64,000 nucleotides of DNA from Gallionella sp. (lineage in GTDB: Bacteria > Pseudomonadota > Gammaproteobacteria > Burkholderiales > Gallionellaceae). Below the pieces are notes generated by a model, which ran no database searches, had not been told where the DNA came from, and worked only from the letters and a program-made list of their open reading frames with translations. The translations under genes were made by a program, and so were the position numbers. The stretch is taken from NCBI GenBank assembly GCA_028687575.1, contig JAQTZW010000001.1, positions 124,001 through 188,000 on the forward strand, read 5' to 3'. This document shows, piece after piece, positions 1 to 64,000 of the stretch (its first letter is position 1; the number at the start of each line of letters is the position of its first letter).

Positions 1-229
1 TGGTCAGGAATACGACTTCTTGCTCTGCGGATGTAAATCCAGACTGCTCTCTGAATATGTTGTAGCCGGATAGGTACGTGGCAAAAGCGCTAGGTGAATT
101 GGCCAGATTCATGTACATATTCGGGACAAATCCAAATTTGGACTGAGTAATCTCAAATGCTGTTTTTACGCTTCCGGTTGCATTTTCCATGGCGATTGGT
201 TCCAAGCTAATGTTCGCTTTGTAGTTCAT
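1..229 (-). CDS. Carboxymuconolactone decarboxylase/AhpD-like family protein, partial (runs off left edge)
   Basis: Minus-strand ATG at 229 reads MNYKANISLEPIAMENATGSVKTAFEITQSKFGFVPNMYMNLANSPSAFATYL..., similar to the CDS at 702-1289; absent from the ORF track. Confidence 0.65.
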   Translation of the reverse strand, partial: MNYKANISLEPIAMENATGSVKTAFEITQSKFGFVPNMYMNLANSPSAFATYLSGYNIFREQSGFTSAEQEVVFLT

Positions 230-300
230 TTATTTCTCCATCAAGATTGAGTTGGCGTAATGCCGAGTGATATTTTTCAGTTGTTAGCTTATGGGGCCGA

Positions 301-603
301 CTACAGAGGGCTGGCAAAAACAATATCTATAGACTTGAATCCCAAATCTCGCAGCGGAACAATTGCGGCATATGCATCGCTGCTAAAGATTGCGTCAACA
401 GCACTTTCTGAAGGGAAGTCCATCACAAGCAAGACACTGTATTTCTTGTTACCGATCACGGCGCGGGTGACTTTGACACGGCGAATAATTTCGCCTCCGC
501 CGTTGATCAGCATGGGTATGGCTCGTTGCATATATTCCTGCGCCGACGGCATTTGGTCAGGATTAAATACTGCAGTTACGATCATTGTGGTTTTGACTGT
601 CAT
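301..603 (-). CDS. DUF1330-like small protein
   Basis: ORF of 100 aa; pattern of YciI/DUF1330-like dimeric alpha-beta barrel proteins. Confidence 0.5.
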   Translation of the reverse strand: MTVKTTMIVTAVFNPDQMPSAQEYMQRAIPMLINGGGEIIRRVKVTRAVIGNKKYSVLLVMDFPSESAVDAIFSSDAYAAIVPLRDLGFKSIDIVFASPL

Positions 604-701
604 CGCGATGTACCTTCTGGATTAATGTTTCATTAATATGTAAAGAAATTTGCGCTGAAATACATGAATAAAATCCGTCACGCTCATCGGCGGGCCTGGA
701 G

Positions 702-1289
702 TTACGCTGCCATCACACTGCACGCATAGTCGTCCGCTGCCTGCCAGGCTTCGCTGGCAAATGTGGCGTCCAGTGGCGTGTCGATCAGGTTGTTGGTGTA
801 GTTGCTCAGTGTCTTCATGGTGACGCCAAGCACGACTTCCAGCGCGTTCTGTTGCGTGTATCCAGCGGCATAGAAATCGTTCAGCTCCTGCCCGCCCACG
901 ACCCAGCCACGCTCGCGCACTACGGCCCGTGTAAAAGCCACCAGTGTATTCAACTTTTGGTCTTGCAAACAGCTTTCGGCGCGCAATGCATCGACCCGTT
1001 GGCTATCGACCTTGACCAGATTACGAGCGAGGAATGAGTGTGCAGCCACGCAGTATTCGCAACGGTTTTCGATGCTGGCAGAGATCAGCACGATCTGTTG
1101 TTCTTCCGGGGTAAGTGCGCTTTGTTCGAGTAATGCGCCCAGTTGCTTGTAGGCGCTCAGCGCATTGGGTGCTTCAGCCAGATGCGCGTAAAGATTGGGG
1201 ATGAAACCTAATCCTTTGTTAGCAGCTTCGAGTATGGGCAACGCCCCTGCAGGTGCTGATTCAAGGGTATGTAATTTGAATGTGTTCAT
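702..1289 (-). CDS. Carboxymuconolactone decarboxylase family / peroxidase-related protein
   Basis: ENRCEYCVAAHS motif (CxxC...H of AhpD-like folds). Confidence 0.85.
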   Translation of the reverse strand: MNTFKLHTLESAPAGALPILEAANKGLGFIPNLYAHLAEAPNALSAYKQLGALLEQSALTPEEQQIVLISASIENRCEYCVAAHSFLARNLVKVDSQRVDALRAESCLQDQKLNTLVAFTRAVVRERGWVVGGQELNDFYAAGYTQQNALEVVLGVTMKTLSNYTNNLIDTPLDATFASEAWQAADDYACSVMAA

Positions 1290-1416
1290 GGCGATCTCCT
1301 AAGTTGGTTTAAGCAACAGCATGTTGCTGGAACGTATTGTCAGGAATTGGCGGGTTCGTCTCCATGCTTGATGGATTGAAATTTATGTTCAATCATCCAG
1401 ACATGCTGTCGGTATA

Positions 1417-2313
1417 TCAGTTGCGTGCTTTACCTGGGGTGATGCCGATGATGCGCTTAAAAGCCTTACGGAATGCAGCTTCAGATTCGTAACCACAACG
1501 GAGTGCGACATCAAGCATGTTTGAGTGTTCCCCGGCGAGCATGCCCGCAGCCAGTTGCATGCGCCATGTCGTGACAAATTCCATGGGTGGCATCTTGACC
1601 AGTTGGGTGAAACGTTCCGAGAACGCAGAGCGCGACTGGCAGGAGAGCTTGGCCATGCGGTCCACTGTCCACGCTTCCGCCGGTTGTTCGATGAAGGCCG
1701 AGACAGCCAGGCGTAAGTGTTCGTCCGACAACGCAGCCAGTAAGGGAGACAGCTTTGGCTCAAGATGAAGCGCATGCCGGATGACATACAGGAACAGCGT
1801 ATCCGACAAACGATCCAGAATTGCCGTCACCCCAAGATCGTCCTGGATAGCCTCTTCCGTCATCATTTCGATCAAGTCGCGCATCTGCCGACCGACTGGA
1901 CTTTGATCAGGGCGTATCAGCATGAATTCTGGGAATGAAGCGAGCAATAGTCGGCGTATATGTGCGGGAAGTTTCAAATGTCCGCATAGCAAACCGGTTC
2001 CCGGAGCTGTTCTGTCCAAAGGCGCAGGATTACTGTAATCGAATGGTTTCTCCGGGATTTTTGCTAGTGCGCTAAACGTATGCGCTGCGTCATGCGGGAA
2101 AAAAGCGATATCCCCGGTGTGCATCTGCGTTGGTTGGGAGTGATCCGGCATGTGTATCCATGCACCGCCGTGGCAGACCAGATGGAAAGTCGTAGCATCG
2201 CCACCGGGCGTGGACATATGCCATGCATCGCACAATTGACCGATGTAATAAACCTCTGAGCCTAGATGCAGATGGCGCAGAAAATAATTAAGCTGTTGTT
2301 TGCTGTCTGGCAT
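1417..2313 (-). CDS. AraC-family transcriptional regulator with cupin N-terminus
   Basis: C-terminal double HTH (LDVALRCGYESEAAFRKAFKRIIGITPGKARN). Confidence 0.9.
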   Translation of the reverse strand: MPDSKQQLNYFLRHLHLGSEVYYIGQLCDAWHMSTPGGDATTFHLVCHGGAWIHMPDHSQPTQMHTGDIAFFPHDAAHTFSALAKIPEKPFDYSNPAPLDRTAPGTGLLCGHLKLPAHIRRLLLASFPEFMLIRPDQSPVGRQMRDLIEMMTEEAIQDDLGVTAILDRLSDTLFLYVIRHALHLEPKLSPLLAALSDEHLRLAVSAFIEQPAEAWTVDRMAKLSCQSRSAFSERFTQLVKMPPMEFVTTWRMQLAAGMLAGEHSNMLDVALRCGYESEAAFRKAFKRIIGITPGKARN

Positions 2314-2340
2314 GGTGGTCTCAGTTTGCTTTGGGGGAGA

Positions 2341-3204
2341 TTATTGCAACAGCACATTTAGTCTTGCTCTTAACTTTTCGGACATCGCTGCCAGCGGCGT
2401 GACTAAACCACTGCCCAGCGCATTGTGTGCAATTGAAGCGGGTCGATTTTGAGCAATCAAACTAATTGCACTGACCAGCACGCGTTGCGCATGTTCTGCA
2501 TTCTTCATCAGATTTGCAATCGCTATATCAGCGGTGACATGAGCTTCCTTCGGGTGCCAGCAATCATAATCGGTTGCAAGTGCCAGCGTTGCGTAGGCAA
2601 TTTGTGCCTCACGCGCCAGTTTTGCTTCTGGCATATTGGTCATCCCGATGATGTTTGCACCCATGCTACGATACCAATGCGATTCGGCAACTGAAGAAAA
2701 AGAGGGGCCTTCTATGCAAATGTAAGTGCCGCTTTTATGTAGTTTCAAGTCTGTGAAATTTTGACTTTCAACTGCCCGCGCCAGTAAGTCGGATAGCTCG
2801 GGGCAAACTGGTTGCGCCATTGAAACATGTGCAACGGCATCGTCTCCAAAAAATGTAGCGGTGCGATGTTTGGTCAGATCGATAAATTGATCAGGTAATA
2901 CCATGTCAAGCGGACGAATTTCTTCTCGAAGCGAACCCACAGCTGAGACTGAGATCAGATAACGCACGCCCAAAGATTTAAGCGCGTAGATATTTGCTCT
3001 GTAGGGAACCTCTGTCGGAATCAAGCGGTGCCCCCTGCCATGCCTCGCCAGAAAAGCGACCTGTGTGCCATTTACCTGGCCGGTGACTATAACGTCCGAA
3101 GGACGCCCAAACGGCGTTTCGACGATGTGTTCTTGTGCCTCGGTCAGCGAGTCCATCTGATACAGTCCGCTGCCGCCAATTACGCCAATCATTGCTCTGG
3201 TCAT
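2341..3204 (-). CDS. S-methyl-5'-thioadenosine/thioinosine phosphorylase family
   Basis: IGVIGGSGLY, CIEGPSFSSVAESHWYRSMGANIIGMTNMPEAKLAREA. Confidence 0.88.
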   Translation of the reverse strand: MTRAMIGVIGGSGLYQMDSLTEAQEHIVETPFGRPSDVIVTGQVNGTQVAFLARHGRGHRLIPTEVPYRANIYALKSLGVRYLISVSAVGSLREEIRPLDMVLPDQFIDLTKHRTATFFGDDAVAHVSMAQPVCPELSDLLARAVESQNFTDLKLHKSGTYICIEGPSFSSVAESHWYRSMGANIIGMTNMPEAKLAREAQIAYATLALATDYDCWHPKEAHVTADIAIANLMKNAEHAQRVLVSAISLIAQNRPASIAHNALGSGLVTPLAAMSEKLRARLNVLLQ

Positions 3205-3233
3205 GTTTCATGCTCTCGTTATAGATATGTAGC

Positions 3234-3262
3234 TTAGTCTGTTTCCCAACCAATTTCTTACA
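3234..3262 (-). promoter_or_regulatory. ECF-type promoter (variant) for 3204 gene
   Basis: TGTAAGAA-N14-AGACTAA. Confidence 0.6.
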
Positions 3263-3270
3263 GTGAATGT

Positions 3271-3300
3271 TGTAAGAAATTCTGCTCAGTGGACGACTAA
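3271..3300 (+). promoter_or_regulatory. ECF-type promoter for the 3395-5557 operon (includes the sigma gene)
   Basis: TGTAAGAA-N15-CGACTAA. Confidence 0.72.
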
Positions 3301-3394
3301 AGCTCCATAAACAAATTTTCGGTAAACACCATGACTCACATCATCCTGAAAATGCCTGATATCAAGAGCTCATTTTATTGAGCAGGGACTCACC

Positions 3395-4519
3395 ATGTAT
3401 CGTTTAATCATGGTTGGCGGCGGACACGCACAACTCAGCGTACTTAAAGCACTTGCCCAAAAAACATCATTGGACATTGATGCGGTGCTGATCACGCCCA
3501 GTCCTTATCAAATTTATTCTGGCATGTTGCCGGGATGGATGGCCGGACATTACAACCTGTCGGATTGCCGGATCAATTTGTGTCCGCTGGCTGAAGCAGC
3601 CGGAGTGCGCCTGATTTTTTCCAAAGTTGTCGGAATTGATGCCAAACGGCGGCGGGTTGAACTTTCCAATGGCACTTATCTCGACTACGATGGTTTATCG
3701 CTTGACGTGGGCAGCGAGGGCGATACCTCATGGTTGGAAGCGGTGGGAGAACGTCTGCTGCCGATCAAGCCGCTGGGTGATTTTGTGCAACGCTGGCCAG
3801 CCATACTCACCGCAGCTTCGCAACAGGATGACTATCGGCTCGTGGTGGTTGGCGGCGGTGCAGCCGGAGTTGAGCTGGCATTTGCTGCACAGCACGCTTT
3901 TGCCACACAGCGATGCAAACAAGCATCAGTCAGGTTGGTCGCCTCGGAGAGTGGTATCTTGTCGGGTCATGCGGCGGGTGTGAAAGCGCGCACCCGTGCG
4001 TTGTTGCGGCAACGAGGCATCACGCTATATCAGGGAAGGGCAGTGGGTATTACTGAAGGGGTTGCACTTTCCAGCGGTGAATCACTGCGTGCAGATTGTC
4101 TTATTGCGGCGACTGGTGCGCGACCTCCTGCCTGGTTGCGTAATACTGATCTTGCGCTTGATGAGCATGGATACATCCTGGTGGATGGGCAACATCGCAG
4201 TTTGTCACATCCCAATGTATTTGCCGCAGGAGATGTGTGTTCTCGTGCTGACATCAAACTTGCTCGTTCCGGCGTACACGCGGTGTTTGCAGGGCCAGTA
4301 TTGGCACGTAACCTGATTGCCAGTATTGGCGGACAAAAGCCGCAAAGTTACCGACCTCGCAAGAGGTCGTTGTACTTGCTGGCTACCGGTCCGCAATACG
4401 CCATTGCATCCTGGGGTGAATTCAGCGCACAAGGTCATTGGGTGTGGCGCTGGAAGAACTGGATCGATCGTTGTTTCATGCGCAAATATGGTGCTTTGAA
4501 TCACGGAGACAAGGAATGA
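3395..4519 (+). CDS. FAD/NAD(P)-dependent oxidoreductase (NDH-2 / SelD-N-like)
   Basis: VGGGHAQLSVLK and VVVGGGAAGVELA dinucleotide-binding motifs. Confidence 0.85.
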   Translation: MYRLIMVGGGHAQLSVLKALAQKTSLDIDAVLITPSPYQIYSGMLPGWMAGHYNLSDCRINLCPLAEAAGVRLIFSKVVGIDAKRRRVELSNGTYLDYDGLSLDVGSEGDTSWLEAVGERLLPIKPLGDFVQRWPAILTAASQQDDYRLVVVGGGAAGVELAFAAQHAFATQRCKQASVRLVASESGILSGHAAGVKARTRALLRQRGITLYQGRAVGITEGVALSSGESLRADCLIAATGARPPAWLRNTDLALDEHGYILVDGQHRSLSHPNVFAAGDVCSRADIKLARSGVHAVFAGPVLARNLIASIGGQKPQSYRPRKRSLYLLATGPQYAIASWGEFSAQGHWVWRWKNWIDRCFMRKYGALNHGDKE

Positions 4520-4523
4520 CCAT

Positions 4524-4778
4524 ATGACCCGTTTTTTTCAAATAGCCTGGTCTCGACATATTGTTATCAATGCACTTAAGGTTTCCGTTGTGGTGGGAAG
4601 TGTGCTGAATTTGGTGAACCAAGGTGAAAACTTGCTCCATGGCGGTACAATCTCGTGGCTTCATTTATTATTGAATTATCTGGTGCCGTACTGCGTATCA
4701 AGTTACAGCGCGGCGAAGAACGAGATCGAGTTAAGGGAAAGTAATGAGTGCCAATTCAAACCGCCAGGAAAACACTAA
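4524..4778 (+). CDS. NrtS-like nitrate/nitrite transporter small membrane protein
   Basis: 84 aa, RHIVINALKVSVVVGSVLNLVNQGE...NYLVPYCVSSYSA. Confidence 0.7.
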   Translation: MTRFFQIAWSRHIVINALKVSVVVGSVLNLVNQGENLLHGGTISWLHLLLNYLVPYCVSSYSAAKNEIELRESNECQFKPPGKH

Positions 4779-5379
4779 ACAGGTCAAAAATCTGTTGGCT
4801 GATGCGGAATTTCTGGAAGAAATACGCAGGCAAATGATCAGGTTCGCCACGCTACAACTCGGGGACAGCCACCAAGCCGAAGATGCTGTGCAAGAGGCGC
4901 TGATCGGTGCATTGAAAAACGCGACCTCCTTTGGCGGACGCGCCGCACTGAGAACTTGGATATTCGCAATTTTGAAGAACAAGATCGCGGATACATTGCG
5001 GCACAAGCAGCGTGTAGTGAATGCCAGCAGCTTGCTGCGTGAGGAGGATGAAGACGAAGACTTTTCCGAGTTGTTCGACCGCAAAGGATTTTGGCAGCCC
5101 GATGAACGTCCGGTTGTCTGGGGCAATCCTGAAGGTTCATTGCGCGAGGCACATTTTTGGCGCGTTTTTGAAGCTTGTCTTGACGGTTTGCCGCCCAAGC
5201 AGGCGCGGGTCTTTATGATGCGCGAGTTTATTGAACTTGATGCCGACGAGATATGTGCCGCCGTAGATTTAACCACCAGCAATCTGCATGTTTTGCTGCA
5301 CCGCGCACGTCTGCGCTTGCGTGAGTGCCTCGAAAATAAATGGTATCTGCAAGGAGAGAAAAATGATGAATTGTCGTGA
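4744..5379 (+). CDS. ECF-type RNA polymerase sigma factor
   Basis: sigma2 (DAVQEALIGALKNATSFGGRAALRTWIFAILKNKIAD) and sigma4 (TTSNLHVLLHRARLRLRECL) regions. Confidence 0.92.
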   Translation: MSANSNRQENTKQVKNLLADAEFLEEIRRQMIRFATLQLGDSHQAEDAVQEALIGALKNATSFGGRAALRTWIFAILKNKIADTLRHKQRVVNASSLLREEDEDEDFSELFDRKGFWQPDERPVVWGNPEGSLREAHFWRVFEACLDGLPPKQARVFMMREFIELDADEICAAVDLTTSNLHVLLHRARLRLRECLENKWYLQGEKNDELS

Positions 5380-5557
5380 AGCCACACAACTGATGTCGGA
5401 ATCGCAGGAACGCAAACTTTCGCTTACGGAAAGCATGTCCTTAGGGATGCACACCATGATGTGCAAAGGCTGCCATAACTACAAACAGCAGATGGGTACA
5501 CTGCGTAAGATTACGCGTGCTTACGCCAAGGGCAAGAATGAGCAGGCTGAAAACTAG
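5363..5557 (+). CDS. Zinc-finger (ZAS-like) anti-sigma factor
   Basis: ATG at 5363 overlaps the sigma stop; HTMMCKGC = HxxxCxxC. Confidence 0.75.
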   Translation: MMNCREATQLMSESQERKLSLTESMSLGMHTMMCKGCHNYKQQMGTLRKITRAYAKGKNEQAEN

Positions 5558-5569
5558 CACAGAGGACTG

Positions 5570-6325
5570 TTACTTTTCTTCCCAATGCAGAGACTTAAAA
5601 TCGAAGCCACTTTCCAGTATTGGCTTGATGATCTGAAAATACGGTGAAACATCGAAATCGCGCGGGGTGAACAAGCTGTGATGCCGCAGGCGATAGATTT
5701 CTTCGATACAGCCTGGGCAGTCCGGGCTATCAACACTCAGGCTTGAAACGATTGGAAGAATTGGATAGCGTACAGATTGAAATGCCAGCGCAATCAAAGT
5801 CGAGCAAATCGCTCTGGTCGGATCCCCACTTCCAAATGCCAGTAATCTGCGCCTAAACCGGGTGGGTATAGGGGGTGTAGGAAAAAAATAGCGCGCAAGA
5901 TCTAATACATTGCGCAAGTCGTAATGATCGCCGATGTGATGAATGGCAAATTCTGCCACCTTCGTGCAATCTGCATCAGTCATTCCGAATGGACGACAGA
6001 TCCGGGTGTGCAAATTTTCGAATTTTTCGATGCCAACACTGCGAACGCCTTCCACTATGTCCGCTTCGACAAAGCAATGGGCGTGGTTCGAATCCGCCTC
6101 AATATGCTGACCAACATACAACGCGGCGTGTGACCAAGTCGACTGCGTCAGGTATTTGACTGCTGTACTTACTCGGCTGCTTCCTTCGACCAGCAATACA
6201 TCTCCGGGGCGTAAACAAGTCAATAGCCGCGTTGCAGAATAGAATGGCCCTGTACTATGGGTATGCCGGGGTTGGGTGAGGACTTTTGCAAGCATTCCGC
6301 CCATCCTGGAAAAAGCAGTTCCCAT
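5570..6325 (-). CDS. YiiX/YebB-like permuted papain-fold hydrolase
   Basis: RPGDVLLVEGSSRVSTAVKYLTQSTWSHAALYVG and C/H catalytic pattern. Confidence 0.75.
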   Translation of the reverse strand: MGTAFSRMGGMLAKVLTQPRHTHSTGPFYSATRLLTCLRPGDVLLVEGSSRVSTAVKYLTQSTWSHAALYVGQHIEADSNHAHCFVEADIVEGVRSVGIEKFENLHTRICRPFGMTDADCTKVAEFAIHHIGDHYDLRNVLDLARYFFPTPPIPTRFRRRLLAFGSGDPTRAICSTLIALAFQSVRYPILPIVSSLSVDSPDCPGCIEEIYRLRHHSLFTPRDFDVSPYFQIIKPILESGFDFKSLHWEEK

Positions 6326-6334
6326 GGCAATCCG

Positions 6335-6592
6335 CTACTGGCTCAACAAAATATCGAGTTTTCCTTCACGATCAAGTGCGGCTAAATCATCAAAGCCGCC
6401 TACATGGGTATCGCCGACATAAATTTGCGGAACTGTGCGGCGACCCGTACGTTCGATCATGTTTTTAAGTTCGCCTGGATTCTCGTCGATTCTAATTTTG
6501 ACGAGATTTGCAACACCTTTTCGATGTAACAACTGCTCGGCGTGAACGCAATATGGGCAGGTTTCCTTGCTATACATAGTGACCGGATTCAT
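6335..6592 (-). CDS. grxC: Glutaredoxin 3
   Basis: MNPVTMYSKETCPYCVHAEQLL...RRTVPQIYVGDTHVGGFDDL. Confidence 0.9.
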   Translation of the reverse strand: MNPVTMYSKETCPYCVHAEQLLHRKGVANLVKIRIDENPGELKNMIERTGRRTVPQIYVGDTHVGGFDDLAALDREGKLDILLSQ

Positions 6593-6636
6593 GTTTTTCT
6601 CCTGTTTTTGCCAAGGCACGATGTCTCGGTACGGTA

Positions 6637-6666
6637 GTAGTCGCATACGGCTTTCTATTCCTTACA
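6637..6666 (-). promoter_or_regulatory. ECF-type promoter for grx/YiiX-like genes
   Basis: TGTAAGGA-N15-CGACTAC. Confidence 0.68.
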
Positions 6667-6699
6667 AGATTTTATTCAATTTTTTACGAAACTTGACTG

Positions 6700-6728
6700 T
6701 GTAAGGAATCAGTAACTGTTGCGACTAA
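6700..6728 (+). promoter_or_regulatory. ECF-type promoter for arsS operon
   Basis: TGTAAGGA-N14-CGACTAA. Confidence 0.72.
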
Positions 6729-6797
6729 GGTATCAAGAACGCATTGCGCTACCGTGTTAATTCACTTTATGCGAAAAATCAATCAAGAGGGAAGTTC

Positions 6798-7781
6798 ATG
6801 CATGCCACTTTGCCATTGTTACAAGCCACCAATTTTCCGTCGCTACGTCGAAAAGCGCTGGAAATTTTGCAAGTCAATCTGGGTTACAAATGCAATATGA
6901 GTTGCGTGCATTGCCACGTCAACGCCGGTCCTAGTCGCACCGAGATGATGGATCGTTCTCTTATCGAGCTGATTCCCCATGTGCTGGCTGCACGTAATCT
7001 ACACACACTGGATTTGACCGGCGGCGCACCGGAGTTGCATGAAGACTTTCGCTGGTTGGTGCGTGCAGCGCGTGCGCAGGATTGCAAAGTGATAGACCGT
7101 TGCAATCTGACCATTCTGTTTGAGCTAGGGCAGGAAGATTTAGCTGAATTCCTGGCGGAGCAGCAGGTTGAAATCGTTGCTTCACTTCCGTGTTACTCGC
7201 TGGAAAATGTGGATAAGCAGCGCGGCAAGGGAGCATTTGACAAGAGTGTTCTCGGACTGCAAAAGCTTAATGCCTTGGGCTATGGACAGCCAGGCAGTGG
7301 ACTGACACTGAACCTCGTGTACAACCCGCAAGGCGCTTCGCTTCCGCCCGATCAATCAGTATTGCAGATCGACTATCAGCGTGAGTTGTTTGCTCACTTC
7401 GGCATCGTGTTCAATCAGTTATTGGCCATTGCCAATATGCCCATCCAGCGTTTCGGTTCAATGCTGATCTCTAAGGGGGAGTTCAACGAGTACATGTGTC
7501 TGCTGCATGAGAACTACGCCGCCGCCAATCTTGAAACGGTGATGTGCCGCAATTTGGTCAGCGTGGACTGGCAGGGGTTTCTCTATGACTGCGATTTTAA
7601 TCAGCAACTGGGTCTGGCTATTCCCGGTCAGGGTCGTCCGCATCTCAAAGACTTGTTGCAGCAAGACATGCTGAACCAATCAATTCGTGTTGCTGATCAC
7701 TGCTATGGCTGTACGGCTGGGCAGGGCAGCGGTTGTGGTGGTGCATTGAAGGATGAGAGACTGCAAAGGTGTGCCGCATGA
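6798..7781 (+). CDS. arsS: Arsenosugar biosynthesis radical SAM protein (ArsS-like)
   Basis: CNMSCVHCHVNAGPSRTE radical SAM motif; C-terminal CYGCTAGQGSGCGGAL. Confidence 0.88.
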   Translation: MHATLPLLQATNFPSLRRKALEILQVNLGYKCNMSCVHCHVNAGPSRTEMMDRSLIELIPHVLAARNLHTLDLTGGAPELHEDFRWLVRAARAQDCKVIDRCNLTILFELGQEDLAEFLAEQQVEIVASLPCYSLENVDKQRGKGAFDKSVLGLQKLNALGYGQPGSGLTLNLVYNPQGASLPPDQSVLQIDYQRELFAHFGIVFNQLLAIANMPIQRFGSMLISKGEFNEYMCLLHENYAAANLETVMCRNLVSVDWQGFLYDCDFNQQLGLAIPGQGRPHLKDLLQQDMLNQSIRVADHCYGCTAGQGSGCGGALKDERLQRCAA

Positions 7782-9928
7782 AACGCACTTTACTCATTCT
7801 GCTGATATTCGGGCTGATCGTTGGTTTTTTTGTGTTTGATCTGGAGCGTTTTCTCACGCTGGAATCACTTAAACAAAGTCAGCAGGATTTCGCCGCGCTC
7901 AATGCTCAAGCCCCTTGGTTAGTGACTGGGTTGTTTTTTGTGCTGTATGTGGTCGTCACCGCATTGTCTTTGCCCGGCGCGGTCATTTTGACGCTGGCGG
8001 CCGGTGCGCTGTTCGGTCTGACCGTCGGCACGCTGTTGGCATCGTTCGCTTCCAGTATTGGTGCAACACTGGCTTTCCTCGTCTCGCGCTTTGTGTTGCG
8101 CGATACAGTACAAAAACGCTTCGGCGATAAGCTGAAATCGATCAACGATGGGGTTGACAGGGAGGGTGCGCTGCATCTTTTCACGCTTCGACTGGTGCCT
8201 TTGTTTCCGTTCTTCCTCATCAATTTGTTGATGGGACTGACCCCGATGAAGACGCGCACCTTTTACTGGGTGAGCCAGATCGGTATGCTGGCGGGCACAC
8301 TGGTGTTCGTAAACGCGGGTACTCAGTTGGCGCAGTTGCAAAGCCTGTCCGGCATCCTGTCGCCGGGGTTGCTGTTTTCCTTTGTTTTATTAGGCGTATT
8401 TCCGATGATCGCCAAAAAATTCATCGCCTGGCTGCAACGCGGGCGTGTTTATGCCAAATGGCATCGTCCAGCCAAATATGATCGCAATCTGATCGTCATC
8501 GGCGGCGGGGCGGCAGGCTTGGTATCGTCCTATATCGCAGCAGCAGTCAAAGCCAAAGTAACCCTGATCGAAACACACAAGATGGGCGGCGACTGTCTGA
8601 ATTATGGATGTGTACCGAGTAAGGCGCTGATCAAGAGTGCGAAGTTGGCAAGTCAAATTCGTCATGGTGAGCACTATGGGCTAAACGCAGGGTCGCCTGA
8701 ATTCAGTTTCCGCAAGGTGATGGCGCGCGTGCATGAAGTGATTGCCAAAGTTGCGCCGCATGACAGTGTTGAACGCTATACCAGCCTAGGCGTAGAGGTG
8801 TTGCAAGGCTACGCGCGCATCACCGATCCGTGGACGGTTGAGATCAAGCTCAATAATGGCACAACGCAAAAGCTCACCACGCGCAACATCATTATTGCCA
8901 CTGGTGCTCGCCCATTTGTGCCACCGCTGCCGGGTCTTGATGATGTAGGTTATGTCACCAGCGATACGTTGTGGTCCACCTTCGCCGAACTGGATAATGC
9001 ACCGAAGCGCCTAGTGGTACTGGGTGGAGGCCCCATCGGTTGCGAACTGGCACAAAGCTTTGCGCGGCTCGGTTCGGGCGTGACGCAGATCGAAATGGCA
9101 CCGCGCATCATGATCCGTGAAGACATCGAAGTGTCCGAACTGGCACGAGCATCGCTAGTTGCCGATGGCGTGGAAGTGCTGACCAATCACAAGGCAGTGC
9201 GTTGCGAAAAGGAAGGTGAGCATAAGTATATCGTGGTGGAGTATGACGGCCAATCGCGTCGCATTGAATTTGATGCGTTGATCTGCGCAGTTGGCCGCAG
9301 CGCGCGCCTCAAAGGCTTCGGTCTGGAAGAACTGGGCATTCCGACTCAACGCACCGTGACCACCAACGACTATCTGGAAACCTTGTATCCCAATATTTTT
9401 GCGGCAGGCGATGTGGCGGGCCCCTACCAATTCACCCACACCGCAGCGCATCAGGCTTGGTATGCAACAGTCAATGCGCTGTTCGGCGACTTCAAGAAGT
9501 TCAAGGTGGATTATTCTGTCATCCCTTGGGCGACCTTCATTGAACCGGAGGTTGCACGCGTTGGTTTGAATGAACAAGATGCACACGAACAAGGTATCGC
9601 CTACGAGGTCACGAAGTACGGCATCGACGATCTTGATCGCGCCATTGCGGACGGGACGGCGTATGGCTTCGTCAAAGTGCTCACTGTGCCAGGCAAGGAC
9701 AAGATACTTGGTGTCACCATTGTGGGTGAACACTCGGGAGACCTGCTGGCAGAGTTCGTGTTGGCGATGAAATACGGTCTAGGCTTAAAAAAAATACTCG
9801 GCACAATTCATACCTACCCGACGTTAGCCGAAGCGAACAAATACGCGGCGGGCGAATGGAAGCGTACTCATGCACCTCAACAGGTGCTGCGATGGCTGGA
9901 ACGATACCATGCGTGGAAACGGGGCTGA
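7778..9928 (+). CDS. TVP38/TMEM64-type membrane domain fused to pyridine nucleotide-disulfide oxidoreductase (mercuric-reductase-like)
   Basis: N-terminal multi-TM domain, then IGGGAAGLVSSYIAA...GGDCLNYGCVPSKALIKSAK redox-active disulfide. Confidence 0.9.
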   Translation: MKRTLLILLIFGLIVGFFVFDLERFLTLESLKQSQQDFAALNAQAPWLVTGLFFVLYVVVTALSLPGAVILTLAAGALFGLTVGTLLASFASSIGATLAFLVSRFVLRDTVQKRFGDKLKSINDGVDREGALHLFTLRLVPLFPFFLINLLMGLTPMKTRTFYWVSQIGMLAGTLVFVNAGTQLAQLQSLSGILSPGLLFSFVLLGVFPMIAKKFIAWLQRGRVYAKWHRPAKYDRNLIVIGGGAAGLVSSYIAAAVKAKVTLIETHKMGGDCLNYGCVPSKALIKSAKLASQIRHGEHYGLNAGSPEFSFRKVMARVHEVIAKVAPHDSVERYTSLGVEVLQGYARITDPWTVEIKLNNGTTQKLTTRNIIIATGARPFVPPLPGLDDVGYVTSDTLWSTFAELDNAPKRLVVLGGGPIGCELAQSFARLGSGVTQIEMAPRIMIREDIEVSELARASLVADGVEVLTNHKAVRCEKEGEHKYIVVEYDGQSRRIEFDALICAVGRSARLKGFGLEELGIPTQRTVTTNDYLETLYPNIFAAGDVAGPYQFTHTAAHQAWYATVNALFGDFKKFKVDYSVIPWATFIEPEVARVGLNEQDAHEQGIAYEVTKYGIDDLDRAIADGTAYGFVKVLTVPGKDKILGVTIVGEHSGDLLAEFVLAMKYGLGLKKILGTIHTYPTLAEANKYAAGEWKRTHAPQQVLRWLERYHAWKRG

Positions 9929-10603
9929 ATGAAACTCTCCATCATCGTGCCCGTACTAAATGAAGCTGGACAGTTGCCGGACTTGTTCGCGCATCTGCTG
10001 CCTTTTCAGCGTGCCGGTTGCGAAATCATCTTTGCCGATGGCGTGAGTATGGATGGTTCATCCATGCTGGCGCAGGTGGCTGGATTCACGGTGGTGCAAT
10101 CCGCCCCTGGCCGAGCACGTCAGATGAATGCGGGTGCAGCTCAAGCCAGTGGGGATGTATTGCTTTTTCTGCACGCTGACACGCGATTACCTCAAGGTGC
10201 ATCTAGACTAATTACCCAAGGGTTAGTTGAGCAAGATCGCTGCTGGGGACGTTTTGATGTGTGCATCTCAGGTCGGCCATTCATGTTGCGCGTGGTGAGC
10301 CATCTGATTAATTTACGTTCGCGCTTGACGGGCATCGCCACCGGCGATCAGGCCATTTTCGTGCGGCGCTCCATATTCGAACAAATGGGTCGGTATTCTG
10401 ACGAACCCCTGATGGAGGATGTCGCGCTTTGCAAACGCTTGAAGTCGTTCTCGCGTCCTGTCTGCATCAAGCATTGCGTGACTACCTCTGGTCGTCGCTG
10501 GGAAGCGAACGGCGTGTGGCGCACCATTCTGCTGATGTGGCGTTTACGCTGGGCGTACTGGCGCGGTACGGATGCCGCTGAATTGGCAAGGTTGTACCGA
10601 TGA
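9929..10603 (+). CDS. TIGR04283-type (arsenosugar) family 2 glycosyltransferase
   Basis: KLSIIVPVLNEAGQLP...LLFLHADTRLP; gene context. Confidence 0.85.
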   Translation: MKLSIIVPVLNEAGQLPDLFAHLLPFQRAGCEIIFADGVSMDGSSMLAQVAGFTVVQSAPGRARQMNAGAAQASGDVLLFLHADTRLPQGASRLITQGLVEQDRCWGRFDVCISGRPFMLRVVSHLINLRSRLTGIATGDQAIFVRRSIFEQMGRYSDEPLMEDVALCKRLKSFSRPVCIKHCVTTSGRRWEANGVWRTILLMWRLRWAYWRGTDAAELARLYR

Positions 10604-11238
10604 CAGTCACTACGAACCAACCTGTGCACATCATCATTTTTGCCAAAGCCCCGTTAGCGGGATTCGCCAAAACACGATTGATTCCTGCGCTCGGCGCAGA
10701 AGGTGCGGCAGCGCTGGCGAGACGCATGTTGCTGCATACCCTGCATGAGGCGATTCAGGCAAGGATTGGCAGCGTCGAATTGTGTATCACGCCTTCTCTC
10801 GACGAATCAGCTTGGCAATCATTTGCAGCACCTTTAGGTATCGTTATTTCAGAACAGGGTGAGGGTGATTTAGGTGCGAGACTTGCGCGCGCAGCGCAAC
10901 GTACATTGGAACGGGGCGAGTCCGTGTTGCTGGTAGGGACTGACTGTGTCGAAATGTCCGCCGAATTATTGCGAAACGCGGCAAGAAAACTGCACGACCA
11001 CGATTCGGTCATTCATTGCACCACGGATGGTGGTTATGCCTTGCTGGGGCTGAAGCAATTCAGCGCGCTATTGTTTAGCAATGTGGCCTGGAGTACCGAT
11101 GCGGTGGCAAGTGCTACGCTATCGCGCATTGTGCAACTGGGTTGGACTGTACATGTCGGACAAATGTTGCACGATGTGGATGAGCCACAAGATTTGAAAT
11201 ATTTACCTAGCGATTGGAGTTCGTATGTTGCAGCGTAG
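10600..11238 (+). CDS. TIGR04282-type (arsenosugar) glycosyltransferase
   Basis: IIFAKAPLAGFAKTRLIPALGAEGAAALARRM; ATGA overlap with previous gene. Confidence 0.88.
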   Translation: MTVTTNQPVHIIIFAKAPLAGFAKTRLIPALGAEGAAALARRMLLHTLHEAIQARIGSVELCITPSLDESAWQSFAAPLGIVISEQGEGDLGARLARAAQRTLERGESVLLVGTDCVEMSAELLRNAARKLHDHDSVIHCTTDGGYALLGLKQFSALLFSNVAWSTDAVASATLSRIVQLGWTVHVGQMLHDVDEPQDLKYLPSDWSSYVAA

Positions 11239-11962
11239 CTTTTGGGGCGCGTGTCTAGTAGTCATGTCGTGTGGCGCACAAGCTGGGGAGATTGTCAGGC
11301 TGGATAATTTTTCCAATGAATCGTTGAGTGTACCCTCGCCCTGGCAAGTTGTGCAGCTGGATAAAAAGATAGCGCCAACTCGATACCAAGTGACGCGCTG
11401 GGATGGTGTGCTGAGTATTGAAGCGACGGCTGAACACAGCATGGCACTGTTGGCGCGACCTGTTGAAGTCGATCTAAACCGTACTCCAGTGTTGTGTTGG
11501 CGGTGGCGTGTGGATGCGCCTTTGGTTAAATCCGATATGGCAACCAAGGCAGGCGATGACTACGCCGCCCGCGTGTATGTCTCGTTCTCACTTCCTCCCT
11601 CGGAAATTGGTTTTGTATTACGCACCAAGCTCAAGCTGGCGCGCAGCATCTACGGCGATGCGGTGCCTGATGCTGCGCTCAACTATGTGTGGGACAACCG
11701 CTATCCGGTCGGTACACGAAAACCTAATGCCTACACCGACCGTACGCGCATGATCGTTTCCGAATCTGGTGCTGTCAATGCGGGTAAGTGGGTCGTTGCA
11801 CGCCATGATGTACGACAGGATGTGATCACCGAATTTGGTTCTGCCCAGGCTCTGCTGATTCAGCTTTCAATCGCATCGGACACTGATAACACCAAAGAAA
11901 TAGCCCATGCTGGTTTCGCCGATTTTCAATTCGTCGAGAAGAATGCAGCCTGCTTTCCCTAG
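11225..11962 (+). CDS. DUF3047 domain protein
   Basis: LCWRWRVDAPLVKSDMATKAGDDYAARVYVSF. Confidence 0.8.
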   Translation: MLQRSFWGACLVVMSCGAQAGEIVRLDNFSNESLSVPSPWQVVQLDKKIAPTRYQVTRWDGVLSIEATAEHSMALLARPVEVDLNRTPVLCWRWRVDAPLVKSDMATKAGDDYAARVYVSFSLPPSEIGFVLRTKLKLARSIYGDAVPDAALNYVWDNRYPVGTRKPNAYTDRTRMIVSESGAVNAGKWVVARHDVRQDVITEFGSAQALLIQLSIASDTDNTKEIAHAGFADFQFVEKNAACFP

Positions 11963-11987
11963 ATGAATATTAAAACTATTGGCCGTT

Positions 11988-12016
11988 TGTAAGAATAAAT
12001 GAAATTGGGCGACTAA
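11988..12016 (+). promoter_or_regulatory. ECF-type promoter for arsM-like gene
   Basis: TGTAAGAA-N14-CGACTAA. Confidence 0.72.
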
Positions 12017-12048
12017 CGGCTGTCACCATTATTTATTTAGGAAACGCC

Positions 12049-13086
12049 ATGCAAGAAATCGTTAAAGACTACTATGGGAAACAACTGCAAAATTCTGATG
12101 ACCTAAAGACTTCGGCTTGTTGTGATGCCTCGCAAGTACCTGCTTGGCTTAAGCCGCTCCTATCTAATATTCATCCAGAAGTCATGGCGCGCTATTACGG
12201 TTGCGGTTTGGTTTGTCCACCGTTGCTGGATGGGTGCCGAATTTTGGATCTGGGCAGTGGTGCCGGGCGCGATGTGTATGCATTAGCACAGATGGTTGGT
12301 CATGATGGTCAGGTAGTTGGTGTGGATATGACGGAGGAGCAACTGGATGTCGCGGAAAGTTATCGTGCATATCACGCCGAGACATTCGGTTTTGATAACG
12401 TTGTTTTCAAGCAGGGATATATCGAAAAGCTAGATGAATTAGGGTTTGAAGACGGCAGTTTTGATGTGATCGTATCAAACTGCGTCATCAATCTCTCACC
12501 TGAAAAAGATGCGGTATTGCACGAAATACATCGTTTGCTAAAACCGGGCGGTGAATTTTATTTCTCTGATATTTATGCTGACCGCAGAGTGCCTGACTCG
12601 GTGCGCAATGATCCTGTTTTGTATGGGGAGTGTCTGGGGGGCGCACTGTATTGGAATGATTTTATTAGTCTTGCCAAGCGCCATGGCTTTGCTGATCCCC
12701 GCCTGATTGATGATAGGCCGCTTGATATTACAGATGTCAAACTAGCTGCGCGGGTAGGTAATATCAAGTTTTATTCTGCGACCTATCGCCTTTTTAAGCT
12801 GGAAGGATTGGAGGCCGCTTGTGAAGATTATGGGCAGGCGGTGATTTATCGCGGCACGATTCCAAATCATGCAAATCGCTTTATTCTCGACAGCCACCAT
12901 GATATCGAAACAGGACGCGTTTTTCCGGTGTGCGGCAATACATGGCACATGTTGTGTGGCAGCCGGTTCAAGCAACACTTTGAATTTATCGGTGACTTTA
13001 GCCGACACTATGGAATTTTTCCGGGGTGTGGCAGTGATATTCCTTTTGTACAAAGTCAGGGTGAGGCCACATCCGCGTGTTGCTAG
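12049..13086 (+). CDS. arsM: Arsenite S-adenosylmethionine methyltransferase (ArsM-like)
   Basis: ILDLGSGAGRDVYALAQMVG, conserved Cys positions (SNCVINL, CGNTWHMLCGS), C-terminal SACC. Confidence 0.85.
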   Translation: MQEIVKDYYGKQLQNSDDLKTSACCDASQVPAWLKPLLSNIHPEVMARYYGCGLVCPPLLDGCRILDLGSGAGRDVYALAQMVGHDGQVVGVDMTEEQLDVAESYRAYHAETFGFDNVVFKQGYIEKLDELGFEDGSFDVIVSNCVINLSPEKDAVLHEIHRLLKPGGEFYFSDIYADRRVPDSVRNDPVLYGECLGGALYWNDFISLAKRHGFADPRLIDDRPLDITDVKLAARVGNIKFYSATYRLFKLEGLEAACEDYGQAVIYRGTIPNHANRFILDSHHDIETGRVFPVCGNTWHMLCGSRFKQHFEFIGDFSRHYGIFPGCGSDIPFVQSQGEATSACC

Positions 13087-13172
13087 ATTCGAAACTAGTG
13101 AAGAAAAGTGGCGAAAATAATTTGTACGTAGTTATGTGTGTTGATGTCGTACGGCACAGCGGGTGTCCGGTG

Positions 13173-13859
13173 ATGGATAAGGATCAGATGCGCAAATTTT
13201 ATGCTGAAGCTTTCGGTACCTTTTGTCTTGTCTTCGCAGGAACGGGAGCTATTGTCATCAATGACGTGTCTGGTGGAGTGATTTCGCATCTGGGTATTGC
13301 ACTCACTTTTGGCCTCGTTGTGCTGTCCATGATTTATGCCGTGGGTGATATTTCTGGTGCGCATCTGAATCCGGCAGTCACTATCGGTTTCTTCGTGGCG
13401 AATCGATTCGCTGGTCGACTGGTTCTACCCTATATCGCCAGTCAGATTGCTGGTGCGCTTATAGCCAGTTTTCTGTTGCGCTTCCTATTTCCGTCCCATA
13501 TCTCTCTTGGTACCACACTGCCTGCAGACTCTTATGTACAGTCATTCATTCTAGAGTTGGTGCTGACAGCCATTCTCATGTTTGTCATTCTGAAAGTGTC
13601 CAGCGGCGCACGAGAGCGGGGTATTACAGCCGGAATTGTGGTCGGTTCTGTCATCACCTTGGAGGCGCTTTTTGCAGGACCCATTAGTGGCGCATCTATG
13701 AATCCTGCCCGTTCATTGGCTCCCGCACTCGTTTCAGGGCAACTTGCCAGCACCTGGCTTTATCTCGCTGCCCCCATATTAGGTGCGTTTTTGGGCGTTG
13801 TATTATGTCGTGTCATGCGTGAAGAAGGGTGCTGCTCACCTTTAAAGCAAGCTGCCTAA
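13173..13859 (+). CDS. MIP-family aquaporin/aquaglyceroporin
   Basis: Two NPA boxes: SGAHLNPAVTIG and SGASMNPARSLAP. Confidence 0.92.
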   Translation: MDKDQMRKFYAEAFGTFCLVFAGTGAIVINDVSGGVISHLGIALTFGLVVLSMIYAVGDISGAHLNPAVTIGFFVANRFAGRLVLPYIASQIAGALIASFLLRFLFPSHISLGTTLPADSYVQSFILELVLTAILMFVILKVSSGARERGITAGIVVGSVITLEALFAGPISGASMNPARSLAPALVSGQLASTWLYLAAPILGAFLGVVLCRVMREEGCCSPLKQAA

Positions 13860-13915
13860 ATTGATTATTTTTACTTATTGTTTTAATTGTATATTTTATA
13901 ATTATCAAGCTGCTC

Positions 13916-13944
13916 TGTAAGAAAGCGATGATTGTCCCGACTAA
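13916..13944 (+). promoter_or_regulatory. ECF-type promoter for bufferin operon
   Basis: TGTAAGAA-N14-CGACTAA. Confidence 0.72.
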
Positions 13945-13997
13945 TCAATCGGAGGCATTCGCCCCATGAGAATTTAACTATCCTAAGGAGTTTTACC

Positions 13998-14261
13998 ATG
14001 AAAAACAGTCACATTCTTTCCGCTGCAATCGGTAGCTTACTGGTACTTGGTCTGGTCAGCGGAAACGCCAATGCGGCGGATAAAAAGGATATGGAGAAAT
14101 GCTTTGGCATCGCCAAGGCGGGCATGAATGATTGCTCCAGCAGCAAGAGCGCGCACTCCTGTGCGGGACAGGCTACCAAAAACAATGATGCGGAAGATTT
14201 TGTCGCCGTTCCCAAGGGGACTTGCAACAAAATTGCTGGCGGCATGTTGAAAGCGATGTAA
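13998..14261 (+). CDS. DUF2282-type bufferin precursor (BufA1-like)
   Basis: Signal peptide plus [29 protein letters not shown]...GTCNKIAGG; next to DUF692/DUF2063/DoxX genes. Confidence 0.85.
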
Positions 14262-15091
14262 TGGGAAAGCCCGCTACCTTGCCATGCAGCGCCGGCATTG
14301 GATTGCGGGCGCCTCATTATCGAGAGGTTTTGAATACCCTACCCCAACTGGGGTGGGTGGAAGTTCATAGTGAGAATTTTTTCGGCGATGGTGTGCCCTT
14401 GCGTACTTTACTTAAGGTGCGTGAACATTACCCCGTCAGTTTACATGGTGTTGGCATGGGACTGGCTTCAACTGAACCGTTATCCCCGCAACATTTGACC
14501 GCATTGCGCAGTCTGTGCGACCAGGTGCAGCCTGCCGCAGTGTCAGAACATCTGTGCTGGAATGCAGCGTCAGGCATGGTTATTAACGATCTGTTACCGT
14601 TCCCTTATACGCAGGAAGCATTGCTCCATGTAGCAAGTCGCGTGGATCAGGTTCAGGAAAAACTGGGCCGCCAGTTGCTGGTGGAAAATCTCTCCAGCTA
14701 TTTGTCTTTTTCGCACAGCGAAATGACGGAGGGAGAATTTCTGGCGGAATTATCCCAGCGTACCGGCTGCGGCATTCTATTTGATGTGGAGAATCTTTAC
14801 GTTAATGCGCGTAATCTTGGCGTGGATGCAGAAAAGTTTATCACCGATATACCAGCGGCAGCGGTTAAGGAATATCACTTGGCAGGATTCAGCGTGCATG
14901 ATGGTTGTCTGGTCGATACCCATGACCACCCGGTTCACGCCGATGTATGGGCGTTGTATGAATGTGCGCTGCGCCATCTTGGGCCACGTCCCACACTGAT
15001 CGAGTGGGATAATGACATTCCGCCGTTGCAGGTACTGATGGCAGAGGCTGAAAAAGCCCAGAAACGTCTGGAGCATTGTCATGCTCTGTGA
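14261..15091 (+). CDS. DUF692 / MNIO-family oxidative enzyme (BufB-like)
   Basis: GIGLRAPHYREVL, WVEVHSENFF, SLHGVGMGL, SEHLCW, ENLSSYL; TAATG overlap with precursor. Confidence 0.93.
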   Translation: MGKPATLPCSAGIGLRAPHYREVLNTLPQLGWVEVHSENFFGDGVPLRTLLKVREHYPVSLHGVGMGLASTEPLSPQHLTALRSLCDQVQPAAVSEHLCWNAASGMVINDLLPFPYTQEALLHVASRVDQVQEKLGRQLLVENLSSYLSFSHSEMTEGEFLAELSQRTGCGILFDVENLYVNARNLGVDAEKFITDIPAAAVKEYHLAGFSVHDGCLVDTHDHPVHADVWALYECALRHLGPRPTLIEWDNDIPPLQVLMAEAEKAQKRLEHCHAL

Positions 15092-15857
15092 TGATCTGTC
15101 AGATTTTGCACGCGCCATTGTGCAAGGTGAAGCACCTTCGCCGCATATCAATGCGGACTATGCGCAATATTCTTCGGCTGTCGCCATTGGAGTTTACCGC
15201 AACAATTATTTCGGTAATCTGCATGACGCGCTTGCCGGTGCTTATCCGGTCATCGAGCAGCTCGTGGGGTGGGATTTTTTCAGGTGCTTGACGCGTTCCT
15301 TTATCCGACAGCATGGCTCGCAAAGCGGCAACCTGCACCATTATGGTGCCCAAATGGAAGATTTTTTGGCGACATTTGAACCATCTAAAGATCTGGTCTA
15401 TTTGCCGGATTTCGCGAGACTGGAGTGGGCTTGTCACTGTGCGTATTTTGCAGAAGATGCCACGGCTTTAAATCTTGCTGATCTGGCTCAGATACCGCCT
15501 GAGCGTTATGCAGATATGATCCTGCATCTGCATCCGTCCTGTCATCTGCTGTCTTCCCGTTATCCTATTTCCGCCATCTGGCATGCCCATCAACCTGATG
15601 CGGCCTGTGATTTTCATATCGATTTGGATCGTGGCGGTAGCAATGTTCTCGTCATTCGCTGTGATGATCTAGTCAACGTTGTTGAATTATTGCAGGCCGA
15701 TGCAGCATGGCTACAAGCTGTTCAGAAGGGCGCTTCACTGGGCGTTTCAACGGATGCAATTCAGGTTCGTTATCCGGACTTTGATTTGCCATCCTTATTG
15801 CTGATGTTGGTGGCGAATAACGCATTGACGAATTTTAATTTGAAGGAAATTACATGA
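15081..15857 (+). CDS. DUF2063 / HvfC-BufC-type MNIO partner protein
   Basis: Position; YRNNYFGNLHDALAGAYPVIEQLVGWDFFRCLTRSFI. Confidence 0.9.
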   Translation: MLCDDLSDFARAIVQGEAPSPHINADYAQYSSAVAIGVYRNNYFGNLHDALAGAYPVIEQLVGWDFFRCLTRSFIRQHGSQSGNLHHYGAQMEDFLATFEPSKDLVYLPDFARLEWACHCAYFAEDATALNLADLAQIPPERYADMILHLHPSCHLLSSRYPISAIWHAHQPDAACDFHIDLDRGGSNVLVIRCDDLVNVVELLQADAAWLQAVQKGASLGVSTDAIQVRYPDFDLPSLLLMLVANNALTNFNLKEIT

Positions 15858-16300
15858 AATTGATATCAAGACTGGGCAAGTATTACTATTCGGCATCGCA
15901 TCTTCCGGAATTTTTGGCCCCCGTGCTGGATTTTGGATTGCGTTTGTACCTGGCAGACGTATTTATTAAGTCCGGTCTGACCAAGATTCAGAGTTGGGAT
16001 AGCACGTTGTATCTGTTTAGCGATGTCTACAATGTACCGTTGCTGCCCCCCGAGGTGGCCGCGTCGATGGCTGCCAGCGCAGAACTGGGCTTGCCTGTAC
16101 TGCTGGTTCTCGGTCTGTTCGGACGCTTTGCGGCAGCCGGACTTTTCATTCTCAACATCGTCGCGGTTATTTCTTATGCCGATCTGAGTCAGGCGGGGCT
16201 CAATCAGCACCTCTCCTGGGGTATTTTGCTTGGTGTATTGTTGATACTCAGCCGAAACACATGGTCGGCTGATACCTGGCTGGAAAAACGATTGAAGTAA
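15854..16300 (+). CDS. DoxX family membrane protein
   Basis: LYLADVFIKSGLTKIQSWDST; overlaps previous gene. Confidence 0.88.
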   Translation: MKLISRLGKYYYSASHLPEFLAPVLDFGLRLYLADVFIKSGLTKIQSWDSTLYLFSDVYNVPLLPPEVAASMAASAELGLPVLLVLGLFGRFAAAGLFILNIVAVISYADLSQAGLNQHLSWGILLGVLLILSRNTWSADTWLEKRLK

Positions 16301-16390
16301 TGTTACTCAGGCTTGTCAGTCAAAGCACCCGCCTGGCTGCTGCGGGTGCAAGGCTGACCAAGCCGCTGAGATTGGTCAGCGAGCAAATGT

Positions 16391-17005
16391 CTAATGCGTT
16401 TTCGCAGCACAAGGGTTCTTTGCTGCGCAAGGATTATCCGTCGCCAAAACCTGACTTGGCTTGAAGCCTTTTTGATATTCGGCTGTATATGCAGTCAGTG
16501 CAGCTAATTCCTTTGAATTCCATGCCAATGGCTTGCTCGCCAATGGAACGACCATGCAGAACTGAACCATTTCATCGAGATGAACTGTTTTAACTCCAGA
16601 ACGTTCATGCGGCATCTGCACGAAGTGTGGATAGGGTTGCGCAAACGTGTTTTGAAACGCGCCATAACCATCATGACACGAGTTGCATGACAAGCCATTC
16701 GTACTCAGCCTGGTATCGCTAAATAATTTTTTACCATATTTGACTAATTTTGCATGATTACCTTTATAGGGGCGGTAATTGTTCGGGCGCGTTACCAGTT
16801 TCAGATTGATTCGATCCGGATTGCTAGCTGCACACGGGTTATTGGCAGCACAAGGATTTTTTGCTGCGCAAGGATTTTCGCGTGACGAGCTGCTGCGGGG
16901 TGCACAGGGATTTGCACGGCATGGGCTGGCTATGGCGATACCGCCTAGAGAGAGCGTCAGCACCCCGGAAGTAATTAATGTGTTGACCAGTTTGGTTCGT
17001 TTCAT
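16391..17005 (-). CDS. Secreted c-type cytochrome domain flanked by NPCA Cys repeats
   Basis: Start at 17005 with SD; signal peptide; six NPCA units; CNSCH haem motif; C-terminal NPCAAKNPCAAKTH. Confidence 0.8.
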   Translation of the reverse strand: MKRTKLVNTLITSGVLTLSLGGIAIASPCRANPCAPRSSSSRENPCAAKNPCAANNPCAASNPDRINLKLVTRPNNYRPYKGNHAKLVKYGKKLFSDTRLSTNGLSCNSCHDGYGAFQNTFAQPYPHFVQMPHERSGVKTVHLDEMVQFCMVVPLASKPLAWNSKELAALTAYTAEYQKGFKPSQVLATDNPCAAKNPCAAKTH

Positions 17006-17068
17006 TGTGTTCTCCATAGAAAAAATGGTGTGGGTAAAATCAAAGCGTGTAAGCACGGTTGACAGCCG

Positions 17069-17098
17069 TTAGTCGAATTGAGATGGGTAATTCTTACA
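17069..17098 (-). promoter_or_regulatory. ECF-type promoter for NPCA cytochrome
   Basis: TGTAAGAA-N15-CGACTAA. Confidence 0.72.
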
Positions 17099-17118
17099 CT
17101 CGAATATTTGTACTCGTC

Positions 17119-17147
17119 TGTAAGAAATCGGTATTGCAAACGACAAA
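17119..17147 (+). promoter_or_regulatory. ECF-type promoter for thioredoxin/CcdA operon
   Basis: TGTAAGAA-N14-CGACAAA. Confidence 0.68.
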
Positions 17148-17198
17148 GATTTATTGATGCACGGCATCAAGCTCATTTTTAATTTCCAGGAGACCTTC

Positions 17199-17582
17199 AT
17201 GAAACAGATTGCACGATCATTGATGTTGTTGCTTACGTTAATCTTCCCACTACTTGCTCACGCGCTGGGCGAGCCATACACACAAGAGAAATTGGATGCC
17301 TTGAACAAGGCAGGAAAACCTGTATTGGTGGCTATTCATGCCGATTGGTGTGGAACCTGCCGTGCTCAGGAGCGGGTGTTGGGAAAGCTATTGTTACAAC
17401 CAGAGTTTCGTGGAATGACTGTTTTGCGTGTCGATTTTGATCAACAGAAACCCGTTGTGCACAAATTGGGTGCCAAATATCAAAGTACATTGATTGTATT
17501 TAAAGGTGGCGAAATGGCTGGTCGAATGACGGGCGAGACCGACAGTGATCGGATTGCTGAATTGCTGCATTCGGCTTTGTAG
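17199..17582 (+). CDS. Thioredoxin-like periplasmic protein
   Basis: ADWCGTCRAQ. Confidence 0.88.
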   Translation: MKQIARSLMLLLTLIFPLLAHALGEPYTQEKLDALNKAGKPVLVAIHADWCGTCRAQERVLGKLLLQPEFRGMTVLRVDFDQQKPVVHKLGAKYQSTLIVFKGGEMAGRMTGETDSDRIAELLHSAL

Positions 17583-17591
17583 GGGGCAATC

Positions 17592-18317
17592 ATGGAACTC
17601 GGCCTGACCAGTTTTGGCCTGTCATTTCTGGCGGGCGTTCTTTCCACACTATCACCTTGCGTGTTACCGCTGGCGCCTATTTTGTTGGGTTCATCGGTAA
17701 GCTCGCATCGCATGGGGCCGTATGCACTGATTGGCGGGTTAATGGCCTCATACACGGTGATTGGCGTCGTGATCGGTTCGATGGGAGCCAGGATTGGCTT
17801 GGAAGCAGACACCTTGCGTGTGGTGGGCGGGCTGCTATTGATGCTGTTTGGCACCATTATGTTCTCTAGCGTGCTTCAAGAAAAATTCAGCGGTGCAATT
17901 AGTCGATTGGGTGTTGGTCAAGGACTGCTCGCGCGTTTTAATCTGGACGGATTGCATGGTCAATTTTTGCTAGGCATGTTGCTTGGTATCGTGTGGAGTC
18001 CGTGCGTCGGTCCTACACTGGGTGTGGCGATCACCCTAGCTAGTCAGGGACAGGCATTGTTGCAGGTAGGTGCGGTGATGTTAATGTTCAGTTTAGGTGC
18101 CGCATTGCCGCTGGTGGCTATCGGTATGTTGTCACGCCAAGCGATGGGTAAATGGCGCAACCGCATGCTTGAGGCCGGACAAAAGGCAAAGAAAGTTTTT
18201 GGCGCAGCACTGCTATTGCTTGGTATCCTTGTCTTGTCAGGAGCTGACAAGACATTCGAGCGTCATGCGGTGAATGTCATGCCCGATTGGCTAGTTATGT
18301 TGACCAGTCGTTTTTGA
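17592..18317 (+). CDS. CcdA/DsbD-type thiol-disulfide transmembrane protein
   Basis: SFLAGVLSTLSPCVLPLAPILLG and WSPCVGPTLG. Confidence 0.92.
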   Translation: MELGLTSFGLSFLAGVLSTLSPCVLPLAPILLGSSVSSHRMGPYALIGGLMASYTVIGVVIGSMGARIGLEADTLRVVGGLLLMLFGTIMFSSVLQEKFSGAISRLGVGQGLLARFNLDGLHGQFLLGMLLGIVWSPCVGPTLGVAITLASQGQALLQVGAVMLMFSLGAALPLVAIGMLSRQAMGKWRNRMLEAGQKAKKVFGAALLLLGILVLSGADKTFERHAVNVMPDWLVMLTSRF

Positions 18318-18340
18318 GCGTTGAATCGGAGAAGAAAGTT

Positions 18341-19180
18341 ATGTCTGAAAAATCATCGTTACTGAATACATTGCTCGGTTTGTCGATGATCGTCGAAGCT
18401 CGCGATCCCTATACCGGCGGTCACTTGTGGCGTGTATCGCAGTTCTCCAAACTGATTGCCTTGCAGGCAGGATTGTCGCGTCGGAATGTTGCGTTGTGCG
18501 AAATTGGCGGATTTTTACACGATCTTGGCAAAGTCGGCGTGCCCGATGCTATTCTCAATAAGCCGGATCGGTTAACCGAAGCTGAATTCTCCGTGATCCG
18601 TACCCATCCCAGCGTGGGCGGACGCTTGCTGGCTAACCATCCGCTTGCCAACCTTGCGATGGAGGCAGTGGTCGGTCATCACGAACGCCCGGACGGAAAA
18701 GGTTATCCGCATGGCATTGCTGGTAATGTCATCCCTGAAGTGGCGCGCATCGTCAGCATCGCCGATGCCTTCGATGCGATGACCAGCACACGCCCTTATC
18801 GCAAAGGGATGCCGATTGAAAAAGCATTGGTTATTATCGGCAACGAATTGGATATTCAATTTGATAAAACACTAGGTCGTCATTTTCTGGAATTGAATAT
18901 GGCAGCCGATATTGCCCATATTGTCGGGCACAGCGAAGCAGGCATACCTTTGCAAAGTTGTCCTTCATGCCATGCGCCTGTTGTCAGAAAGCGCAGTCAG
19001 CACGAGGGAGATTACGTCTACTGCCGCGCCTGCGGCGGCGAATCACACCTGAACAAAATTGGCGACACGTTCCGGTTGGATATGACGGGGCAGATGGGTG
19101 ATGCCAGTGTACTTGCGCCAGATAGCGATTTGGATCTTATCGGCAGAATGGTGGAAGAAATGGCGCCCATCGTATTATGA
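18341..19180 (+). CDS. HD-GYP domain protein with C-terminal Zn-ribbon
   Basis: HDLGKVG, HHERPDGKGYP; CPSCHAP...YCRACGG. Confidence 0.92.
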   Translation: MSEKSSLLNTLLGLSMIVEARDPYTGGHLWRVSQFSKLIALQAGLSRRNVALCEIGGFLHDLGKVGVPDAILNKPDRLTEAEFSVIRTHPSVGGRLLANHPLANLAMEAVVGHHERPDGKGYPHGIAGNVIPEVARIVSIADAFDAMTSTRPYRKGMPIEKALVIIGNELDIQFDKTLGRHFLELNMAADIAHIVGHSEAGIPLQSCPSCHAPVVRKRSQHEGDYVYCRACGGESHLNKIGDTFRLDMTGQMGDASVLAPDSDLDLIGRMVEEMAPIVL

Positions 19181-19309
19181 GCAGAATCACCCCGGTGCAG
19201 TATGAAGGCCGCTTTACATCCGTGCTAAATGTTTGCACAGTGAGATAAGGAAACTAACGTTTCGGGGTTCATTTCATCAGAAATGATGGCTATTCAGTCG
19301 GTGGCGGTA

Positions 19310-19738
19310 TTAGCATGACTTGCTCGAGTATGCCACGCGCCGAGAGAACGCCAGCGCGGCAAGCGGTACGACCACCCATTGCAGAAGTGGTGATACGCCG
19401 ATCGGAACAAAAGGGGTAAGCGGCATCCATTCCGAATACGTCCAGCTTGCCAGCACAGTGGTGTTGAACCATTCGCTAAACGCCGTGAAAACGAAGCCAA
19501 ATATGACCGCGACTGTATTCACCAGGATCCAGTGCCAATTGTGCAGCGCGCTGGCGCGCGTTGCGATGAGTGCGGCGAGTAGTGCGCCAACGCCAATGAG
19601 CACATCGCCAACGGTACAATGGAAAACGGCATAAGCGATGGATGTCGGAGGCGCTTCCCACAACGCGCTCAGCACGGCAAGCGCGGGGAGGTAACGTGCG
19701 AACACAAAGCGCCAAACTTGGGAGTCGTGGCACCACAT
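19310..19738 (-). CDS. Multi-TM membrane protein of unknown function, mer-linked
   Basis: Hydrophobic ORF directly downstream of merA. Confidence 0.6.
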   Translation of the reverse strand: MWCHDSQVWRFVFARYLPALAVLSALWEAPPTSIAYAVFHCTVGDVLIGVGALLAALIATRASALHNWHWILVNTVAVIFGFVFTAFSEWFNTTVLASWTYSEWMPLTPFVPIGVSPLLQWVVVPLAALAFSRRVAYSSKSC

Positions 19739-19743
19739 TTTGC

Positions 19744-21390
<1,647 letters not shown>

Positions 21391-21391
<1 letters not shown>

Positions 21392-21729
21392 TAGTGTACC
21401 CCCACAGCTTTGGATGGATAGCCCGTATTTTCAGTCGCAGTGGTGAGTGCCTTAACAGTGGTCTGTGCATCGTCGAAAGTCACGGCAGCTTCTTTTTTGT
21501 CGAGATTGATAGCCACTTTCTCTACGCCATGCACGCCGAAGAGTGCCTTTCTTACGGTGATCGGACAGGCCGAACAAGTCATGTTGGATATTGCCAATGT
21601 AGTCGTACTGCTGACCGCAAAGGCGGGAGTGACCGTTAGCGCGGTCATCATGGTAACGAGGATGATGGCGCAAGTTTTGTTGAGTTTGCGAGTCACTGTT
21701 CTTAGGTCTGTTTGTGTGCATCTGTTCAT
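21391..21729 (-). CDS. merP: Periplasmic mercury-binding protein
   Basis: NMTCSACPITVRKALFGVHGVEKV. Confidence 0.92.
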
Positions 21730-21741
21730 GTTACGACTCCT

Positions 21742-22092
21742 TTAGTAAAAAAGTGGTGCGATATAGGGGAAGGTAAGCGCGACGAGTATCAGCAACGCGA
21801 CGATCCAGAAAGTTATTCTGTAAATACGTTGGGTCTGCGGCAAGGCGCAAATTTCACCCGGCATGCATTCAGCCTCTGGGCGATAGATACGCCGCCAAGC
21901 GAAGAACAGCGCCACCAATGCTGCACCGATGAAAAACGGACGGTAGGGTTCCAGCACGGTCAGGTTGCTAATCCACGCACCGCTAAATCCCAGCGTGATC
22001 AGCACCAGTGGCCCAAGGCAGCAAGTCGATGCTAATATGGCCGCTATGCCGCCTATGAACAGCGTGCCGCGACCGGTTTTCGTTCCAGACAT
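21742..22092 (-). CDS. merT: Mercuric transport protein
   Basis: ILASTCCLGPLVLITLGFSGAWISNL...EAECMPGEICALP. Confidence 0.93.
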   Translation of the reverse strand: MSGTKTGRGTLFIGGIAAILASTCCLGPLVLITLGFSGAWISNLTVLEPYRPFFIGAALVALFFAWRRIYRPEAECMPGEICALPQTQRIYRITFWIVALLILVALTFPYIAPLFY

Positions 22093-22120
22093 GTGATTCC
22101 CTTTTTCAAAAGATGTGCTA

Positions 22121-22151
22121 ACCTTAAACCCGTAGTCAACTACGGAGTCAA
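22121..22151 (-). promoter_or_regulatory. PmerT with 19-bp spacer and MerR operator dyad
   Basis: Minus strand TTGACT-CCGTAGTTGACTACGGGTT(19)-TAAGGT. Confidence 0.85.
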
Positions 22152-22156
22152 GCATT

Positions 22157-22654
22157 ATGAAAATGAGCAAAGCGAGTTTCGAGCTGGAGAAGCAACGCGG
22201 TCAAACTAGCAAAGTAAGTGCTGCCAAATTACAGATGCAGAATTTAGAAGCCGACATGACCATCGGGCAATTAGCAAATGCTGGTTGTGTCAATGTCGAA
22301 ACCATTCGTTATTACCAACGCGAAAAATTACTGCCCACGCCGAAACGTACTTTTGGTTCTATCAGGCGATACGGTGATGAAGAACTAAAAAGACTGTTGT
22401 TCATTAAGCGTGCGCAGGCAATTGGATTTTCGCTGACTGAAATCACTTTGTTGCTTCAATTGGCTGAAGGTGAACACTGCGCGGAAACACAGGAGCTGGC
22501 CGAGAAAAAACTGGACGTGATCAAACAGAAACTTGCAGATTTGCACGCTATCGAATCAGCTCTGGAAAAACTTATTTCCGCCTGCAGCAAAGGAAAAAAC
22601 GGATGCGGCTGCCCGATTATTGATAGCCTGGTTAGTGGAAAGACAATGTTGTAG
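22157..22654 (+). CDS. merR: MerR-family mercury regulator (core begins MTIGQLANAG)
   Basis: Winged-helix MerR HTH; metal-binding Cys (GEHC, SACSKGKNGCGCP); divergent from merT. Confidence 0.9.
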   Translation: MKMSKASFELEKQRGQTSKVSAAKLQMQNLEADMTIGQLANAGCVNVETIRYYQREKLLPTPKRTFGSIRRYGDEELKRLLFIKRAQAIGFSLTEITLLLQLAEGEHCAETQELAEKKLDVIKQKLADLHAIESALEKLISACSKGKNGCGCPIIDSLVSGKTML

Positions 22655-22758
22655 AGTGTTTCACTCGAATTGAAAGACCTTGCGCAAGCGAAATCCCACA
22701 CAATTTCCCGGCAATGCAGCGATGATTCACAGCCAAATGAGGGCCAATGTTGGCATGG

Positions 22759-23553
22759 TCAATTTTGTTTGGTTGAGATGGCCTGTTCAACTTCGTGCAG
22801 TGTGTTCTCCACCGAAATCTCGATCTGACTGGTTATGTCTAGCTTGCGATCTTCAAATACGTCCTTGTCTGGATGAGTTGTCGCCCATGACCAGATGATT
22901 TCGTCACGCTGCTTGAGCAAGGCTTCGATATGCGGACGGTACAGCACGAACATCGCGCTGATCCAACGATTCACAGGCCATGATGGATATGCTTGGTCAA
23001 TCACAAAGTGGTCCAGCATCCGGATCACCTGATCTGCGGGATACCAGGCTTCGGCGGTCACCCAGCGATTGGTTGTGAATAGCCCTGTCGGGTAGCCGTA
23101 ACTGTCCATGGCAATGGCGAGCAAATGCGACAAGGCTTCATCGCCTTGTGGCCACGGATCCGAGGTAGAGCAGGCAATGGGCGTCACTCCAGCGGGCATG
23201 CCCTTGGGGCGAAGAAAACAGTGGAAGTGCCCATGTTCGCCAACTTCTCCGCGATGGGCGTGATAATAATACTGTGCATGAGTCTCGCGGTCATACACGT
23301 CGTCATCGGGGTAATGGTTATATTCGTAAAAGGTTTCGCCCTTGTTCAGCGTATCTCGCAACACTTCACCGACGATATTCATTTCGGATTTTTTCAATAC
23401 GCGATAACATTCCATGATCTCCAATCCGGCGCTCTGCATGGCTAGTAACTGCACCAGTGGCAGCGTGGATAAATCAGGCGCAGCAACCAGCCCCGTTGCG
23501 GGGCTGGTTGTGTGCGATGCAGATTGGTTGCCTAGTGGGCTTTTGCTGCGCAT
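22759..23553 (-). CDS. Uncharacterised His-rich conserved protein (DUF6969-like, name recalled)
   Basis: AQYYYHAHRGEVGEHGHFHCFLRPKGMP; internal start at 23553 overlaps the end of the upstream NPCA peptide gene. Confidence 0.6.
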   Translation of the reverse strand: MRSKSPLGNQSASHTTSPATGLVAAPDLSTLPLVQLLAMQSAGLEIMECYRVLKKSEMNIVGEVLRDTLNKGETFYEYNHYPDDDVYDRETHAQYYYHAHRGEVGEHGHFHCFLRPKGMPAGVTPIACSTSDPWPQGDEALSHLLAIAMDSYGYPTGLFTTNRWVTAEAWYPADQVIRMLDHFVIDQAYPSWPVNRWISAMFVLYRPHIEALLKQRDEIIWSWATTHPDKDVFEDRKLDITSQIEISVENTLHEVEQAISTKQN

Positions 23554-23837
23554 GGGTTTTTGGCAGAGCAAGGGTTCTTTGCTGCACACGGATGCATCGC
23601 CGCACAAGGATTTTTTGCTGCACAGGGATTAGCTTTGTGGTGTTTGTGTTTGGCCATACAGGGATGTTTACCCGCACAAGGGTTTTTCCCTGCACATGGG
23701 TTGGCAGAGGATTCCTTTTGCGAACGACCTGCACATGGATTCATTGCGCCACAGGGGGCGGCAATTGCTGCGCCACTCATTGCAGCGGCCAATGCGCCGG
23801 TTGAGATCAGGGTCTTTGCGATTTTATTGAATTTCAT
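23532..23837 (-). CDS. Secreted NPCA-repeat Cys-rich peptide (101 aa)
   Basis: Start 23837 with GGAG SD; signal peptide; nine (N/H)PC(A/M/S) units ending NPCSAKNPCAAKAH. Confidence 0.85.
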   Translation of the reverse strand: MKFNKIAKTLISTGALAAAMSGAAIAAPCGAMNPCAGRSQKESSANPCAGKNPCAGKHPCMAKHKHHKANPCAAKNPCAAMHPCAAKNPCSAKNPCAAKAH

Positions 23838-23899
23838 TTTTTTCTCCAAGGATAAATTTGTAAGCAGTTTTGACATTACCAAGATGGTGGATGCAAGGA

Positions 23900-23928
23900 T
23901 TAGTCGTGGAGAAATTGCAAATCTTACA
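23900..23928 (-). promoter_or_regulatory. ECF-type promoter for NPCA peptide operon
   Basis: TGTAAGAT-N14-CGACTAA. Confidence 0.7.
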
Positions 23929-24279
23929 AGGATTTTGAAGAAATATTTATAAATTCCCCAGTGTGCCGATTGTAGAACTCTTATCCCTTGGATTGTATGC
24001 CCGAAAGCTGCCCGTCGCGACCGACGGTTCAGTCTCGATACCTGCCCGACAGATTGCATCGATTATATGGCTGCTGTGCGCTCGTAAGCGGTTATTCATA
24101 AATTTTCAGATAGACGCTGGCATTGGATTCGTTATGTGTGGCGGAATCCATTGGAATACGAATCAATCAGGCAAAACGGTAAAAGCTCGTACTGGAGAAT
24201 ATCTCGTCAGCATCGTTCCATAGGCAGTAAAATCAACCAAAAATCAGGATTTGTTGACCGACGTGCCGCACTGCGTTGA

Positions 24280-24558
24280 TTAGTGTTTGAGGTCGCGATA
24301 AAAGTTTTCGTGTGGGCCGATAGTTTCCAGATAAACCAGCCGCACGTCCTTATCGAGTGTGTAGCCCAGCAGATAGAGCTGCCCCTGGCTGCGAAACTTG
24401 TAGACAAACAAATCAGCCAGATCACCTTTTTTACGTTCGCCGACAGAAGGTTGACCAGCGATCAGTTCGACCGCTGCATCGACATCAGTTGCAACGTTGT
24501 CGTGCAGTTTTTTGTACTGGCGGGCAAATCGCCTCGTCTGCTCAACTGCGTAACTCAT
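24280..24558 (-). CDS. RelE/ParE-family toxin
   Basis: RRFARQYKKLHDNVATDVDAAVELIAGQPSVGERKKGDLADLFVYKFR. Confidence 0.82.
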   Translation of the reverse strand: MSYAVEQTRRFARQYKKLHDNVATDVDAAVELIAGQPSVGERKKGDLADLFVYKFRSQGQLYLLGYTLDKDVRLVYLETIGPHENFYRDLKH

Positions 24559-24785
24559 GCACGGCGACTGCGTGGCACAAAGGGTGTGGCCTGTTCGCGC
24601 GGTTCGCGCATCGAAGCCAGTGATTCCGCCACAAAACTAACTGGCAGATCCGGATTGTCGAGTGACGCACGACCGACCATCGCCCAATACTCAATCTGTC
24701 CAGCAATGGTGCGGTGTTCAATCTGCGCTTCGGTGCGAGCCTGCTCGTACAACGTGTCATCAATCCTGACTGGCATTCCCATCAT
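24555..24785 (-). CDS. ParD-like antitoxin
   Basis: MPVRIDDTLYEQARTEAQIEHRTIAGQIEYWAMVGRASLDNPDLP; overlaps toxin start. Confidence 0.78.
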   Translation of the reverse strand: MMGMPVRIDDTLYEQARTEAQIEHRTIAGQIEYWAMVGRASLDNPDLPVSFVAESLASMREPREQATPFVPRSRRA

Positions 24786-24874
24786 CGCTCTCCCAATAAC
24801 CTTTACTACAAAAGTAGCAGCATTGTAGTGCTAACAGACTGAATAGAGCAACATCCGTCTCCGCCATCAGGATT

Positions 24875-25279
24875 TCAGTTATGTCCACCCATAATCTTGG
24901 AAACTTCACCCAAGTCCATCCCTTCGGTCGGCGGCATTCCGTTTTGGCATAGATTCAGCTCATAGTTCAGCGCGAAGTCAGTTTTCGTCCCCGATTTTGT
25001 TGGTGTGTTCGGCTGGATCAGCTTAACTGCGAGGCGGCTACACCCCTCCTGTTTGAACCGCTTGAGCGTTGATACCTCAGCCTTGACCGGATCGGATGCG
25101 CCTGTTGCCGAGTGAATGGCATCCGCTTCTTTACTCTCCACGATTCCACGGGCTTTGCCATCTGGCGCACTCAATGCCTGCATAAGCAATGCCTTGACGC
25201 TGAAGCTTTCCGCTGCGCTTGCCGTCGTTGCAAAAAGGCCAAATACCGCAGTAGCGATGATGTGTTTCGGTGTGATCAT
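24875..25279 (-). CDS. Secreted hypothetical protein, transfer-region linked
   Basis: Signal peptide; overlaps traN stop. Confidence 0.6.
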   Translation of the reverse strand: MITPKHIIATAVFGLFATTASAAESFSVKALLMQALSAPDGKARGIVESKEADAIHSATGASDPVKAEVSTLKRFKQEGCSRLAVKLIQPNTPTKSGTKTDFALNYELNLCQNGMPPTEGMDLGEVSKIMGGHN

Positions 25280-26841
25280 TGACGACCTCGTGTGTAGTAG
25301 TTGTTGAGCTTGCGCTGCATGGCGGCGGTGCTATCGGTGTTGATCGCTGACGTATTCGGCATATGAACATTTGCCATGATCTCGGCGATAAATTCCGATA
25401 GATCAATTCGAGAAAAGTCCAATGCCGCAAATTGGTCAGGCGTAAAGCCAGAACAATCGGTCGCTGGACGGCCTATTTGTGCGCCGCCTGCTGTGTTGAT
25501 AATCCTGGCTAAACGGGAATTGAAGCAGCAATAAGTTTCCGTTTTCTGCAAACAAATACCGATAATTGGAATCTCGACTGAGCAAAAACTGCCGGTGAAA
25601 CGACACAAGTTCTGCCCTTTTTTTAGGGCGAGCATTTTTTCTGGTGGGTCGCAGGATGCTATTTCCACGATGATCATAATTGCCACCTGGATCGCTAATG
25701 TGGTTGGATCGAAGGCAAGAACAAAACCGCCAGAAGCAGACCATGATGCCGTAAAACCGTACATTGAAAAGGAGGGGCTGAAGGGTCCACTTGTCAGTGA
25801 TCCAACCGGAGTTGAGGCAAGCGCTGAGTCAATTCCACGTATGACATAAGAGCTGTCGAACATCATGTCGTACATATAGCTGCTGCCAGCTTTCAGCACT
25901 TGACCACCTGCGCTCATCGCGGAACTCATGATGCTTGAATTATTCATCCCCCCGCCACCCCCGCTTCCCTTGCAGCAATTGAACAAACCAAACAACGTGT
26001 TGGTGCAACTACTGCCTTGCCCGCTGAAGATTTTCATACTGCCATCCATGTAATTGCCTGCCTGCCGCATCGCCTCCATCATGGCGGCGGTTTGTGCCAT
26101 ATCGGCATCTGGCACATGTCCGGTGTTGAAACAGTTTCCCCCCATGCAATATTGGTTGCCGGCGCAATCCGCAACAGTGGAGGTGCTCGCGGGTGTTTTT
26201 ATGCAACTGTAGGTTTTTTCAAAGAGGGTGCAAGCGCTTGTGTTTGGATTTGTCGCGATACATCTCCTTGGCCCCACTATTGCGCAACCACGAATCACCA
26301 GATCAGAACAGGAGGTTGCTGGCGCACTCATGCAGGTGTACTCATCCTGCCACGCACCAGTCGGTGAGCCATTGAAAATCAGCTTGTGCGAGACGATGCT
26401 GCAAGATGGATTGTCCGCATAAGTTGCGCAAACGGGATGTATTGCGGTATCCGCGACCAGTGTGTGTGACGAATTGATAATCGTGGTTGTGGTCGGCACA
26501 GGTAAACTTGAAGAGCCGCATCTATAGGTATTGCGCCAGGTGTCGCACGGCGCGGTCGGTGTTGGCCCTGGCACAGCGCACACAGAATCAGTCTGCCAAC
26601 AGCCGCGCACTTGGCTAATGCCCCTGCAATAATCTACCGAATTAGGCTTCATGCACTTGTAGGTGTCGTCGTATTGCCAGCAAGTCTTGTTGATTGCAGG
26701 ATCGGTCAGACACACCTGTACGCCCGATACCGTCTTGCATGGGGTGGAATCAACACAAACCGAACCCGTTTTAACGCAAGAAGCTGCAATGGATGCGCCA
26801 GCAAAAAACAAAGAAACAGTCAGGGAAAGTAAGCGAATCAT
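25276..26841 (-). CDS. traN: TraN-like mating pair stabilisation protein
   Basis: Cys-rich secreted protein, CCKGSGGGGGM..., MLALKKGQNLCRFTGSFCSVEIPIIGICLQKTETYCCFNSRLARIINTAG. Confidence 0.88.
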   Translation of the reverse strand: MIRLLSLTVSLFFAGASIAASCVKTGSVCVDSTPCKTVSGVQVCLTDPAINKTCWQYDDTYKCMKPNSVDYCRGISQVRGCWQTDSVCAVPGPTPTAPCDTWRNTYRCGSSSLPVPTTTTIINSSHTLVADTAIHPVCATYADNPSCSIVSHKLIFNGSPTGAWQDEYTCMSAPATSCSDLVIRGCAIVGPRRCIATNPNTSACTLFEKTYSCIKTPASTSTVADCAGNQYCMGGNCFNTGHVPDADMAQTAAMMEAMRQAGNYMDGSMKIFSGQGSSCTNTLFGLFNCCKGSGGGGGMNNSSIMSSAMSAGGQVLKAGSSYMYDMMFDSSYVIRGIDSALASTPVGSLTSGPFSPSFSMYGFTASWSASGGFVLAFDPTTLAIQVAIMIIVEIASCDPPEKMLALKKGQNLCRFTGSFCSVEIPIIGICLQKTETYCCFNSRLARIINTAGGAQIGRPATDCSGFTPDQFAALDFSRIDLSEFIAEIMANVHMPNTSAINTDSTAAMQRKLNNYYTRGRQ

Positions 26842-28022
26842 AATGCTGCCGCCTCCTGTACCGCACACCCGTTGTTAAGCGTCCAACTCTTTACATTGCG
26901 AATACCGACTGTACCTGTTGGTGTGGTGGTGGCGGTGACGGTTTTTCGTATGCTGTTGTTCGTGTCGCTAAGCGACACCGTGTTCGTTGTGCCGTCATAA
27001 GTTATCGATGTTGTGTGCCACCACAATCCAGTATAGTTAAGCGACTGATCCCCTGTTATTGTGGCATTTATACCCGGTATGAAATTGAGCGTTAGCGGAT
27101 AGTAACCAGAATTACAGCCTCCCCAGTGGCACTGCGCACCAACGGCAATGGTCACCGTGACTTTGGCTAACGCATCACCGGCACAGGCAAACACCACATT
27201 GAAGAGACCATAAGGCGTGACGGTCGTAGTCGTTACCCATTTTTTTAATTTGGCGTTATAGGCAGTTTTAGTTGTTGTATATGAGCCTATCCCTGTTGCG
27301 GTGCCCGCCACATCACAGTAGGGCGTTGGCGTAACGACCGGGATGGTGGTTTTGCTGCAAGTTTGGGTTTGGAACGCATTGTTAGTCTGATTGCACTGAT
27401 AATTCGTGTTCGGATTAACGTTGATGGATGTACCCAATGCACACCAGTTGGTTAGTCCCGCCCCATACTCATCGCAAATCTCTGTGGCGTAAGTAGCGGG
27501 TGTTGTCACTGTCCGATTGGTGCAGCCAGTGAACGCCCCGATTGCAGATGGATTGGCATAACCCAAGGAATGCGCGGCCAGCGTACTGGGGTTGGCTTCG
27601 ATGAGGCGGCTTGCAACAATATTTGGATTTGTCGGGCTAAGGGTGAACTGAGGGCGATTCTGCGGATTGTGTACCATGAGGTTCACAGCAGTACAATCTT
27701 GCTGACGGAACGCATCTGGATTGGTCGGGCCTGTTTGACAGGCGTTTATTTTGCTTGCGGCAGGCGCGGATGTATTGCCGTTCCCTCCCACGAAATAGCT
27801 GGCCTGTGGTGCGGTGGGGCTGTATGAGTAGTATGTTGGGTTGAAGCTATTCACGGTGGTAGCGACCGTGCCATTGGTAATGTTGGTGGAAGCTCCCGCC
27901 GTCGCCGCTAGTGCCGCCGCTTGCCCATCTATAAAGGCTTGCTGGGCGGGCGTAACCGCAAAGATCGCGGCAGACTGAAAGTACAGCAACGCCCCTGCAA
28001 AACCACCGTATATATTTTTCAA
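26838..28022 (-). CDS. Secreted hypothetical protein between TraN and TrbC (TTG start)
   Basis: Signal peptide, Thr/Asn-rich, overlaps neighbours. Confidence 0.6.
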   Translation of the reverse strand: MKNIYGGFAGALLYFQSAAIFAVTPAQQAFIDGQAAALAATAGASTNITNGTVATTVNSFNPTYYSYSPTAPQASYFVGGNGNTSAPAASKINACQTGPTNPDAFRQQDCTAVNLMVHNPQNRPQFTLSPTNPNIVASRLIEANPSTLAAHSLGYANPSAIGAFTGCTNRTVTTPATYATEICDEYGAGLTNWCALGTSINVNPNTNYQCNQTNNAFQTQTCSKTTIPVVTPTPYCDVAGTATGIGSYTTTKTAYNAKLKKWVTTTTVTPYGLFNVVFACAGDALAKVTVTIAVGAQCHWGGCNSGYYPLTLNFIPGINATITGDQSLNYTGLWWHTTSITYDGTTNTVSLSDTNNSIRKTVTATTTPTGTVGIRNVKSWTLNNGCAVQEAAAL

Positions 28023-28678
28023 TTGCGGCTCCTTTGCAGCTTGCTATTGAACGTGGCCGCGACCGTTGACCATTTCGGTGAGGTGCGCTCAATGTAATCC
28101 AGCGCGTAGTCTTGGCTGACATCGCCCGTGACCTTCACATAACGTTCCGCCTGCGCGCAGCCGTTATCCAGTTGATTACCAGCGTCGGATTGAGATATGA
28201 CCAGTGCGGGTACTTGATTAACCTTGAACTGGGTAAATGCGGGTGGATGAACGACTGCCTCAACACGATGCTTTCCCAATAGATCAGCAATGCGCTTCGA
28301 CATGTCGGTAAGCTTATCGCCAGTGAAGCCACGGAAAATCAGCCGCGCACCCGTCCTTTCCGACTGTTCCACGATGCGCAGCAGGCTTTCGCGCGGCATC
28401 GAGAATGATACAAAGATCATCAGTTCTGGCGCGACAGATGGCTGGGTTTCGATTGGCGACGGGCGGAATTGTTTAGCCATGTCCGCTGGACTCGCTTTTG
28501 CTGCCGGTTGCGGCAAGTTGTCGAGCCTGGGAGCAGGGGCGCGATATTGATTGACGACACGCTCAGTAACCTCTTTGAGTATTCTGTTTGAGCGTTCCAT
28601 ATCTGTTTCTGCATAGGCTTGTTGTATCAACAAGCAAAACACGGAAGAGAGCAGGGCGCGAGAAGCAAGGTTTCTCAT
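28019..28678 (-). CDS. trbC: TrbC-type F-pilus assembly protein
   Basis: ELMIFVSFSMPRESLLRIVEQSERTGARLIFRGF. Confidence 0.88.
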   Translation of the reverse strand: MRNLASRALLSSVFCLLIQQAYAETDMERSNRILKEVTERVVNQYRAPAPRLDNLPQPAAKASPADMAKQFRPSPIETQPSVAPELMIFVSFSMPRESLLRIVEQSERTGARLIFRGFTGDKLTDMSKRIADLLGKHRVEAVVHPPAFTQFKVNQVPALVISQSDAGNQLDNGCAQAERYVKVTGDVSQDYALDYIERTSPKWSTVAATFNSKLQRSRN

Positions 28679-29682
28679 CAAAAAGCCCCCTGACAACAAT
28701 TCCGTTTGCGGAAAATCATGTAGGCAAAGTCCTCGCCAACAGCTGGTATCTCCTTACTCGCCCCCCAAATAACGGTTGTACGGCCTAACGGCTGACAACA
28801 TCTACCGTTGATTTTGTTCTGCGCGACCGGGAAGTGCATTTGGTATTTGTAGTTGGTCTTGTCCATCAGCAGTTGCGGGTAGTAACCACACATCCCTGAA
28901 CTACCCGATGCTGCCCACATCAATCCCTCTCTGTGCATCTTGGCGATCAGGCGCGATACGATCAGGCTGGATGCCTGAACCCCGCCAATGTGCGCAGCCA
29001 CATGCCCATTCAATGGATACATCGACCCCTGACAACCCGCACACCAGAACAGTGTGTTACTGCCAAATCCCATTGATGACATCACACAGTCCGCACCACA
29101 AGCAATCTTGGCGACAAGGTTGCCAAATAAAAACGAATCCGGGTTGATGATGCTGGTCATTTCGTCGTCATTCCACAGCGGATCGAGTTCGGTCAGGTAA
29201 GCTACGTCAAACACCTTCTGCTCAAGACACGGGCTATCTATCACCAGTTCCAGTAATACCAACACCGGATCAATATACCAATGGGCTTGGTAAAAAGAAC
29301 TCATGCTGGAATTATCTTTAATCTCTTGTGTGCCGTGCGGTGCGTTAAAGCCGGGGTTCATGTCAATACCGCCCAACGATGTCATGCAGAAGGGCTTGCG
29401 CACCACATCAACGTGTCGCACCGGTTCCCAAAAACTGATTTTTAAACCGGGGTTGATGCCGCACATGCAAATCGGCAGTCCACCCGGATTTGGTGTGTCC
29501 TCTTGTCCAAGTGAAATAGGTAGCGATAGCGCGCCCGCACCGAACTTGATCGGGAAAATACAACTCCAGCAAATATCGGTAATTAGATTCGGGAACCGCC
29601 CTTGGCAATCCAGCGACGCATTAGCAGCACCAGTGCAGACCAACAACAGCCAAGCAACCCATGTTTTAGTAACGTAGCTCAT
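28678..29682 (-). CDS. traU: TraU-like conjugal transfer protein
   Basis: CWSCIFPIKFGAGALSLP..., MCGYYPQLLMDKTNYKYQMHFPVAQ. Confidence 0.92.
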   Translation of the reverse strand: MSYVTKTWVAWLLLVCTGAANASLDCQGRFPNLITDICWSCIFPIKFGAGALSLPISLGQEDTPNPGGLPICMCGINPGLKISFWEPVRHVDVVRKPFCMTSLGGIDMNPGFNAPHGTQEIKDNSSMSSFYQAHWYIDPVLVLLELVIDSPCLEQKVFDVAYLTELDPLWNDDEMTSIINPDSFLFGNLVAKIACGADCVMSSMGFGSNTLFWCAGCQGSMYPLNGHVAAHIGGVQASSLIVSRLIAKMHREGLMWAASGSSGMCGYYPQLLMDKTNYKYQMHFPVAQNKINGRCCQPLGRTTVIWGASKEIPAVGEDFAYMIFRKRNCCQGAF

Positions 29683-30286
29683 CTATCCTTAACCTCTTTC
29701 CTTCTTGCCTCACGATGGCGGGTACTTGGGTGATGGCAAAACGTTTGGTCAGTTTGCCGCCTTGATCGAAATAAATAGTCATCTTCCATTTGCGCATGAG
29801 TTCAAGCGGTTCACCCGCTATCAGTACCAATTTGACGGGACGATCAGAGGCCGCAGTGATTTTTTTGCTGAATTCCAACTGTTTGGCATCACGCCCATCC
29901 ACGAACAACAGGTATTTGTTCCAGCCGATGTAATCCAGCGGATTGACGCGTGTGCCGCGGGGATAAAGGATTTTGCCGGTCGCGTCGGCAATATCCTTGT
30001 CGGTTACCATCGAGGGGTCGTAGTAGTGGGTATTGGCCGTCGCGGTCGCTTGAATGCCTGGGATGGGTTTGGGGTGCTCAATGCCATCAATGACGCGATT
30101 TTTGTAGTCGTTCTGGAATTTTGCGAGTTCGCCGGTTTTTTCCATGCGCTTTAACTTGTTCTGGATGATTTCAATCAAGTCGCGCTCGGTGATGTCGTAT
30201 GTTTTACCGATCACACCAAGATCATCAGACATGGCGGGAGGTGCCGCCAGTAAGATAAGCAGTGTTGTAACAATAAAACGTCTCAT
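29666..30286 (-). CDS. traW: TraW-like conjugal transfer protein
   Basis: DLGVIGKTYDITERDLIEII...LYPRGTRVNPLDYIGWNKYLLFVDGRD. Confidence 0.9.
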   Translation of the reverse strand: MRRFIVTTLLILLAAPPAMSDDLGVIGKTYDITERDLIEIIQNKLKRMEKTGELAKFQNDYKNRVIDGIEHPKPIPGIQATATANTHYYDPSMVTDKDIADATGKILYPRGTRVNPLDYIGWNKYLLFVDGRDAKQLEFSKKITAASDRPVKLVLIAGEPLELMRKWKMTIYFDQGGKLTKRFAITQVPAIVRQEGKRLRIDELRY

Positions 30287-30489
30287 GATTGCCTTGTCGC
30301 GATGCGCCATACCAACTTGAATGAGCCAATACCCGCATCCGCCGCAATAACGGGTGCAATCTGTCCGATCACCCTCACTACCTCGACATAACTACCCCCT
30401 TCTGCCGCAAGCCAAGGAACTTCACAGGATGAGGCGTGCCACATTCCGTTGTGGTATTGGCCAGTAAAAACCTCAATCTGTTTTTTCAA
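30283..30489 (-). CDS. Small hypothetical protein
   Basis: Overlapping ORF between traW and relaxase. Confidence 0.45.
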   Translation of the reverse strand: MKKQIEVFTGQYHNGMWHASSCEVPWLAAEGGSYVEVVRVIGQIAPVIAADAGIGSFKLVWRIATRQS

Positions 30490-32419
30490 TTGGTTTACCT
30501 TTTCTTGTTTTGATTGGTGTACTCACAGACGCATTGGGGTTGCCTGAATGGGAGCTGATTACAGGGAGTTTGGGTTTTGTCACCACGGCATCACTTGGAT
30601 TTGCCTTCGTCCTGGCTTTTTGGGCTGGTTTCCGAATTGCGCTTGTGGATACCTCTGCTGCAACAGGCTCAGCAATAGAGTCAGCGGATAGGGAAGAGGA
30701 AGGCTGGACGGTATCTATTGCGGTTTTTTCTGTCGCTTCGCTAACAGGCTGGTCGTCAACAACAAACAATCTACCAACATCAGCGGTTAGCTTGATCGCC
30801 TTAGCAACCCCACTCGAAAAAACTGCATCGCCAATCTTGGCAACCTCGCTGGCCGGGATCATCCAGCCCATATTGGACAACTCAGTCAAAATCTGTTTTG
30901 GCGTAAAACCGTAGCCCGCAAACGTATCCGGCCATTTCAAATACACGCAACCATTGGGATCCTTAACGCCCAGATCAGCAAATGACTTCTTGCCTAAGTT
31001 GAATTCTCCGATTAAAACGCGAAGCAACTCACCCATAGCGCCCTCAAGAGAATCCAGGCTGAGGCATTTTTCCGACAAGCGTTCCACAGACGTGCTGGAG
31101 ACGTGTTGGGGTTGGGGTGGCATTTCCTCTGCGCGCTCAACATGTTCCACAGACGTGCTGGGGACATTCTGGGATGACGCTTTGCTTGAGTGGATTTGGC
31201 CTGAAATTGGCGGGATGGGCATCGAGCTAATCAGAGCCTGGTCGCGCAGCCTGATCGCTTTGAGTCGCATGTCGGGTATTTTTTCGGTAATCACGTCTGG
31301 TGCGATGTAGAAAAAAGGATCACCTTCAGCTTCACGCAAAAAAGCAATTTCCCTTTCGATCATCATGTCCAGGATGCCGTCAGGGGTCTTGGGTAAGCCC
31401 GGTATATCTTCATCCCTGGTTCGCCGTGCGATTTCTTCACCCGCCATCGGCCAAACAAGGTAGGTTATGCCTTCGATATTCCAAACGCGGGCAGACGGCT
31501 CGTTGATGCGCCAAATACCTTCTTGAACCAGACGGCGCATGATGTCGGTCAAATACCGCTCAATTGGCACGCCGATCTCGTAGCCTGCCATTGCTGCCCC
31601 CATGGATTTCAGGTCACGCTCAACGCTTAACTGATCCGCCCTTACAACAAAATTATGTATTTGATTGCTTGAGCCGGGGTTGTTGTTCAGCGATTCCGTC
31701 AGCCAGATCAACGCATCGGTGCTGCCATCACTGATCCAGTCAAGTGTCTCCTTACTGATTACCGCATCAATCAAGGTGCTGGAAACATGGGTGTGTTTTT
31801 TGCCTCTACCTTCTTGCCAGTGCAAAAAATAGTTTTCAATGCCGTGGGATATAGCCCAGTCATACAGGCTTTGGTTGTAAGGTCGCCACTTTTGCGAGTT
31901 TTCTCGGTCGGTAACCGTTAAGTCGGTCACCACCTTGCCCAGATCGTGACACAAGCCAGCCAGAAATACAGTGAGTCGCCAACGCGGTTCAATAACCCGT
32001 CTTTGTTGTGGCGTGACCACCCCACGTATCAGTTTCCCCTCGGTTTGTTGCAATGACCACAACCCAACTTCGAGAGAGTGACGCAACATCCCGCCGGCAC
32101 CGCGATGATGATGCGCTTGAGAGGCTGGTAACAGTTGCACGAGCGTGGCAAGGCGCAACATCGCGGGGTTGTAGTGCGCCTCCAGCAGTTCTTGATTGGC
32201 AATCAGTTGTTGAATCCCGCCGGTAAGCTCTTTTTGCGTCGTAAGCAGTACCCAGGGCGCGTGGACAGGCAGACCCTCCATGAATGGGGGGTAGCGCGGT
32301 ATATTGCGCAAATCTTCGATTCGTTTTACCTGATCCAGCGTGGAGGAAGACGAAGCCGCCACCACAGCCTTGGGTAGCAAGTTGAACTTTCTCAGCAAGC
32401 GATCAACCAGTGTTGTCAT
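30473..32419 (-). CDS. traI: MobH-type relaxase (TraI_2 domain)
   Basis: HHHRGAGGMLRHSLEVGLWSLQQ...LCHDLGKVVTDLTV HD-type motif. Confidence 0.9.
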   Translation of the reverse strand: MTTLVDRLLRKFNLLPKAVVAASSSSTLDQVKRIEDLRNIPRYPPFMEGLPVHAPWVLLTTQKELTGGIQQLIANQELLEAHYNPAMLRLATLVQLLPASQAHHHRGAGGMLRHSLEVGLWSLQQTEGKLIRGVVTPQQRRVIEPRWRLTVFLAGLCHDLGKVVTDLTVTDRENSQKWRPYNQSLYDWAISHGIENYFLHWQEGRGKKHTHVSSTLIDAVISKETLDWISDGSTDALIWLTESLNNNPGSSNQIHNFVVRADQLSVERDLKSMGAAMAGYEIGVPIERYLTDIMRRLVQEGIWRINEPSARVWNIEGITYLVWPMAGEEIARRTRDEDIPGLPKTPDGILDMMIEREIAFLREAEGDPFFYIAPDVITEKIPDMRLKAIRLRDQALISSMPIPPISGQIHSSKASSQNVPSTSVEHVERAEEMPPQPQHVSSTSVERLSEKCLSLDSLEGAMGELLRVLIGEFNLGKKSFADLGVKDPNGCVYLKWPDTFAGYGFTPKQILTELSNMGWMIPASEVAKIGDAVFSSGVAKAIKLTADVGRLFVVDDQPVSEATEKTAIDTVQPSSSLSADSIAEPVAAEVSTSAIRKPAQKARTKANPSDAVVTKPKLPVISSHSGNPNASVSTPIKTRKGKPIEKTD

Positions 32420-32950
32420 TTAGAACAACCTGAATCCACGACCAACCATTGCCTGGTTCGACAGTAAACCTACCACCTTGTATCTGGAGTCGAGGCTTAA
32501 GGGATGCTCACCCATTACATAGTAATGCCCGGCAGGAATTACGCCCTCAAAGTCATTTTCTTGGATGTGTTTGCCAGTAGACGTAGTGGACATTGCCACA
32601 CCAACTGGCTTGCCGTTCACAAAAAAATGATGATTTTTCGATTGAACGACATCGCCCGGAACACCCGCCACTCTTTTCAAGAATCGCGTGCCTTTCGGAT
32701 AAATAAAGTCACTCGGGTAGTAGAACGAGGCGTATTCATCGCGGGTCGGCAGCGTTCCTTTTTCCACAAGGTAGAGCGTGCCAGGTAAGCTGACGCTGAC
32801 GTTTACCGAGAACTCGTAGCGCGATGCGAATACCGCATAGCTCAGAACCAATGCGATATACAGCAAATAATGGCTCAACAAGTGAGCGTATGTTGCATCA
32901 AGACGCGATACGAACCACAGCCAAATTTCGAGGGGCTTCGTATTTTTCAT
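32420..32950 (-). CDS. traF: TraF-type S26 signal peptidase
   Basis: PSDFIYPKGTRFLKRVAGVPGDVV...YYVMGEHPLSLDSRYKVVGLL. Confidence 0.85.
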   Translation of the reverse strand: MKNTKPLEIWLWFVSRLDATYAHLLSHYLLYIALVLSYAVFASRYEFSVNVSVSLPGTLYLVEKGTLPTRDEYASFYYPSDFIYPKGTRFLKRVAGVPGDVVQSKNHHFFVNGKPVGVAMSTTSTGKHIQENDFEGVIPAGHYYVMGEHPLSLDSRYKVVGLLSNQAMVGRGFRLF

Positions 32951-33143
32951 ACCAACAATTTTGGTGCAACTGAAAATAATAATCCTTGAAATTCCTTGCA
33001 AATTTGCAAGGAATTTCAAGGATTTGCTGGCTTTTCATCGCCCTAAAATTCCCACCTGTTCTACAGCTGTGCTGGGGACGTGCTGGGGTTTTTAACGGGC
33101 TGCCGTCCCTCGAAAAGTGTAGTGAGTTGCCGCGCGGGGAAAA

Positions 33144-33172
33144 TTGACAGCCATTTTCAATTGCGGTATTTT
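33144..33172 (+). promoter_or_regulatory. Sigma70-like promoter
   Basis: TTGACA-17 bp-TATTTT, upstream of repeat RNA copy 1 and the first leader-bearing gene. Confidence 0.65.
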
Positions 33173-33200
33173 TAAAGCATCTAGTCCGTATGCTTATTGC

Positions 33201-33280
33201 TCGGAATTGATATTGGCGGCTGACCAATCCAAATAAACAGAAGACGAGCAATCGTCAATGAAGCACCCAAAGCAATATCC
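33201..33280 (+). ncRNA. Two-hairpin repeat RNA, copy 1
   Basis: ATTGG(33212)-loop-CCAAT and GACGA-GCAA-TCGTC (33243-33256). Confidence 0.6.
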
Positions 33281-33350
33281 AACCACCCACGCGGGGACAC
33301 TTCTCCGCTGGGGCATGGTGTCCCTTTTTTGTTTTTAACAAAAGGAGATC
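33281..33350 (+). promoter_or_regulatory. Structured 5' leader a (type A)
   Basis: CGGGGACACTTCTCCG..GGGGCATGGTGTCCCTTTTTT..AAAAGGAGATCGCCATG. Confidence 0.8.
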
Positions 33351-33353
33351 GCC

Positions 33354-33431
33354 ATGTTCCTGATCATTATTGCTTGCTGCATCACCGGTTACGCCATCAG
33401 TCGTCCAGTAGTACGGGCGTTTGGTTTGTAA
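33354..33431 (+). CDS. 25-aa membrane microprotein MFLIIIACCITGYAISRPVVRAFGL
   Basis: AAAAGGAG SD 5' of ATG; paralogue at 54228-54305. Confidence 0.7.
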   Translation: MFLIIIACCITGYAISRPVVRAFGL

Positions 33432-33432
33432 T

Positions 33433-33497
33433 CAACCCTATCGGGGACACTTCCCCGTACAGGGCTTGTGTCCCTTTTTTATTTCAAGGAGACACAA
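33433..33497 (+). promoter_or_regulatory. Structured 5' leader b (type B)
   Basis: CGGGGACACTTCCCCGTACAGGGCTTGTGTCCCTTTTTT..AAGGAGACACAAATG. Confidence 0.82.
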
Positions 33498-34310
33498 ATG
33501 AAGCGCATCGTCAGAGATTTGCCAATAAAAATTTACCACGCCAGTGACGCGATTTCGCACAGTGGTATCGTGCAATTGCTCAAGTCGCCGGAGCACTACA
33601 AAAACTACAAGGAAGGAATCGTCGAGCCCACACCTGCAATGGAGTTTGGTTCCGCGTGCCACTCATTTATCCTCGAACCAGAGCTATTTGCCAAGGAATA
33701 CGTGCTTGCGACGAAGTTCGACAAACGCACTAAAGAGGGCAAAGAAGCAGCTGTAAAGTGGGAAGAGGAGAATGTAGGCAAAATCCCATTGACTGCCGAG
33801 CAAATAGACGCACTTGCCGCAATGCGGGTGAGTGTTTTTAATCACGCTGGGACAGCCAAAATATTGTCCGCAGGTGAGGCCGAAACATCCTTGTTTTGGA
33901 CGGACGAATACACTGGCTTGCAATGCAGGATTCGCCCAGACTGGATGTTTGATCGCGGTATTGCAGACCTCAAAAGCTGCATCACCGCCAGCAAGGACGG
34001 CTTTTCGAAAGCAGTTGCAAACCTTGGTTATGACGTTCAAGCGGCGTTTTATATTGATGGCATGAAAGCAGTGACTGGGAAAACGGTCAATTTCTACTTC
34101 ATCGCCGTTGAAAAATCCGCACCGTTCTCGACGGCCTGCTACATGGCCAGTCAGGAAATGGTCGAAGTCGGGCGTGCCAAGTATCGCGGCGCGCTTGAGT
34201 TGCTGAAATGGTGTCAGGAAAACAGTCGTTTCCCCGGCTATCAACCCAGTGGTGAGATTGAGTCAATTGATCTTCCGCGCTGGGCAGCAAGCTTCGAACT
34301 CGAAGCCTAA
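33498..34310 (+). CDS. RecE/exodeoxyribonuclease VIII-like PD-(D/E)XK nuclease
   Basis: MEFGSACHSFILEPE...CRIRPDWMFDRGIADLKSC...YDVQAAFYIDGM. Confidence 0.85.
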   Translation: MKRIVRDLPIKIYHASDAISHSGIVQLLKSPEHYKNYKEGIVEPTPAMEFGSACHSFILEPELFAKEYVLATKFDKRTKEGKEAAVKWEEENVGKIPLTAEQIDALAAMRVSVFNHAGTAKILSAGEAETSLFWTDEYTGLQCRIRPDWMFDRGIADLKSCITASKDGFSKAVANLGYDVQAAFYIDGMKAVTGKTVNFYFIAVEKSAPFSTACYMASQEMVEVGRAKYRGALELLKWCQENSRFPGYQPSGEIESIDLPRWAASFELEA

Positions 34311-34318
34311 GACAGTAG

Positions 34319-34383
34319 CAACCCACTGGGGACACGTCCCCGTCGGGGTTTGTGTCCCTTTTTTTACTTAAAGGAGACGCAAA
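34319..34383 (+). promoter_or_regulatory. Structured 5' leader c (type B)
   Basis: TGGGGACACGTCCCCGTCGGGGTTTGTGTCCCTTTTTTT..AAAGGAGACGCAAAATG. Confidence 0.82.
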
Positions 34384-34647
34384 ATGGGCATTCTTATCCT
34401 CGTAATATTAGCAATGGGCATTTTTACAATCATCAAGTGGATGGTTGCATTCATCACCCCGCGCATCAAACGCATCAAAGCAAAATCCGCTCAAAGCACT
34501 TCTCAATCAGTGGTAATACCGATTGAGCCAGGCTGGGATGGTTTTGATAAGCCTGCTTTCATTCGGCGTGGCATTCAGTATCCGATACTCACCGTAAAGA
34601 AACACGGTCGCACACGCAAAGCAAAGCCGGTTTTTGCTGCTGCGTAA
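34384..34647 (+). CDS. Small membrane-anchored hypothetical protein
   Basis: Leader-preceded ORF with N-terminal TM helix. Confidence 0.65.
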   Translation: MGILILVILAMGIFTIIKWMVAFITPRIKRIKAKSAQSTSQSVVIPIEPGWDGFDKPAFIRRGIQYPILTVKKHGRTRKAKPVFAAA

Positions 34648-34650
34648 TTT

Positions 34651-34717
34651 AATCCTTGCAGGGCGATTTGCCTCCTGCAAGGGAAGGTGAATCTCCCCGT
34701 TTTTTATGGAGGACACC
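34651..34717 (+). promoter_or_regulatory. Divergent structured leader
   Basis: CTTGCAGGGCGATTTGCCTCCTGCAAGGG hairpin, then CCCCGTTTTTT and GGAGGACACCATG. Confidence 0.55.
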
Positions 34718-34942
34718 ATGAACAGGAAAATCACCAAACTCGAACGGATTAAATCCAAAGCACTCAGGATTGCGATGACGGCTTTTCTTGCCGACCCATC
34801 ACTGGGTTCGCGCCAGGCCAAATCGCTCTTCTCAGAAATCGTGACCCATTTACAAGCGGGCATGGATGACGAGCAGATCGTACAAACCGTTCTTCAAAAT
34901 AATTCGACAACCTCGCCAACCGGCAAATTGTCGCTGATGTAA
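34718..34942 (+). CDS. Hypothetical protein
   Basis: ORF after leader and SD. Confidence 0.6.
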   Translation: MNRKITKLERIKSKALRIAMTAFLADPSLGSRQAKSLFSEIVTHLQAGMDDEQIVQTVLQNNSTTSPTGKLSLM

Positions 34943-34956
34943 CTGTAGTCGCTGTA

Positions 34957-35026
34957 TCACCCCAACGGGACACTATTCCCGGTTGGGGCATGGTGTCCTA
35001 TTTTGTTTTTTCCAAAGGAGATCACC
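34957..35026 (+). promoter_or_regulatory. Structured 5' leader d (type A)
   Basis: ACGGGACACTATTCCCGGTTGGGGCATGGTGTCC..AAAGGAGATCACCATG. Confidence 0.8.
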
Positions 35027-36079
35027 ATGTCGTTACAAGCACTCAAAAACATCCGCAACACCAACAACAACGCAGCTAAATCCGAGCAACAGCAAGGCTT
35101 TCCTGCGATGCTCGAACAGTTCAAAGGTGAAATTACCCGCGCGCTGCCCAAGCACATTAACCCTGACCGCATGGTGCGCATTGCGCTTACCGCGTTTCGC
35201 ATGACGCCAAAGTTGGCAGAATGCGACCCGCGCAGCGTGTTTGCTGCCGTGATCCAATCCTCGCAGCTTGGACTGGAAGTAGGGTTGATGGGCGAAGCTC
35301 ACCTTGTTCCATTTGGCGGACAGTGTCAGTTAATTCCAGGCTATACCGGATTGATGAAGCTGGCTCGGCAGAGCGGATTGGTCATTGATATCTACGCCGA
35401 AGCGGTGCGTATAAACGACAAGTTCGCGCTCAAGCTTGGTATGGAAAGAAATTTGGAACACGAACCACTAACCGCACCGGGCGGCTTTCCTGCGTCCGAT
35501 GAAGAGCGTGGGGATGTGGTCGGTTTCTATGCGGTCGGCGTTTTGAAAGATGGTAGTCGCACATTTGTCGCAATGGGGCGCAAAGAAGTAGAGCGCATCC
35601 GTGATGGCAGTCGTGGCTACCAGGCAGCCAAGAAATACAAGAAGGAATCCACTTGGGATACCGACTTTGTCGCAATGGGGCTGAAAACGGCAATTCGCCG
35701 CATCTGTAAGTTCTTACCGAAATCTCCCGAGTTGGCAACAGCATTGGCGATGGACGAACAAGCTGGGCGACAAAATCTCAACCTCGACGACGTTATCAAC
35801 GGCAGCTACACGCCGGTTGTTGATGAAGACACAGGCGAGATCAAAGAATTGGAGGGCGAGGGTGATTCCAAATCCACCAAAATTCAAACAGCTCCGAAAG
35901 CAGTAACCAAACTCGAAAAACTCGAAAAGATTGCAGCCGCTTTGAGAACGGCCAGTTCCATCGAGGCGCTGGACGAGGTTTATGTCCGCGCTGAAGGTGA
36001 GTTGGAAGACGCAGAGCTGGAAGTTGTCTTGCGCGAGTATCGAAAATGCAAAGATGCGATTAGCGATAGCCTGATTTAA
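35027..36079 (+). CDS. recT: RecT-family single-strand annealing protein
   Basis: PDRMVRIALTAFRMTPKLAECDPRSVFAAVIQSSQLGLEVG...ECQLIPGY-type core. Confidence 0.93.
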   Translation: MSLQALKNIRNTNNNAAKSEQQQGFPAMLEQFKGEITRALPKHINPDRMVRIALTAFRMTPKLAECDPRSVFAAVIQSSQLGLEVGLMGEAHLVPFGGQCQLIPGYTGLMKLARQSGLVIDIYAEAVRINDKFALKLGMERNLEHEPLTAPGGFPASDEERGDVVGFYAVGVLKDGSRTFVAMGRKEVERIRDGSRGYQAAKKYKKESTWDTDFVAMGLKTAIRRICKFLPKSPELATALAMDEQAGRQNLNLDDVINGSYTPVVDEDTGEIKELEGEGDSKSTKIQTAPKAVTKLEKLEKIAAALRTASSIEALDEVYVRAEGELEDAELEVVLREYRKCKDAISDSLI

Positions 36080-36083
36080 CAAG

Positions 36084-36155
36084 CAACATCCACCTTACGG
36101 GGGCATTTCCCGTAGGGGTTGTGTCTCCTTTTTATTTTAATTTGGGAGACACAAA
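36084..36155 (+). promoter_or_regulatory. Structured 5' leader e (type B)
   Basis: TACGGGGGCATTTCCCGTAGGGGTTGTGTCTCC..GGGAGACACAAAATG; 10-bp complementarity to SD region. Confidence 0.75.
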
Positions 36156-36347
36156 ATGGGCGCATTGTTTGATATGAAATCATTTTTTGCATGGCTTGAA
36201 AGCGCAGGTGAACATGAGCTTCTGCAACGCAGGGATCAGTTGCAATACGCTATCAACCACAAACTTACCGAGGGCGGTGTAATTGCCGATGCCAGGTATT
36301 TGCTCAAGGAAATCGAGCAAGAAATGCTGGCTAGGACGATGAGATAA
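36156..36347 (+). CDS. Hypothetical protein
   Basis: Leader-preceded ORF. Confidence 0.6.
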   Translation: MGALFDMKSFFAWLESAGEHELLQRRDQLQYAINHKLTEGGVIADARYLLKEIEQEMLARTMR

Positions 36348-36648
36348 CCTTCAATGAAAGCGAGTTACGTCGACCAATTACATCGCTCAGGCGGTTGTAT
36401 TCGTCGGTGTCACCGTCAATGATCGCCAACACTAAATTGCGTTCCAAAGCATCTTTGGCATTGCAACGTAGTCGTCTGGCAATCAACGGTTCAACATCTG
36501 CAAGTCGAAGACCTAGCGAATCGCTAAGGCTTTCAAATTCTTGTTGATCGAGAACTTCAGGCGTGGAAAACAGGATGCGTTTTTTGCATTCCAGTTCTTC
36601 TTTGCCTCCAGTAATAACCGTGAAGGATGGTTTTCGTGATTCGTTCAT
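36331..36648 (-). CDS. Hypothetical protein
   Basis: Reverse ORF without competing forward ORF. Confidence 0.5.
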
Positions 36649-36669
36649 GCGTCCAGTCTAACACGATCA

Positions 36670-36749
36670 AAACCCAACGCGGGATCACCAGTATCCCGGT
36701 CGGGGCATGGTGTGAACGTTTTTTTATTTTTCAAAAAAGGAGAAGCACC
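36670..36749 (+). promoter_or_regulatory. Structured 5' leader f (type A)
   Basis: CGCGGGATCACCAGTATCCCGGTCGGGGCATGGTGTG..GGAGAAGCACCATG. Confidence 0.7.
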
Positions 36750-37181
36750 ATGTTGAACAAAGTACAACTAATCGGTCGTCTGGGCAAAGACCCGGAAGTT
36801 CGTTACACCACCGAAGGTGAAGCAGTTGCCAATGTTTCGATAGCAACAACCGAAAGCTGGAAAGACAAAGCCGGCGTGAAACAAGAGAAAACAGAGTGGC
36901 ACAATCTGGTTTTTTACCGCCGTCTTGCCGAAGTGGTGGGTGAACACCTCAAAAAAGGTGCGCTCATCTACATTGAGGGCAAGCTCACAACCGAAAAGTA
37001 TCAAAAAGACGGAGAGGATCGCTATATCACTAAAATTGTTGTCTCCGAGATGAAAATGCTCGGTAGCAACAAGGTGTCAGACGACCATCAGGTTGCTGAA
37101 CCCGTAGCGAAAACAAGCGCTCGCAACGGCAATAATGGTGCTGGAAAATCCGCAAAACAGGCGGGGCCAGAACCTTTTTAA
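36750..37181 (+). CDS. ssb: Single-stranded DNA-binding protein
   Basis: [42 protein letters not shown]. Confidence 0.95.
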
Positions 37182-37183
37182 TT

Positions 37184-37329
37184 GAAGCACTCACCCCGGG
37201 GGGAAACATTCCCCTTGGGGGATGCTTCCTTGCTGGTGGCTTAAAAACTACCCGCCCACACGGGACACACCAAAACATCCCGTCGGGTGCTTTGGTGTGT
37301 CCCATGCGGGATTTAACCAAGGAGGCATC
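37184..37329 (+). promoter_or_regulatory. Tandem divergent leaders g1/g2
   Basis: g1 GAAGCA..CCCCGG..GGGGGATGCTTCC; g2 GGGACACACCAAA..TTTGGTGTGTCCC 13-bp stem; then GGAGGCATCATG. Confidence 0.65.
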
Positions 37330-38403
37330 ATGGAAGCGAAAGAGTTGAAGCAATTGGCATCTGGACGCTGGGAAAGCATTGTTACGTCGCTCGCCCCGCA
37401 GCTAGGGCAAGCCGTAAAGCGATTACCGCACCACGTTCCATGTCCCGTGCATGGTGGCGTAGATGGTTTTCGCCTATTCAAGAATTTTGACGAAACAGGC
37501 GGCGGCGTATGCAACACATGCGGCATCCAGCACGACGGATACGCATTGCTTATGTGGGCAAATGGATGGGATTTCAAGACCACTCATAGCGCGATACACG
37601 ACATGCTGCTGGGGGACAGAGCGAACCAATATCGACCACCAGTAGCACCGACCCAAGTCGTCAAAAAGGAAAAGGAAGTGGATGTTCAAGCCATACGCGA
37701 TTCACTGAATCATGTATGGAAGCACAGCATTCCCTTGTCATCCTCTGAAGCCAGGCCAGCAAGAATGTATTTGGCGAACCGAGGTATCAGGCAAATTGAC
37801 TATCGGAAAATTGATAGCAACATGATCCGTTTTTCCCCTTCGCTTGAGTATTACGAAGAGGGGAAGCTGCTCAACAAGTATCCCGCTATTGTCACGATGG
37901 TATGTGATTCAGACGGTCGTCCTTCGACGGTTCATCGCACCTACATCACTGACAACGGGACAAAAGCACCTATCCCGTCTCCAAAGAAAATGATGCGGCA
38001 CTGCGCCGACAATTTATTTGGCGCGATGAGGATAGCGGTACAGGGCAACGGCAAGGTTTTGGCAGTTACAGAAGGTATCGAAACCGCACTGGCTGTCATG
38101 GGAGTTTTTAATGTACCGGTATGGGCTGCCGGCAACGCCTACTTGCTGGAAAACTTTGTGCCACCCCAAGGGGTTGACGTGGTGATCTATGCCGACAAAG
38201 ACCGACCATCCAGACAGCACCCTGATGGACACGGTTTGAGTGCGGCGAAGTTGCTGCTCAAACGCTTATGGAAAGAGGGCATCAAGGCAAGTATCAAGCT
38301 ACCCGGCAACGAGATTCCGCAAGGGATGAAATCGGTTGATTGGCTTGATGTGGTCAACGGCAATGTGCCTCAAGCACCCGCCGAAAAAACCGCTACACGG
38401 TAG
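37330..38403 (+). CDS. Zinc-finger/TOPRIM primase-like protein
   Basis: CPVHGGVDGFRLFKNFDETGGGVCNTCG; VTEGIETALAVMG...VVIYADKDRP. Confidence 0.88.
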   Translation: MEAKELKQLASGRWESIVTSLAPQLGQAVKRLPHHVPCPVHGGVDGFRLFKNFDETGGGVCNTCGIQHDGYALLMWANGWDFKTTHSAIHDMLLGDRANQYRPPVAPTQVVKKEKEVDVQAIRDSLNHVWKHSIPLSSSEARPARMYLANRGIRQIDYRKIDSNMIRFSPSLEYYEEGKLLNKYPAIVTMVCDSDGRPSTVHRTYITDNGTKAPIPSPKKMMRHCADNLFGAMRIAVQGNGKVLAVTEGIETALAVMGVFNVPVWAAGNAYLLENFVPPQGVDVVIYADKDRPSRQHPDGHGLSAAKLLLKRLWKEGIKASIKLPGNEIPQGMKSVDWLDVVNGNVPQAPAEKTATR

Positions 38404-38448
38404 GCGCAACCAATCTCGCATTGGCCAAGTAAACCGATGGCCGTTTTA

Positions 38449-38468
38449 CCCCGCTTGCGGGGCTTTTT
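38449..38468 (+). terminator. Intrinsic terminator
   Basis: CCCCGC-TT-GCGGGG-C-TTTTT. Confidence 0.75.
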
Positions 38469-38600
38469 ATGGCGCACTCCACGAGTGCGTCACAAAAAGA
38501 AAATTCATGCTCATCGCGTAATGCCTTGAGTTGATATTGGTGGCTGGCCAGTCGAAATAAACAGAAGACGCGCAAGCGTCACTAAGGAATTACCAATAGC
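38464..38600 (+). ncRNA. Inverted repeat plus two-hairpin repeat RNA, copy 2
   Basis: IR 38464-38498; ATTGG..CCAGT (38536-38552); GACGC-GCAA-GCGTC (38567-38580). Confidence 0.6.
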
Positions 38601-38620
38601 AGCACAAGAAGCATTTAATT

Positions 38621-38688
38621 TAACCCAACCGGGGACACTCTCCCCCTTGGGGCATGGTGTCCCTTTTTATTTCAAAAAGGAGATCACC
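38621..38688 (+). promoter_or_regulatory. Structured 5' leader h (type A, GTG start)
   Basis: CCGGGGACACTCTCCCCCTTGGGGCATGGTGTCCCTTTTT..AAAAAGGAGATCACCGTG. Confidence 0.8.
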
Positions 38689-39339
38689 GTGAAACAAGTT
38701 TTTCATTTTTATGCAGACCCCGGACACGGCTGGCTTGCCGTCAAGAAGCATTATCTGCATTGTTTTGGCATCGCTTCTCAAATCACGCCATACAGCTACC
38801 AACGTGGCGATACGGCCTACCTTGAAGAGGATTGCGACTTGTCGATTTTCCTGGCTGCACTCAAGGAGGCCGACATCGAAGCAGACATCAGATCGCATCA
38901 CACTGATCGTCAATCCAGAATTCGCGGATATAACTCGTATCGTTGCCAAGATACGGGCATGTGCAAGATCGAAAAAGTATCCGAGGGTCTTTGGCTGGTA
39001 CGCAACGAAAAAAATGAGCGTATCGGCGAGGTCTTCGGCATTAAAGGAAAATTTCAGGCGCAAACCATGACGGGTGTTTTCGTCGCAAACGGCAGAACAT
39101 TGTGTCTGGCGGCGAAACTTCTGGATTCTGCTCAATACCATGTGGTCGCCATTGTCCATGATCCGCGTACCAACGAAGGCATGAAGGATGTACCGACAAT
39201 GGGGTATTACAACGAGTCGCGCGACATTGCCTTGATTCAAGCAAGAAGGTGGGCGAATGATGGTTACTGGACAACGGTGTACAACACGGTGTCTGGTGAA
39301 GCTCTCTACGACTTCCCTCCGTATGGAGGCGTCCAATGA
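38689..39339 (+). CDS. Hypothetical protein
   Basis: Leader-preceded ORF starting GTG. Confidence 0.65.
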   Translation: MKQVFHFYADPGHGWLAVKKHYLHCFGIASQITPYSYQRGDTAYLEEDCDLSIFLAALKEADIEADIRSHHTDRQSRIRGYNSYRCQDTGMCKIEKVSEGLWLVRNEKNERIGEVFGIKGKFQAQTMTGVFVANGRTLCLAAKLLDSAQYHVVAIVHDPRTNEGMKDVPTMGYYNESRDIALIQARRWANDGYWTTVYNTVSGEALYDFPPYGGVQ

Positions 39340-39632
39340 GGCACACACAAGGCCCTTGGCATAACGTCGCCAACACCGAAATCAGAGCGCGTTTCGCAAA
39401 CCAGAATGGCGATCACATCGCAACTGTCTGGGCTAACGGGGAATCAGAATCAGCAGCGAATGCAAGACTCATCGTTGCCGCACCTGATTTGCTGGAAGCA
39501 CTCATCATGGCCGAGCTTTTTATACTCGGTTTTGAGGATGACGAAACGCAAAAAGGTATTTCCAACAAACTGCTTCAGATACGTGCAGCCATTTCAAAGG
39601 CCACAAAGGGAGGCCGCAATGCCAACCCTTAA
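39336..39632 (+). CDS. Phage/plasmid-type hypothetical protein
   Basis: TQGPWHNV...NARLIVAAPDLLEAL typical small accessory protein; ATGA overlap. Confidence 0.65.
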   Translation: MRHTQGPWHNVANTEIRARFANQNGDHIATVWANGESESAANARLIVAAPDLLEALIMAELFILGFEDDETQKGISNKLLQIRAAISKATKGGRNANP

Positions 39633-39969
39633 AACTTTTGATGGCTACAAGCGCACAACCTTCAGCTTCAACGAAAGTTGGAAGGACGACGATGTGCATG
39701 AGTATGTCGGGAAATTCCGAATTCTCAAAATCAGGCGCATCGCTGAAATTGACACGGCTAACGGAGAAGCGGAAGGGCGTATCTATACCGTAGCAGCTCC
39801 AAAGGATGTATCCAAAGCGGACGTTATTAACGTTCTGCAAGGCGCATTCACTCGGCATTGTCGTTGCGAGAATGATTGTTGCGGACATCTGTTGATTGGC
39901 GTTTCTTCGATTCGTCGAACAAAGCGCAGAGAGTGGTTGGTTGAGGTTGCACGTCGCTATAACGTGTAA
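39619..39969 (+). CDS. Hypothetical protein
   Basis: Overlaps upstream ORF. Confidence 0.6.
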   Translation: MPTLKTFDGYKRTTFSFNESWKDDDVHEYVGKFRILKIRRIAEIDTANGEAEGRIYTVAAPKDVSKADVINVLQGAFTRHCRCENDCCGHLLIGVSSIRRTKRREWLVEVARRYNV

Positions 39970-40027
39970 CAAATAAACGCTGAGCATGAGTGGTTTTACA
40001 TGCACAGCGTTCGATGAGGTTTTTTCT

Positions 40028-40096
40028 AAACCCTAGCGGGGACACATCCCTGCCAGGGGCTTGTGTCCCCTTTTTTTGTTTAAAAAGGAGACGCAA
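40028..40096 (+). promoter_or_regulatory. Structured 5' leader i (type B, GTG start)
   Basis: GCGGGGACACATCCCTGCCAGGGGCTTGTGTCCCCTTTTTTT..AAAAAGGAGACGCAAGTG. Confidence 0.82.
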
Positions 40097-43000
40097 GTGA
40101 AACCAATGAGATTGAAAAAAATTAGCGCAGCCATCATGTGGTTGCCGGGTTTTGAGCCGGCAGACAATATGCCTGTTGTATTGCAAGGGCCAGATGTTCC
40201 GCATCGAGAAGCTGAAATCATCCGGTTTCCCAAGTCGGTAGCTGCCGTAGTTGAAAAAATCAAGGCAGTGTGGCCGTGTCTTAATGCCGTTACCTTGTCC
40301 AGTCTATCGGGCAACGTTTCAAAATTCGACGCGAACATTGCCGCAATCGAACTCCTGCGCAAGCTGGAAGACGAGAAAAGGCAACCCACCACGGAAGAAC
40401 GAGACATTCTCAACCGTTACACAGGGTGGGGCGGTATTCCGCAAGCGTTCAATGACGACCAAAAGGACGAAGCATGGGTTTCTCGTGCTGCACGCCTCAA
40501 GGAACTATTAAATGAAAGCGAACACAAATCCGCTGAAGCCAGCACACCGAATGCGCACTACACCGCACCAGAAGTTATCGAAGCGATGTGGCGCATGGTG
40601 GAACGGCTGGGTTTCAAGGGTGGTCGCATCCTTGAACCCTCTGCGGGTGCTGGCTTTTTCCTCGGCGCGATGCCACAAGAAACCGCCCAAAAAAGTACTG
40701 TCACAGCAATCGAACTCGACCAACTGTCGGCGCGCATCCTGAAAACTCTATACGGAGATTTTGGGGTAAACGTCATACAAGGCGGGTTTGAGGCCACAAA
40801 GCTGCCAGCGGGGTTTTACGATCTGGCGATCAGCAATGTGCCATTCGGGAATTACCAAGTACCGGAATTGCGTAATGTGCCTTACGCCAATTTCCTGATT
40901 CATGACTATTTCTTTGCGAAAGCGATGGAAGTTGTCAGGCCGGGTGGGTTGGTGGTGTTCATTACGTCCTCCGGGACGATGGATAAGCATGACGATAAGG
41001 TGAGGCAGTATCTTGGCAGCAAGGCTAATTTGGTGGCAGCAGTTCGCTTACCCAATACTGCTTTCAAGAAAATCGCCAATACCGAAGTCACCACCGACAT
41101 ACTGGTATTGCAAAAACCGCTTGAGGGACGCAGCAGTAAAAAAGGCTGGATGGAAACTATCACCCTGCCTGAAACGTCCCCGATCTACCAGCCATGCAAG
41201 GAATACTGGAGAAGGCAGTCCATCGCCTGCAACCAGTATTTTGCCGCGAACCCTCAATGGGTCATCGGCAAGCTAACGCTGACAGAAAACGGCTACAGCA
41301 AATCAACAGGGTGTGTGTTCGATGGAAACTTCGAAGAAGCACTGGCTCATAAGGTATTCCTGTTTCCAGAGAATATTTACACGGCAATTCAAAACAGCGA
41401 ACAGCCGAAAGAGCTAAAACCTACACTCCTGGGGTACAACGACCAGGGACGCCCAGGTTTCCGGGTGATTAACGGACAGGTGTACGAAACAACAGACGGG
41501 TTGGAAGCGTTGCAGTTCATCGCGCCGCAGAAGACCTTGGAACGCATCATGGGAATGTGCAGTATTCGTGATGCGGCACGCAAGATTATTCGGTCACAAG
41601 TAGAAACGGAGAATGAGGCGATTCTTGCCACTTATCGGTTGCTACTGAATATCGAGTACGACAACTTTGTTGCCCAATACGGAAATATTTCCGAGAAGGC
41701 AAACCGGAGAGCTTTCAAAAGCGATCCCGATCTGCCGTTGCTGATGTCGCTGGAACGCGGGGATGAGGAAACTCAAAGCGCCGAGAAAGCAGACATATTT
41801 ACTCAGCGCACGGTGGGGGTGTTCAAACGGGTTGATCATTGCGAAACATCGGAAGATGCGTTGCTGGTTAGTCTGTCCGAGTGTGGCAGCATCGTCGAGA
41901 ATCGGATTGCTGAATTGCTTGGGAAACCGAGTTGCGCAGCCATGAAGGAACTCGAAGAGAGGGGCGCAGTGTTCCTTGATCCAGAAACCGACCATTGGGA
42001 AACCAAGGACAGTTATTTGTCAGGTGATGTCCGTAAAAAACTCTCTGCTGCTAGGGTGTCGGGTGAGCGTTACAGCCGAAATGCGCAAGCGTTAGAGGCC
42101 GTGATTCCAGACGATTTAACACCCGGCGAGATCGGTGCGCGCATCGGTTCAACGTGGATACCAACCGGTGATTACGAAGCCTTCCTTGATGAAACTTTGG
42201 AGTGCAACGGAAACGCCGTGACGTTCAATCAGGCAGCCGGCGCGTGGAATATCGAAACGCACTACAGCACCAAATATTCGATACCAGCCACGCAAAAGTT
42301 TGGCACTGAACGGGTCAATGCAGCAGATCTGTTTGACCAGGCGTTGAATCAAACCGTGCCGACCGTGTATGACCCTGACAAAGTTAATCCCGACAAGCGT
42401 GTGGTTAACCAAAAGGAGACCATCGCAGCACGGGAGAAACAGCAATTACTCAAGGATACATTTCAGGAGTGGTTGTGGCAGGATCAGGAACGGGCAACAA
42501 GATTGGCAAGACTTTACAACGACACGTTCAATTGTGTTGTGTCACGTCAGTACGATGGACAGCATTTGGTATTGCCGGGATTTTCACGGATATATCGGCT
42601 GCATGACCATCAGAAAAACGCGATCTGGCGTATTGTTGCAAGTCAACGTAACACCCTGCTTGCCCATGTTGTAGGGGCTGGCAAGACACTGACTTGTATC
42701 TGTGCGGGTATGGAATTGCGTCGCTTGGGCAGAGCCAGTAAACCGATGTATGTGGTGCCAAACCACATGCTTCACCAGTTTGCAGCCGAGTTCCTGCGCG
42801 CGTATCCCGGTGCGAATATTCTGATTGCGTCGAAAGATGATCTTCAGGGTGACAAGCGTCGTCAGCTTCTATCTCGTATCGCTACCGGCGATTGGGATGG
42901 CGTGCTGATTACACATGCTTCATTCGAGCGTATCAAAATGAGCGATGAGTTCATGGAGGAATATATCCAAAACGAAATCGACCAGATTGAAGATGCTATG

Positions 43001-45013
43001 TGTACCGAAAAGCAGGATCGCGGTAATCGCATCATCAAAGAACTAGCCCGTGCGAAAAAATCATGGGAAGCAAAGCTGGCGAAACTGTCAGGGGCAAATA
43101 AAAAGGATGACATTTTGTCCTTTGAACAGCTTGGTATTGATTGGCTGTTTGTAGATGAGGCGCACATGCACAAAAACTTGTGGAGATTCAGCAAGATGAC
43201 ACGGGTCGCCGGATTGCCTAACAGCAATTCGGAGCGGGCATTCGACATGTTCGTCAAAACTCGTCACGTCATGGAAAAACACAAGGGCAGGGCTGGCGTG
43301 GTGTTCGCAACTGGCACGCCGGTATCCAACAGCATGGCCGAGATGTGGGTGATGCAGCGATACCTGCAACCGAAGACGATGGAAGCCTACCAGGTGGGGA
43401 TGTTTGACACTTGGGCGGGAAACTTTGGGGAGTCAGTAACGGCGCTGGAGCTTGCTCCAGATGGTAGGGGTTATCGGATGCACACCCGCTTTGCGCGATT
43501 CGTCAATTTACCTGAACTGATGTCTATGTTCGGCGAGGTGGCGGATATTCGCACGGCGGAGATGTTGAAATTGCCTGTGCCGACCACGCACAAGGAAACG
43601 GTCACAATCAAGCCGACAGCGGATTTGAAAGCGTTTGTCCAAACCCTTGTGGCGCGGGCAGAAGCGATCAGAAACGGCAACGTTAGTCCTTCCGTGGATA
43701 ACATGTTGGCGATCACCAACGAGGGTCGCAAGGCTGCGTTGGATATGCGTTTGATTGATTCATTCGCTGAAGTCGAGGATGGCAAGGTGAACCATTGTGC
43801 CGAGAGAGTTTTCGGTATCTGGGGGGAAACCAAGCTGTTCCGTGGGACACAAGTCGTGTTTTGCGATTTGTCCACGCCGCTTGAAAATGGGCGGTTCAGT
43901 GTATATCAGGCGTTAAGAAGCAATTTAGTTGAACGAGGTGTTCCAATCGAAGAGATTGCTTTCATCCACGATTTTGATAGTGATTCCGCCAAGGACGAAC
44001 TGTTCAAAGCCGCGCGTGATGGGCGTACCCGCATCCTTCTGGGCAGCACGCAGAAGATGGGGGTTGGAACCAATATTCAGACTCGACTGGCGGCGTTGCA
44101 TCATCTGGACGCGCCGTGGAGACCCTCGGATGTAGAACAGCGGGAAGGGCGCATTATTCGTCAGGGCAACCTGAACGAAAGCGTGCGCATCTACCGCTAT
44201 GTAACAGAAGGGTCGTTCGATGCCTACATCTGGCAAACGCTTGAAACCAAGGCAAGATTCATTGCTCAGGTCATGCAAGGGGATACCGGGATGCGTAGTG
44301 CAGAGGATGTTGAATTGGCCGCGCTGTCGTATGCCGAGGTAAAAGCCTTGGCATCAGGCAATCCGCTGGTGTTGGAAAAAGCAGGTGTTGATACCGAGCT
44401 TGCCAAGCTGTCGTTGCTCCGCTCTCAATGGGATCAGCAACAATGGCGCAACAAGCAGGAGCTGGCGACGTTGCCAGGTCGTATCGAACGTGTCCAAGCC
44501 AGAATTACCGGCATTGAATCCGACATGGCTGCTCGACAAGATGTATCTGGTGGCAAATTCCTGATGGAAGTTGAAGGGAATCGCTATACAGACCGCGCCG
44601 AAGCGGGCAAGGCAATACTCCAAGCCGTGTACGGAAACAAAGCTAAGCGTGATCGGAACATTGGTCAGATTGCCGGATTCCCTATTGCTGCGAAAGTGAC
44701 AGTGCTTGAAGGAATGGTGCTGGTGATCCTGGGTGGTATTGAGTATCGCTGCAACCACGCGGAATCAGCACAAGGTTTTGTGCGTGTACTCGAAAATACG
44801 CTCAACCGGATGGAAATGGTGCTTCAGGGAGAGCTGGAGTATCTGGCCAGAACCGAAAAACGCATGGCTGATATTCATACCGAAGCCGTAAAGCCGTTTG
44901 ATAAGGCTGCGCGGCTGGAGTGGCTGAAACAACGGCAACGAGAAATCGAAGCCGAGCTTGACTTGAATAAGGGCGAAAACACCGCTGTTGAAGAAACGGC
45001 GGAAGTCGTCTAA
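40097..45013 (+). CDS. Giant DNA methylase-SNF2 helicase fusion (DarB-like antirestriction architecture)
   Basis: RILEPSAGAGFFLGAMP, AISNVPFGNY methylase motifs; AHVVGAGKTLT, VDEAHMHKN, GVGTNIQTRLAALHHLDAPWRPSDVEQREGRIIRQGN helicase motifs. Confidence 0.9.
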   Translation: MKPMRLKKISAAIMWLPGFEPADNMPVVLQGPDVPHREAEIIRFPKSVAAVVEKIKAVWPCLNAVTLSSLSGNVSKFDANIAAIELLRKLEDEKRQPTTEERDILNRYTGWGGIPQAFNDDQKDEAWVSRAARLKELLNESEHKSAEASTPNAHYTAPEVIEAMWRMVERLGFKGGRILEPSAGAGFFLGAMPQETAQKSTVTAIELDQLSARILKTLYGDFGVNVIQGGFEATKLPAGFYDLAISNVPFGNYQVPELRNVPYANFLIHDYFFAKAMEVVRPGGLVVFITSSGTMDKHDDKVRQYLGSKANLVAAVRLPNTAFKKIANTEVTTDILVLQKPLEGRSSKKGWMETITLPETSPIYQPCKEYWRRQSIACNQYFAANPQWVIGKLTLTENGYSKSTGCVFDGNFEEALAHKVFLFPENIYTAIQNSEQPKELKPTLLGYNDQGRPGFRVINGQVYETTDGLEALQFIAPQKTLERIMGMCSIRDAARKIIRSQVETENEAILATYRLLLNIEYDNFVAQYGNISEKANRRAFKSDPDLPLLMSLERGDEETQSAEKADIFTQRTVGVFKRVDHCETSEDALLVSLSECGSIVENRIAELLGKPSCAAMKELEERGAVFLDPETDHWETKDSYLSGDVRKKLSAARVSGERYSRNAQALEAVIPDDLTPGEIGARIGSTWIPTGDYEAFLDETLECNGNAVTFNQAAGAWNIETHYSTKYSIPATQKFGTERVNAADLFDQALNQTVPTVYDPDKVNPDKRVVNQKETIAAREKQQLLKDTFQEWLWQDQERATRLARLYNDTFNCVVSRQYDGQHLVLPGFSRIYRLHDHQKNAIWRIVASQRNTLLAHVVGAGKTLTCICAGMELRRLGRASKPMYVVPNHMLHQFAAEFLRAYPGANILIASKDDLQGDKRRQLLSRIATGDWDGVLITHASFERIKMSDEFMEEYIQNEIDQIEDAMCTEKQDRGNRIIKELARAKKSWEAKLAKLSGANKKDDILSFEQLGIDWLFVDEAHMHKNLWRFSKMTRVAGLPNSNSERAFDMFVKTRHVMEKHKGRAGVVFATGTPVSNSMAEMWVMQRYLQPKTMEAYQVGMFDTWAGNFGESVTALELAPDGRGYRMHTRFARFVNLPELMSMFGEVADIRTAEMLKLPVPTTHKETVTIKPTADLKAFVQTLVARAEAIRNGNVSPSVDNMLAITNEGRKAALDMRLIDSFAEVEDGKVNHCAERVFGIWGETKLFRGTQVVFCDLSTPLENGRFSVYQALRSNLVERGVPIEEIAFIHDFDSDSAKDELFKAARDGRTRILLGSTQKMGVGTNIQTRLAALHHLDAPWRPSDVEQREGRIIRQGNLNESVRIYRYVTEGSFDAYIWQTLETKARFIAQVMQGDTGMRSAEDVELAALSYAEVKALASGNPLVLEKAGVDTELAKLSLLRSQWDQQQWRNKQELATLPGRIERVQARITGIESDMAARQDVSGGKFLMEVEGNRYTDRAEAGKAILQAVYGNKAKRDRNIGQIAGFPIAAKVTVLEGMVLVILGGIEYRCNHAESAQGFVRVLENTLNRMEMVLQGELEYLARTEKRMADIHTEAVKPFDKAARLEWLKQRQREIEAELDLNKGENTAVEETAEVV

Positions 45014-45020
45014 AGTTCTT

Positions 45021-45046
45021 CCACCCCTTGATTGGGGTGGCTTTTT
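45021..45046 (+). terminator. Intrinsic terminator
   Basis: CCACCCC-TTGATT-GGGGTGG-C-TTTTT. Confidence 0.78.
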
Positions 45047-45180
45047 ATGACGCACTCCACGAGTGCGTCATAAAAAGAGAATTCATGCTCATCGCGTAAT
45101 GCCTTGAGTTGATATTGGTGGCTGGCCAATCCAAACAAACAGAAGACGAGCAATCGTCAATGAAGCACCGAAGCAATATC
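45042..45180 (+). ncRNA. Inverted repeat plus two-hairpin repeat RNA, copy 3
   Basis: 16-bp perfect IR 45042-45076; ATTGG..CCAAT (45114-45130); GACGA-GCAA-TCGTC (45145-45158). Confidence 0.6.
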
Positions 45181-45183
45181 AAA

Positions 45184-45252
45184 TCAACCCACACGGGGAC
45201 ACTTCCCCGTATGGGTTTGTGTCCCCTTTTTTTCGTTAAAAAGGAGACGCAA
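45184..45252 (+). promoter_or_regulatory. Structured 5' leader j (type B) upstream of radC
   Basis: ACGGGGACACTTCCCCGTATGGGTTTGTGTCCCCTTTTTTT..AAAAAGGAGACGCAAATG. Confidence 0.85.
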
Positions 45253-45870
45253 ATGACCTACCAAACCATCGCAGCACAAAGCCTCAGCACCCCCGACTTG
45301 CTGGCTATGTTGGTCGGGAAAGATAAGGCTCAAGCACTTTCGCATACTTCGCTTTCCGTGTTGTTTGGAATGCGCGCCAACCGCCAAACTACGGTTGTCT
45401 GCGAAAAGCAACCTCAGTACGCGCCTGCATCGATCATCTCAGCAGCAAAAGAGCTGGTTATGCGTGCGCTATCCGAGGACATCACACAAAACCCAATCAA
45501 CCTCAATAATCCAGTTGAAGTTAAGAAATATCTGAAGTTGTTGTTGGGTGGGCGGCAGCAAGAGGTGTTTGTGGTGTTGTTTCTCGACACGCAACACCGA
45601 TTGATCGCCGCCGAAGAGTTATTTCACGGCACGCTGACGCAAACCAGTGTGTATCCGCGCGAGGTTGTAAAACGTGCGCTGATGCACAACGCGGCGGCAG
45701 TCCTATTGGCTCACAACCATCCTTCCGGTCTGGCCGAACCAAGTCAGGCCGATCAACTATTGACCAATGCGCTGAAACAGGCATTGGCACTGGTAGATGT
45801 GCGTGCGCTGGATCACTTCATTATTGGTGACGAAAGCGCATTGTCATTCGCCGAAAGGGGGCTGATATGA
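45253..45870 (+). CDS. radC: RadC-like JAB/MPN-domain protein
   Basis: [56 protein letters not shown]. Confidence 0.95.
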
Positions 45871-46103
45871 ACAGTATCGCCTATGTTGGGAGTTGTCCGG
45901 TTACCAAGGGCGATTTAAAACGCTTGAAGAAAATGTCTCGACTGGCCAAGCAATTTGCCTCGCTACATTCGGGGTTATCAGACGGGTGTAATTACGCCCT
46001 GTTTGAGATGCATTGCGAAGATTCCTCTGTGAATCATATTGCATGTGTCATAGAGGACGTTACAAACGAGGCAGTTGATAGTCTGACAAGAGCGTTTCAT
46101 TAA
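45867..46103 (+). CDS. Hypothetical protein
   Basis: ATGA overlap with radC. Confidence 0.6.
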
Positions 46104-46173
46104 CCACCCAACTGGGGACTTCGTTCCCCTTGGGGCGTGAGGTCTCCATTTTTTTCATTAAGAGGAGATCACC
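46101..46173 (+). promoter_or_regulatory. Structured 5' leader k (variant)
   Basis: ACTGGGGACTTCGTTCCCCTTGGGGCGTGAGGTCTCC..GAGGAGATCACCATG. Confidence 0.72.
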
Positions 46174-47009
46174 ATGTTTTTTGAAACGACGATAGACAAG
46201 CGCAGCAAAAAAGCGATGATTGATTTTTGGCTGGTCATTATAGATACAACACCATGAACGGCTGGAATCACTCAACAAGCTATGCGCACTGCATAAAGGT
46301 CAATAAACTTGGCCTGACTTCCGAACAATCGAATGCGGCATACGACATGCTGCAAACAGATTTTTGGAATGAAATTGACGAACCAATTGCAGATTTCACC
46401 TCAGAAATGAGTGGGAGCTACACGATTGGAACTAACGGACGATCCAACGGCTACCTCGTTCTCTATAAAAGCGAGTATGAGTTGACTGGATACAAATCTT
46501 ATTGCCGCACCTGTGGGCAACGAAACTTCAAGCTGGTGCATGATGCTGCGAAGTCAGCGGATCATGCCTTTATTGAGGCGTATGTGTTTCGCAATGGCGG
46601 GTGTTGGGTAGATGCAATTTACCTGGCAGAACCCGCCATCGCAGCAATCGAACTGTCGGATGAGGAGAAACTTTCCATGGTTCAATCAGCGAAACTTGCT
46701 TGCAAAGACGCGACCATCGGCAATAAGTGTGGTGCATGTGGCACTGAAGGCGAACATGGCCGTGTTAATTACACGCGACCACAAAAACGCTTGTCAGTGT
46801 CAGGAAAGAATGTTGACCAGAATGAAGATTTTTCTGAATGGTCGTTGCCTGAACTTCGTAATCGCGTTGAACTGGTTCGCCGGTTCGATCAAGCGTGTGA
46901 CGAAATTCGGGATAATTTCATTGGGCTTATTAGCACCTGTAAGGTTGTCGAAGAGGTCGTAATGATCCCAAAGACTGTGAAGCGGATTGAATGCTGCCAC
47001 GCATCTTGA
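46174..47009 (+). pseudogene. Hypothetical zinc-ribbon-containing protein, frameshifted in a T-run near its N-terminus
   Basis: MFFETTIDKRSKKAMIDF then shift into LAGHYRYNTMNGWNHSTSYAHCIKV...; leader and SD lie before 46174. Confidence 0.65.
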
Positions 47010-47039
47010 AATAAGTAATTAGTCGGTTGATCCGACTCT

Positions 47040-47108
47040 AACCCAACTGGGGACACCTCCCCATTGGGGCATGGTGTCCCTTTTTTGTTTCATCAAAAGG
47101 AGAATGCC
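47040..47108 (+). promoter_or_regulatory. Structured 5' leader l (type A)
   Basis: CTGGGGACACCTCCCCATTGGGGCATGGTGTCCCTTTTTT..AAAAGGAGAATGCCATG. Confidence 0.8.
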
Positions 47109-47972
47109 ATGCAAGAAATATCAAATCGCCCCGATTGGGGCAAGCTGTTTTTGGACGCTCTTTCCTGCCCAGGAAAGATTTCTGAGGCGTACTCGGTATT
47201 CCATGAGTACAGCCTTGGCAATGCAATTCTTGCTGCGCTTCAATTAACAGCCAGAGGTTTGCAGCTATCGCCCATTGCCTCCTTCAATAAATGGAAGCAA
47301 TTAGGGCGGTGCGTTCAAAAAGGCCAGAAGGCAATCGCTTTGGTGATGCCAGTTACCGTCAAAGCCAAGTCGAAAGACGAGGATGAACGCGGTGCAGCTA
47401 ACGCAGAAGTAGATGCCAACACGCAAGCCAAGGGTTCGGGACGCACCATTTTCATCCTGAAAAATAACTGGTTTGCGTTAAGCCAGACAGAAGGCGCGGA
47501 GTATGCGCACGAAGTCGTTATTCCTGAATGGGACAAGGCGCAAGCCCTGTCTGTACTGGAAATTACGGAAGGGCACTTCAATTTAACGGACGGCAATACC
47601 CAAGGGTACGCAGTCCCGAACGAGAAGCGCCTGGCGATCAACCCGCTTGCCGCCATGCCGTGGAAGACGTTGTTCCATGAAATGGCTCACTGTCTGATGC
47701 ACTCGAAGGAGACACAGATGGCAGACGGCAACGTGTTGCCACGAGACATCAAAGAGGCTGAAGCTGAATCGGTGGCGTATTTGTGTTGCGCAACACTTGG
47801 ATTGCCGGGGTTGGATGAAAGTCGCGGCTACATTCAGGGCTGGCTGGGTTCAAAGGAGCGATCCGATGAGTTCGGCAAGAAGAGCGCGGCACGGGTATTT
47901 TCTGCGGCTAACAAGATACTCAAAGCAGGCACGGAAGCTGCGAGAGCAGGGGAAGTGTGCAATGAGCAATAA
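47109..47972 (+). CDS. ArdC-like antirestriction protein with metallopeptidase domain
   Basis: GNAILAALQ...FNKWKQLGRCVQKGQKAIALVMP; LFHEMAHCLMH. Confidence 0.85.
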   Translation: MQEISNRPDWGKLFLDALSCPGKISEAYSVFHEYSLGNAILAALQLTARGLQLSPIASFNKWKQLGRCVQKGQKAIALVMPVTVKAKSKDEDERGAANAEVDANTQAKGSGRTIFILKNNWFALSQTEGAEYAHEVVIPEWDKAQALSVLEITEGHFNLTDGNTQGYAVPNEKRLAINPLAAMPWKTLFHEMAHCLMHSKETQMADGNVLPRDIKEAEAESVAYLCCATLGLPGLDESRGYIQGWLGSKERSDEFGKKSAARVFSAANKILKAGTEAARAGEVCNEQ

Positions 47973-48189
47973 AGTCAAAACAGAAATCATGCACACGTCC
48001 TCCGAAGGTGTTCGTTTTTTAACGCCGACCGGATGGAAGGTTTTGTGCGATGGACATGGTGATGCCCGCTTAACGGGTGGCGTTTGGACGTACAAAAGCG
48101 ACAAAGAAGAAGCACATCGAATGCAGCAAGAGCGATGGAAGGAAATCAAAGCTCGCTCTGATCGTTACTACTCCCAATGTTGGGTGTAG
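47962..48189 (+). CDS. Hypothetical protein (75 aa)
   Basis: ATG overlapping the ardC-like stop. Confidence 0.6.
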   Translation: MSNKVKTEIMHTSSEGVRFLTPTGWKVLCDGHGDARLTGGVWTYKSDKEEAHRMQQERWKEIKARSDRYYSQCWV

Positions 48190-48202
48190 CAGCTAATTAA
48201 CT

Positions 48203-48267
48203 AACCCACACGGGGACACTTCCCCGTCAGGGTTTGTGTCCCCTTAATTTTGTTAAGGAGACACAAC
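48203..48267 (+). promoter_or_regulatory. Structured 5' leader m (type B)
   Basis: ACGGGGACACTTCCCCGTCAGGGTTTGTGTCCCCTTAATTTTGTTAAGGAGACACAACATG. Confidence 0.85.
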
Positions 48268-49956
48268 ATGCAGCAACAAAACATTTCACACATGCGTGTG
48301 AGCAACATCCGCCAGGGGAGAAATCCCCGTGCTTATTTTGATCCAGTCGAAATGGCCGAAATGGAAGCGTCAGTCTCTGCAAAGGGAGTGATTCAACCAA
48401 TCTTGATTCGTCCGGTTGAAGACTGGTTTGAAATTGTTGCCGGTGAGCGTCGTTGGCGTGCAGCTAAGAATGTGCATGGTGACAATTACGAAATCCCCGT
48501 CCTTGTGAAAAACATCACCTCGGAAGAGGCCGATGAGCTGGCTCTGATTGAGAACATTCAGCGCGCCAACATGAGTCCAACCGAAGAAGCCGCAGCAGCA
48601 GCCAGAATTCTTGGTCGTTGTGAAGGTAACCGTGACGAAGCAGCCAATCGTCTGGGTTGGACACGCAAAACGCTGGATAAGCGCCTTGCGCTGATGAACT
48701 GTAGTCTGTCTGTGATGACTGCCCTGAATGAACGCAAGATCCAACTGGGTCATGCCGAATTGCTGGCGGCCACACCGAAGGATAGACAGGAGAAGGTGAT
48801 TGCCAATCTGCTTTCACGGCCATCGCTTCCAACTGTTGCTATATTCAAAGCGGGTTTGGAAGAAATTTCCCAGGCGATGTCCTTAGCAATTTTCGATAAA
48901 ACAGACTGTGCAAGCTGTCATCACAACAGTGGGAACCAACAAGCATTGTTTGCCGAGGCGGTATCTGCGGGGCATTGCACAAACAGCGAGTGTTTCAACA
49001 AGAAGACTGAGGACGTGTTGGAAGCCAAGAAGCAGTCCCTGGCAGAAAACTACCCTTGCGTTGTCATCGTCCGCCCGGGCGAGAACAACACAGTCATCAA
49101 GTTGGTCGCAGAAGGTGCGACAGGCGTTGGTGCAGAACAAGCAGCAGCTTGCCGTAGTTGCAAGTCATACGGCGCGGCAATCAGTGCGGTACCCGGCAAA
49201 GTGGGTAACGTATATGAATCGCAATGCTTCGATTCCTCATGTCACACCAGGAAAGTCGGTGAACATTTGTTGGCGGAAAAGAAATCGGCTGAAAATCCGA
49301 CGACTGTTCCAACAACGGCTAAATCGGCTGATTTGAAGGTTGTGACTGGGAAGGGGGCGGAGAAATCCACAACCACACCAAAATCTGCCATGACCTCTGT
49401 TCAGGACACTCAGCGTGTCGTGGAGTATCGGATCGGCATCTGGCGTAAGGCGTTGAAGAAAGAATTATTCGCAGATCCACATAAGAACTTGTGCGTGCTC
49501 ATCGGTGTAATGATGACGCGCGGAGGGACGAATGTGTCATCTACAAAACTGGCAACCGGTTTTGAATCGCTAACATCGCAAAAGCCACCCGTCAGTAATG
49601 TCGGTGATGCGGCTGCGATGGTTGCGAATGCGAACGACACAGTGCGCGCTCAAATGCTGTCTGGGATCGTAATTTCAATCACGGACAGCATCGAGAAATC
49701 GCATCTGCCGGAAATGCTCAAATTCATGCAGGTGGATTTGGTAAAACACTGGAAACTGAACGCAGAGTTCCTTGAATTGCTCACCAAAAGCGAGATAGAG
49801 GTCATTGCGGAAGAACTCGGACTGAGGGCCGCGCTTGGCGAGAAATACGCTAAAGCAATCGGCGGCAAAAAGGACGAGATGATTAAAGCACTCCTGGCGG
49901 TCAAAGGCTTCGTTTACGAAGGCAAGATTCCAAAGGCTTTGCAGTTCACTGCTTAA
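48268..49956 (+). CDS. parB: ParB/RepB-type partition protein (PRTRC-linked)
   Basis: IRQGRNPRAYFDPVEMAEMEASVSAKGVIQPILIRP...AGERRWRAAK. Confidence 0.93.
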   Translation: MQQQNISHMRVSNIRQGRNPRAYFDPVEMAEMEASVSAKGVIQPILIRPVEDWFEIVAGERRWRAAKNVHGDNYEIPVLVKNITSEEADELALIENIQRANMSPTEEAAAAARILGRCEGNRDEAANRLGWTRKTLDKRLALMNCSLSVMTALNERKIQLGHAELLAATPKDRQEKVIANLLSRPSLPTVAIFKAGLEEISQAMSLAIFDKTDCASCHHNSGNQQALFAEAVSAGHCTNSECFNKKTEDVLEAKKQSLAENYPCVVIVRPGENNTVIKLVAEGATGVGAEQAAACRSCKSYGAAISAVPGKVGNVYESQCFDSSCHTRKVGEHLLAEKKSAENPTTVPTTAKSADLKVVTGKGAEKSTTTPKSAMTSVQDTQRVVEYRIGIWRKALKKELFADPHKNLCVLIGVMMTRGGTNVSSTKLATGFESLTSQKPPVSNVGDAAAMVANANDTVRAQMLSGIVISITDSIEKSHLPEMLKFMQVDLVKHWKLNAEFLELLTKSEIEVIAEELGLRAALGEKYAKAIGGKKDEMIKALLAVKGFVYEGKIPKALQFTA

Positions 49957-50028
49957 CAACCCAACCGGGGACACTTCCCCGTAAGGGCATGGTGTCCCTT
50001 TTTTGTTTTTCTAAAAAGGAGATTTACC
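49957..50028 (+). promoter_or_regulatory. Structured 5' leader n (type A)
   Basis: CCGGGGACACTTCCCCGTAAGGGCATGGTGTCCCTTTTTT..AAAAAGGAGATTTACCATG. Confidence 0.82.
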
Positions 50029-50493
50029 ATGTTTACTGCACTTCAAACTTTGCTGGCCACCTTGGCTAGTCTGACTGTCTCTCTGGCCGCAAACACGGAT
50101 GGCACCATTACGGTGACTGTCATTCCGAAAGGCGGCAAAGAAGGTAACACCCTCGATACCCCGCTGACACTCACCGGCACTGCCGCTGAGTTGGATGAGG
50201 GATTCGCTGGCATCTTGACCAGCTATGCGAACAAGCGTCAAAACTTGTCCGACCAACTGGCCGCGACAGAAGCGATCCTGGAAGCAGCACAAAAGGAAGC
50301 TGCTGACAAAGCGAAGAAGTCCATCGCCAAGCCGGCCAATAAAACATCCGCACCGATCACTGATGAGGAAGCAGGTTCGGGTGACGAGGACGATGATGAA
50401 GGGGGCGCAAGCTGCACCGCGCCCACATCACCGATTTCTACAGAAGCTTGCACACCTGCGGCGGCACCAGATGCCAAAGCCTTGTGGGATTAA
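50029..50493 (+). CDS. PRTRC system protein E
   Basis: MFTALQTLLATLASLTVSLA...VIPKGGKEGNTLDTPLTLTGTAAELDEGF; context. Confidence 0.82.
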   Translation: MFTALQTLLATLASLTVSLAANTDGTITVTVIPKGGKEGNTLDTPLTLTGTAAELDEGFAGILTSYANKRQNLSDQLAATEAILEAAQKEAADKAKKSIAKPANKTSAPITDEEAGSGDEDDDEGGASCTAPTSPISTEACTPAAAPDAKALWD

Positions 50494-50508
50494 GGGGAGG
50501 ATGACGAA

Positions 50509-50718
50509 ATGGCTATCCAAACTACAACCCTGACTCGCTCATTTTCGTATGGCGGCATGACGCTTCCTGATCCTGGGAAAAGTTTGTCACTTGACGACGT
50601 CCGCGATGTTTATGCAGCCGCTTACCCTGAACTGGTCTCTGCCTCCATTGAGGGGCCGGAAAAGAGGGGCGACAACTTGATCTACACGTTCAAAAAGGGC
50701 GTGGGGACGAAGGGGTAA
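50509..50718 (+). CDS. PRTRC system protein C (ubiquitin-like)
   Basis: LTRSFSYGGMTLPDPGKSLSLDDVRDVYAAAYPELVSASIEGPE...GVGTKG. Confidence 0.85.
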   Translation: MAIQTTTLTRSFSYGGMTLPDPGKSLSLDDVRDVYAAAYPELVSASIEGPEKRGDNLIYTFKKGVGTKG

Positions 50719-50721
50719 ATT

Positions 50722-50928
50722 ATGGAGTCATCAGTGAGAGCTAGGTTAAAAGCCTTATCAAAGGGTGACTCACCAACCAGGCGGGCAGGGCTAGTGATAG
50801 TCCCGCCTGCGTCTGAAGAGGAGCAATCATGCGTAACAGCATTGGTTCAACTCGTGCATTCGTCAAAGAATGCACGAAAGGAAGACCTGTTGCTGCCTCC
50901 TCCGGGGGCTTTGCCACTTGTTTTCTGA
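50722..50928 (+). CDS. Small hypothetical ORF between PRTRC-C and -F
   Basis: ORF overlapping PRTRC-F start in another frame. Confidence 0.35.
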   Translation: MESSVRARLKALSKGDSPTRRAGLVIVPPASEEEQSCVTALVQLVHSSKNARKEDLLLPPPGALPLVF

Positions 50929-51896
50929 CTCTGCCCTTCATTTCTCAAAACGTACCATTTCGCTCGGTGCATGAAGAGAATGACAGGAAATGGTTGCAGG
51001 CTGCCAAGTTGTGTGCCGAGCTGGTTGGGGATGATGAACTTGTTATCAACAGCAAAACGACAGCGCGCGACATCATCAGCCAATCATTATCTGTATGGGC
51101 TTCCAGGCACTGCGCAGATATTCAGGTGCTGGACAGCTTCGAGCTTCTGGCTGCGCTGGATCATGATGCGTTTGATCTGGACTACGAACAGAAGCCTGAA
51201 AAGGATCTTCTGTTAATCGGAATTCAGTCACAGCAAGCAACGCCATACATCAACGTCAAAGCGAAAGTCGAGAGGTTGGAGGCGGTGCATCCGGGATTCG
51301 GCCGAACTGCGATCAATTATGCAGAGTTGGCCGGATACCGGACATTCACGGCGTTTACGCCGCAAGTGGCATTTCATCACGCCTCATACCTGTATTGGTA
51401 TGGGACGGACAGTGATGAAGATTTCGAGCAAGAGCGGGGCGCGTTTGGTGATGAGGACGAGATTGATGAAGGCAGCTTGATGCCCAGTCAGTTTTTAGCT
51501 TCATTTCCAGACTACCTCTTAAATGGAGAAGTATTGGAACGCGATGTGATTCAACGCATCGCGTCCGGCACGGACGAAGCGGGTGAAACGGCTAAGGTCA
51601 TCTTGTCCATCATGGACTTGATAGACCAGGATGTCAGATTGCCTTATTCCAACAACTACTGCGGTGAGTCTGCCTTTTTCTCCTGTTATATGGGAGCCGG
51701 GGACGACATGCTTGGACGTGTGCTGGATGATTTTTATCAAAGCACCGGCGATGGCGAATACACCGACATGTACGGAATTGCAGAAGTCAAACTCGACAAG
51801 CGGTCATTTCTGAAATGGAAAACCGAAATGGAGAAAGGCTTTGCGCTCTACACACAACTGGATCGCCTGATGCGTTGCATCGGCGATGTTCAATAG
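50829..51896 (+). CDS. PRTRC system protein F
   Basis: Position and MEKGFALYTQLDRLM C-terminus. Confidence 0.75.
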   Translation: MRNSIGSTRAFVKECTKGRPVAASSGGFATCFLTLPFISQNVPFRSVHEENDRKWLQAAKLCAELVGDDELVINSKTTARDIISQSLSVWASRHCADIQVLDSFELLAALDHDAFDLDYEQKPEKDLLLIGIQSQQATPYINVKAKVERLEAVHPGFGRTAINYAELAGYRTFTAFTPQVAFHHASYLYWYGTDSDEDFEQERGAFGDEDEIDEGSLMPSQFLASFPDYLLNGEVLERDVIQRIASGTDEAGETAKVILSIMDLIDQDVRLPYSNNYCGESAFFSCYMGAGDDMLGRVLDDFYQSTGDGEYTDMYGIAEVKLDKRSFLKWKTEMEKGFALYTQLDRLMRCIGDVQ

Positions 51897-51908
51897 GAGG
51901 AAGACATC

Positions 51909-52640
51909 ATGCAAGTTCCATCAGCATGTATATCAAGCACACAGAAGGTGTACGAGATGTCCAGCGCGATCTTGTTGTACAGGGAACGCCACGGACAGAC
52001 AGTATTTGCTTCAGTGCATGACGTAAAAATAAGCAAAGAGGGCGCGGCAACCATCGAGGCGGGTACGCCGGTTTCCAAGACGGGCCTCATGAAGATGATG
52101 CAAACGCTCGTGCCGGAGGATTACGCGCCGGCAGAGTTGTTGGGGGATCACATCCTCGCCAAAGGGAGCGACCACCTCGCGTGGTATTGCAAACCTCAAA
52201 AGCGACAGGTGTGGTTCAAAAACGATGAGCTTGGGCAAGATGTAAGCGCAACTACCGATCATCCCGGGCTGGTCTTCATTATTGGCAAGGGGCATTGGTA
52301 TGTGTTCGCCGTAAAAGGCAACGAGCGCCCAATATCAGGCACGCCACTTTTTGTTTCTCCCTATCTCAATGTATGGAAGGGTGGGCATATCTGTACCGGG
52401 AATATCGAAACGCCGAAAGGCGCGATGAAGTTCAGTACGGAGGCGTGGGAAGAAGCTTTTTTCAGAAGCTACTTCACCCATCCCAACCAGCATGAAAAAG
52501 GTGCGCTGACCAAGTATCGCGGCGGGATATTCGCTCTCTGGCGTGCGTTGATGAAAGGTCGAGCATTTCCGACTAAATCATTGGTGTCGTCAGGCGAGAC
52601 GCTGGGTCAGGCATTTGAAAGGACGGTGAAGCGTGGATAG
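51909..52640 (+). CDS. PRTRC system protein B (E2-fold-like)
   Basis: SAILLYRERHGQTVFASVHDV...HPGLVFIIGKGHWYVFAVKGNERPISGTPLFVSPYLNVWKGGHICTGN. Confidence 0.85.
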   Translation: MQVPSACISSTQKVYEMSSAILLYRERHGQTVFASVHDVKISKEGAATIEAGTPVSKTGLMKMMQTLVPEDYAPAELLGDHILAKGSDHLAWYCKPQKRQVWFKNDELGQDVSATTDHPGLVFIIGKGHWYVFAVKGNERPISGTPLFVSPYLNVWKGGHICTGNIETPKGAMKFSTEAWEEAFFRSYFTHPNQHEKGALTKYRGGIFALWRALMKGRAFPTKSLVSSGETLGQAFERTVKRG

Positions 52641-53235
52641 CCGTGATGTTGCGCTGCAAAACGTGATGCCCACGGTGATGGTGCCACGCTACGTTGAACT
52701 GGAAGAACTGGACACGCCGGGCAATCGAATCTTGATGGCCGCAAACGGTGTCTGGCTGGAAGTTTGTCGCGCATGGCTGTATGTGCGTGTTCCGGTCGCA
52801 TTACCTCCGATCATCCCGGTTCCATACGGGCTGGTACGCGAGGAGTTGCGATTCGGTTTTGGTAAGTTGCCAAGAGCAATGGTCGCTCAGTTTATCGAGC
52901 AAGCCAGAGTTCGTAGTCCAAATGAGTGTGCTGCATGGGGTGTCTGGAATCAACGGACGGGCTCGTGGACGCTGCTGATGCTCGAAGAGCGTTCAGTCGG
53001 GACCGATCATATCGAAGTCAACCTGCCCACACTGGAGGAGGACGAACATAGAGTGATAGATCTGCACTCACATGGACTGCACGATGCTTTCTTTTCCAGG
53101 GAAGACAACCAGGATGACCGAGGCGAGACAAAAATCGCCGGAGTCATTGGAAATTTAGATAAGCCAGAGGTGACAGCATCTTTTCGCCTCTGTGCGAACG
53201 GGGTGTTTCTGCCACTTTCATTTGAAAGCCCGTAA
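52633..53235 (+). CDS. PRTRC system protein A (JAB/MPN metalloprotease-like)
   Basis: DLHSHGLHDAFFSREDNQDDRG. Confidence 0.85.
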   Translation: MDSRDVALQNVMPTVMVPRYVELEELDTPGNRILMAANGVWLEVCRAWLYVRVPVALPPIIPVPYGLVREELRFGFGKLPRAMVAQFIEQARVRSPNECAAWGVWNQRTGSWTLLMLEERSVGTDHIEVNLPTLEEDEHRVIDLHSHGLHDAFFSREDNQDDRGETKIAGVIGNLDKPEVTASFRLCANGVFLPLSFESP

Positions 53236-53252
53236 GGGCGGAAAGGAAACAC

Positions 53253-54080
53253 ATGATCCATAACATAGATTCACGCCTGCTCACGCGGGCGGTAAAGGTG
53301 GTGTTGGTCGGAGCGGGTGGCACTGGCTCGCACGTCTTGCGACGGCTGGCCAACATTCACCTCGCTATGGTCGAGCTAGGGCATCCGGCAGGTTTGGATG
53401 TCATTGTTATCGATCCAGACACTGTGTCTAAAACCAACGTGGGGCGGCAGAATTTCTGGCCATCCGATGTCGGGCAGTCGAAGGCTGAAATACTGGTCAA
53501 CCGCTGCAATATGTTGATGCAAACGGGATGGGTAGCTGAAGCCGCGAAAGTCACTGACGATACGCAGTTTTCCAACCCGGACATCGTGATCGGTTGCGTC
53601 GATAACAGGAAGGGCAGGGCAGCGATACTCAAGGCGCTCAAACGCAGTGTGTATTCATCAGCCTACTACCTGGATATTGGCAATCGTGAGCATGATGGAC
53701 AGGTGGTATTGGGCGAGGTCTTCGGGGCGAGCTACAAACGGGAAAATCGTTTGCCTCACGTTGCCGACCTCTATCCAGACATTATTGACGGGTCGCTAGA
53801 CGATACGGACGATACGCCCAGTTGTAGTTTGGCTGAGGCGTTGGAAAAGCAATCCTTGTTCATCAACGACACGATGGCGAATGCGGCATGCAATTTGTTG
53901 TGGGAACTGTTCCGTTACGGGCAGCTCACGCATCACGGCCAATTCGTCAATATCAGGTCAGGGCGTGTAACGCCGCTGGCCATTGATCCCGAAACGTGGA
54001 AGCGTTTTGGGTTTGAAGCAAAGCTCAAACCAAAGCGGTGCAGTAAGGTCGCAGAGGTGAGGGTGGCGCAGGACAGGTAG
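53253..54080 (+). CDS. PRTRC system ThiF/E1-like protein
   Basis: VVLVGAGGTGSHVLRRLANI...VIDPDTVSKTNVGRQNFWPSDVGQSKA. Confidence 0.92.
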   Translation: MIHNIDSRLLTRAVKVVLVGAGGTGSHVLRRLANIHLAMVELGHPAGLDVIVIDPDTVSKTNVGRQNFWPSDVGQSKAEILVNRCNMLMQTGWVAEAAKVTDDTQFSNPDIVIGCVDNRKGRAAILKALKRSVYSSAYYLDIGNREHDGQVVLGEVFGASYKRENRLPHVADLYPDIIDGSLDDTDDTPSCSLAEALEKQSLFINDTMANAACNLLWELFRYGQLTHHGQFVNIRSGRVTPLAIDPETWKRFGFEAKLKPKRCSKVAEVRVAQDR

Positions 54081-54150
54081 CAACGAGTCCCATCCTCGAT
54101 TTTTGAGGATAGGGTCACGATGAATCCCCTTGTTGGTTAATAGCCAAGAG

Positions 54151-54198
54151 GGGGCTTCACCAAGTTTTTTGCAGACTTGGTGAAGCCTCTTTTTGGCT
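54151..54198 (+). promoter_or_regulatory. Long hairpin leader (11-bp perfect stem, T-tract)
   Basis: GCTTCACCAAG-TTTTTTGCAGA-CTTGGTGAAGC-CTCTTTTT. Confidence 0.65.
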
Positions 54199-54227
54199 TC
54201 CTTATCAATTAACCCAAGGAGATCATT

Positions 54228-54305
54228 ATGTTAGTCGTATTTTTGGCTTGCTGCATCACCGGTTACACTCTTAGTCGTCCGATCATTCGGATGCTGGGTC
54301 TGTAA
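54228..54305 (+). CDS. 25-aa membrane microprotein MLVVFLACCITGYTLSRPIIRMLGL
   Basis: AAGGAGATC SD 5' of ATG; paralogue of 33354-33431. Confidence 0.7.
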   Translation: MLVVFLACCITGYTLSRPIIRMLGL

Positions 54306-54316
54306 GGAGATTCATC

Positions 54317-54470
54317 ATGTCGCTATCTGTCGAAATGAAAGTGTTTTTTGAAAAAGTGGCCAGAAAATTTTAGTCTGGCCTGTGACGTGTACCATGTTTT
54401 TTTGACTGGCAAAGAAGTAACGCCAGATGTGCGAAACAAGGTGCCGCAAGCGCTGCGTCTTGCAGCCTGA
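54317..54470 (+). pseudogene. Small hypothetical protein (~50 aa) broken by a 1-nt insertion in a T-run
   Basis: MSLSVEMKVFFEKVARK(F*) resumes as FSLACDVYHVFLTGKEVTPDVRNKVPQALRLAA*. Confidence 0.55.
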
Positions 54471-54495
54471 TCGTAGGTCGCAGTGTCAATAATTC

Positions 54496-54531
54496 AAAAC
54501 CAGCGCATTTGTTGTTGCGCTGGTTTTTTTT
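54496..54531 (+). terminator. Intrinsic terminator, copy 1 of a duplicated hairpin
   Basis: AAAACCAGCGCA-TTTGTTGT-TGCGCTGGTTTT plus T-run. Confidence 0.75.
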
Positions 54532-54990
54532 GCACTTTTTATGCCGATTCCAACGAACTCCGCCATCCACTACGAAACCAAACACCATCTGTTACGAACA
54601 CAAGCCTGCCACTGATTTCAACTGAAAACAGCTACCTGAAGTATTACAAGTAGTGTCATTATGTGAACGACCGTTAACTGATAGAGGTCAGATTGTGCAG
54701 TGATTGGCATCCATCAAGCGAGACGGAACGGCCATTCGCCGGAGGCTTTGTGACCGTCTAATCGGCCTAAGCGGAAGTATTCAGGTTCTATCGTCAGCGT
54801 CCACTATATGGCGGATAGCAGACGAAGGTTTCTAGTCAATCAGGGGTGATTCAAGCTTTTACTTCGCCATACAGCATAAAGTGGGAATACTATTTACTCG
54901 TCAACGAAGTAACAAATTTTCGAATGATGCAGAGAAAAGGCCTTGCTTTGTGATAACATTTCGATACGAGTAACGAAATTTCGAGGTCGC

Positions 54991-56481
54991 ATGATTCCCG
55001 TCGGATACGCCTACCTAATCCAACTGCTTGGTCTACAGGTTCGCCAGCTCGAACGCCCAGCCGCGATTACCGGTGCTGTCAACAAGCGAATTGACTCAGC
55101 GACGCGAGTGCTCTTCCCTCGCGGTGTTGCCATTGATGACAGTATCACCGGTCATCTTGAGTTCGCGCTACGGCACGAGGGTGTCAACCTGGAAGTAATT
55201 GATGCCGTGTTCGAGCATCTTGCTCCGAGCGAGCTGGTAGAACGGCTCGCGGCCACGCCAACCGGTGCACACATCCGGCGCATCTGTTTTCTGTGGGAAT
55301 GGCTGACGGGTCAATCCCTGCCAGTCGACGCAGTATCGACGGGTGGCTACGTCGACCTATTTCCTGCCGATCATTATGTTGTGGCCGATGAGCCTGTGAA
55401 CAGTCCCAAGTTCAGGGTGCGGGACAACGCCCTGGGTACGCGCGACTTCTGTCCGACCGTGCAACTCGCATCCGTACCGACTACCCCACCATTCGCAGAC
55501 CTGCTTGCCGAAGCTGACCGTGCCTTGGCATCGGTCACTGACCCTGCACTGTACGAACGCGCGCTGAGCTACCTTTACCTGTCTGAGACCAGGAGCAACT
55601 TCGCCATTGAGCGGGAAACGCCTAACGCCGATAAGCAGGAGCGCTTCGTACAGCTTCTGCAGCACGCCAGCGATACCGAACTCGTCACTGAAGATTGGCT
55701 GGTTGAACTGCAAAACCTTGTGGTTCGCGATGTATATAGTCAGGAAGCCTCATATCGAACCCGGCAGAACTGGCTCGAAGATAGCACGGGGCGCGTAACG
55801 TTTTTTCCGCCGGCACCGGATGACATGCGGATAGCCATGAAGGGATTGGAAGCTTTCATCAACGGGACCCGTTGCCGGAACCCGCTACTAAAAGCGGCTG
55901 CGAGTGGCTTTGGCTTCGTGTACCTGCATCCATTCATGGATGGCAACGGCAGGCTGCACCGCTTCCTGATACACCATGCCCTGGCCCGAGCACACGCAAG
56001 AGAGAACGGGGTTGTAGTGCCGGTGTCTGCTGTGATGCTCAAGAACATTCCGGACTACCTCTCCGTGCTGTCTGGCTTCTCCAAACCAGTCACGCGTCTG
56101 TGGAGCTATACACGCGGCGACATCACTCCAATCGTCACGGAAGCGGCGAATGGCCGGAGCTACCGCTACATCAACTTCGATCGCGAGGTGACATTCCTCC
56201 ATACCATGATCCAGAAAGCAGTGCAGGAGGAAATCCCGCGTGAGCTGGCGTGGCTCGTCGGCTATGACATTGCTTTTCAGCAGATTGGGGCCCAATTCGA
56301 CCTGCCGAACAAGGATATCTCAGCCCTTATTCGCATGATTCAGTCCAATCAGGGAAAACTCTCGGAGAACAGGCGCAAGCAGTTCTTTCACCTGCCTAAC
56401 GATGTTCTTGACTGTATCGAAGCTATAACTCGGGATGCATTTGGCAGCGAGACTGAGTATAACGATAATTCGATGATCTAG
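54991..56481 (+). CDS. Fic-domain protein
   Basis: YLHPFMDGNGRLHRFLIHHAL. Confidence 0.92.
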   Translation: MIPVGYAYLIQLLGLQVRQLERPAAITGAVNKRIDSATRVLFPRGVAIDDSITGHLEFALRHEGVNLEVIDAVFEHLAPSELVERLAATPTGAHIRRICFLWEWLTGQSLPVDAVSTGGYVDLFPADHYVVADEPVNSPKFRVRDNALGTRDFCPTVQLASVPTTPPFADLLAEADRALASVTDPALYERALSYLYLSETRSNFAIERETPNADKQERFVQLLQHASDTELVTEDWLVELQNLVVRDVYSQEASYRTRQNWLEDSTGRVTFFPPAPDDMRIAMKGLEAFINGTRCRNPLLKAAASGFGFVYLHPFMDGNGRLHRFLIHHALARAHARENGVVVPVSAVMLKNIPDYLSVLSGFSKPVTRLWSYTRGDITPIVTEAANGRSYRYINFDREVTFLHTMIQKAVQEEIPRELAWLVGYDIAFQQIGAQFDLPNKDISALIRMIQSNQGKLSENRRKQFFHLPNDVLDCIEAITRDAFGSETEYNDNSMI

Positions 56482-56694
56482 CGCCTGATCGACCCTTTTG
56501 CAACGAAATTTCGAACGCCGGTAGGCTTTTTCGAGTCAGTCAGCCTGGACGCAGTAATCCTCACAATATTCCGAAGTGTCCAACAAGTCTGGCGACCTTT
56601 GCGGAAGAGATGGAATTTGAATCGCCCCCGAGTCGCTAGACACCTTCGTCTGCAATCCCCCGTATAGTGGATGCTGTTTGACAGCCAACCATTC

Positions 56695-56726
56695 AAAGCC
56701 AGCGCATTTGTTGTTGCGCTGGCTTT
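56695..56726 (+). repeat. Duplicated hairpin, copy 2
   Basis: AAAGCCAGCGCA-TTTGTTGT-TGCGCTGGCTTT. Confidence 0.7.
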
Positions 56727-56818
56727 GTCGATCAACCGCGTATTAAACCCGCCCCCCAAATACTCCAGCTGTTTAAATCGAAACCGGCCAATAATTCCAA
56801 AAAATACCAAGCACAGAC

Positions 56819-56893
56819 TGTAAATATTGTTTACAAGCGTCACTATGTAAATGTAATATACAAATACAGGGCTGTAAATTATCTTTACAGCCC
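56819..56893. promoter_or_regulatory. Tandem hipBA operator candidates
   Basis: TGTAAA-TATTG-TTTACA (56819-56835) and GGGCTGTAAA-TTATC-TTTACAGCCC (56869-56893). Confidence 0.7.
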
Positions 56894-56932
56894 CCGATTT
56901 GTATTTTTGCAAAGTTCATAACGGAGGAAAAA

Positions 56933-57331
56933 GTGAACTATTCCATTAAGACCCTCAGCCAGCTGCCCTTAATGCTCAAGGGGTTTCGCAAGGCGAGAGG
57001 GCTCACTCAGGCTGCCATGGCTGAAAAGTTGGGAATCACTCAGCAAAGTTATGCCTACTTTGAAGCCAATGCTGCGACAGCCACGCTTGACAGGCTTTTC
57101 ATGGTGCTGCGCATATTGTGTGTTGAAATCTCTCTGAACCAGGCCGCTTCCGTCACAAGTATGAGCCGCATCTCCTCTGATGCGATAGGCAAGAACACCA
57201 CGATGGTCAACCCTTCAAATCAGAAGATCGGCAAAATAGCTGGCACAGAAACGATTAAGGAAAAGAAACCGTCAGCGGCTATAAAACCGGAGCGCATTAT
57301 TTCCATCACACAGAAGAAGGAAAGTTGGTAA
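56933..57331 (+). CDS. hipB: HipB-like XRE antitoxin
   Basis: LMLKGFRKARGLTQAAMAEKLGITQQSYAYFEAN; upstream of hipA. Confidence 0.85.
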   Translation: MNYSIKTLSQLPLMLKGFRKARGLTQAAMAEKLGITQQSYAYFEANAATATLDRLFMVLRILCVEISLNQAASVTSMSRISSDAIGKNTTMVNPSNQKIGKIAGTETIKEKKPSAAIKPERIISITQKKESW

Positions 57332-57333
57332 TC

Positions 57334-58671
57334 ATGGGGCGCAGCTCAAAGACAAAGAGGTTGAACATCTGGATGAACGGCATCCCGCTGGGGTACTGGG
57401 AGATCACCCGACAAGGCGAACGACTTCACTACTTCGATGAGTGGCTAACGGATGAACAAGCACGCCCTTTATCGTTGTCGCTCCCCTTCTTGCCGGGCAA
57501 TGCGCCTTGCCAGGGGCAGATCGTTACCGACTATTTCGACAATCTCTTGCCCGACAACGACGCCATTCGCCGTCGCTTGGCTATGCGTCATCAAACAGGT
57601 GGCATTGATCCCTTCCAACTGCTGGCGAAGCTAGGCCGTGACTGCGTTGGCGCAATACAACTTCTTCCCGAAGAGGAGACACCGTCGGATGTGTATGAAA
57701 TCCGGGGCGAGGTGTTGAACACAGCTCGGATTGCTCAACGACTACGCAATACCACGTCGGCTCAAGCCTTGGGGCAACATGATCACGATGAGGACCTGAG
57801 GCTTTCCATCGCGGGCGCGCAGGAAAAAACCGCCTTGTTGCGCCACGAAGGTAAATGGTGCCTGCCTCATGGAAGTACCCCGACAACGCACATTTTCAAA
57901 TTGCCCTTAGGTCTAGTCGGCCATATGCAGGCCGATATGCGCACCTCGGTTGAGAACGAATGGCTGTGCTCGAAAATTGTGAATGCCTACGAAATTTCCA
58001 TAGCGCGGTGCGAAATTGAACACTTCGAGGACCAGAAAACGCTTGTTGTCGAGCGATTCGACCGAACACCATCCAGCGATGGTAGTTGGATTATCCGTCT
58101 TCCACAGGAAGATATGTGTCAGGCAACGGGTACGTCACCCCTACGCAAATACCAGTCAGACGGCGGACCTGGCATTGCTCAGATCATGGAACTGCTTCTC
58201 GGGTCGGACCATTCTGAACAGGACCGGAGGCACTTCTTCAAGACTCAGCTCATTTTTTGGGTGCTTGCCGCCACTGATGGCCACGCAAAAAACTTCAGCA
58301 TTGCTCATCTTGCCGGGGGGCGCTACCGTGCTACGCCAATCTACGACGTACTTTCTGCCCATCCCGTGATCGGAAAAGGACGAAATCAAATTTCGCCGCA
58401 GAAAGCCAAGCTCGCCATGGCGGTGCGGGGAAGCACTAATTACTACCTGATCGAGAAAATCCAGCGACGGCACTGGATTGCCCAGGCGCAACAAGTCGGG
58501 CTTGGTGCGGCGGCGGCGGAGCAACTGATTGAAGAAATCATTGAGTCAACAGAGGCTGTGATTGATAACGTGAGCAAACTGTTGCCCGACAATTTTCCTA
58601 TGGATCTCGCAGAGGCGATTTTCACGGGAATGAAAAGGCATTGTGCTAAGTTGGTCACTGTTCGCAGTTGA
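57334..58671 (+). CDS. hipA: HipA-family kinase toxin
   Basis: DYFDNLLPDNDAIRRRLA, SIAGAQEKTALL, ATDGHAKNFSI. Confidence 0.93.
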   Translation: MGRSSKTKRLNIWMNGIPLGYWEITRQGERLHYFDEWLTDEQARPLSLSLPFLPGNAPCQGQIVTDYFDNLLPDNDAIRRRLAMRHQTGGIDPFQLLAKLGRDCVGAIQLLPEEETPSDVYEIRGEVLNTARIAQRLRNTTSAQALGQHDHDEDLRLSIAGAQEKTALLRHEGKWCLPHGSTPTTHIFKLPLGLVGHMQADMRTSVENEWLCSKIVNAYEISIARCEIEHFEDQKTLVVERFDRTPSSDGSWIIRLPQEDMCQATGTSPLRKYQSDGGPGIAQIMELLLGSDHSEQDRRHFFKTQLIFWVLAATDGHAKNFSIAHLAGGRYRATPIYDVLSAHPVIGKGRNQISPQKAKLAMAVRGSTNYYLIEKIQRRHWIAQAQQVGLGAAAAEQLIEEIIESTEAVIDNVSKLLPDNFPMDLAEAIFTGMKRHCAKLVTVRS

Positions 58672-58790
58672 TGCACACCTGATACAGAAGCCCACAATTT
58701 AATCAGTCCGTGACCGCTTTCTTGCGTACTTCGGAAGTTGAGCTTGATGCTATGTGACGTGCTGTTGCTTTATCCACATAACGCCAAGCC

Positions 58791-58835
58791 AAGTATCATT
58801 CCTGATAATTCCTATTATCAGGAATGATACTTTTT
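58791..58835 (+). terminator. 18-bp perfect-stem hairpin with T-tract after hipA
   Basis: AAGTATCATTCCTGATAA-TTCCTA-TTATCAGGAATGATACTT-TTT. Confidence 0.7.
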
Positions 58836-58991
58836 GCGTTTAAGTCGGCAGTTTGCCTTTAAGCTTGGTGCAAAACCAGGTCAAAGTGCTTGAAAACATG
58901 TAATTTGTGTCTTTACTCCGAACAGTCGCCGAAGAATTTTCTGTTGCCTAATGTATGGGGGGCAGAACCGGTCAACCCAATCCCCAGCGCA

Positions 58992-59080
58992 GCGCAATAA
59001 ACTTGCCATAGAGAAGCGGATTAAACGTGCTATTGAAAAGCAATATAGACGTGCTATAGTAATGCGCAATAAACTTGCCA
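58992..59080. repeat. Operator-like direct repeats at the second Fic promoter
   Basis: GCGCAATAAACTTGCCA at 58992 and 59064; ACGTGCTAT twice between them. Confidence 0.65.
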
Positions 59081-59089
59081 AGGAATATT

Positions 59090-60637
59090 ATGTCCACCCC
59101 AAATGAAAAGCTGGCAGAGTCGTTGAAACTCTTGAAAATCGAGCAAGATCGGGGGCTGCACGTATTTCAGAGTAAAGACTTCAGTCGTGTTCATCGTGAT
59201 CGACTGGTTGCGGCAGGCTTCATGAAGGAAGTCATCAAGGGTTGGTATATCATTTCCAATCCGGCAGAGAAGGCAGGGGAGTCGACGGCGTGGTATGCGT
59301 CTTTCCATGAATTCGTTACCGGGTACTGCAACGTCCGGTTCGGCAACGACTGGTACCTGTCGCCCGAAGCATCTCTACAAAGGCACGCCGGCAACACGAC
59401 GATCCCTCGTCAACTGATGATCCACACCAGGACCGGATCAAACAACAACCTCACACTTAAATTCGAGACGGGTCTTTTTGATTACCGTTCAAAGGACTTT
59501 GCCTCCGGGGCGGATATTGTCGTCAAGGACGGGATTCGTCTGCTCTCGTTACCCGCATCGCTGGTGCGCGTGTCACCGACCTTCTTCGCGACGAACCCGA
59601 TTGATGCGCAGATCGCTTTATCGCAGATCTCGGATGCATCCGAAATCCTGGTCAAGCTACTCGAAGGTGGCAATTCGGTTGTAGCCGGACGAATCGCCGG
59701 TGCGATGCGCGCAATGGGTCGCGCCAATGAGAGTGATCGTATCGTCCGAACCATGCGTGATGCGGGTTATGCGGTCACTGAGAGCGATCCATTTCAGGTT
59801 TCGCTTGCATCATTGCCGACCCTAGCGCGAGTGGAGTCAGCGTGTGCAATCCGAATCAGGCTGATGTGGGAGGCGATGCGGGGGGAGGTGATTCGCGCAT
59901 TTCCGCCAGCACCGGGAGTGCCGGATGATGTCGGGTCCTACATCGCGGATGTCGATGACCGTCATGTCGAAGATGCCTATCATTCATTGTCAATCGAGGG
60001 CTATCGTGTGACTGAAGTGCTGATCGCCAAGATTGCATCCGGCAAATGGAATCCTGAAGAAAATAGTGACGACAAGAATGACCGCAACGCGCTGGCAGCC
60101 AAAGGCTATCATCAGGCATTTGTTGAGGTTCGCAAGAGTTTGTCGGGTATCCTGGAACGGAGTGAGCCTGGCGAGGTGATTCGGCGCGATCATCATGACT
60201 GGTACCGTAAACTCTTCGAGCCTTCCGTCATGAGCGGTATCCTTGAAGCCAAACACCTTGCTGGCTATCGTTCCTGGCCGGTATTCATTCGCTATGCCCG
60301 GCATGTTCCTCCCTCCTATGAGTCAGTGCGAGATGCCATGCCGGTTTTTTTCGATTTGATCTCGAAGGAGCCGGAAGCGGCAGTCCGCGCAGTACTCGGT
60401 CATTTTATCTTCGTCTATATACATCCTTATGGGGATGGCAACGGACGCATGGCGCGGTTCCTGATGAATGCAATGCTCGCGTCTGGAGGATACCCGTGGA
60501 CGGTCATCCATGTCGAAGATCGAGACGGTTACATGGCGGCGCTTGAGCAGGCCAGTGTGAATGGGAATATCAAGCCGTTTGCCGACTTCATCGGCACAGC
60601 CGTGCAAAGACAAATGGATAATTTGAGACGTGTATAA
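59090..60637 (+). CDS. Fic-domain protein with AbiEi-like N-terminal region
   Basis: YIHPYGDGNGRMARFLMN; SLSIEGYRVT inhibitory-type motif; N-terminal wHTH-like segment. Confidence 0.85.
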   Translation: MSTPNEKLAESLKLLKIEQDRGLHVFQSKDFSRVHRDRLVAAGFMKEVIKGWYIISNPAEKAGESTAWYASFHEFVTGYCNVRFGNDWYLSPEASLQRHAGNTTIPRQLMIHTRTGSNNNLTLKFETGLFDYRSKDFASGADIVVKDGIRLLSLPASLVRVSPTFFATNPIDAQIALSQISDASEILVKLLEGGNSVVAGRIAGAMRAMGRANESDRIVRTMRDAGYAVTESDPFQVSLASLPTLARVESACAIRIRLMWEAMRGEVIRAFPPAPGVPDDVGSYIADVDDRHVEDAYHSLSIEGYRVTEVLIAKIASGKWNPEENSDDKNDRNALAAKGYHQAFVEVRKSLSGILERSEPGEVIRRDHHDWYRKLFEPSVMSGILEAKHLAGYRSWPVFIRYARHVPPSYESVRDAMPVFFDLISKEPEAAVRAVLGHFIFVYIHPYGDGNGRMARFLMNAMLASGGYPWTVIHVEDRDGYMAALEQASVNGNIKPFADFIGTAVQRQMDNLRRV

Positions 60638-60685
60638 CTTATCGAATAGCTTGAATTCAAGGGTTTTTAGTCCGGCATCCAAATT

Positions 60686-61510
60686 ATGAATATACTGCAA
60701 CGAACTGAAATTGATCGCTTCCTCAGTTGTGGTGAGTACGACAACTCGTTTGAGATATGGCCCGGTGGCTCGTTCGTGGCTCGGGCGAAAAGCGGCAGTG
60801 CCGCACTCCGGGGTGCGCTTATTTCGGAAGTTTCTACACTGGCCGACCGGGTTTCTTTGCCTGAATGTCATAATTCTGGTTTGGACATAAATGCGCGTGC
60901 GAAATTTGCGCCTATGGTGAGAGGGCTGTTTCCACAGGTCGAGCAAACGATCATTCTCGATATGCTTGAGCATTCGGTCGTATTTCTCACGCCGATAACG
61001 ATAATTGTCACCCTTGAAAAGACGAGATGGCTCCATACAGCATGGGAGCTGGCGAACCTTTACCTTGCAAGTTTGGATGCAAAACTGCTCAGTGACACCG
61101 CGTCAGGACTTCTTGGCTTGAGCGAAGAGACGATCTGCTATGTGTCCATGAAGTATTTTGGCAACAATGATCCGTTCGACGATTACGTGATTCACGAAGC
61201 GGCCCACATCTTCCATAACTGCAAACGAGAAATGGTCGGACTGTCTGAAAGCCGTCGTCGCGAGTGGTTGCTCGAAATCGATTATGCAAAACGTGAAACC
61301 TTCGCATATGCCTGCGAAGCTTACAGCCGAATTCTTGAGTTGGGCGAAACCCGTTTAGCGCGTATTAGGCTGTTGTCAGAACTTGCCGAAGCATCGATGC
61401 CGCCCGACAAACGGGTTCAAGGGGATGAGTATGTCGATATACTTCGGGAGGCCGTCGCCGCCAGAAATGGCTGGAAACGCATTCTTGAGCGATGCTCACC
61501 ACCAAAGTAA
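60686..61510 (+). CDS. Uncharacterised putative HExxH metalloprotein linked to Fic
   Basis: YVIHEAAHIFHNC. Confidence 0.55.
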   Translation: MNILQRTEIDRFLSCGEYDNSFEIWPGGSFVARAKSGSAALRGALISEVSTLADRVSLPECHNSGLDINARAKFAPMVRGLFPQVEQTIILDMLEHSVVFLTPITIIVTLEKTRWLHTAWELANLYLASLDAKLLSDTASGLLGLSEETICYVSMKYFGNNDPFDDYVIHEAAHIFHNCKREMVGLSESRRREWLLEIDYAKRETFAYACEAYSRILELGETRLARIRLLSELAEASMPPDKRVQGDEYVDILREAVAARNGWKRILERCSPPK

Positions 61511-61540
61511 ACTGCTTTTGTGAGTGACTGTTGCCAGCGC

Positions 61541-61741
61541 TTATCGGTTGTCGTAAGGTGTCGATTTAAAATATCTTCGTGCCACGCCATCGAACCCGCC
61601 GAACCACGGAACGCTCGGCGTTTCTTGATGGATGCACGAGGCTTGAAGCAAGACGATCTGAGTGCCCTTGTCAGCGCGTTTGGCACGGCGATAGCGTTTG
61701 CGTATTGCCGCCAGATAGGCGTGTTTCTCGTGATTGTCCAT
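61541..61741 (-). pseudogene. Truncated transposase N-terminus
   Basis: MDNHEKHAYLAAIRKRYRRAKRADKGT then divergence; recalled similarity to transposase N-termini. Confidence 0.35.
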
Positions 61742-62090
61742 GTCAGTAACTCCCTGTAATTTCGGTCACCAACAATATGATGCAACGTATCCTCCTTACG
61801 CACTCCTTCGGTATCTTTTATAATTGAGGGAATTCGCTCCTAGATTCACCAGGTGACACTGGTGGTTCCCTCCTGTAAAGTGGAAACAACTTTAACAAGC
61901 GACTTAGTGTTGCACATTCAGCAAGAAAGCTGCCGTTCTCGATCAGCTAGAAGGAGACAATGCGGATATTCGACAAGCGCATCAATCACGGATATCGTTG
62001 TCGAACAGCCTCCTCCTTGACAGGTTAAATGAACGCCATTAGGATAGCGAGTAATTACTTACTTACTTGATTTATTCTTCAAGCGGGATT

Positions 62091-63260
62091 ATGTCGAAAC
62101 TTAGCTTAAAAATTGCCCTGTTAGGCCTCCTTTTTATTTCAATCTTTGCATGGGCAGTGCTAACCCAAGGGCCGCTTGCGCCCGTCAAGGTCACCAGCGA
62201 GAAGATTCAGTCAGGAAATCTTGCCGTTGATGTATTTGGTGTTGGGCTGGTTGAAGCCAGGCATAGTTACACTATTTCTTCCGTAATGACCGGCAGAATC
62301 AAAAGCCTCCTGGTTGATCAGGGCGATTATGTGAAAGCCGGTCAGGTTGTGGCTGAACTTGATCCGATTGATCTTGATGAAAAACTGGCCAGCAGTCGTT
62401 TTTTGACGGAACGTGCTGCCAATTCGATTAAGGTGGCTGAAGCGCAGTTGGCACAAGCGCAAAGTCAGGGCAAAACACTTTCTGCCACCTATAAAAGATA
62501 TAGTGAATTGCATGCAAAAGGATTTGTGAGTCAGGAATTGCTGGATGCAAAGCTGAACGAAAAAAAAGCTGCGCTGGCTGGGTTGGATGCGGCGACTGCC
62601 TCACTGGCAGCGGCAAAGCATGACTATGCCAAGACACAATCTGATGCCGTGGGCATGAGAAAGTTGCGGGATCAAACCAGACTGACGAGTCCGGTAAATG
62701 GCATCGTCACTGCAAAATCACTTGAGCAAGGCGCGATCGTTGTTCCCGGGCAAACAGTCTTTCAGTTGATCAGCCAAAATGATTTATGGATCAGGACTCG
62801 CATTGACCAGAAGCAGTCGGGCTTGCTTCGCGTCGGGCAAACCGCTGATATCGTGCTGCGTTCACATCCCCAAACACACGTACCTGGCACGGTGGCGCGT
62901 ATTGATTCGATTAGTGACGCCGTCACTGAGGAGCGCATTGTGAATGTCGTTTTTTCTGCGCCAGCGTTGAATGCCAGCCTCGGCGAATATGCTGAAGTTA
63001 CCATTAAATTACCTGTCCAGAAAAATGCACGATCCATCCCAACTGCGGCGGTCAAACGGATTAATCAACAAGAGGGTGTCTGGGTGTTGCAAAGCGGCCG
63101 GGCCAAATTCAAGCCTGTCAAAACCGGCATGTCTACACTGAGTGGCCGTACCCAAATACTGGGCGGACTAAGCGATGCTGACCAAGTGATTGTTTATAGT
63201 CAGCGGGAAATAACAGGCGACCTGAAACTAAAAGTCGTCTCGGAAATTGTGAGGAATTGA
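62091..63260 (+). CDS. HlyD-family periplasmic adaptor
   Basis: GLVEARHSYTISSVMTGRIKSLLVDQGDYVKAGQVVAELDPIDLDEKLASSR; LTSPVNGIVTAKSLEQGAIV. Confidence 0.92.
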   Translation: MSKLSLKIALLGLLFISIFAWAVLTQGPLAPVKVTSEKIQSGNLAVDVFGVGLVEARHSYTISSVMTGRIKSLLVDQGDYVKAGQVVAELDPIDLDEKLASSRFLTERAANSIKVAEAQLAQAQSQGKTLSATYKRYSELHAKGFVSQELLDAKLNEKKAALAGLDAATASLAAAKHDYAKTQSDAVGMRKLRDQTRLTSPVNGIVTAKSLEQGAIVVPGQTVFQLISQNDLWIRTRIDQKQSGLLRVGQTADIVLRSHPQTHVPGTVARIDSISDAVTEERIVNVVFSAPALNASLGEYAEVTIKLPVQKNARSIPTAAVKRINQQEGVWVLQSGRAKFKPVKTGMSTLSGRTQILGGLSDADQVIVYSQREITGDLKLKVVSEIVRN

Positions 63261-63262
63261 TT

Positions 63263-64000
63263 GTGATCAATCTCGCAAGCCGCGATATTCTGCATGGATG
63301 GGGGAAATTCGTCTTTACCGGCGTGGGACTGGGGTTGTTGATCGGCGTCACACTCACCATGGCAGGCGTATATCGTGGCATGGTGGATGATGCCCGCGCC
63401 ATGATAGACAATGCTGGTGCCGATCTTTGGGTCGTGCAGCAGGACACGCTGGGGCCTTATGCGGAACCATCCAGCATTCACGATGATGTTGCACGCGACC
63501 TGCTTGGACAGGATGGGGTCATGGAAGCGGGCAATGTGACTTACCTGACCATGCAAATCCAGCGAGGGGGCAAGGATGTCCGCATCATGCTGGCCGGTGT
63601 CGAACAAGGAAAGCCTGGCGAACCGGCTTATCTGGTGGCCGGACGCCCGATCACCCGCACACACTACGAAGCGCTCGCCGACATCAAAACCGGACTAGCA
63701 CTGGGCGAACGCATCAAAATTCATCGTCAGCAATACACGGTAGTCGGTCTGACACGACGCATGGTGTCATCCAGTGGCGACCCCATGATATTCGTTCCAC
63801 TCAAAGATGCTCAGGAGGTGCAATTCCTGAAAGACAATGATGCATTACTGAATGACAGGACGCGAACGGCCGCGAACCCTGCCTTCAATCGTCCGAACGT
63901 GCCGGGATTGCTGGATGCGGTTCTTGCAAGCCAGATCAGCAGTCATATGGTCAATGCGGTACTGGTGCATATCAAAACCGGATACAACGATCAGATCGTC
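63263..64000 (+). CDS. FtsX/MacB-like ABC transporter permease, partial (runs off right edge)
   Basis: GTG start; MINLASRDILHGWGKFVFTGVGLGLLIGVTLTMAGVYRGMVDDA...; open to window end. Confidence 0.82.
   Translation, partial: MINLASRDILHGWGKFVFTGVGLGLLIGVTLTMAGVYRGMVDDARAMIDNAGADLWVVQQDTLGPYAEPSSIHDDVARDLLGQDGVMEAGNVTYLTMQIQRGGKDVRIMLAGVEQGKPGEPAYLVAGRPITRTHYEALADIKTGLALGERIKIHRQQYTVVGLTRRMVSSSGDPMIFVPLKDAQEVQFLKDNDALLNDRTRTAANPAFNRPNVPGLLDAVLASQISSHMVNAVLVHIKTGYNDQIV

Follow-up and report, generated by a model that had tools for sequence, protein, structure and literature searches.

Nearly every early gene of a conjugative element of Gallionella sp. begins with a switch-like RNA leader. The evidence is strong that this leader is a structured RNA with two covarying, mutually exclusive folds, absent from Rfam 15, where no family matches it, and from the open-access literature searched. 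No earlier description was found in that literature. Sequence and computation establish the leader family, its place at the start codon and the covariation of three pairings, and they yield the predicted folds. As to how the leader works, we lean with modest confidence towards a cis-acting translational switch of the sense strand, with a nascent open form that would close by way of a toehold and, in practice, not reopen.

Leaders in the Gallionella element

The window, i.e. the whole stretch of 64,000 nt that was analysed, contains the following features.

30476..32419, minus strand: MobH-type relaxase gene (TraI_2), adjoining the leader region (Pfam)
33137..33257, plus strand: operon-head repeat D5, copy 1, preceding the first leader (alignment)
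33285..33356, plus strand: leader of a 25-aa ORF (33354-33431), first operon (R1 80.3 bits; fold)
33435..33500, plus strand: leader of a DUF3799 PD-(D/E)XK nuclease gene (33498-34310) (R1 63.6 bits; Pfam)
34321..34386, plus strand: leader of an 87-aa ORF (34384) (R1 63.7 bits)
34652..34720, plus strand: divergent leader of a 74-aa ORF (34718) (fold)
34959..35029, plus strand: leader of recT (35027-36079) (R1 66.3 bits; Pfam RecT)
36092..36158, plus strand: leader of a 63-aa ORF (36156) (R1 37.2 bits)
36672..36752, plus strand: leader of ssb (36750-37181) (R1 42.3 bits; Pfam SSB)
37193..37242, plus strand: leader-like hairpin (R1 E=0.046)
37250..37332, plus strand: leader of a primase gene (37330-38403), with a 13-bp 1:3 helix (fold)
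38461..38581, plus strand: operon-head repeat D5, copy 2 (alignment)
38623..38691, plus strand: leader of a 216-aa ORF (38689), second operon (R1 77.6 bits)
40030..40099, plus strand: leader of a 1638-aa helicase gene (40097-45013) (R1 71.4 bits; Pfam)
45039..45159, plus strand: operon-head repeat D5, copy 3 (alignment)
45187..45255, plus strand: leader of radC (45253-45870), third operon (R1 70.7 bits; Pfam RadC)
46106..46176, plus strand: leader of a 28-aa ORF (46174-46257) (R1 65.6 bits)
47041..47111, plus strand: leader of an ArdC-N protein gene (47109-47972) (R1 82.3 bits; Pfam ArdcN)
48204..48270, plus strand: leader of a PRTRC-type parB gene (48268-49956) (R1 58.3 bits; Pfam ParB)
49959..50031, plus strand: leader of a PRTRC protein E gene (50029-50493) (R1 88.5 bits; Pfam)

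An earlier note on this DNA had listed 13 leaders with four strands in a fixed order, and all 13 were confirmed at the positions given there: strand 1 is GGGGACAC, strand 2 UCCCCG, strand 3 GUGUCCC(C) followed by a U-run, and strand 4 AAAAGGAGA..AUG. The window has 3 exact matches to GGGGACAC..GTGTCCCC, against 0.00 over 100 shuffles, and within the window all matches to GTGTCCCY/GGGGACAY lie inside leaders, bar one GGGGACAT at 31160. In a scan of the whole genome, the leader motif was restricted to the conjugative element. Folding z-scores of the window copies, relative to dinucleotide shuffles, range from -2.7 to -8.8.

Leaders are about 55-85 nt long and consist of two hairpins, typically within ~70 nt. 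Strand 1 is part of a longer hairpin, ACCC(0)..1..2..GGG(0'), and strands 3 and 4 fall into two coupled classes, CAUGGUG/CACCAUG and UUUGUG/CACAAAUG. Copies of one element have near-identical strands in common. The two divergent copies of the earlier note fared differently. The one at 34651 is real and retains the 1:3 nascent and 3:4 final folds with other letters (GGUG..CUCC / GGAGGACACC; 1:3 = GAUU.GCC/GGUGAAUC). At 37184 there is only a leader-like hairpin (37193..37242), which no start codon follows; the working leader of the primase gene lies at 37250-37332.

Most internal leaders begin 2-16 nt past the stop codon of the preceding gene, within operons. The genes behind the leaders (radC, ssb, recT, ardC-like and parB, by Pfam) are of mobile-element and DNA-handling kinds, and the relaxase gene is followed by TraW, TraU, TrbC and TraN genes at 30310-25279 (Pfam).

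Homologous leaders in other elements

Covariance models built here recovered some 250 distinct leaders of this family from further elements, among them many conjugative plasmids and islands. Leaders were present in 34 of 369 genomes of the class, in Delftia, Sulfuricystis, Cupriavidus (pMOL28, pHG1) and Burkholderia plasmids, and in P. aeruginosa pKLC102. Among 44 plasmid matches, 33 have an annotated CDS start at most 6 nt from the leader end, for which the chance expectation is about 1%. The first 50 kb of the IncC plasmid pAR060302, used as negative control, contained 0 leaders at E<=1. The pKLC102 leaders adopt the same nascent and final folds as those in the window with unrelated letters and little shared sequence. 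Family-wide, conservation falls on the columns of the exchanging C/G tracts and of the SD, and loop and linker columns vary. Conserved unpaired nucleotides, as expected for the aptamer of a ligand riboswitch, were sought across the family and none were found.

Covariation of the pairings

The earlier note had proposed that the pairings 1:2, 1:3 and 3:4 exclude each other and that strand 1 resembles strand 4, and had called for a covariation analysis of homologues. The results support both proposals. When strands of 71 non-redundant leaders were compared with swapped partners, own partners paired better with z = -14.3 (1:2), -14.9 (1:3) and -14.6 (3:4), versus -0.3, -2.8 and -0.7 for the control pairings 1:4, 2:3 and 2:4. 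The signal persisted when swaps were limited to single elements (z = -5.8, -5.7 and -6.4 for 1:2, 1:3 and 3:4), and the similarity of strands 1 and 4, own versus swapped, reached z = 8.0.

Column counts point in the same direction. RNAalifold on the first MAFFT alignment selected 1:3 only, and P1 and P2 were therefore entered into the model by hand. Two-sided changes numbered 124 for P1 and P2 together, versus 29.6 in shuffles, a count that leans toward these helices as the covariance model was fitted to them. For 1:3, to which the alignment was not fitted, there were 23 versus 9.1; since 1:3 is absent from the models, its signal is no product of model fitting. G.U pairs far outnumber A.C mismatches in 1:3 (145 versus 13) and in P1 (44 versus 7), as expected if the sense-strand RNA is the molecule that folds.

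Both 3:4 and 1:3 thus covary, as in an RBS-sequestering switch, where a helix over the SD and start codon has an alternative that frees them. The pairing of the bases just downstream of strand 3 with those preceding the SD also covaries in leaders without a U-run (z = -5.3, with a mild bias from taking the register of this test from the predicted fold): where the U-run is lost, other letters maintain the pairing.

Predicted folds

Full-length RNA is predicted to form 1:2 and 3:4, with the RBS hidden. The earlier note had also proposed that 3:4 buries the SD and start codon, and this is borne out in prediction: the pairing probability of the SD exceeds 0.7 in 114 of 131 leaders, and a median of 9.4 kcal/mol is needed to open the RBS of the complete RNA. 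RNA without strand 4 is predicted to prefer 1:3, with 2:0' forming a hairpin nested within it, so that the RBS is free. The 1:3 form seemed unfavourable when strand 2 was forced to be unpaired, and the result was reversed when the nested 2:0' pairing was allowed. The nascent prefix favours 1:3 in 93 of the 131 leaders, versus 28 with a preference for 1:2. In the copy at 37250 (where the MFE structure has the RBS open) and in 2 of the 9 pKLC102 copies listed, the open form is favoured even when the RNA is complete.

Median barriers estimated with findpath, which are upper bounds, are 13.1 kcal/mol from state II (1:3) to state I and 22.2 kcal/mol in the reverse direction. These barriers imply lifetimes of seconds to hours; all energies are for isolated RNA in standard parameters. 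The predictions have the mark of a metastable leader, i.e. a nascent fold unlike that at equilibrium, with the RBS exposed.

Proposed mechanism and alternatives

In the mechanism that we favour, each leader would govern translation of the gene that touches its 3' end. In the nascent RNA, with strand 4 yet to be made, the pairings 1:3 and 2:0' would form, and the RBS would therefore emerge free. The bases directly 3' of strand 3 (the U-run in this element) would then pair with bases 5' of the SD and serve as a toehold from which strand 4 displaces strand 1, closing the leader practically irreversibly. In the finished RNA, 0:0' and 1:2 would make the upstream hairpin, and strand 3 would pair, as anti-SD, with the A-run, SD and start region that make up strand 4, which would turn translation off. 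The switch is probably kinetic, open when nascent and closing later. We infer that folding order matters in vivo, with translation limited to a time after transcription and old or leaky mRNA silenced.

Extended to the family, the leader may be an RNA switch that needs no ligand, times itself, consists of nothing but base-paired tracts that exchange partners, and precedes most early genes of a wide range of proteobacterial conjugative elements, a generalization that we offer tentatively. If true, each gene would be translatable only briefly after its transcription, and the whole set would therefore be expressed in one burst when the element arrives and be silent once it has settled.

Less probable, and on the whole unlikely, is control by a factor: an RNA-binding protein of the element or host, a small RNA or a ligand would stabilise 1:3 in the same RNA architecture and open all RBSs together. 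The marked resemblance in sequence between copies of the same element could reflect a shared trans-acting factor, as near-identical strands are what a common partner would need, and the closed state is so much more stable than the open one that an opener may be required. However, the pKLC102 leaders share structure rather than sequence with those in the window, the family lacks conserved unpaired nucleotides, and the ProQ/FinO, CsrA and Hfq families are absent among those listed for the window proteins (25 of 47). A trans-acting RNA was rejected, as the window holds no surplus copies of the motif. The earlier note had conjectured that a common signal might switch the whole element; neither conserved unpaired nucleotides nor an additional motif copy able to act in trans was found.

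Transcription attenuation is a distinctly improbable account of the family. The earlier note had read 1:3 plus U-run as a likely intrinsic terminator. On this account such a terminator would stand before each gene, and either an antiterminator or a processive antitermination RNA encoded at the head of the operon would relieve it. For the Gallionella-type copies, attenuation is possible: at least 5 U follow strand 3 in 12 of 13 window copies, the nascent MFE structure is a terminator-shaped hairpin, and operon heads share blocks (D5). Across the family, U-runs of at least 5 are found in just 47 of 131 non-redundant leaders, 63 of the 131 have at most 3 U, and the pKLC102 copies are without U-runs. 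With so little conservation of the U-run, termination is unlikely to be the function that the family shares, and the letters that replace the U-run still pair with the bases before the SD. Moreover, the RBS would also be hidden in the anti-terminator form (1:2), and serial terminators within operons would starve distal genes.

A single-strand DNA structure acting as a Frpo/ssi-like promoter on the incoming T-strand is very improbable and was rejected: the gene set (ssb, antirestriction, recombination, partition) and the proximity of the MobH relaxase would suit a leading region, where Frpo elements are known (PMC11541004), but the leaders have no -35/-10-like elements, begin closely behind upstream stop codons and extend their pairing into the start codon, and their excess of G.U over A.C on the sense strand is the opposite of that expected for a structured template strand.

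Comparison with known systems

The leader suggests a single post-transcriptional control for many of the genes that conjugative elements need on entry, namely those for single-strand binding, recombination, antirestriction and partition. Because the leader is present in the well-studied pKLC102, pMOL28 and pHG1, it is immediately testable with existing strains, and existing RNA-seq, Term-seq and ribosome-profiling data may be usable.

The earlier note had suggested identity with the radC RNA motif (RF01754), which, in the main text of PMC2864571, appears as a table entry only. Both occur in multiple copies before genes of the same mobile-element kinds (radC, DNA-handling). Identity was rejected: the Rfam covariance model had no match in the window, either at the gathering score or at E<=5, RF01754 was absent from 8 related loci, and radC RNAs from genomes, aligned beside the leader, are separate features. 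The radC RNA is a multi-hairpin motif of 149 nt without RBS, in contrast to the two-hairpin leader, and sequence and structure differ. Of 16 radC RNAs examined, 10 are followed by the leader within 9-30 nt, an arrangement frequent in Pseudomonas elements. The radC RNA looks like an operon-head module, and the leader is found at the RBS both of operon heads and of internal genes, which would place the long-unexplained radC RNA as a neighbouring module of the same system.

The STAXI motif, whose neighbours include genes for ssb, antirestriction, integrase and topoisomerase, has been proposed to function with ssDNA (PMC2864571). The leader has similar gene neighbours, but STAXI consists of tandem pseudoknots with UUCG loops, and no Rfam match to it was obtained with the leader. 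Terminator attenuators and RBS-sequestering riboswitches resemble the leader in their mutually exclusive terminator-like and anti-SD helices; the leader differs from them in having no conserved aptamer, an unconserved U-run and 13-15 repeats in one element. Frpo/ssi promoters likewise are structured elements preceding leading-region genes, whereas the leader is without promoter hexamers and has a wobble bias that indicates sense RNA.

In the MS2 maturation-protein leader and in hok mRNA, the RBS is accessible in a nascent fold and becomes hidden once the equilibrium fold has formed. The predicted folds of the leader behave likewise, the nascent one exposing and the equilibrium one concealing the RBS. 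MS2 and hok are single genes, whereas the leader is a covarying module repeated before many genes of one element and across many elements.

A leader RNA shared by genes of the Gallionella element

Thirteen core leaders lie between 33285 and 50031 on the + strand of the window, at the places proposed in the earlier note, and each ends at a start codon preceded by a good SD. They are real and chance is excluded: the letters of the motif are strongly enriched in the window and, across the whole genome, confined to this element, and single copies fold far better than shuffled sequences (z -2.7 to -8.8). The common layout is ACCC(0)-x-GGGG-AC-AC(1)-UCCCC(2)-x-GGG(0')-anti-start/anti-SD(3)-toehold-loop-antitoehold-SD-AUG(4), and the window has leaders of two classes side by side, CAUGGUG(3)/CACCAUG(4) and UUUGUG(3)/CACAAAUG(4). 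A further leader suspected at 34651 is a divergent copy. Another, at 37184, proved to be a stand-alone hairpin; the primase leader is found instead at 37250-37332, with a 13-bp 1:3 helix and an RBS predicted to stay open even in the full RNA.

Proteins encoded behind leaders include a DUF3799 nuclease, RecT, SSB, primase, a very large helicase, RadC, an ArdC-N protein, ParB and PRTRC protein E. The element also encodes an F-type transfer system (TraN, TrbC, TraU, TraW), a MobH-type relaxase gene on the - strand adjoins the leader region, and the database lists related contigs from Gallionella, Nitrotoga and Sideroxydans. Within the PRTRC cassette (50509-54080), which encodes prokaryotic ubiquitin-like, E2-like, JAB and ThiF-like proteins, leaders are confined to the first genes (ParB, protein E); Fic-domain and HipA-like genes lie shortly beyond it (54943-58668).

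Most internal leaders start 2-16 nt past the upstream stop codon and therefore lie inside polycistronic messages. Two tiny ORFs (33354-33431, 25 aa; 46174-46257, 28 aa) are probably translated, since each has its own full leader. A 121-nt block, perhaps a promoter or an operon-head RNA, recurs at three operon heads and contains TTGATATTGGYGGCTGRCCA plus a GACGNGCAANCGTC hairpin.

Operon-head repeat (121 nt) in the window
33137-33257, head of a leader operon
38461-38581, head of a leader operon
45039-45159, head of a leader operon

Three mutually exclusive helices

The competing pairings 1:2, 1:3 and 3:4 read from the sequence are each matched within leaders. When duplex energies of a leader's own strands were compared with those of strands taken from other leaders (71 non-redundant leaders), z was -14.3, -14.9 and -14.6, respectively, versus -0.3, -2.8 and -0.7 for control pairings. 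With swaps confined to single elements, which removes lineage effects, z was still -5.8, -5.7 and -6.4. Strand 1 mimics strand 4, as claimed, resembling that of its own leader (z = 8.0). Column counts agree on all three pairings, and the 1:3 signal is free of model-fitting bias because our covariance models include 1:2 and 3:4 and leave 1:3 out. G.U far exceeds A.C (145 vs 13 in 1:3, 44 vs 7 in the upstream hairpin P1), which points to a leader acting as sense-strand RNA. The data thus show that the sense strand carries three helices that covary and exclude one another.

Predicted closure of the ribosome-binding site

The most stable fold predicted for full-length RNA combines P1 with 3:4; the SD is paired (P>0.7) in 114/131 leaders, and releasing strand 4 is predicted to cost a median of 9.4 kcal/mol. 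Before strand 4 is made, 93/131 are predicted to favour 1:3 and a 2:0' hairpin nested inside it, 28 favour 1:2 and 10 are mixed; a length scan of the copy at 49959 predicts the succession 1:2, 1:3, 1:2+3:4. Direct-path barriers, which are upper bounds, are ~13 kcal/mol for closing and 22 for opening, compatible with lifetimes anywhere between seconds and hours. Bases following strand 3 pair with bases ahead of the SD, and this toehold pairing is matched within leaders even without the U-run (z = -5.3, with the register taken from the fold).

The earlier note had left attenuation and RBS sequestration side by side. A U-run of at least 5 is present in 12/13 window copies versus only 47/131 family members, so RBS closure rather than termination is the feature conserved across the family, although Gallionella-type copies may terminate transcription as well. 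The evidence strongly suggests translational control in which the RBS is hidden or exposed. We infer that folding order would time translation, open in nascent RNA and closed later, which would suit a burst of early gene expression.

Distribution and relation to radC RNA

Searching with a covariance model based on 11 copies in the window (R1) gave 103 leaders with E<0.001 across 20 sources. A second (R2) matched 34/369 class genomes (32/272 genera), typically several times per contig on one strand, and, phylum-wide, 15/299 genomes; ~250 distinct sequences were gathered. In annotated plasmids (Sulfuricystis pSTJ2, Delftia, pMOL28, pHG1 and one B. vietnamiensis plasmid), 33/44 matches end at most 6 nt from an annotated CDS start (~1% expected), and in P. 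aeruginosa pKLC102 leaders precede most genes at 40.9-51 kb. None was found at E<=1 in the first 50 kb of an IncC plasmid. These searches, which yielded no counterpart in Rfam 15, show a widespread family placed exactly at start codons. Group II intron pieces adjoin a leader-bearing region in one locus (L091, 567-2922), and an sbcD RNA (RF01757) lies in the leader region of pMOL28 (L140, 35677-35831).

The suspected identity with the radC RNA motif is ruled out, as RF01754 does not match the leaders, but the hunch was right about the neighbourhood.

radC RNA (RF01754) beside a leader
pKLC102 (L143), 10681-10914, 11758-12015 and 14286-14490
also in loci L130, L131, L134 and L144

In elements of the Pseudomonas family, radC RNA stands apart as a 149-nt feature of its own. 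A leader (E<0.1) begins 9-30 nt past it in 10/16 examined cases, which suggests that radC RNA serves the same control system as an operon-head module.
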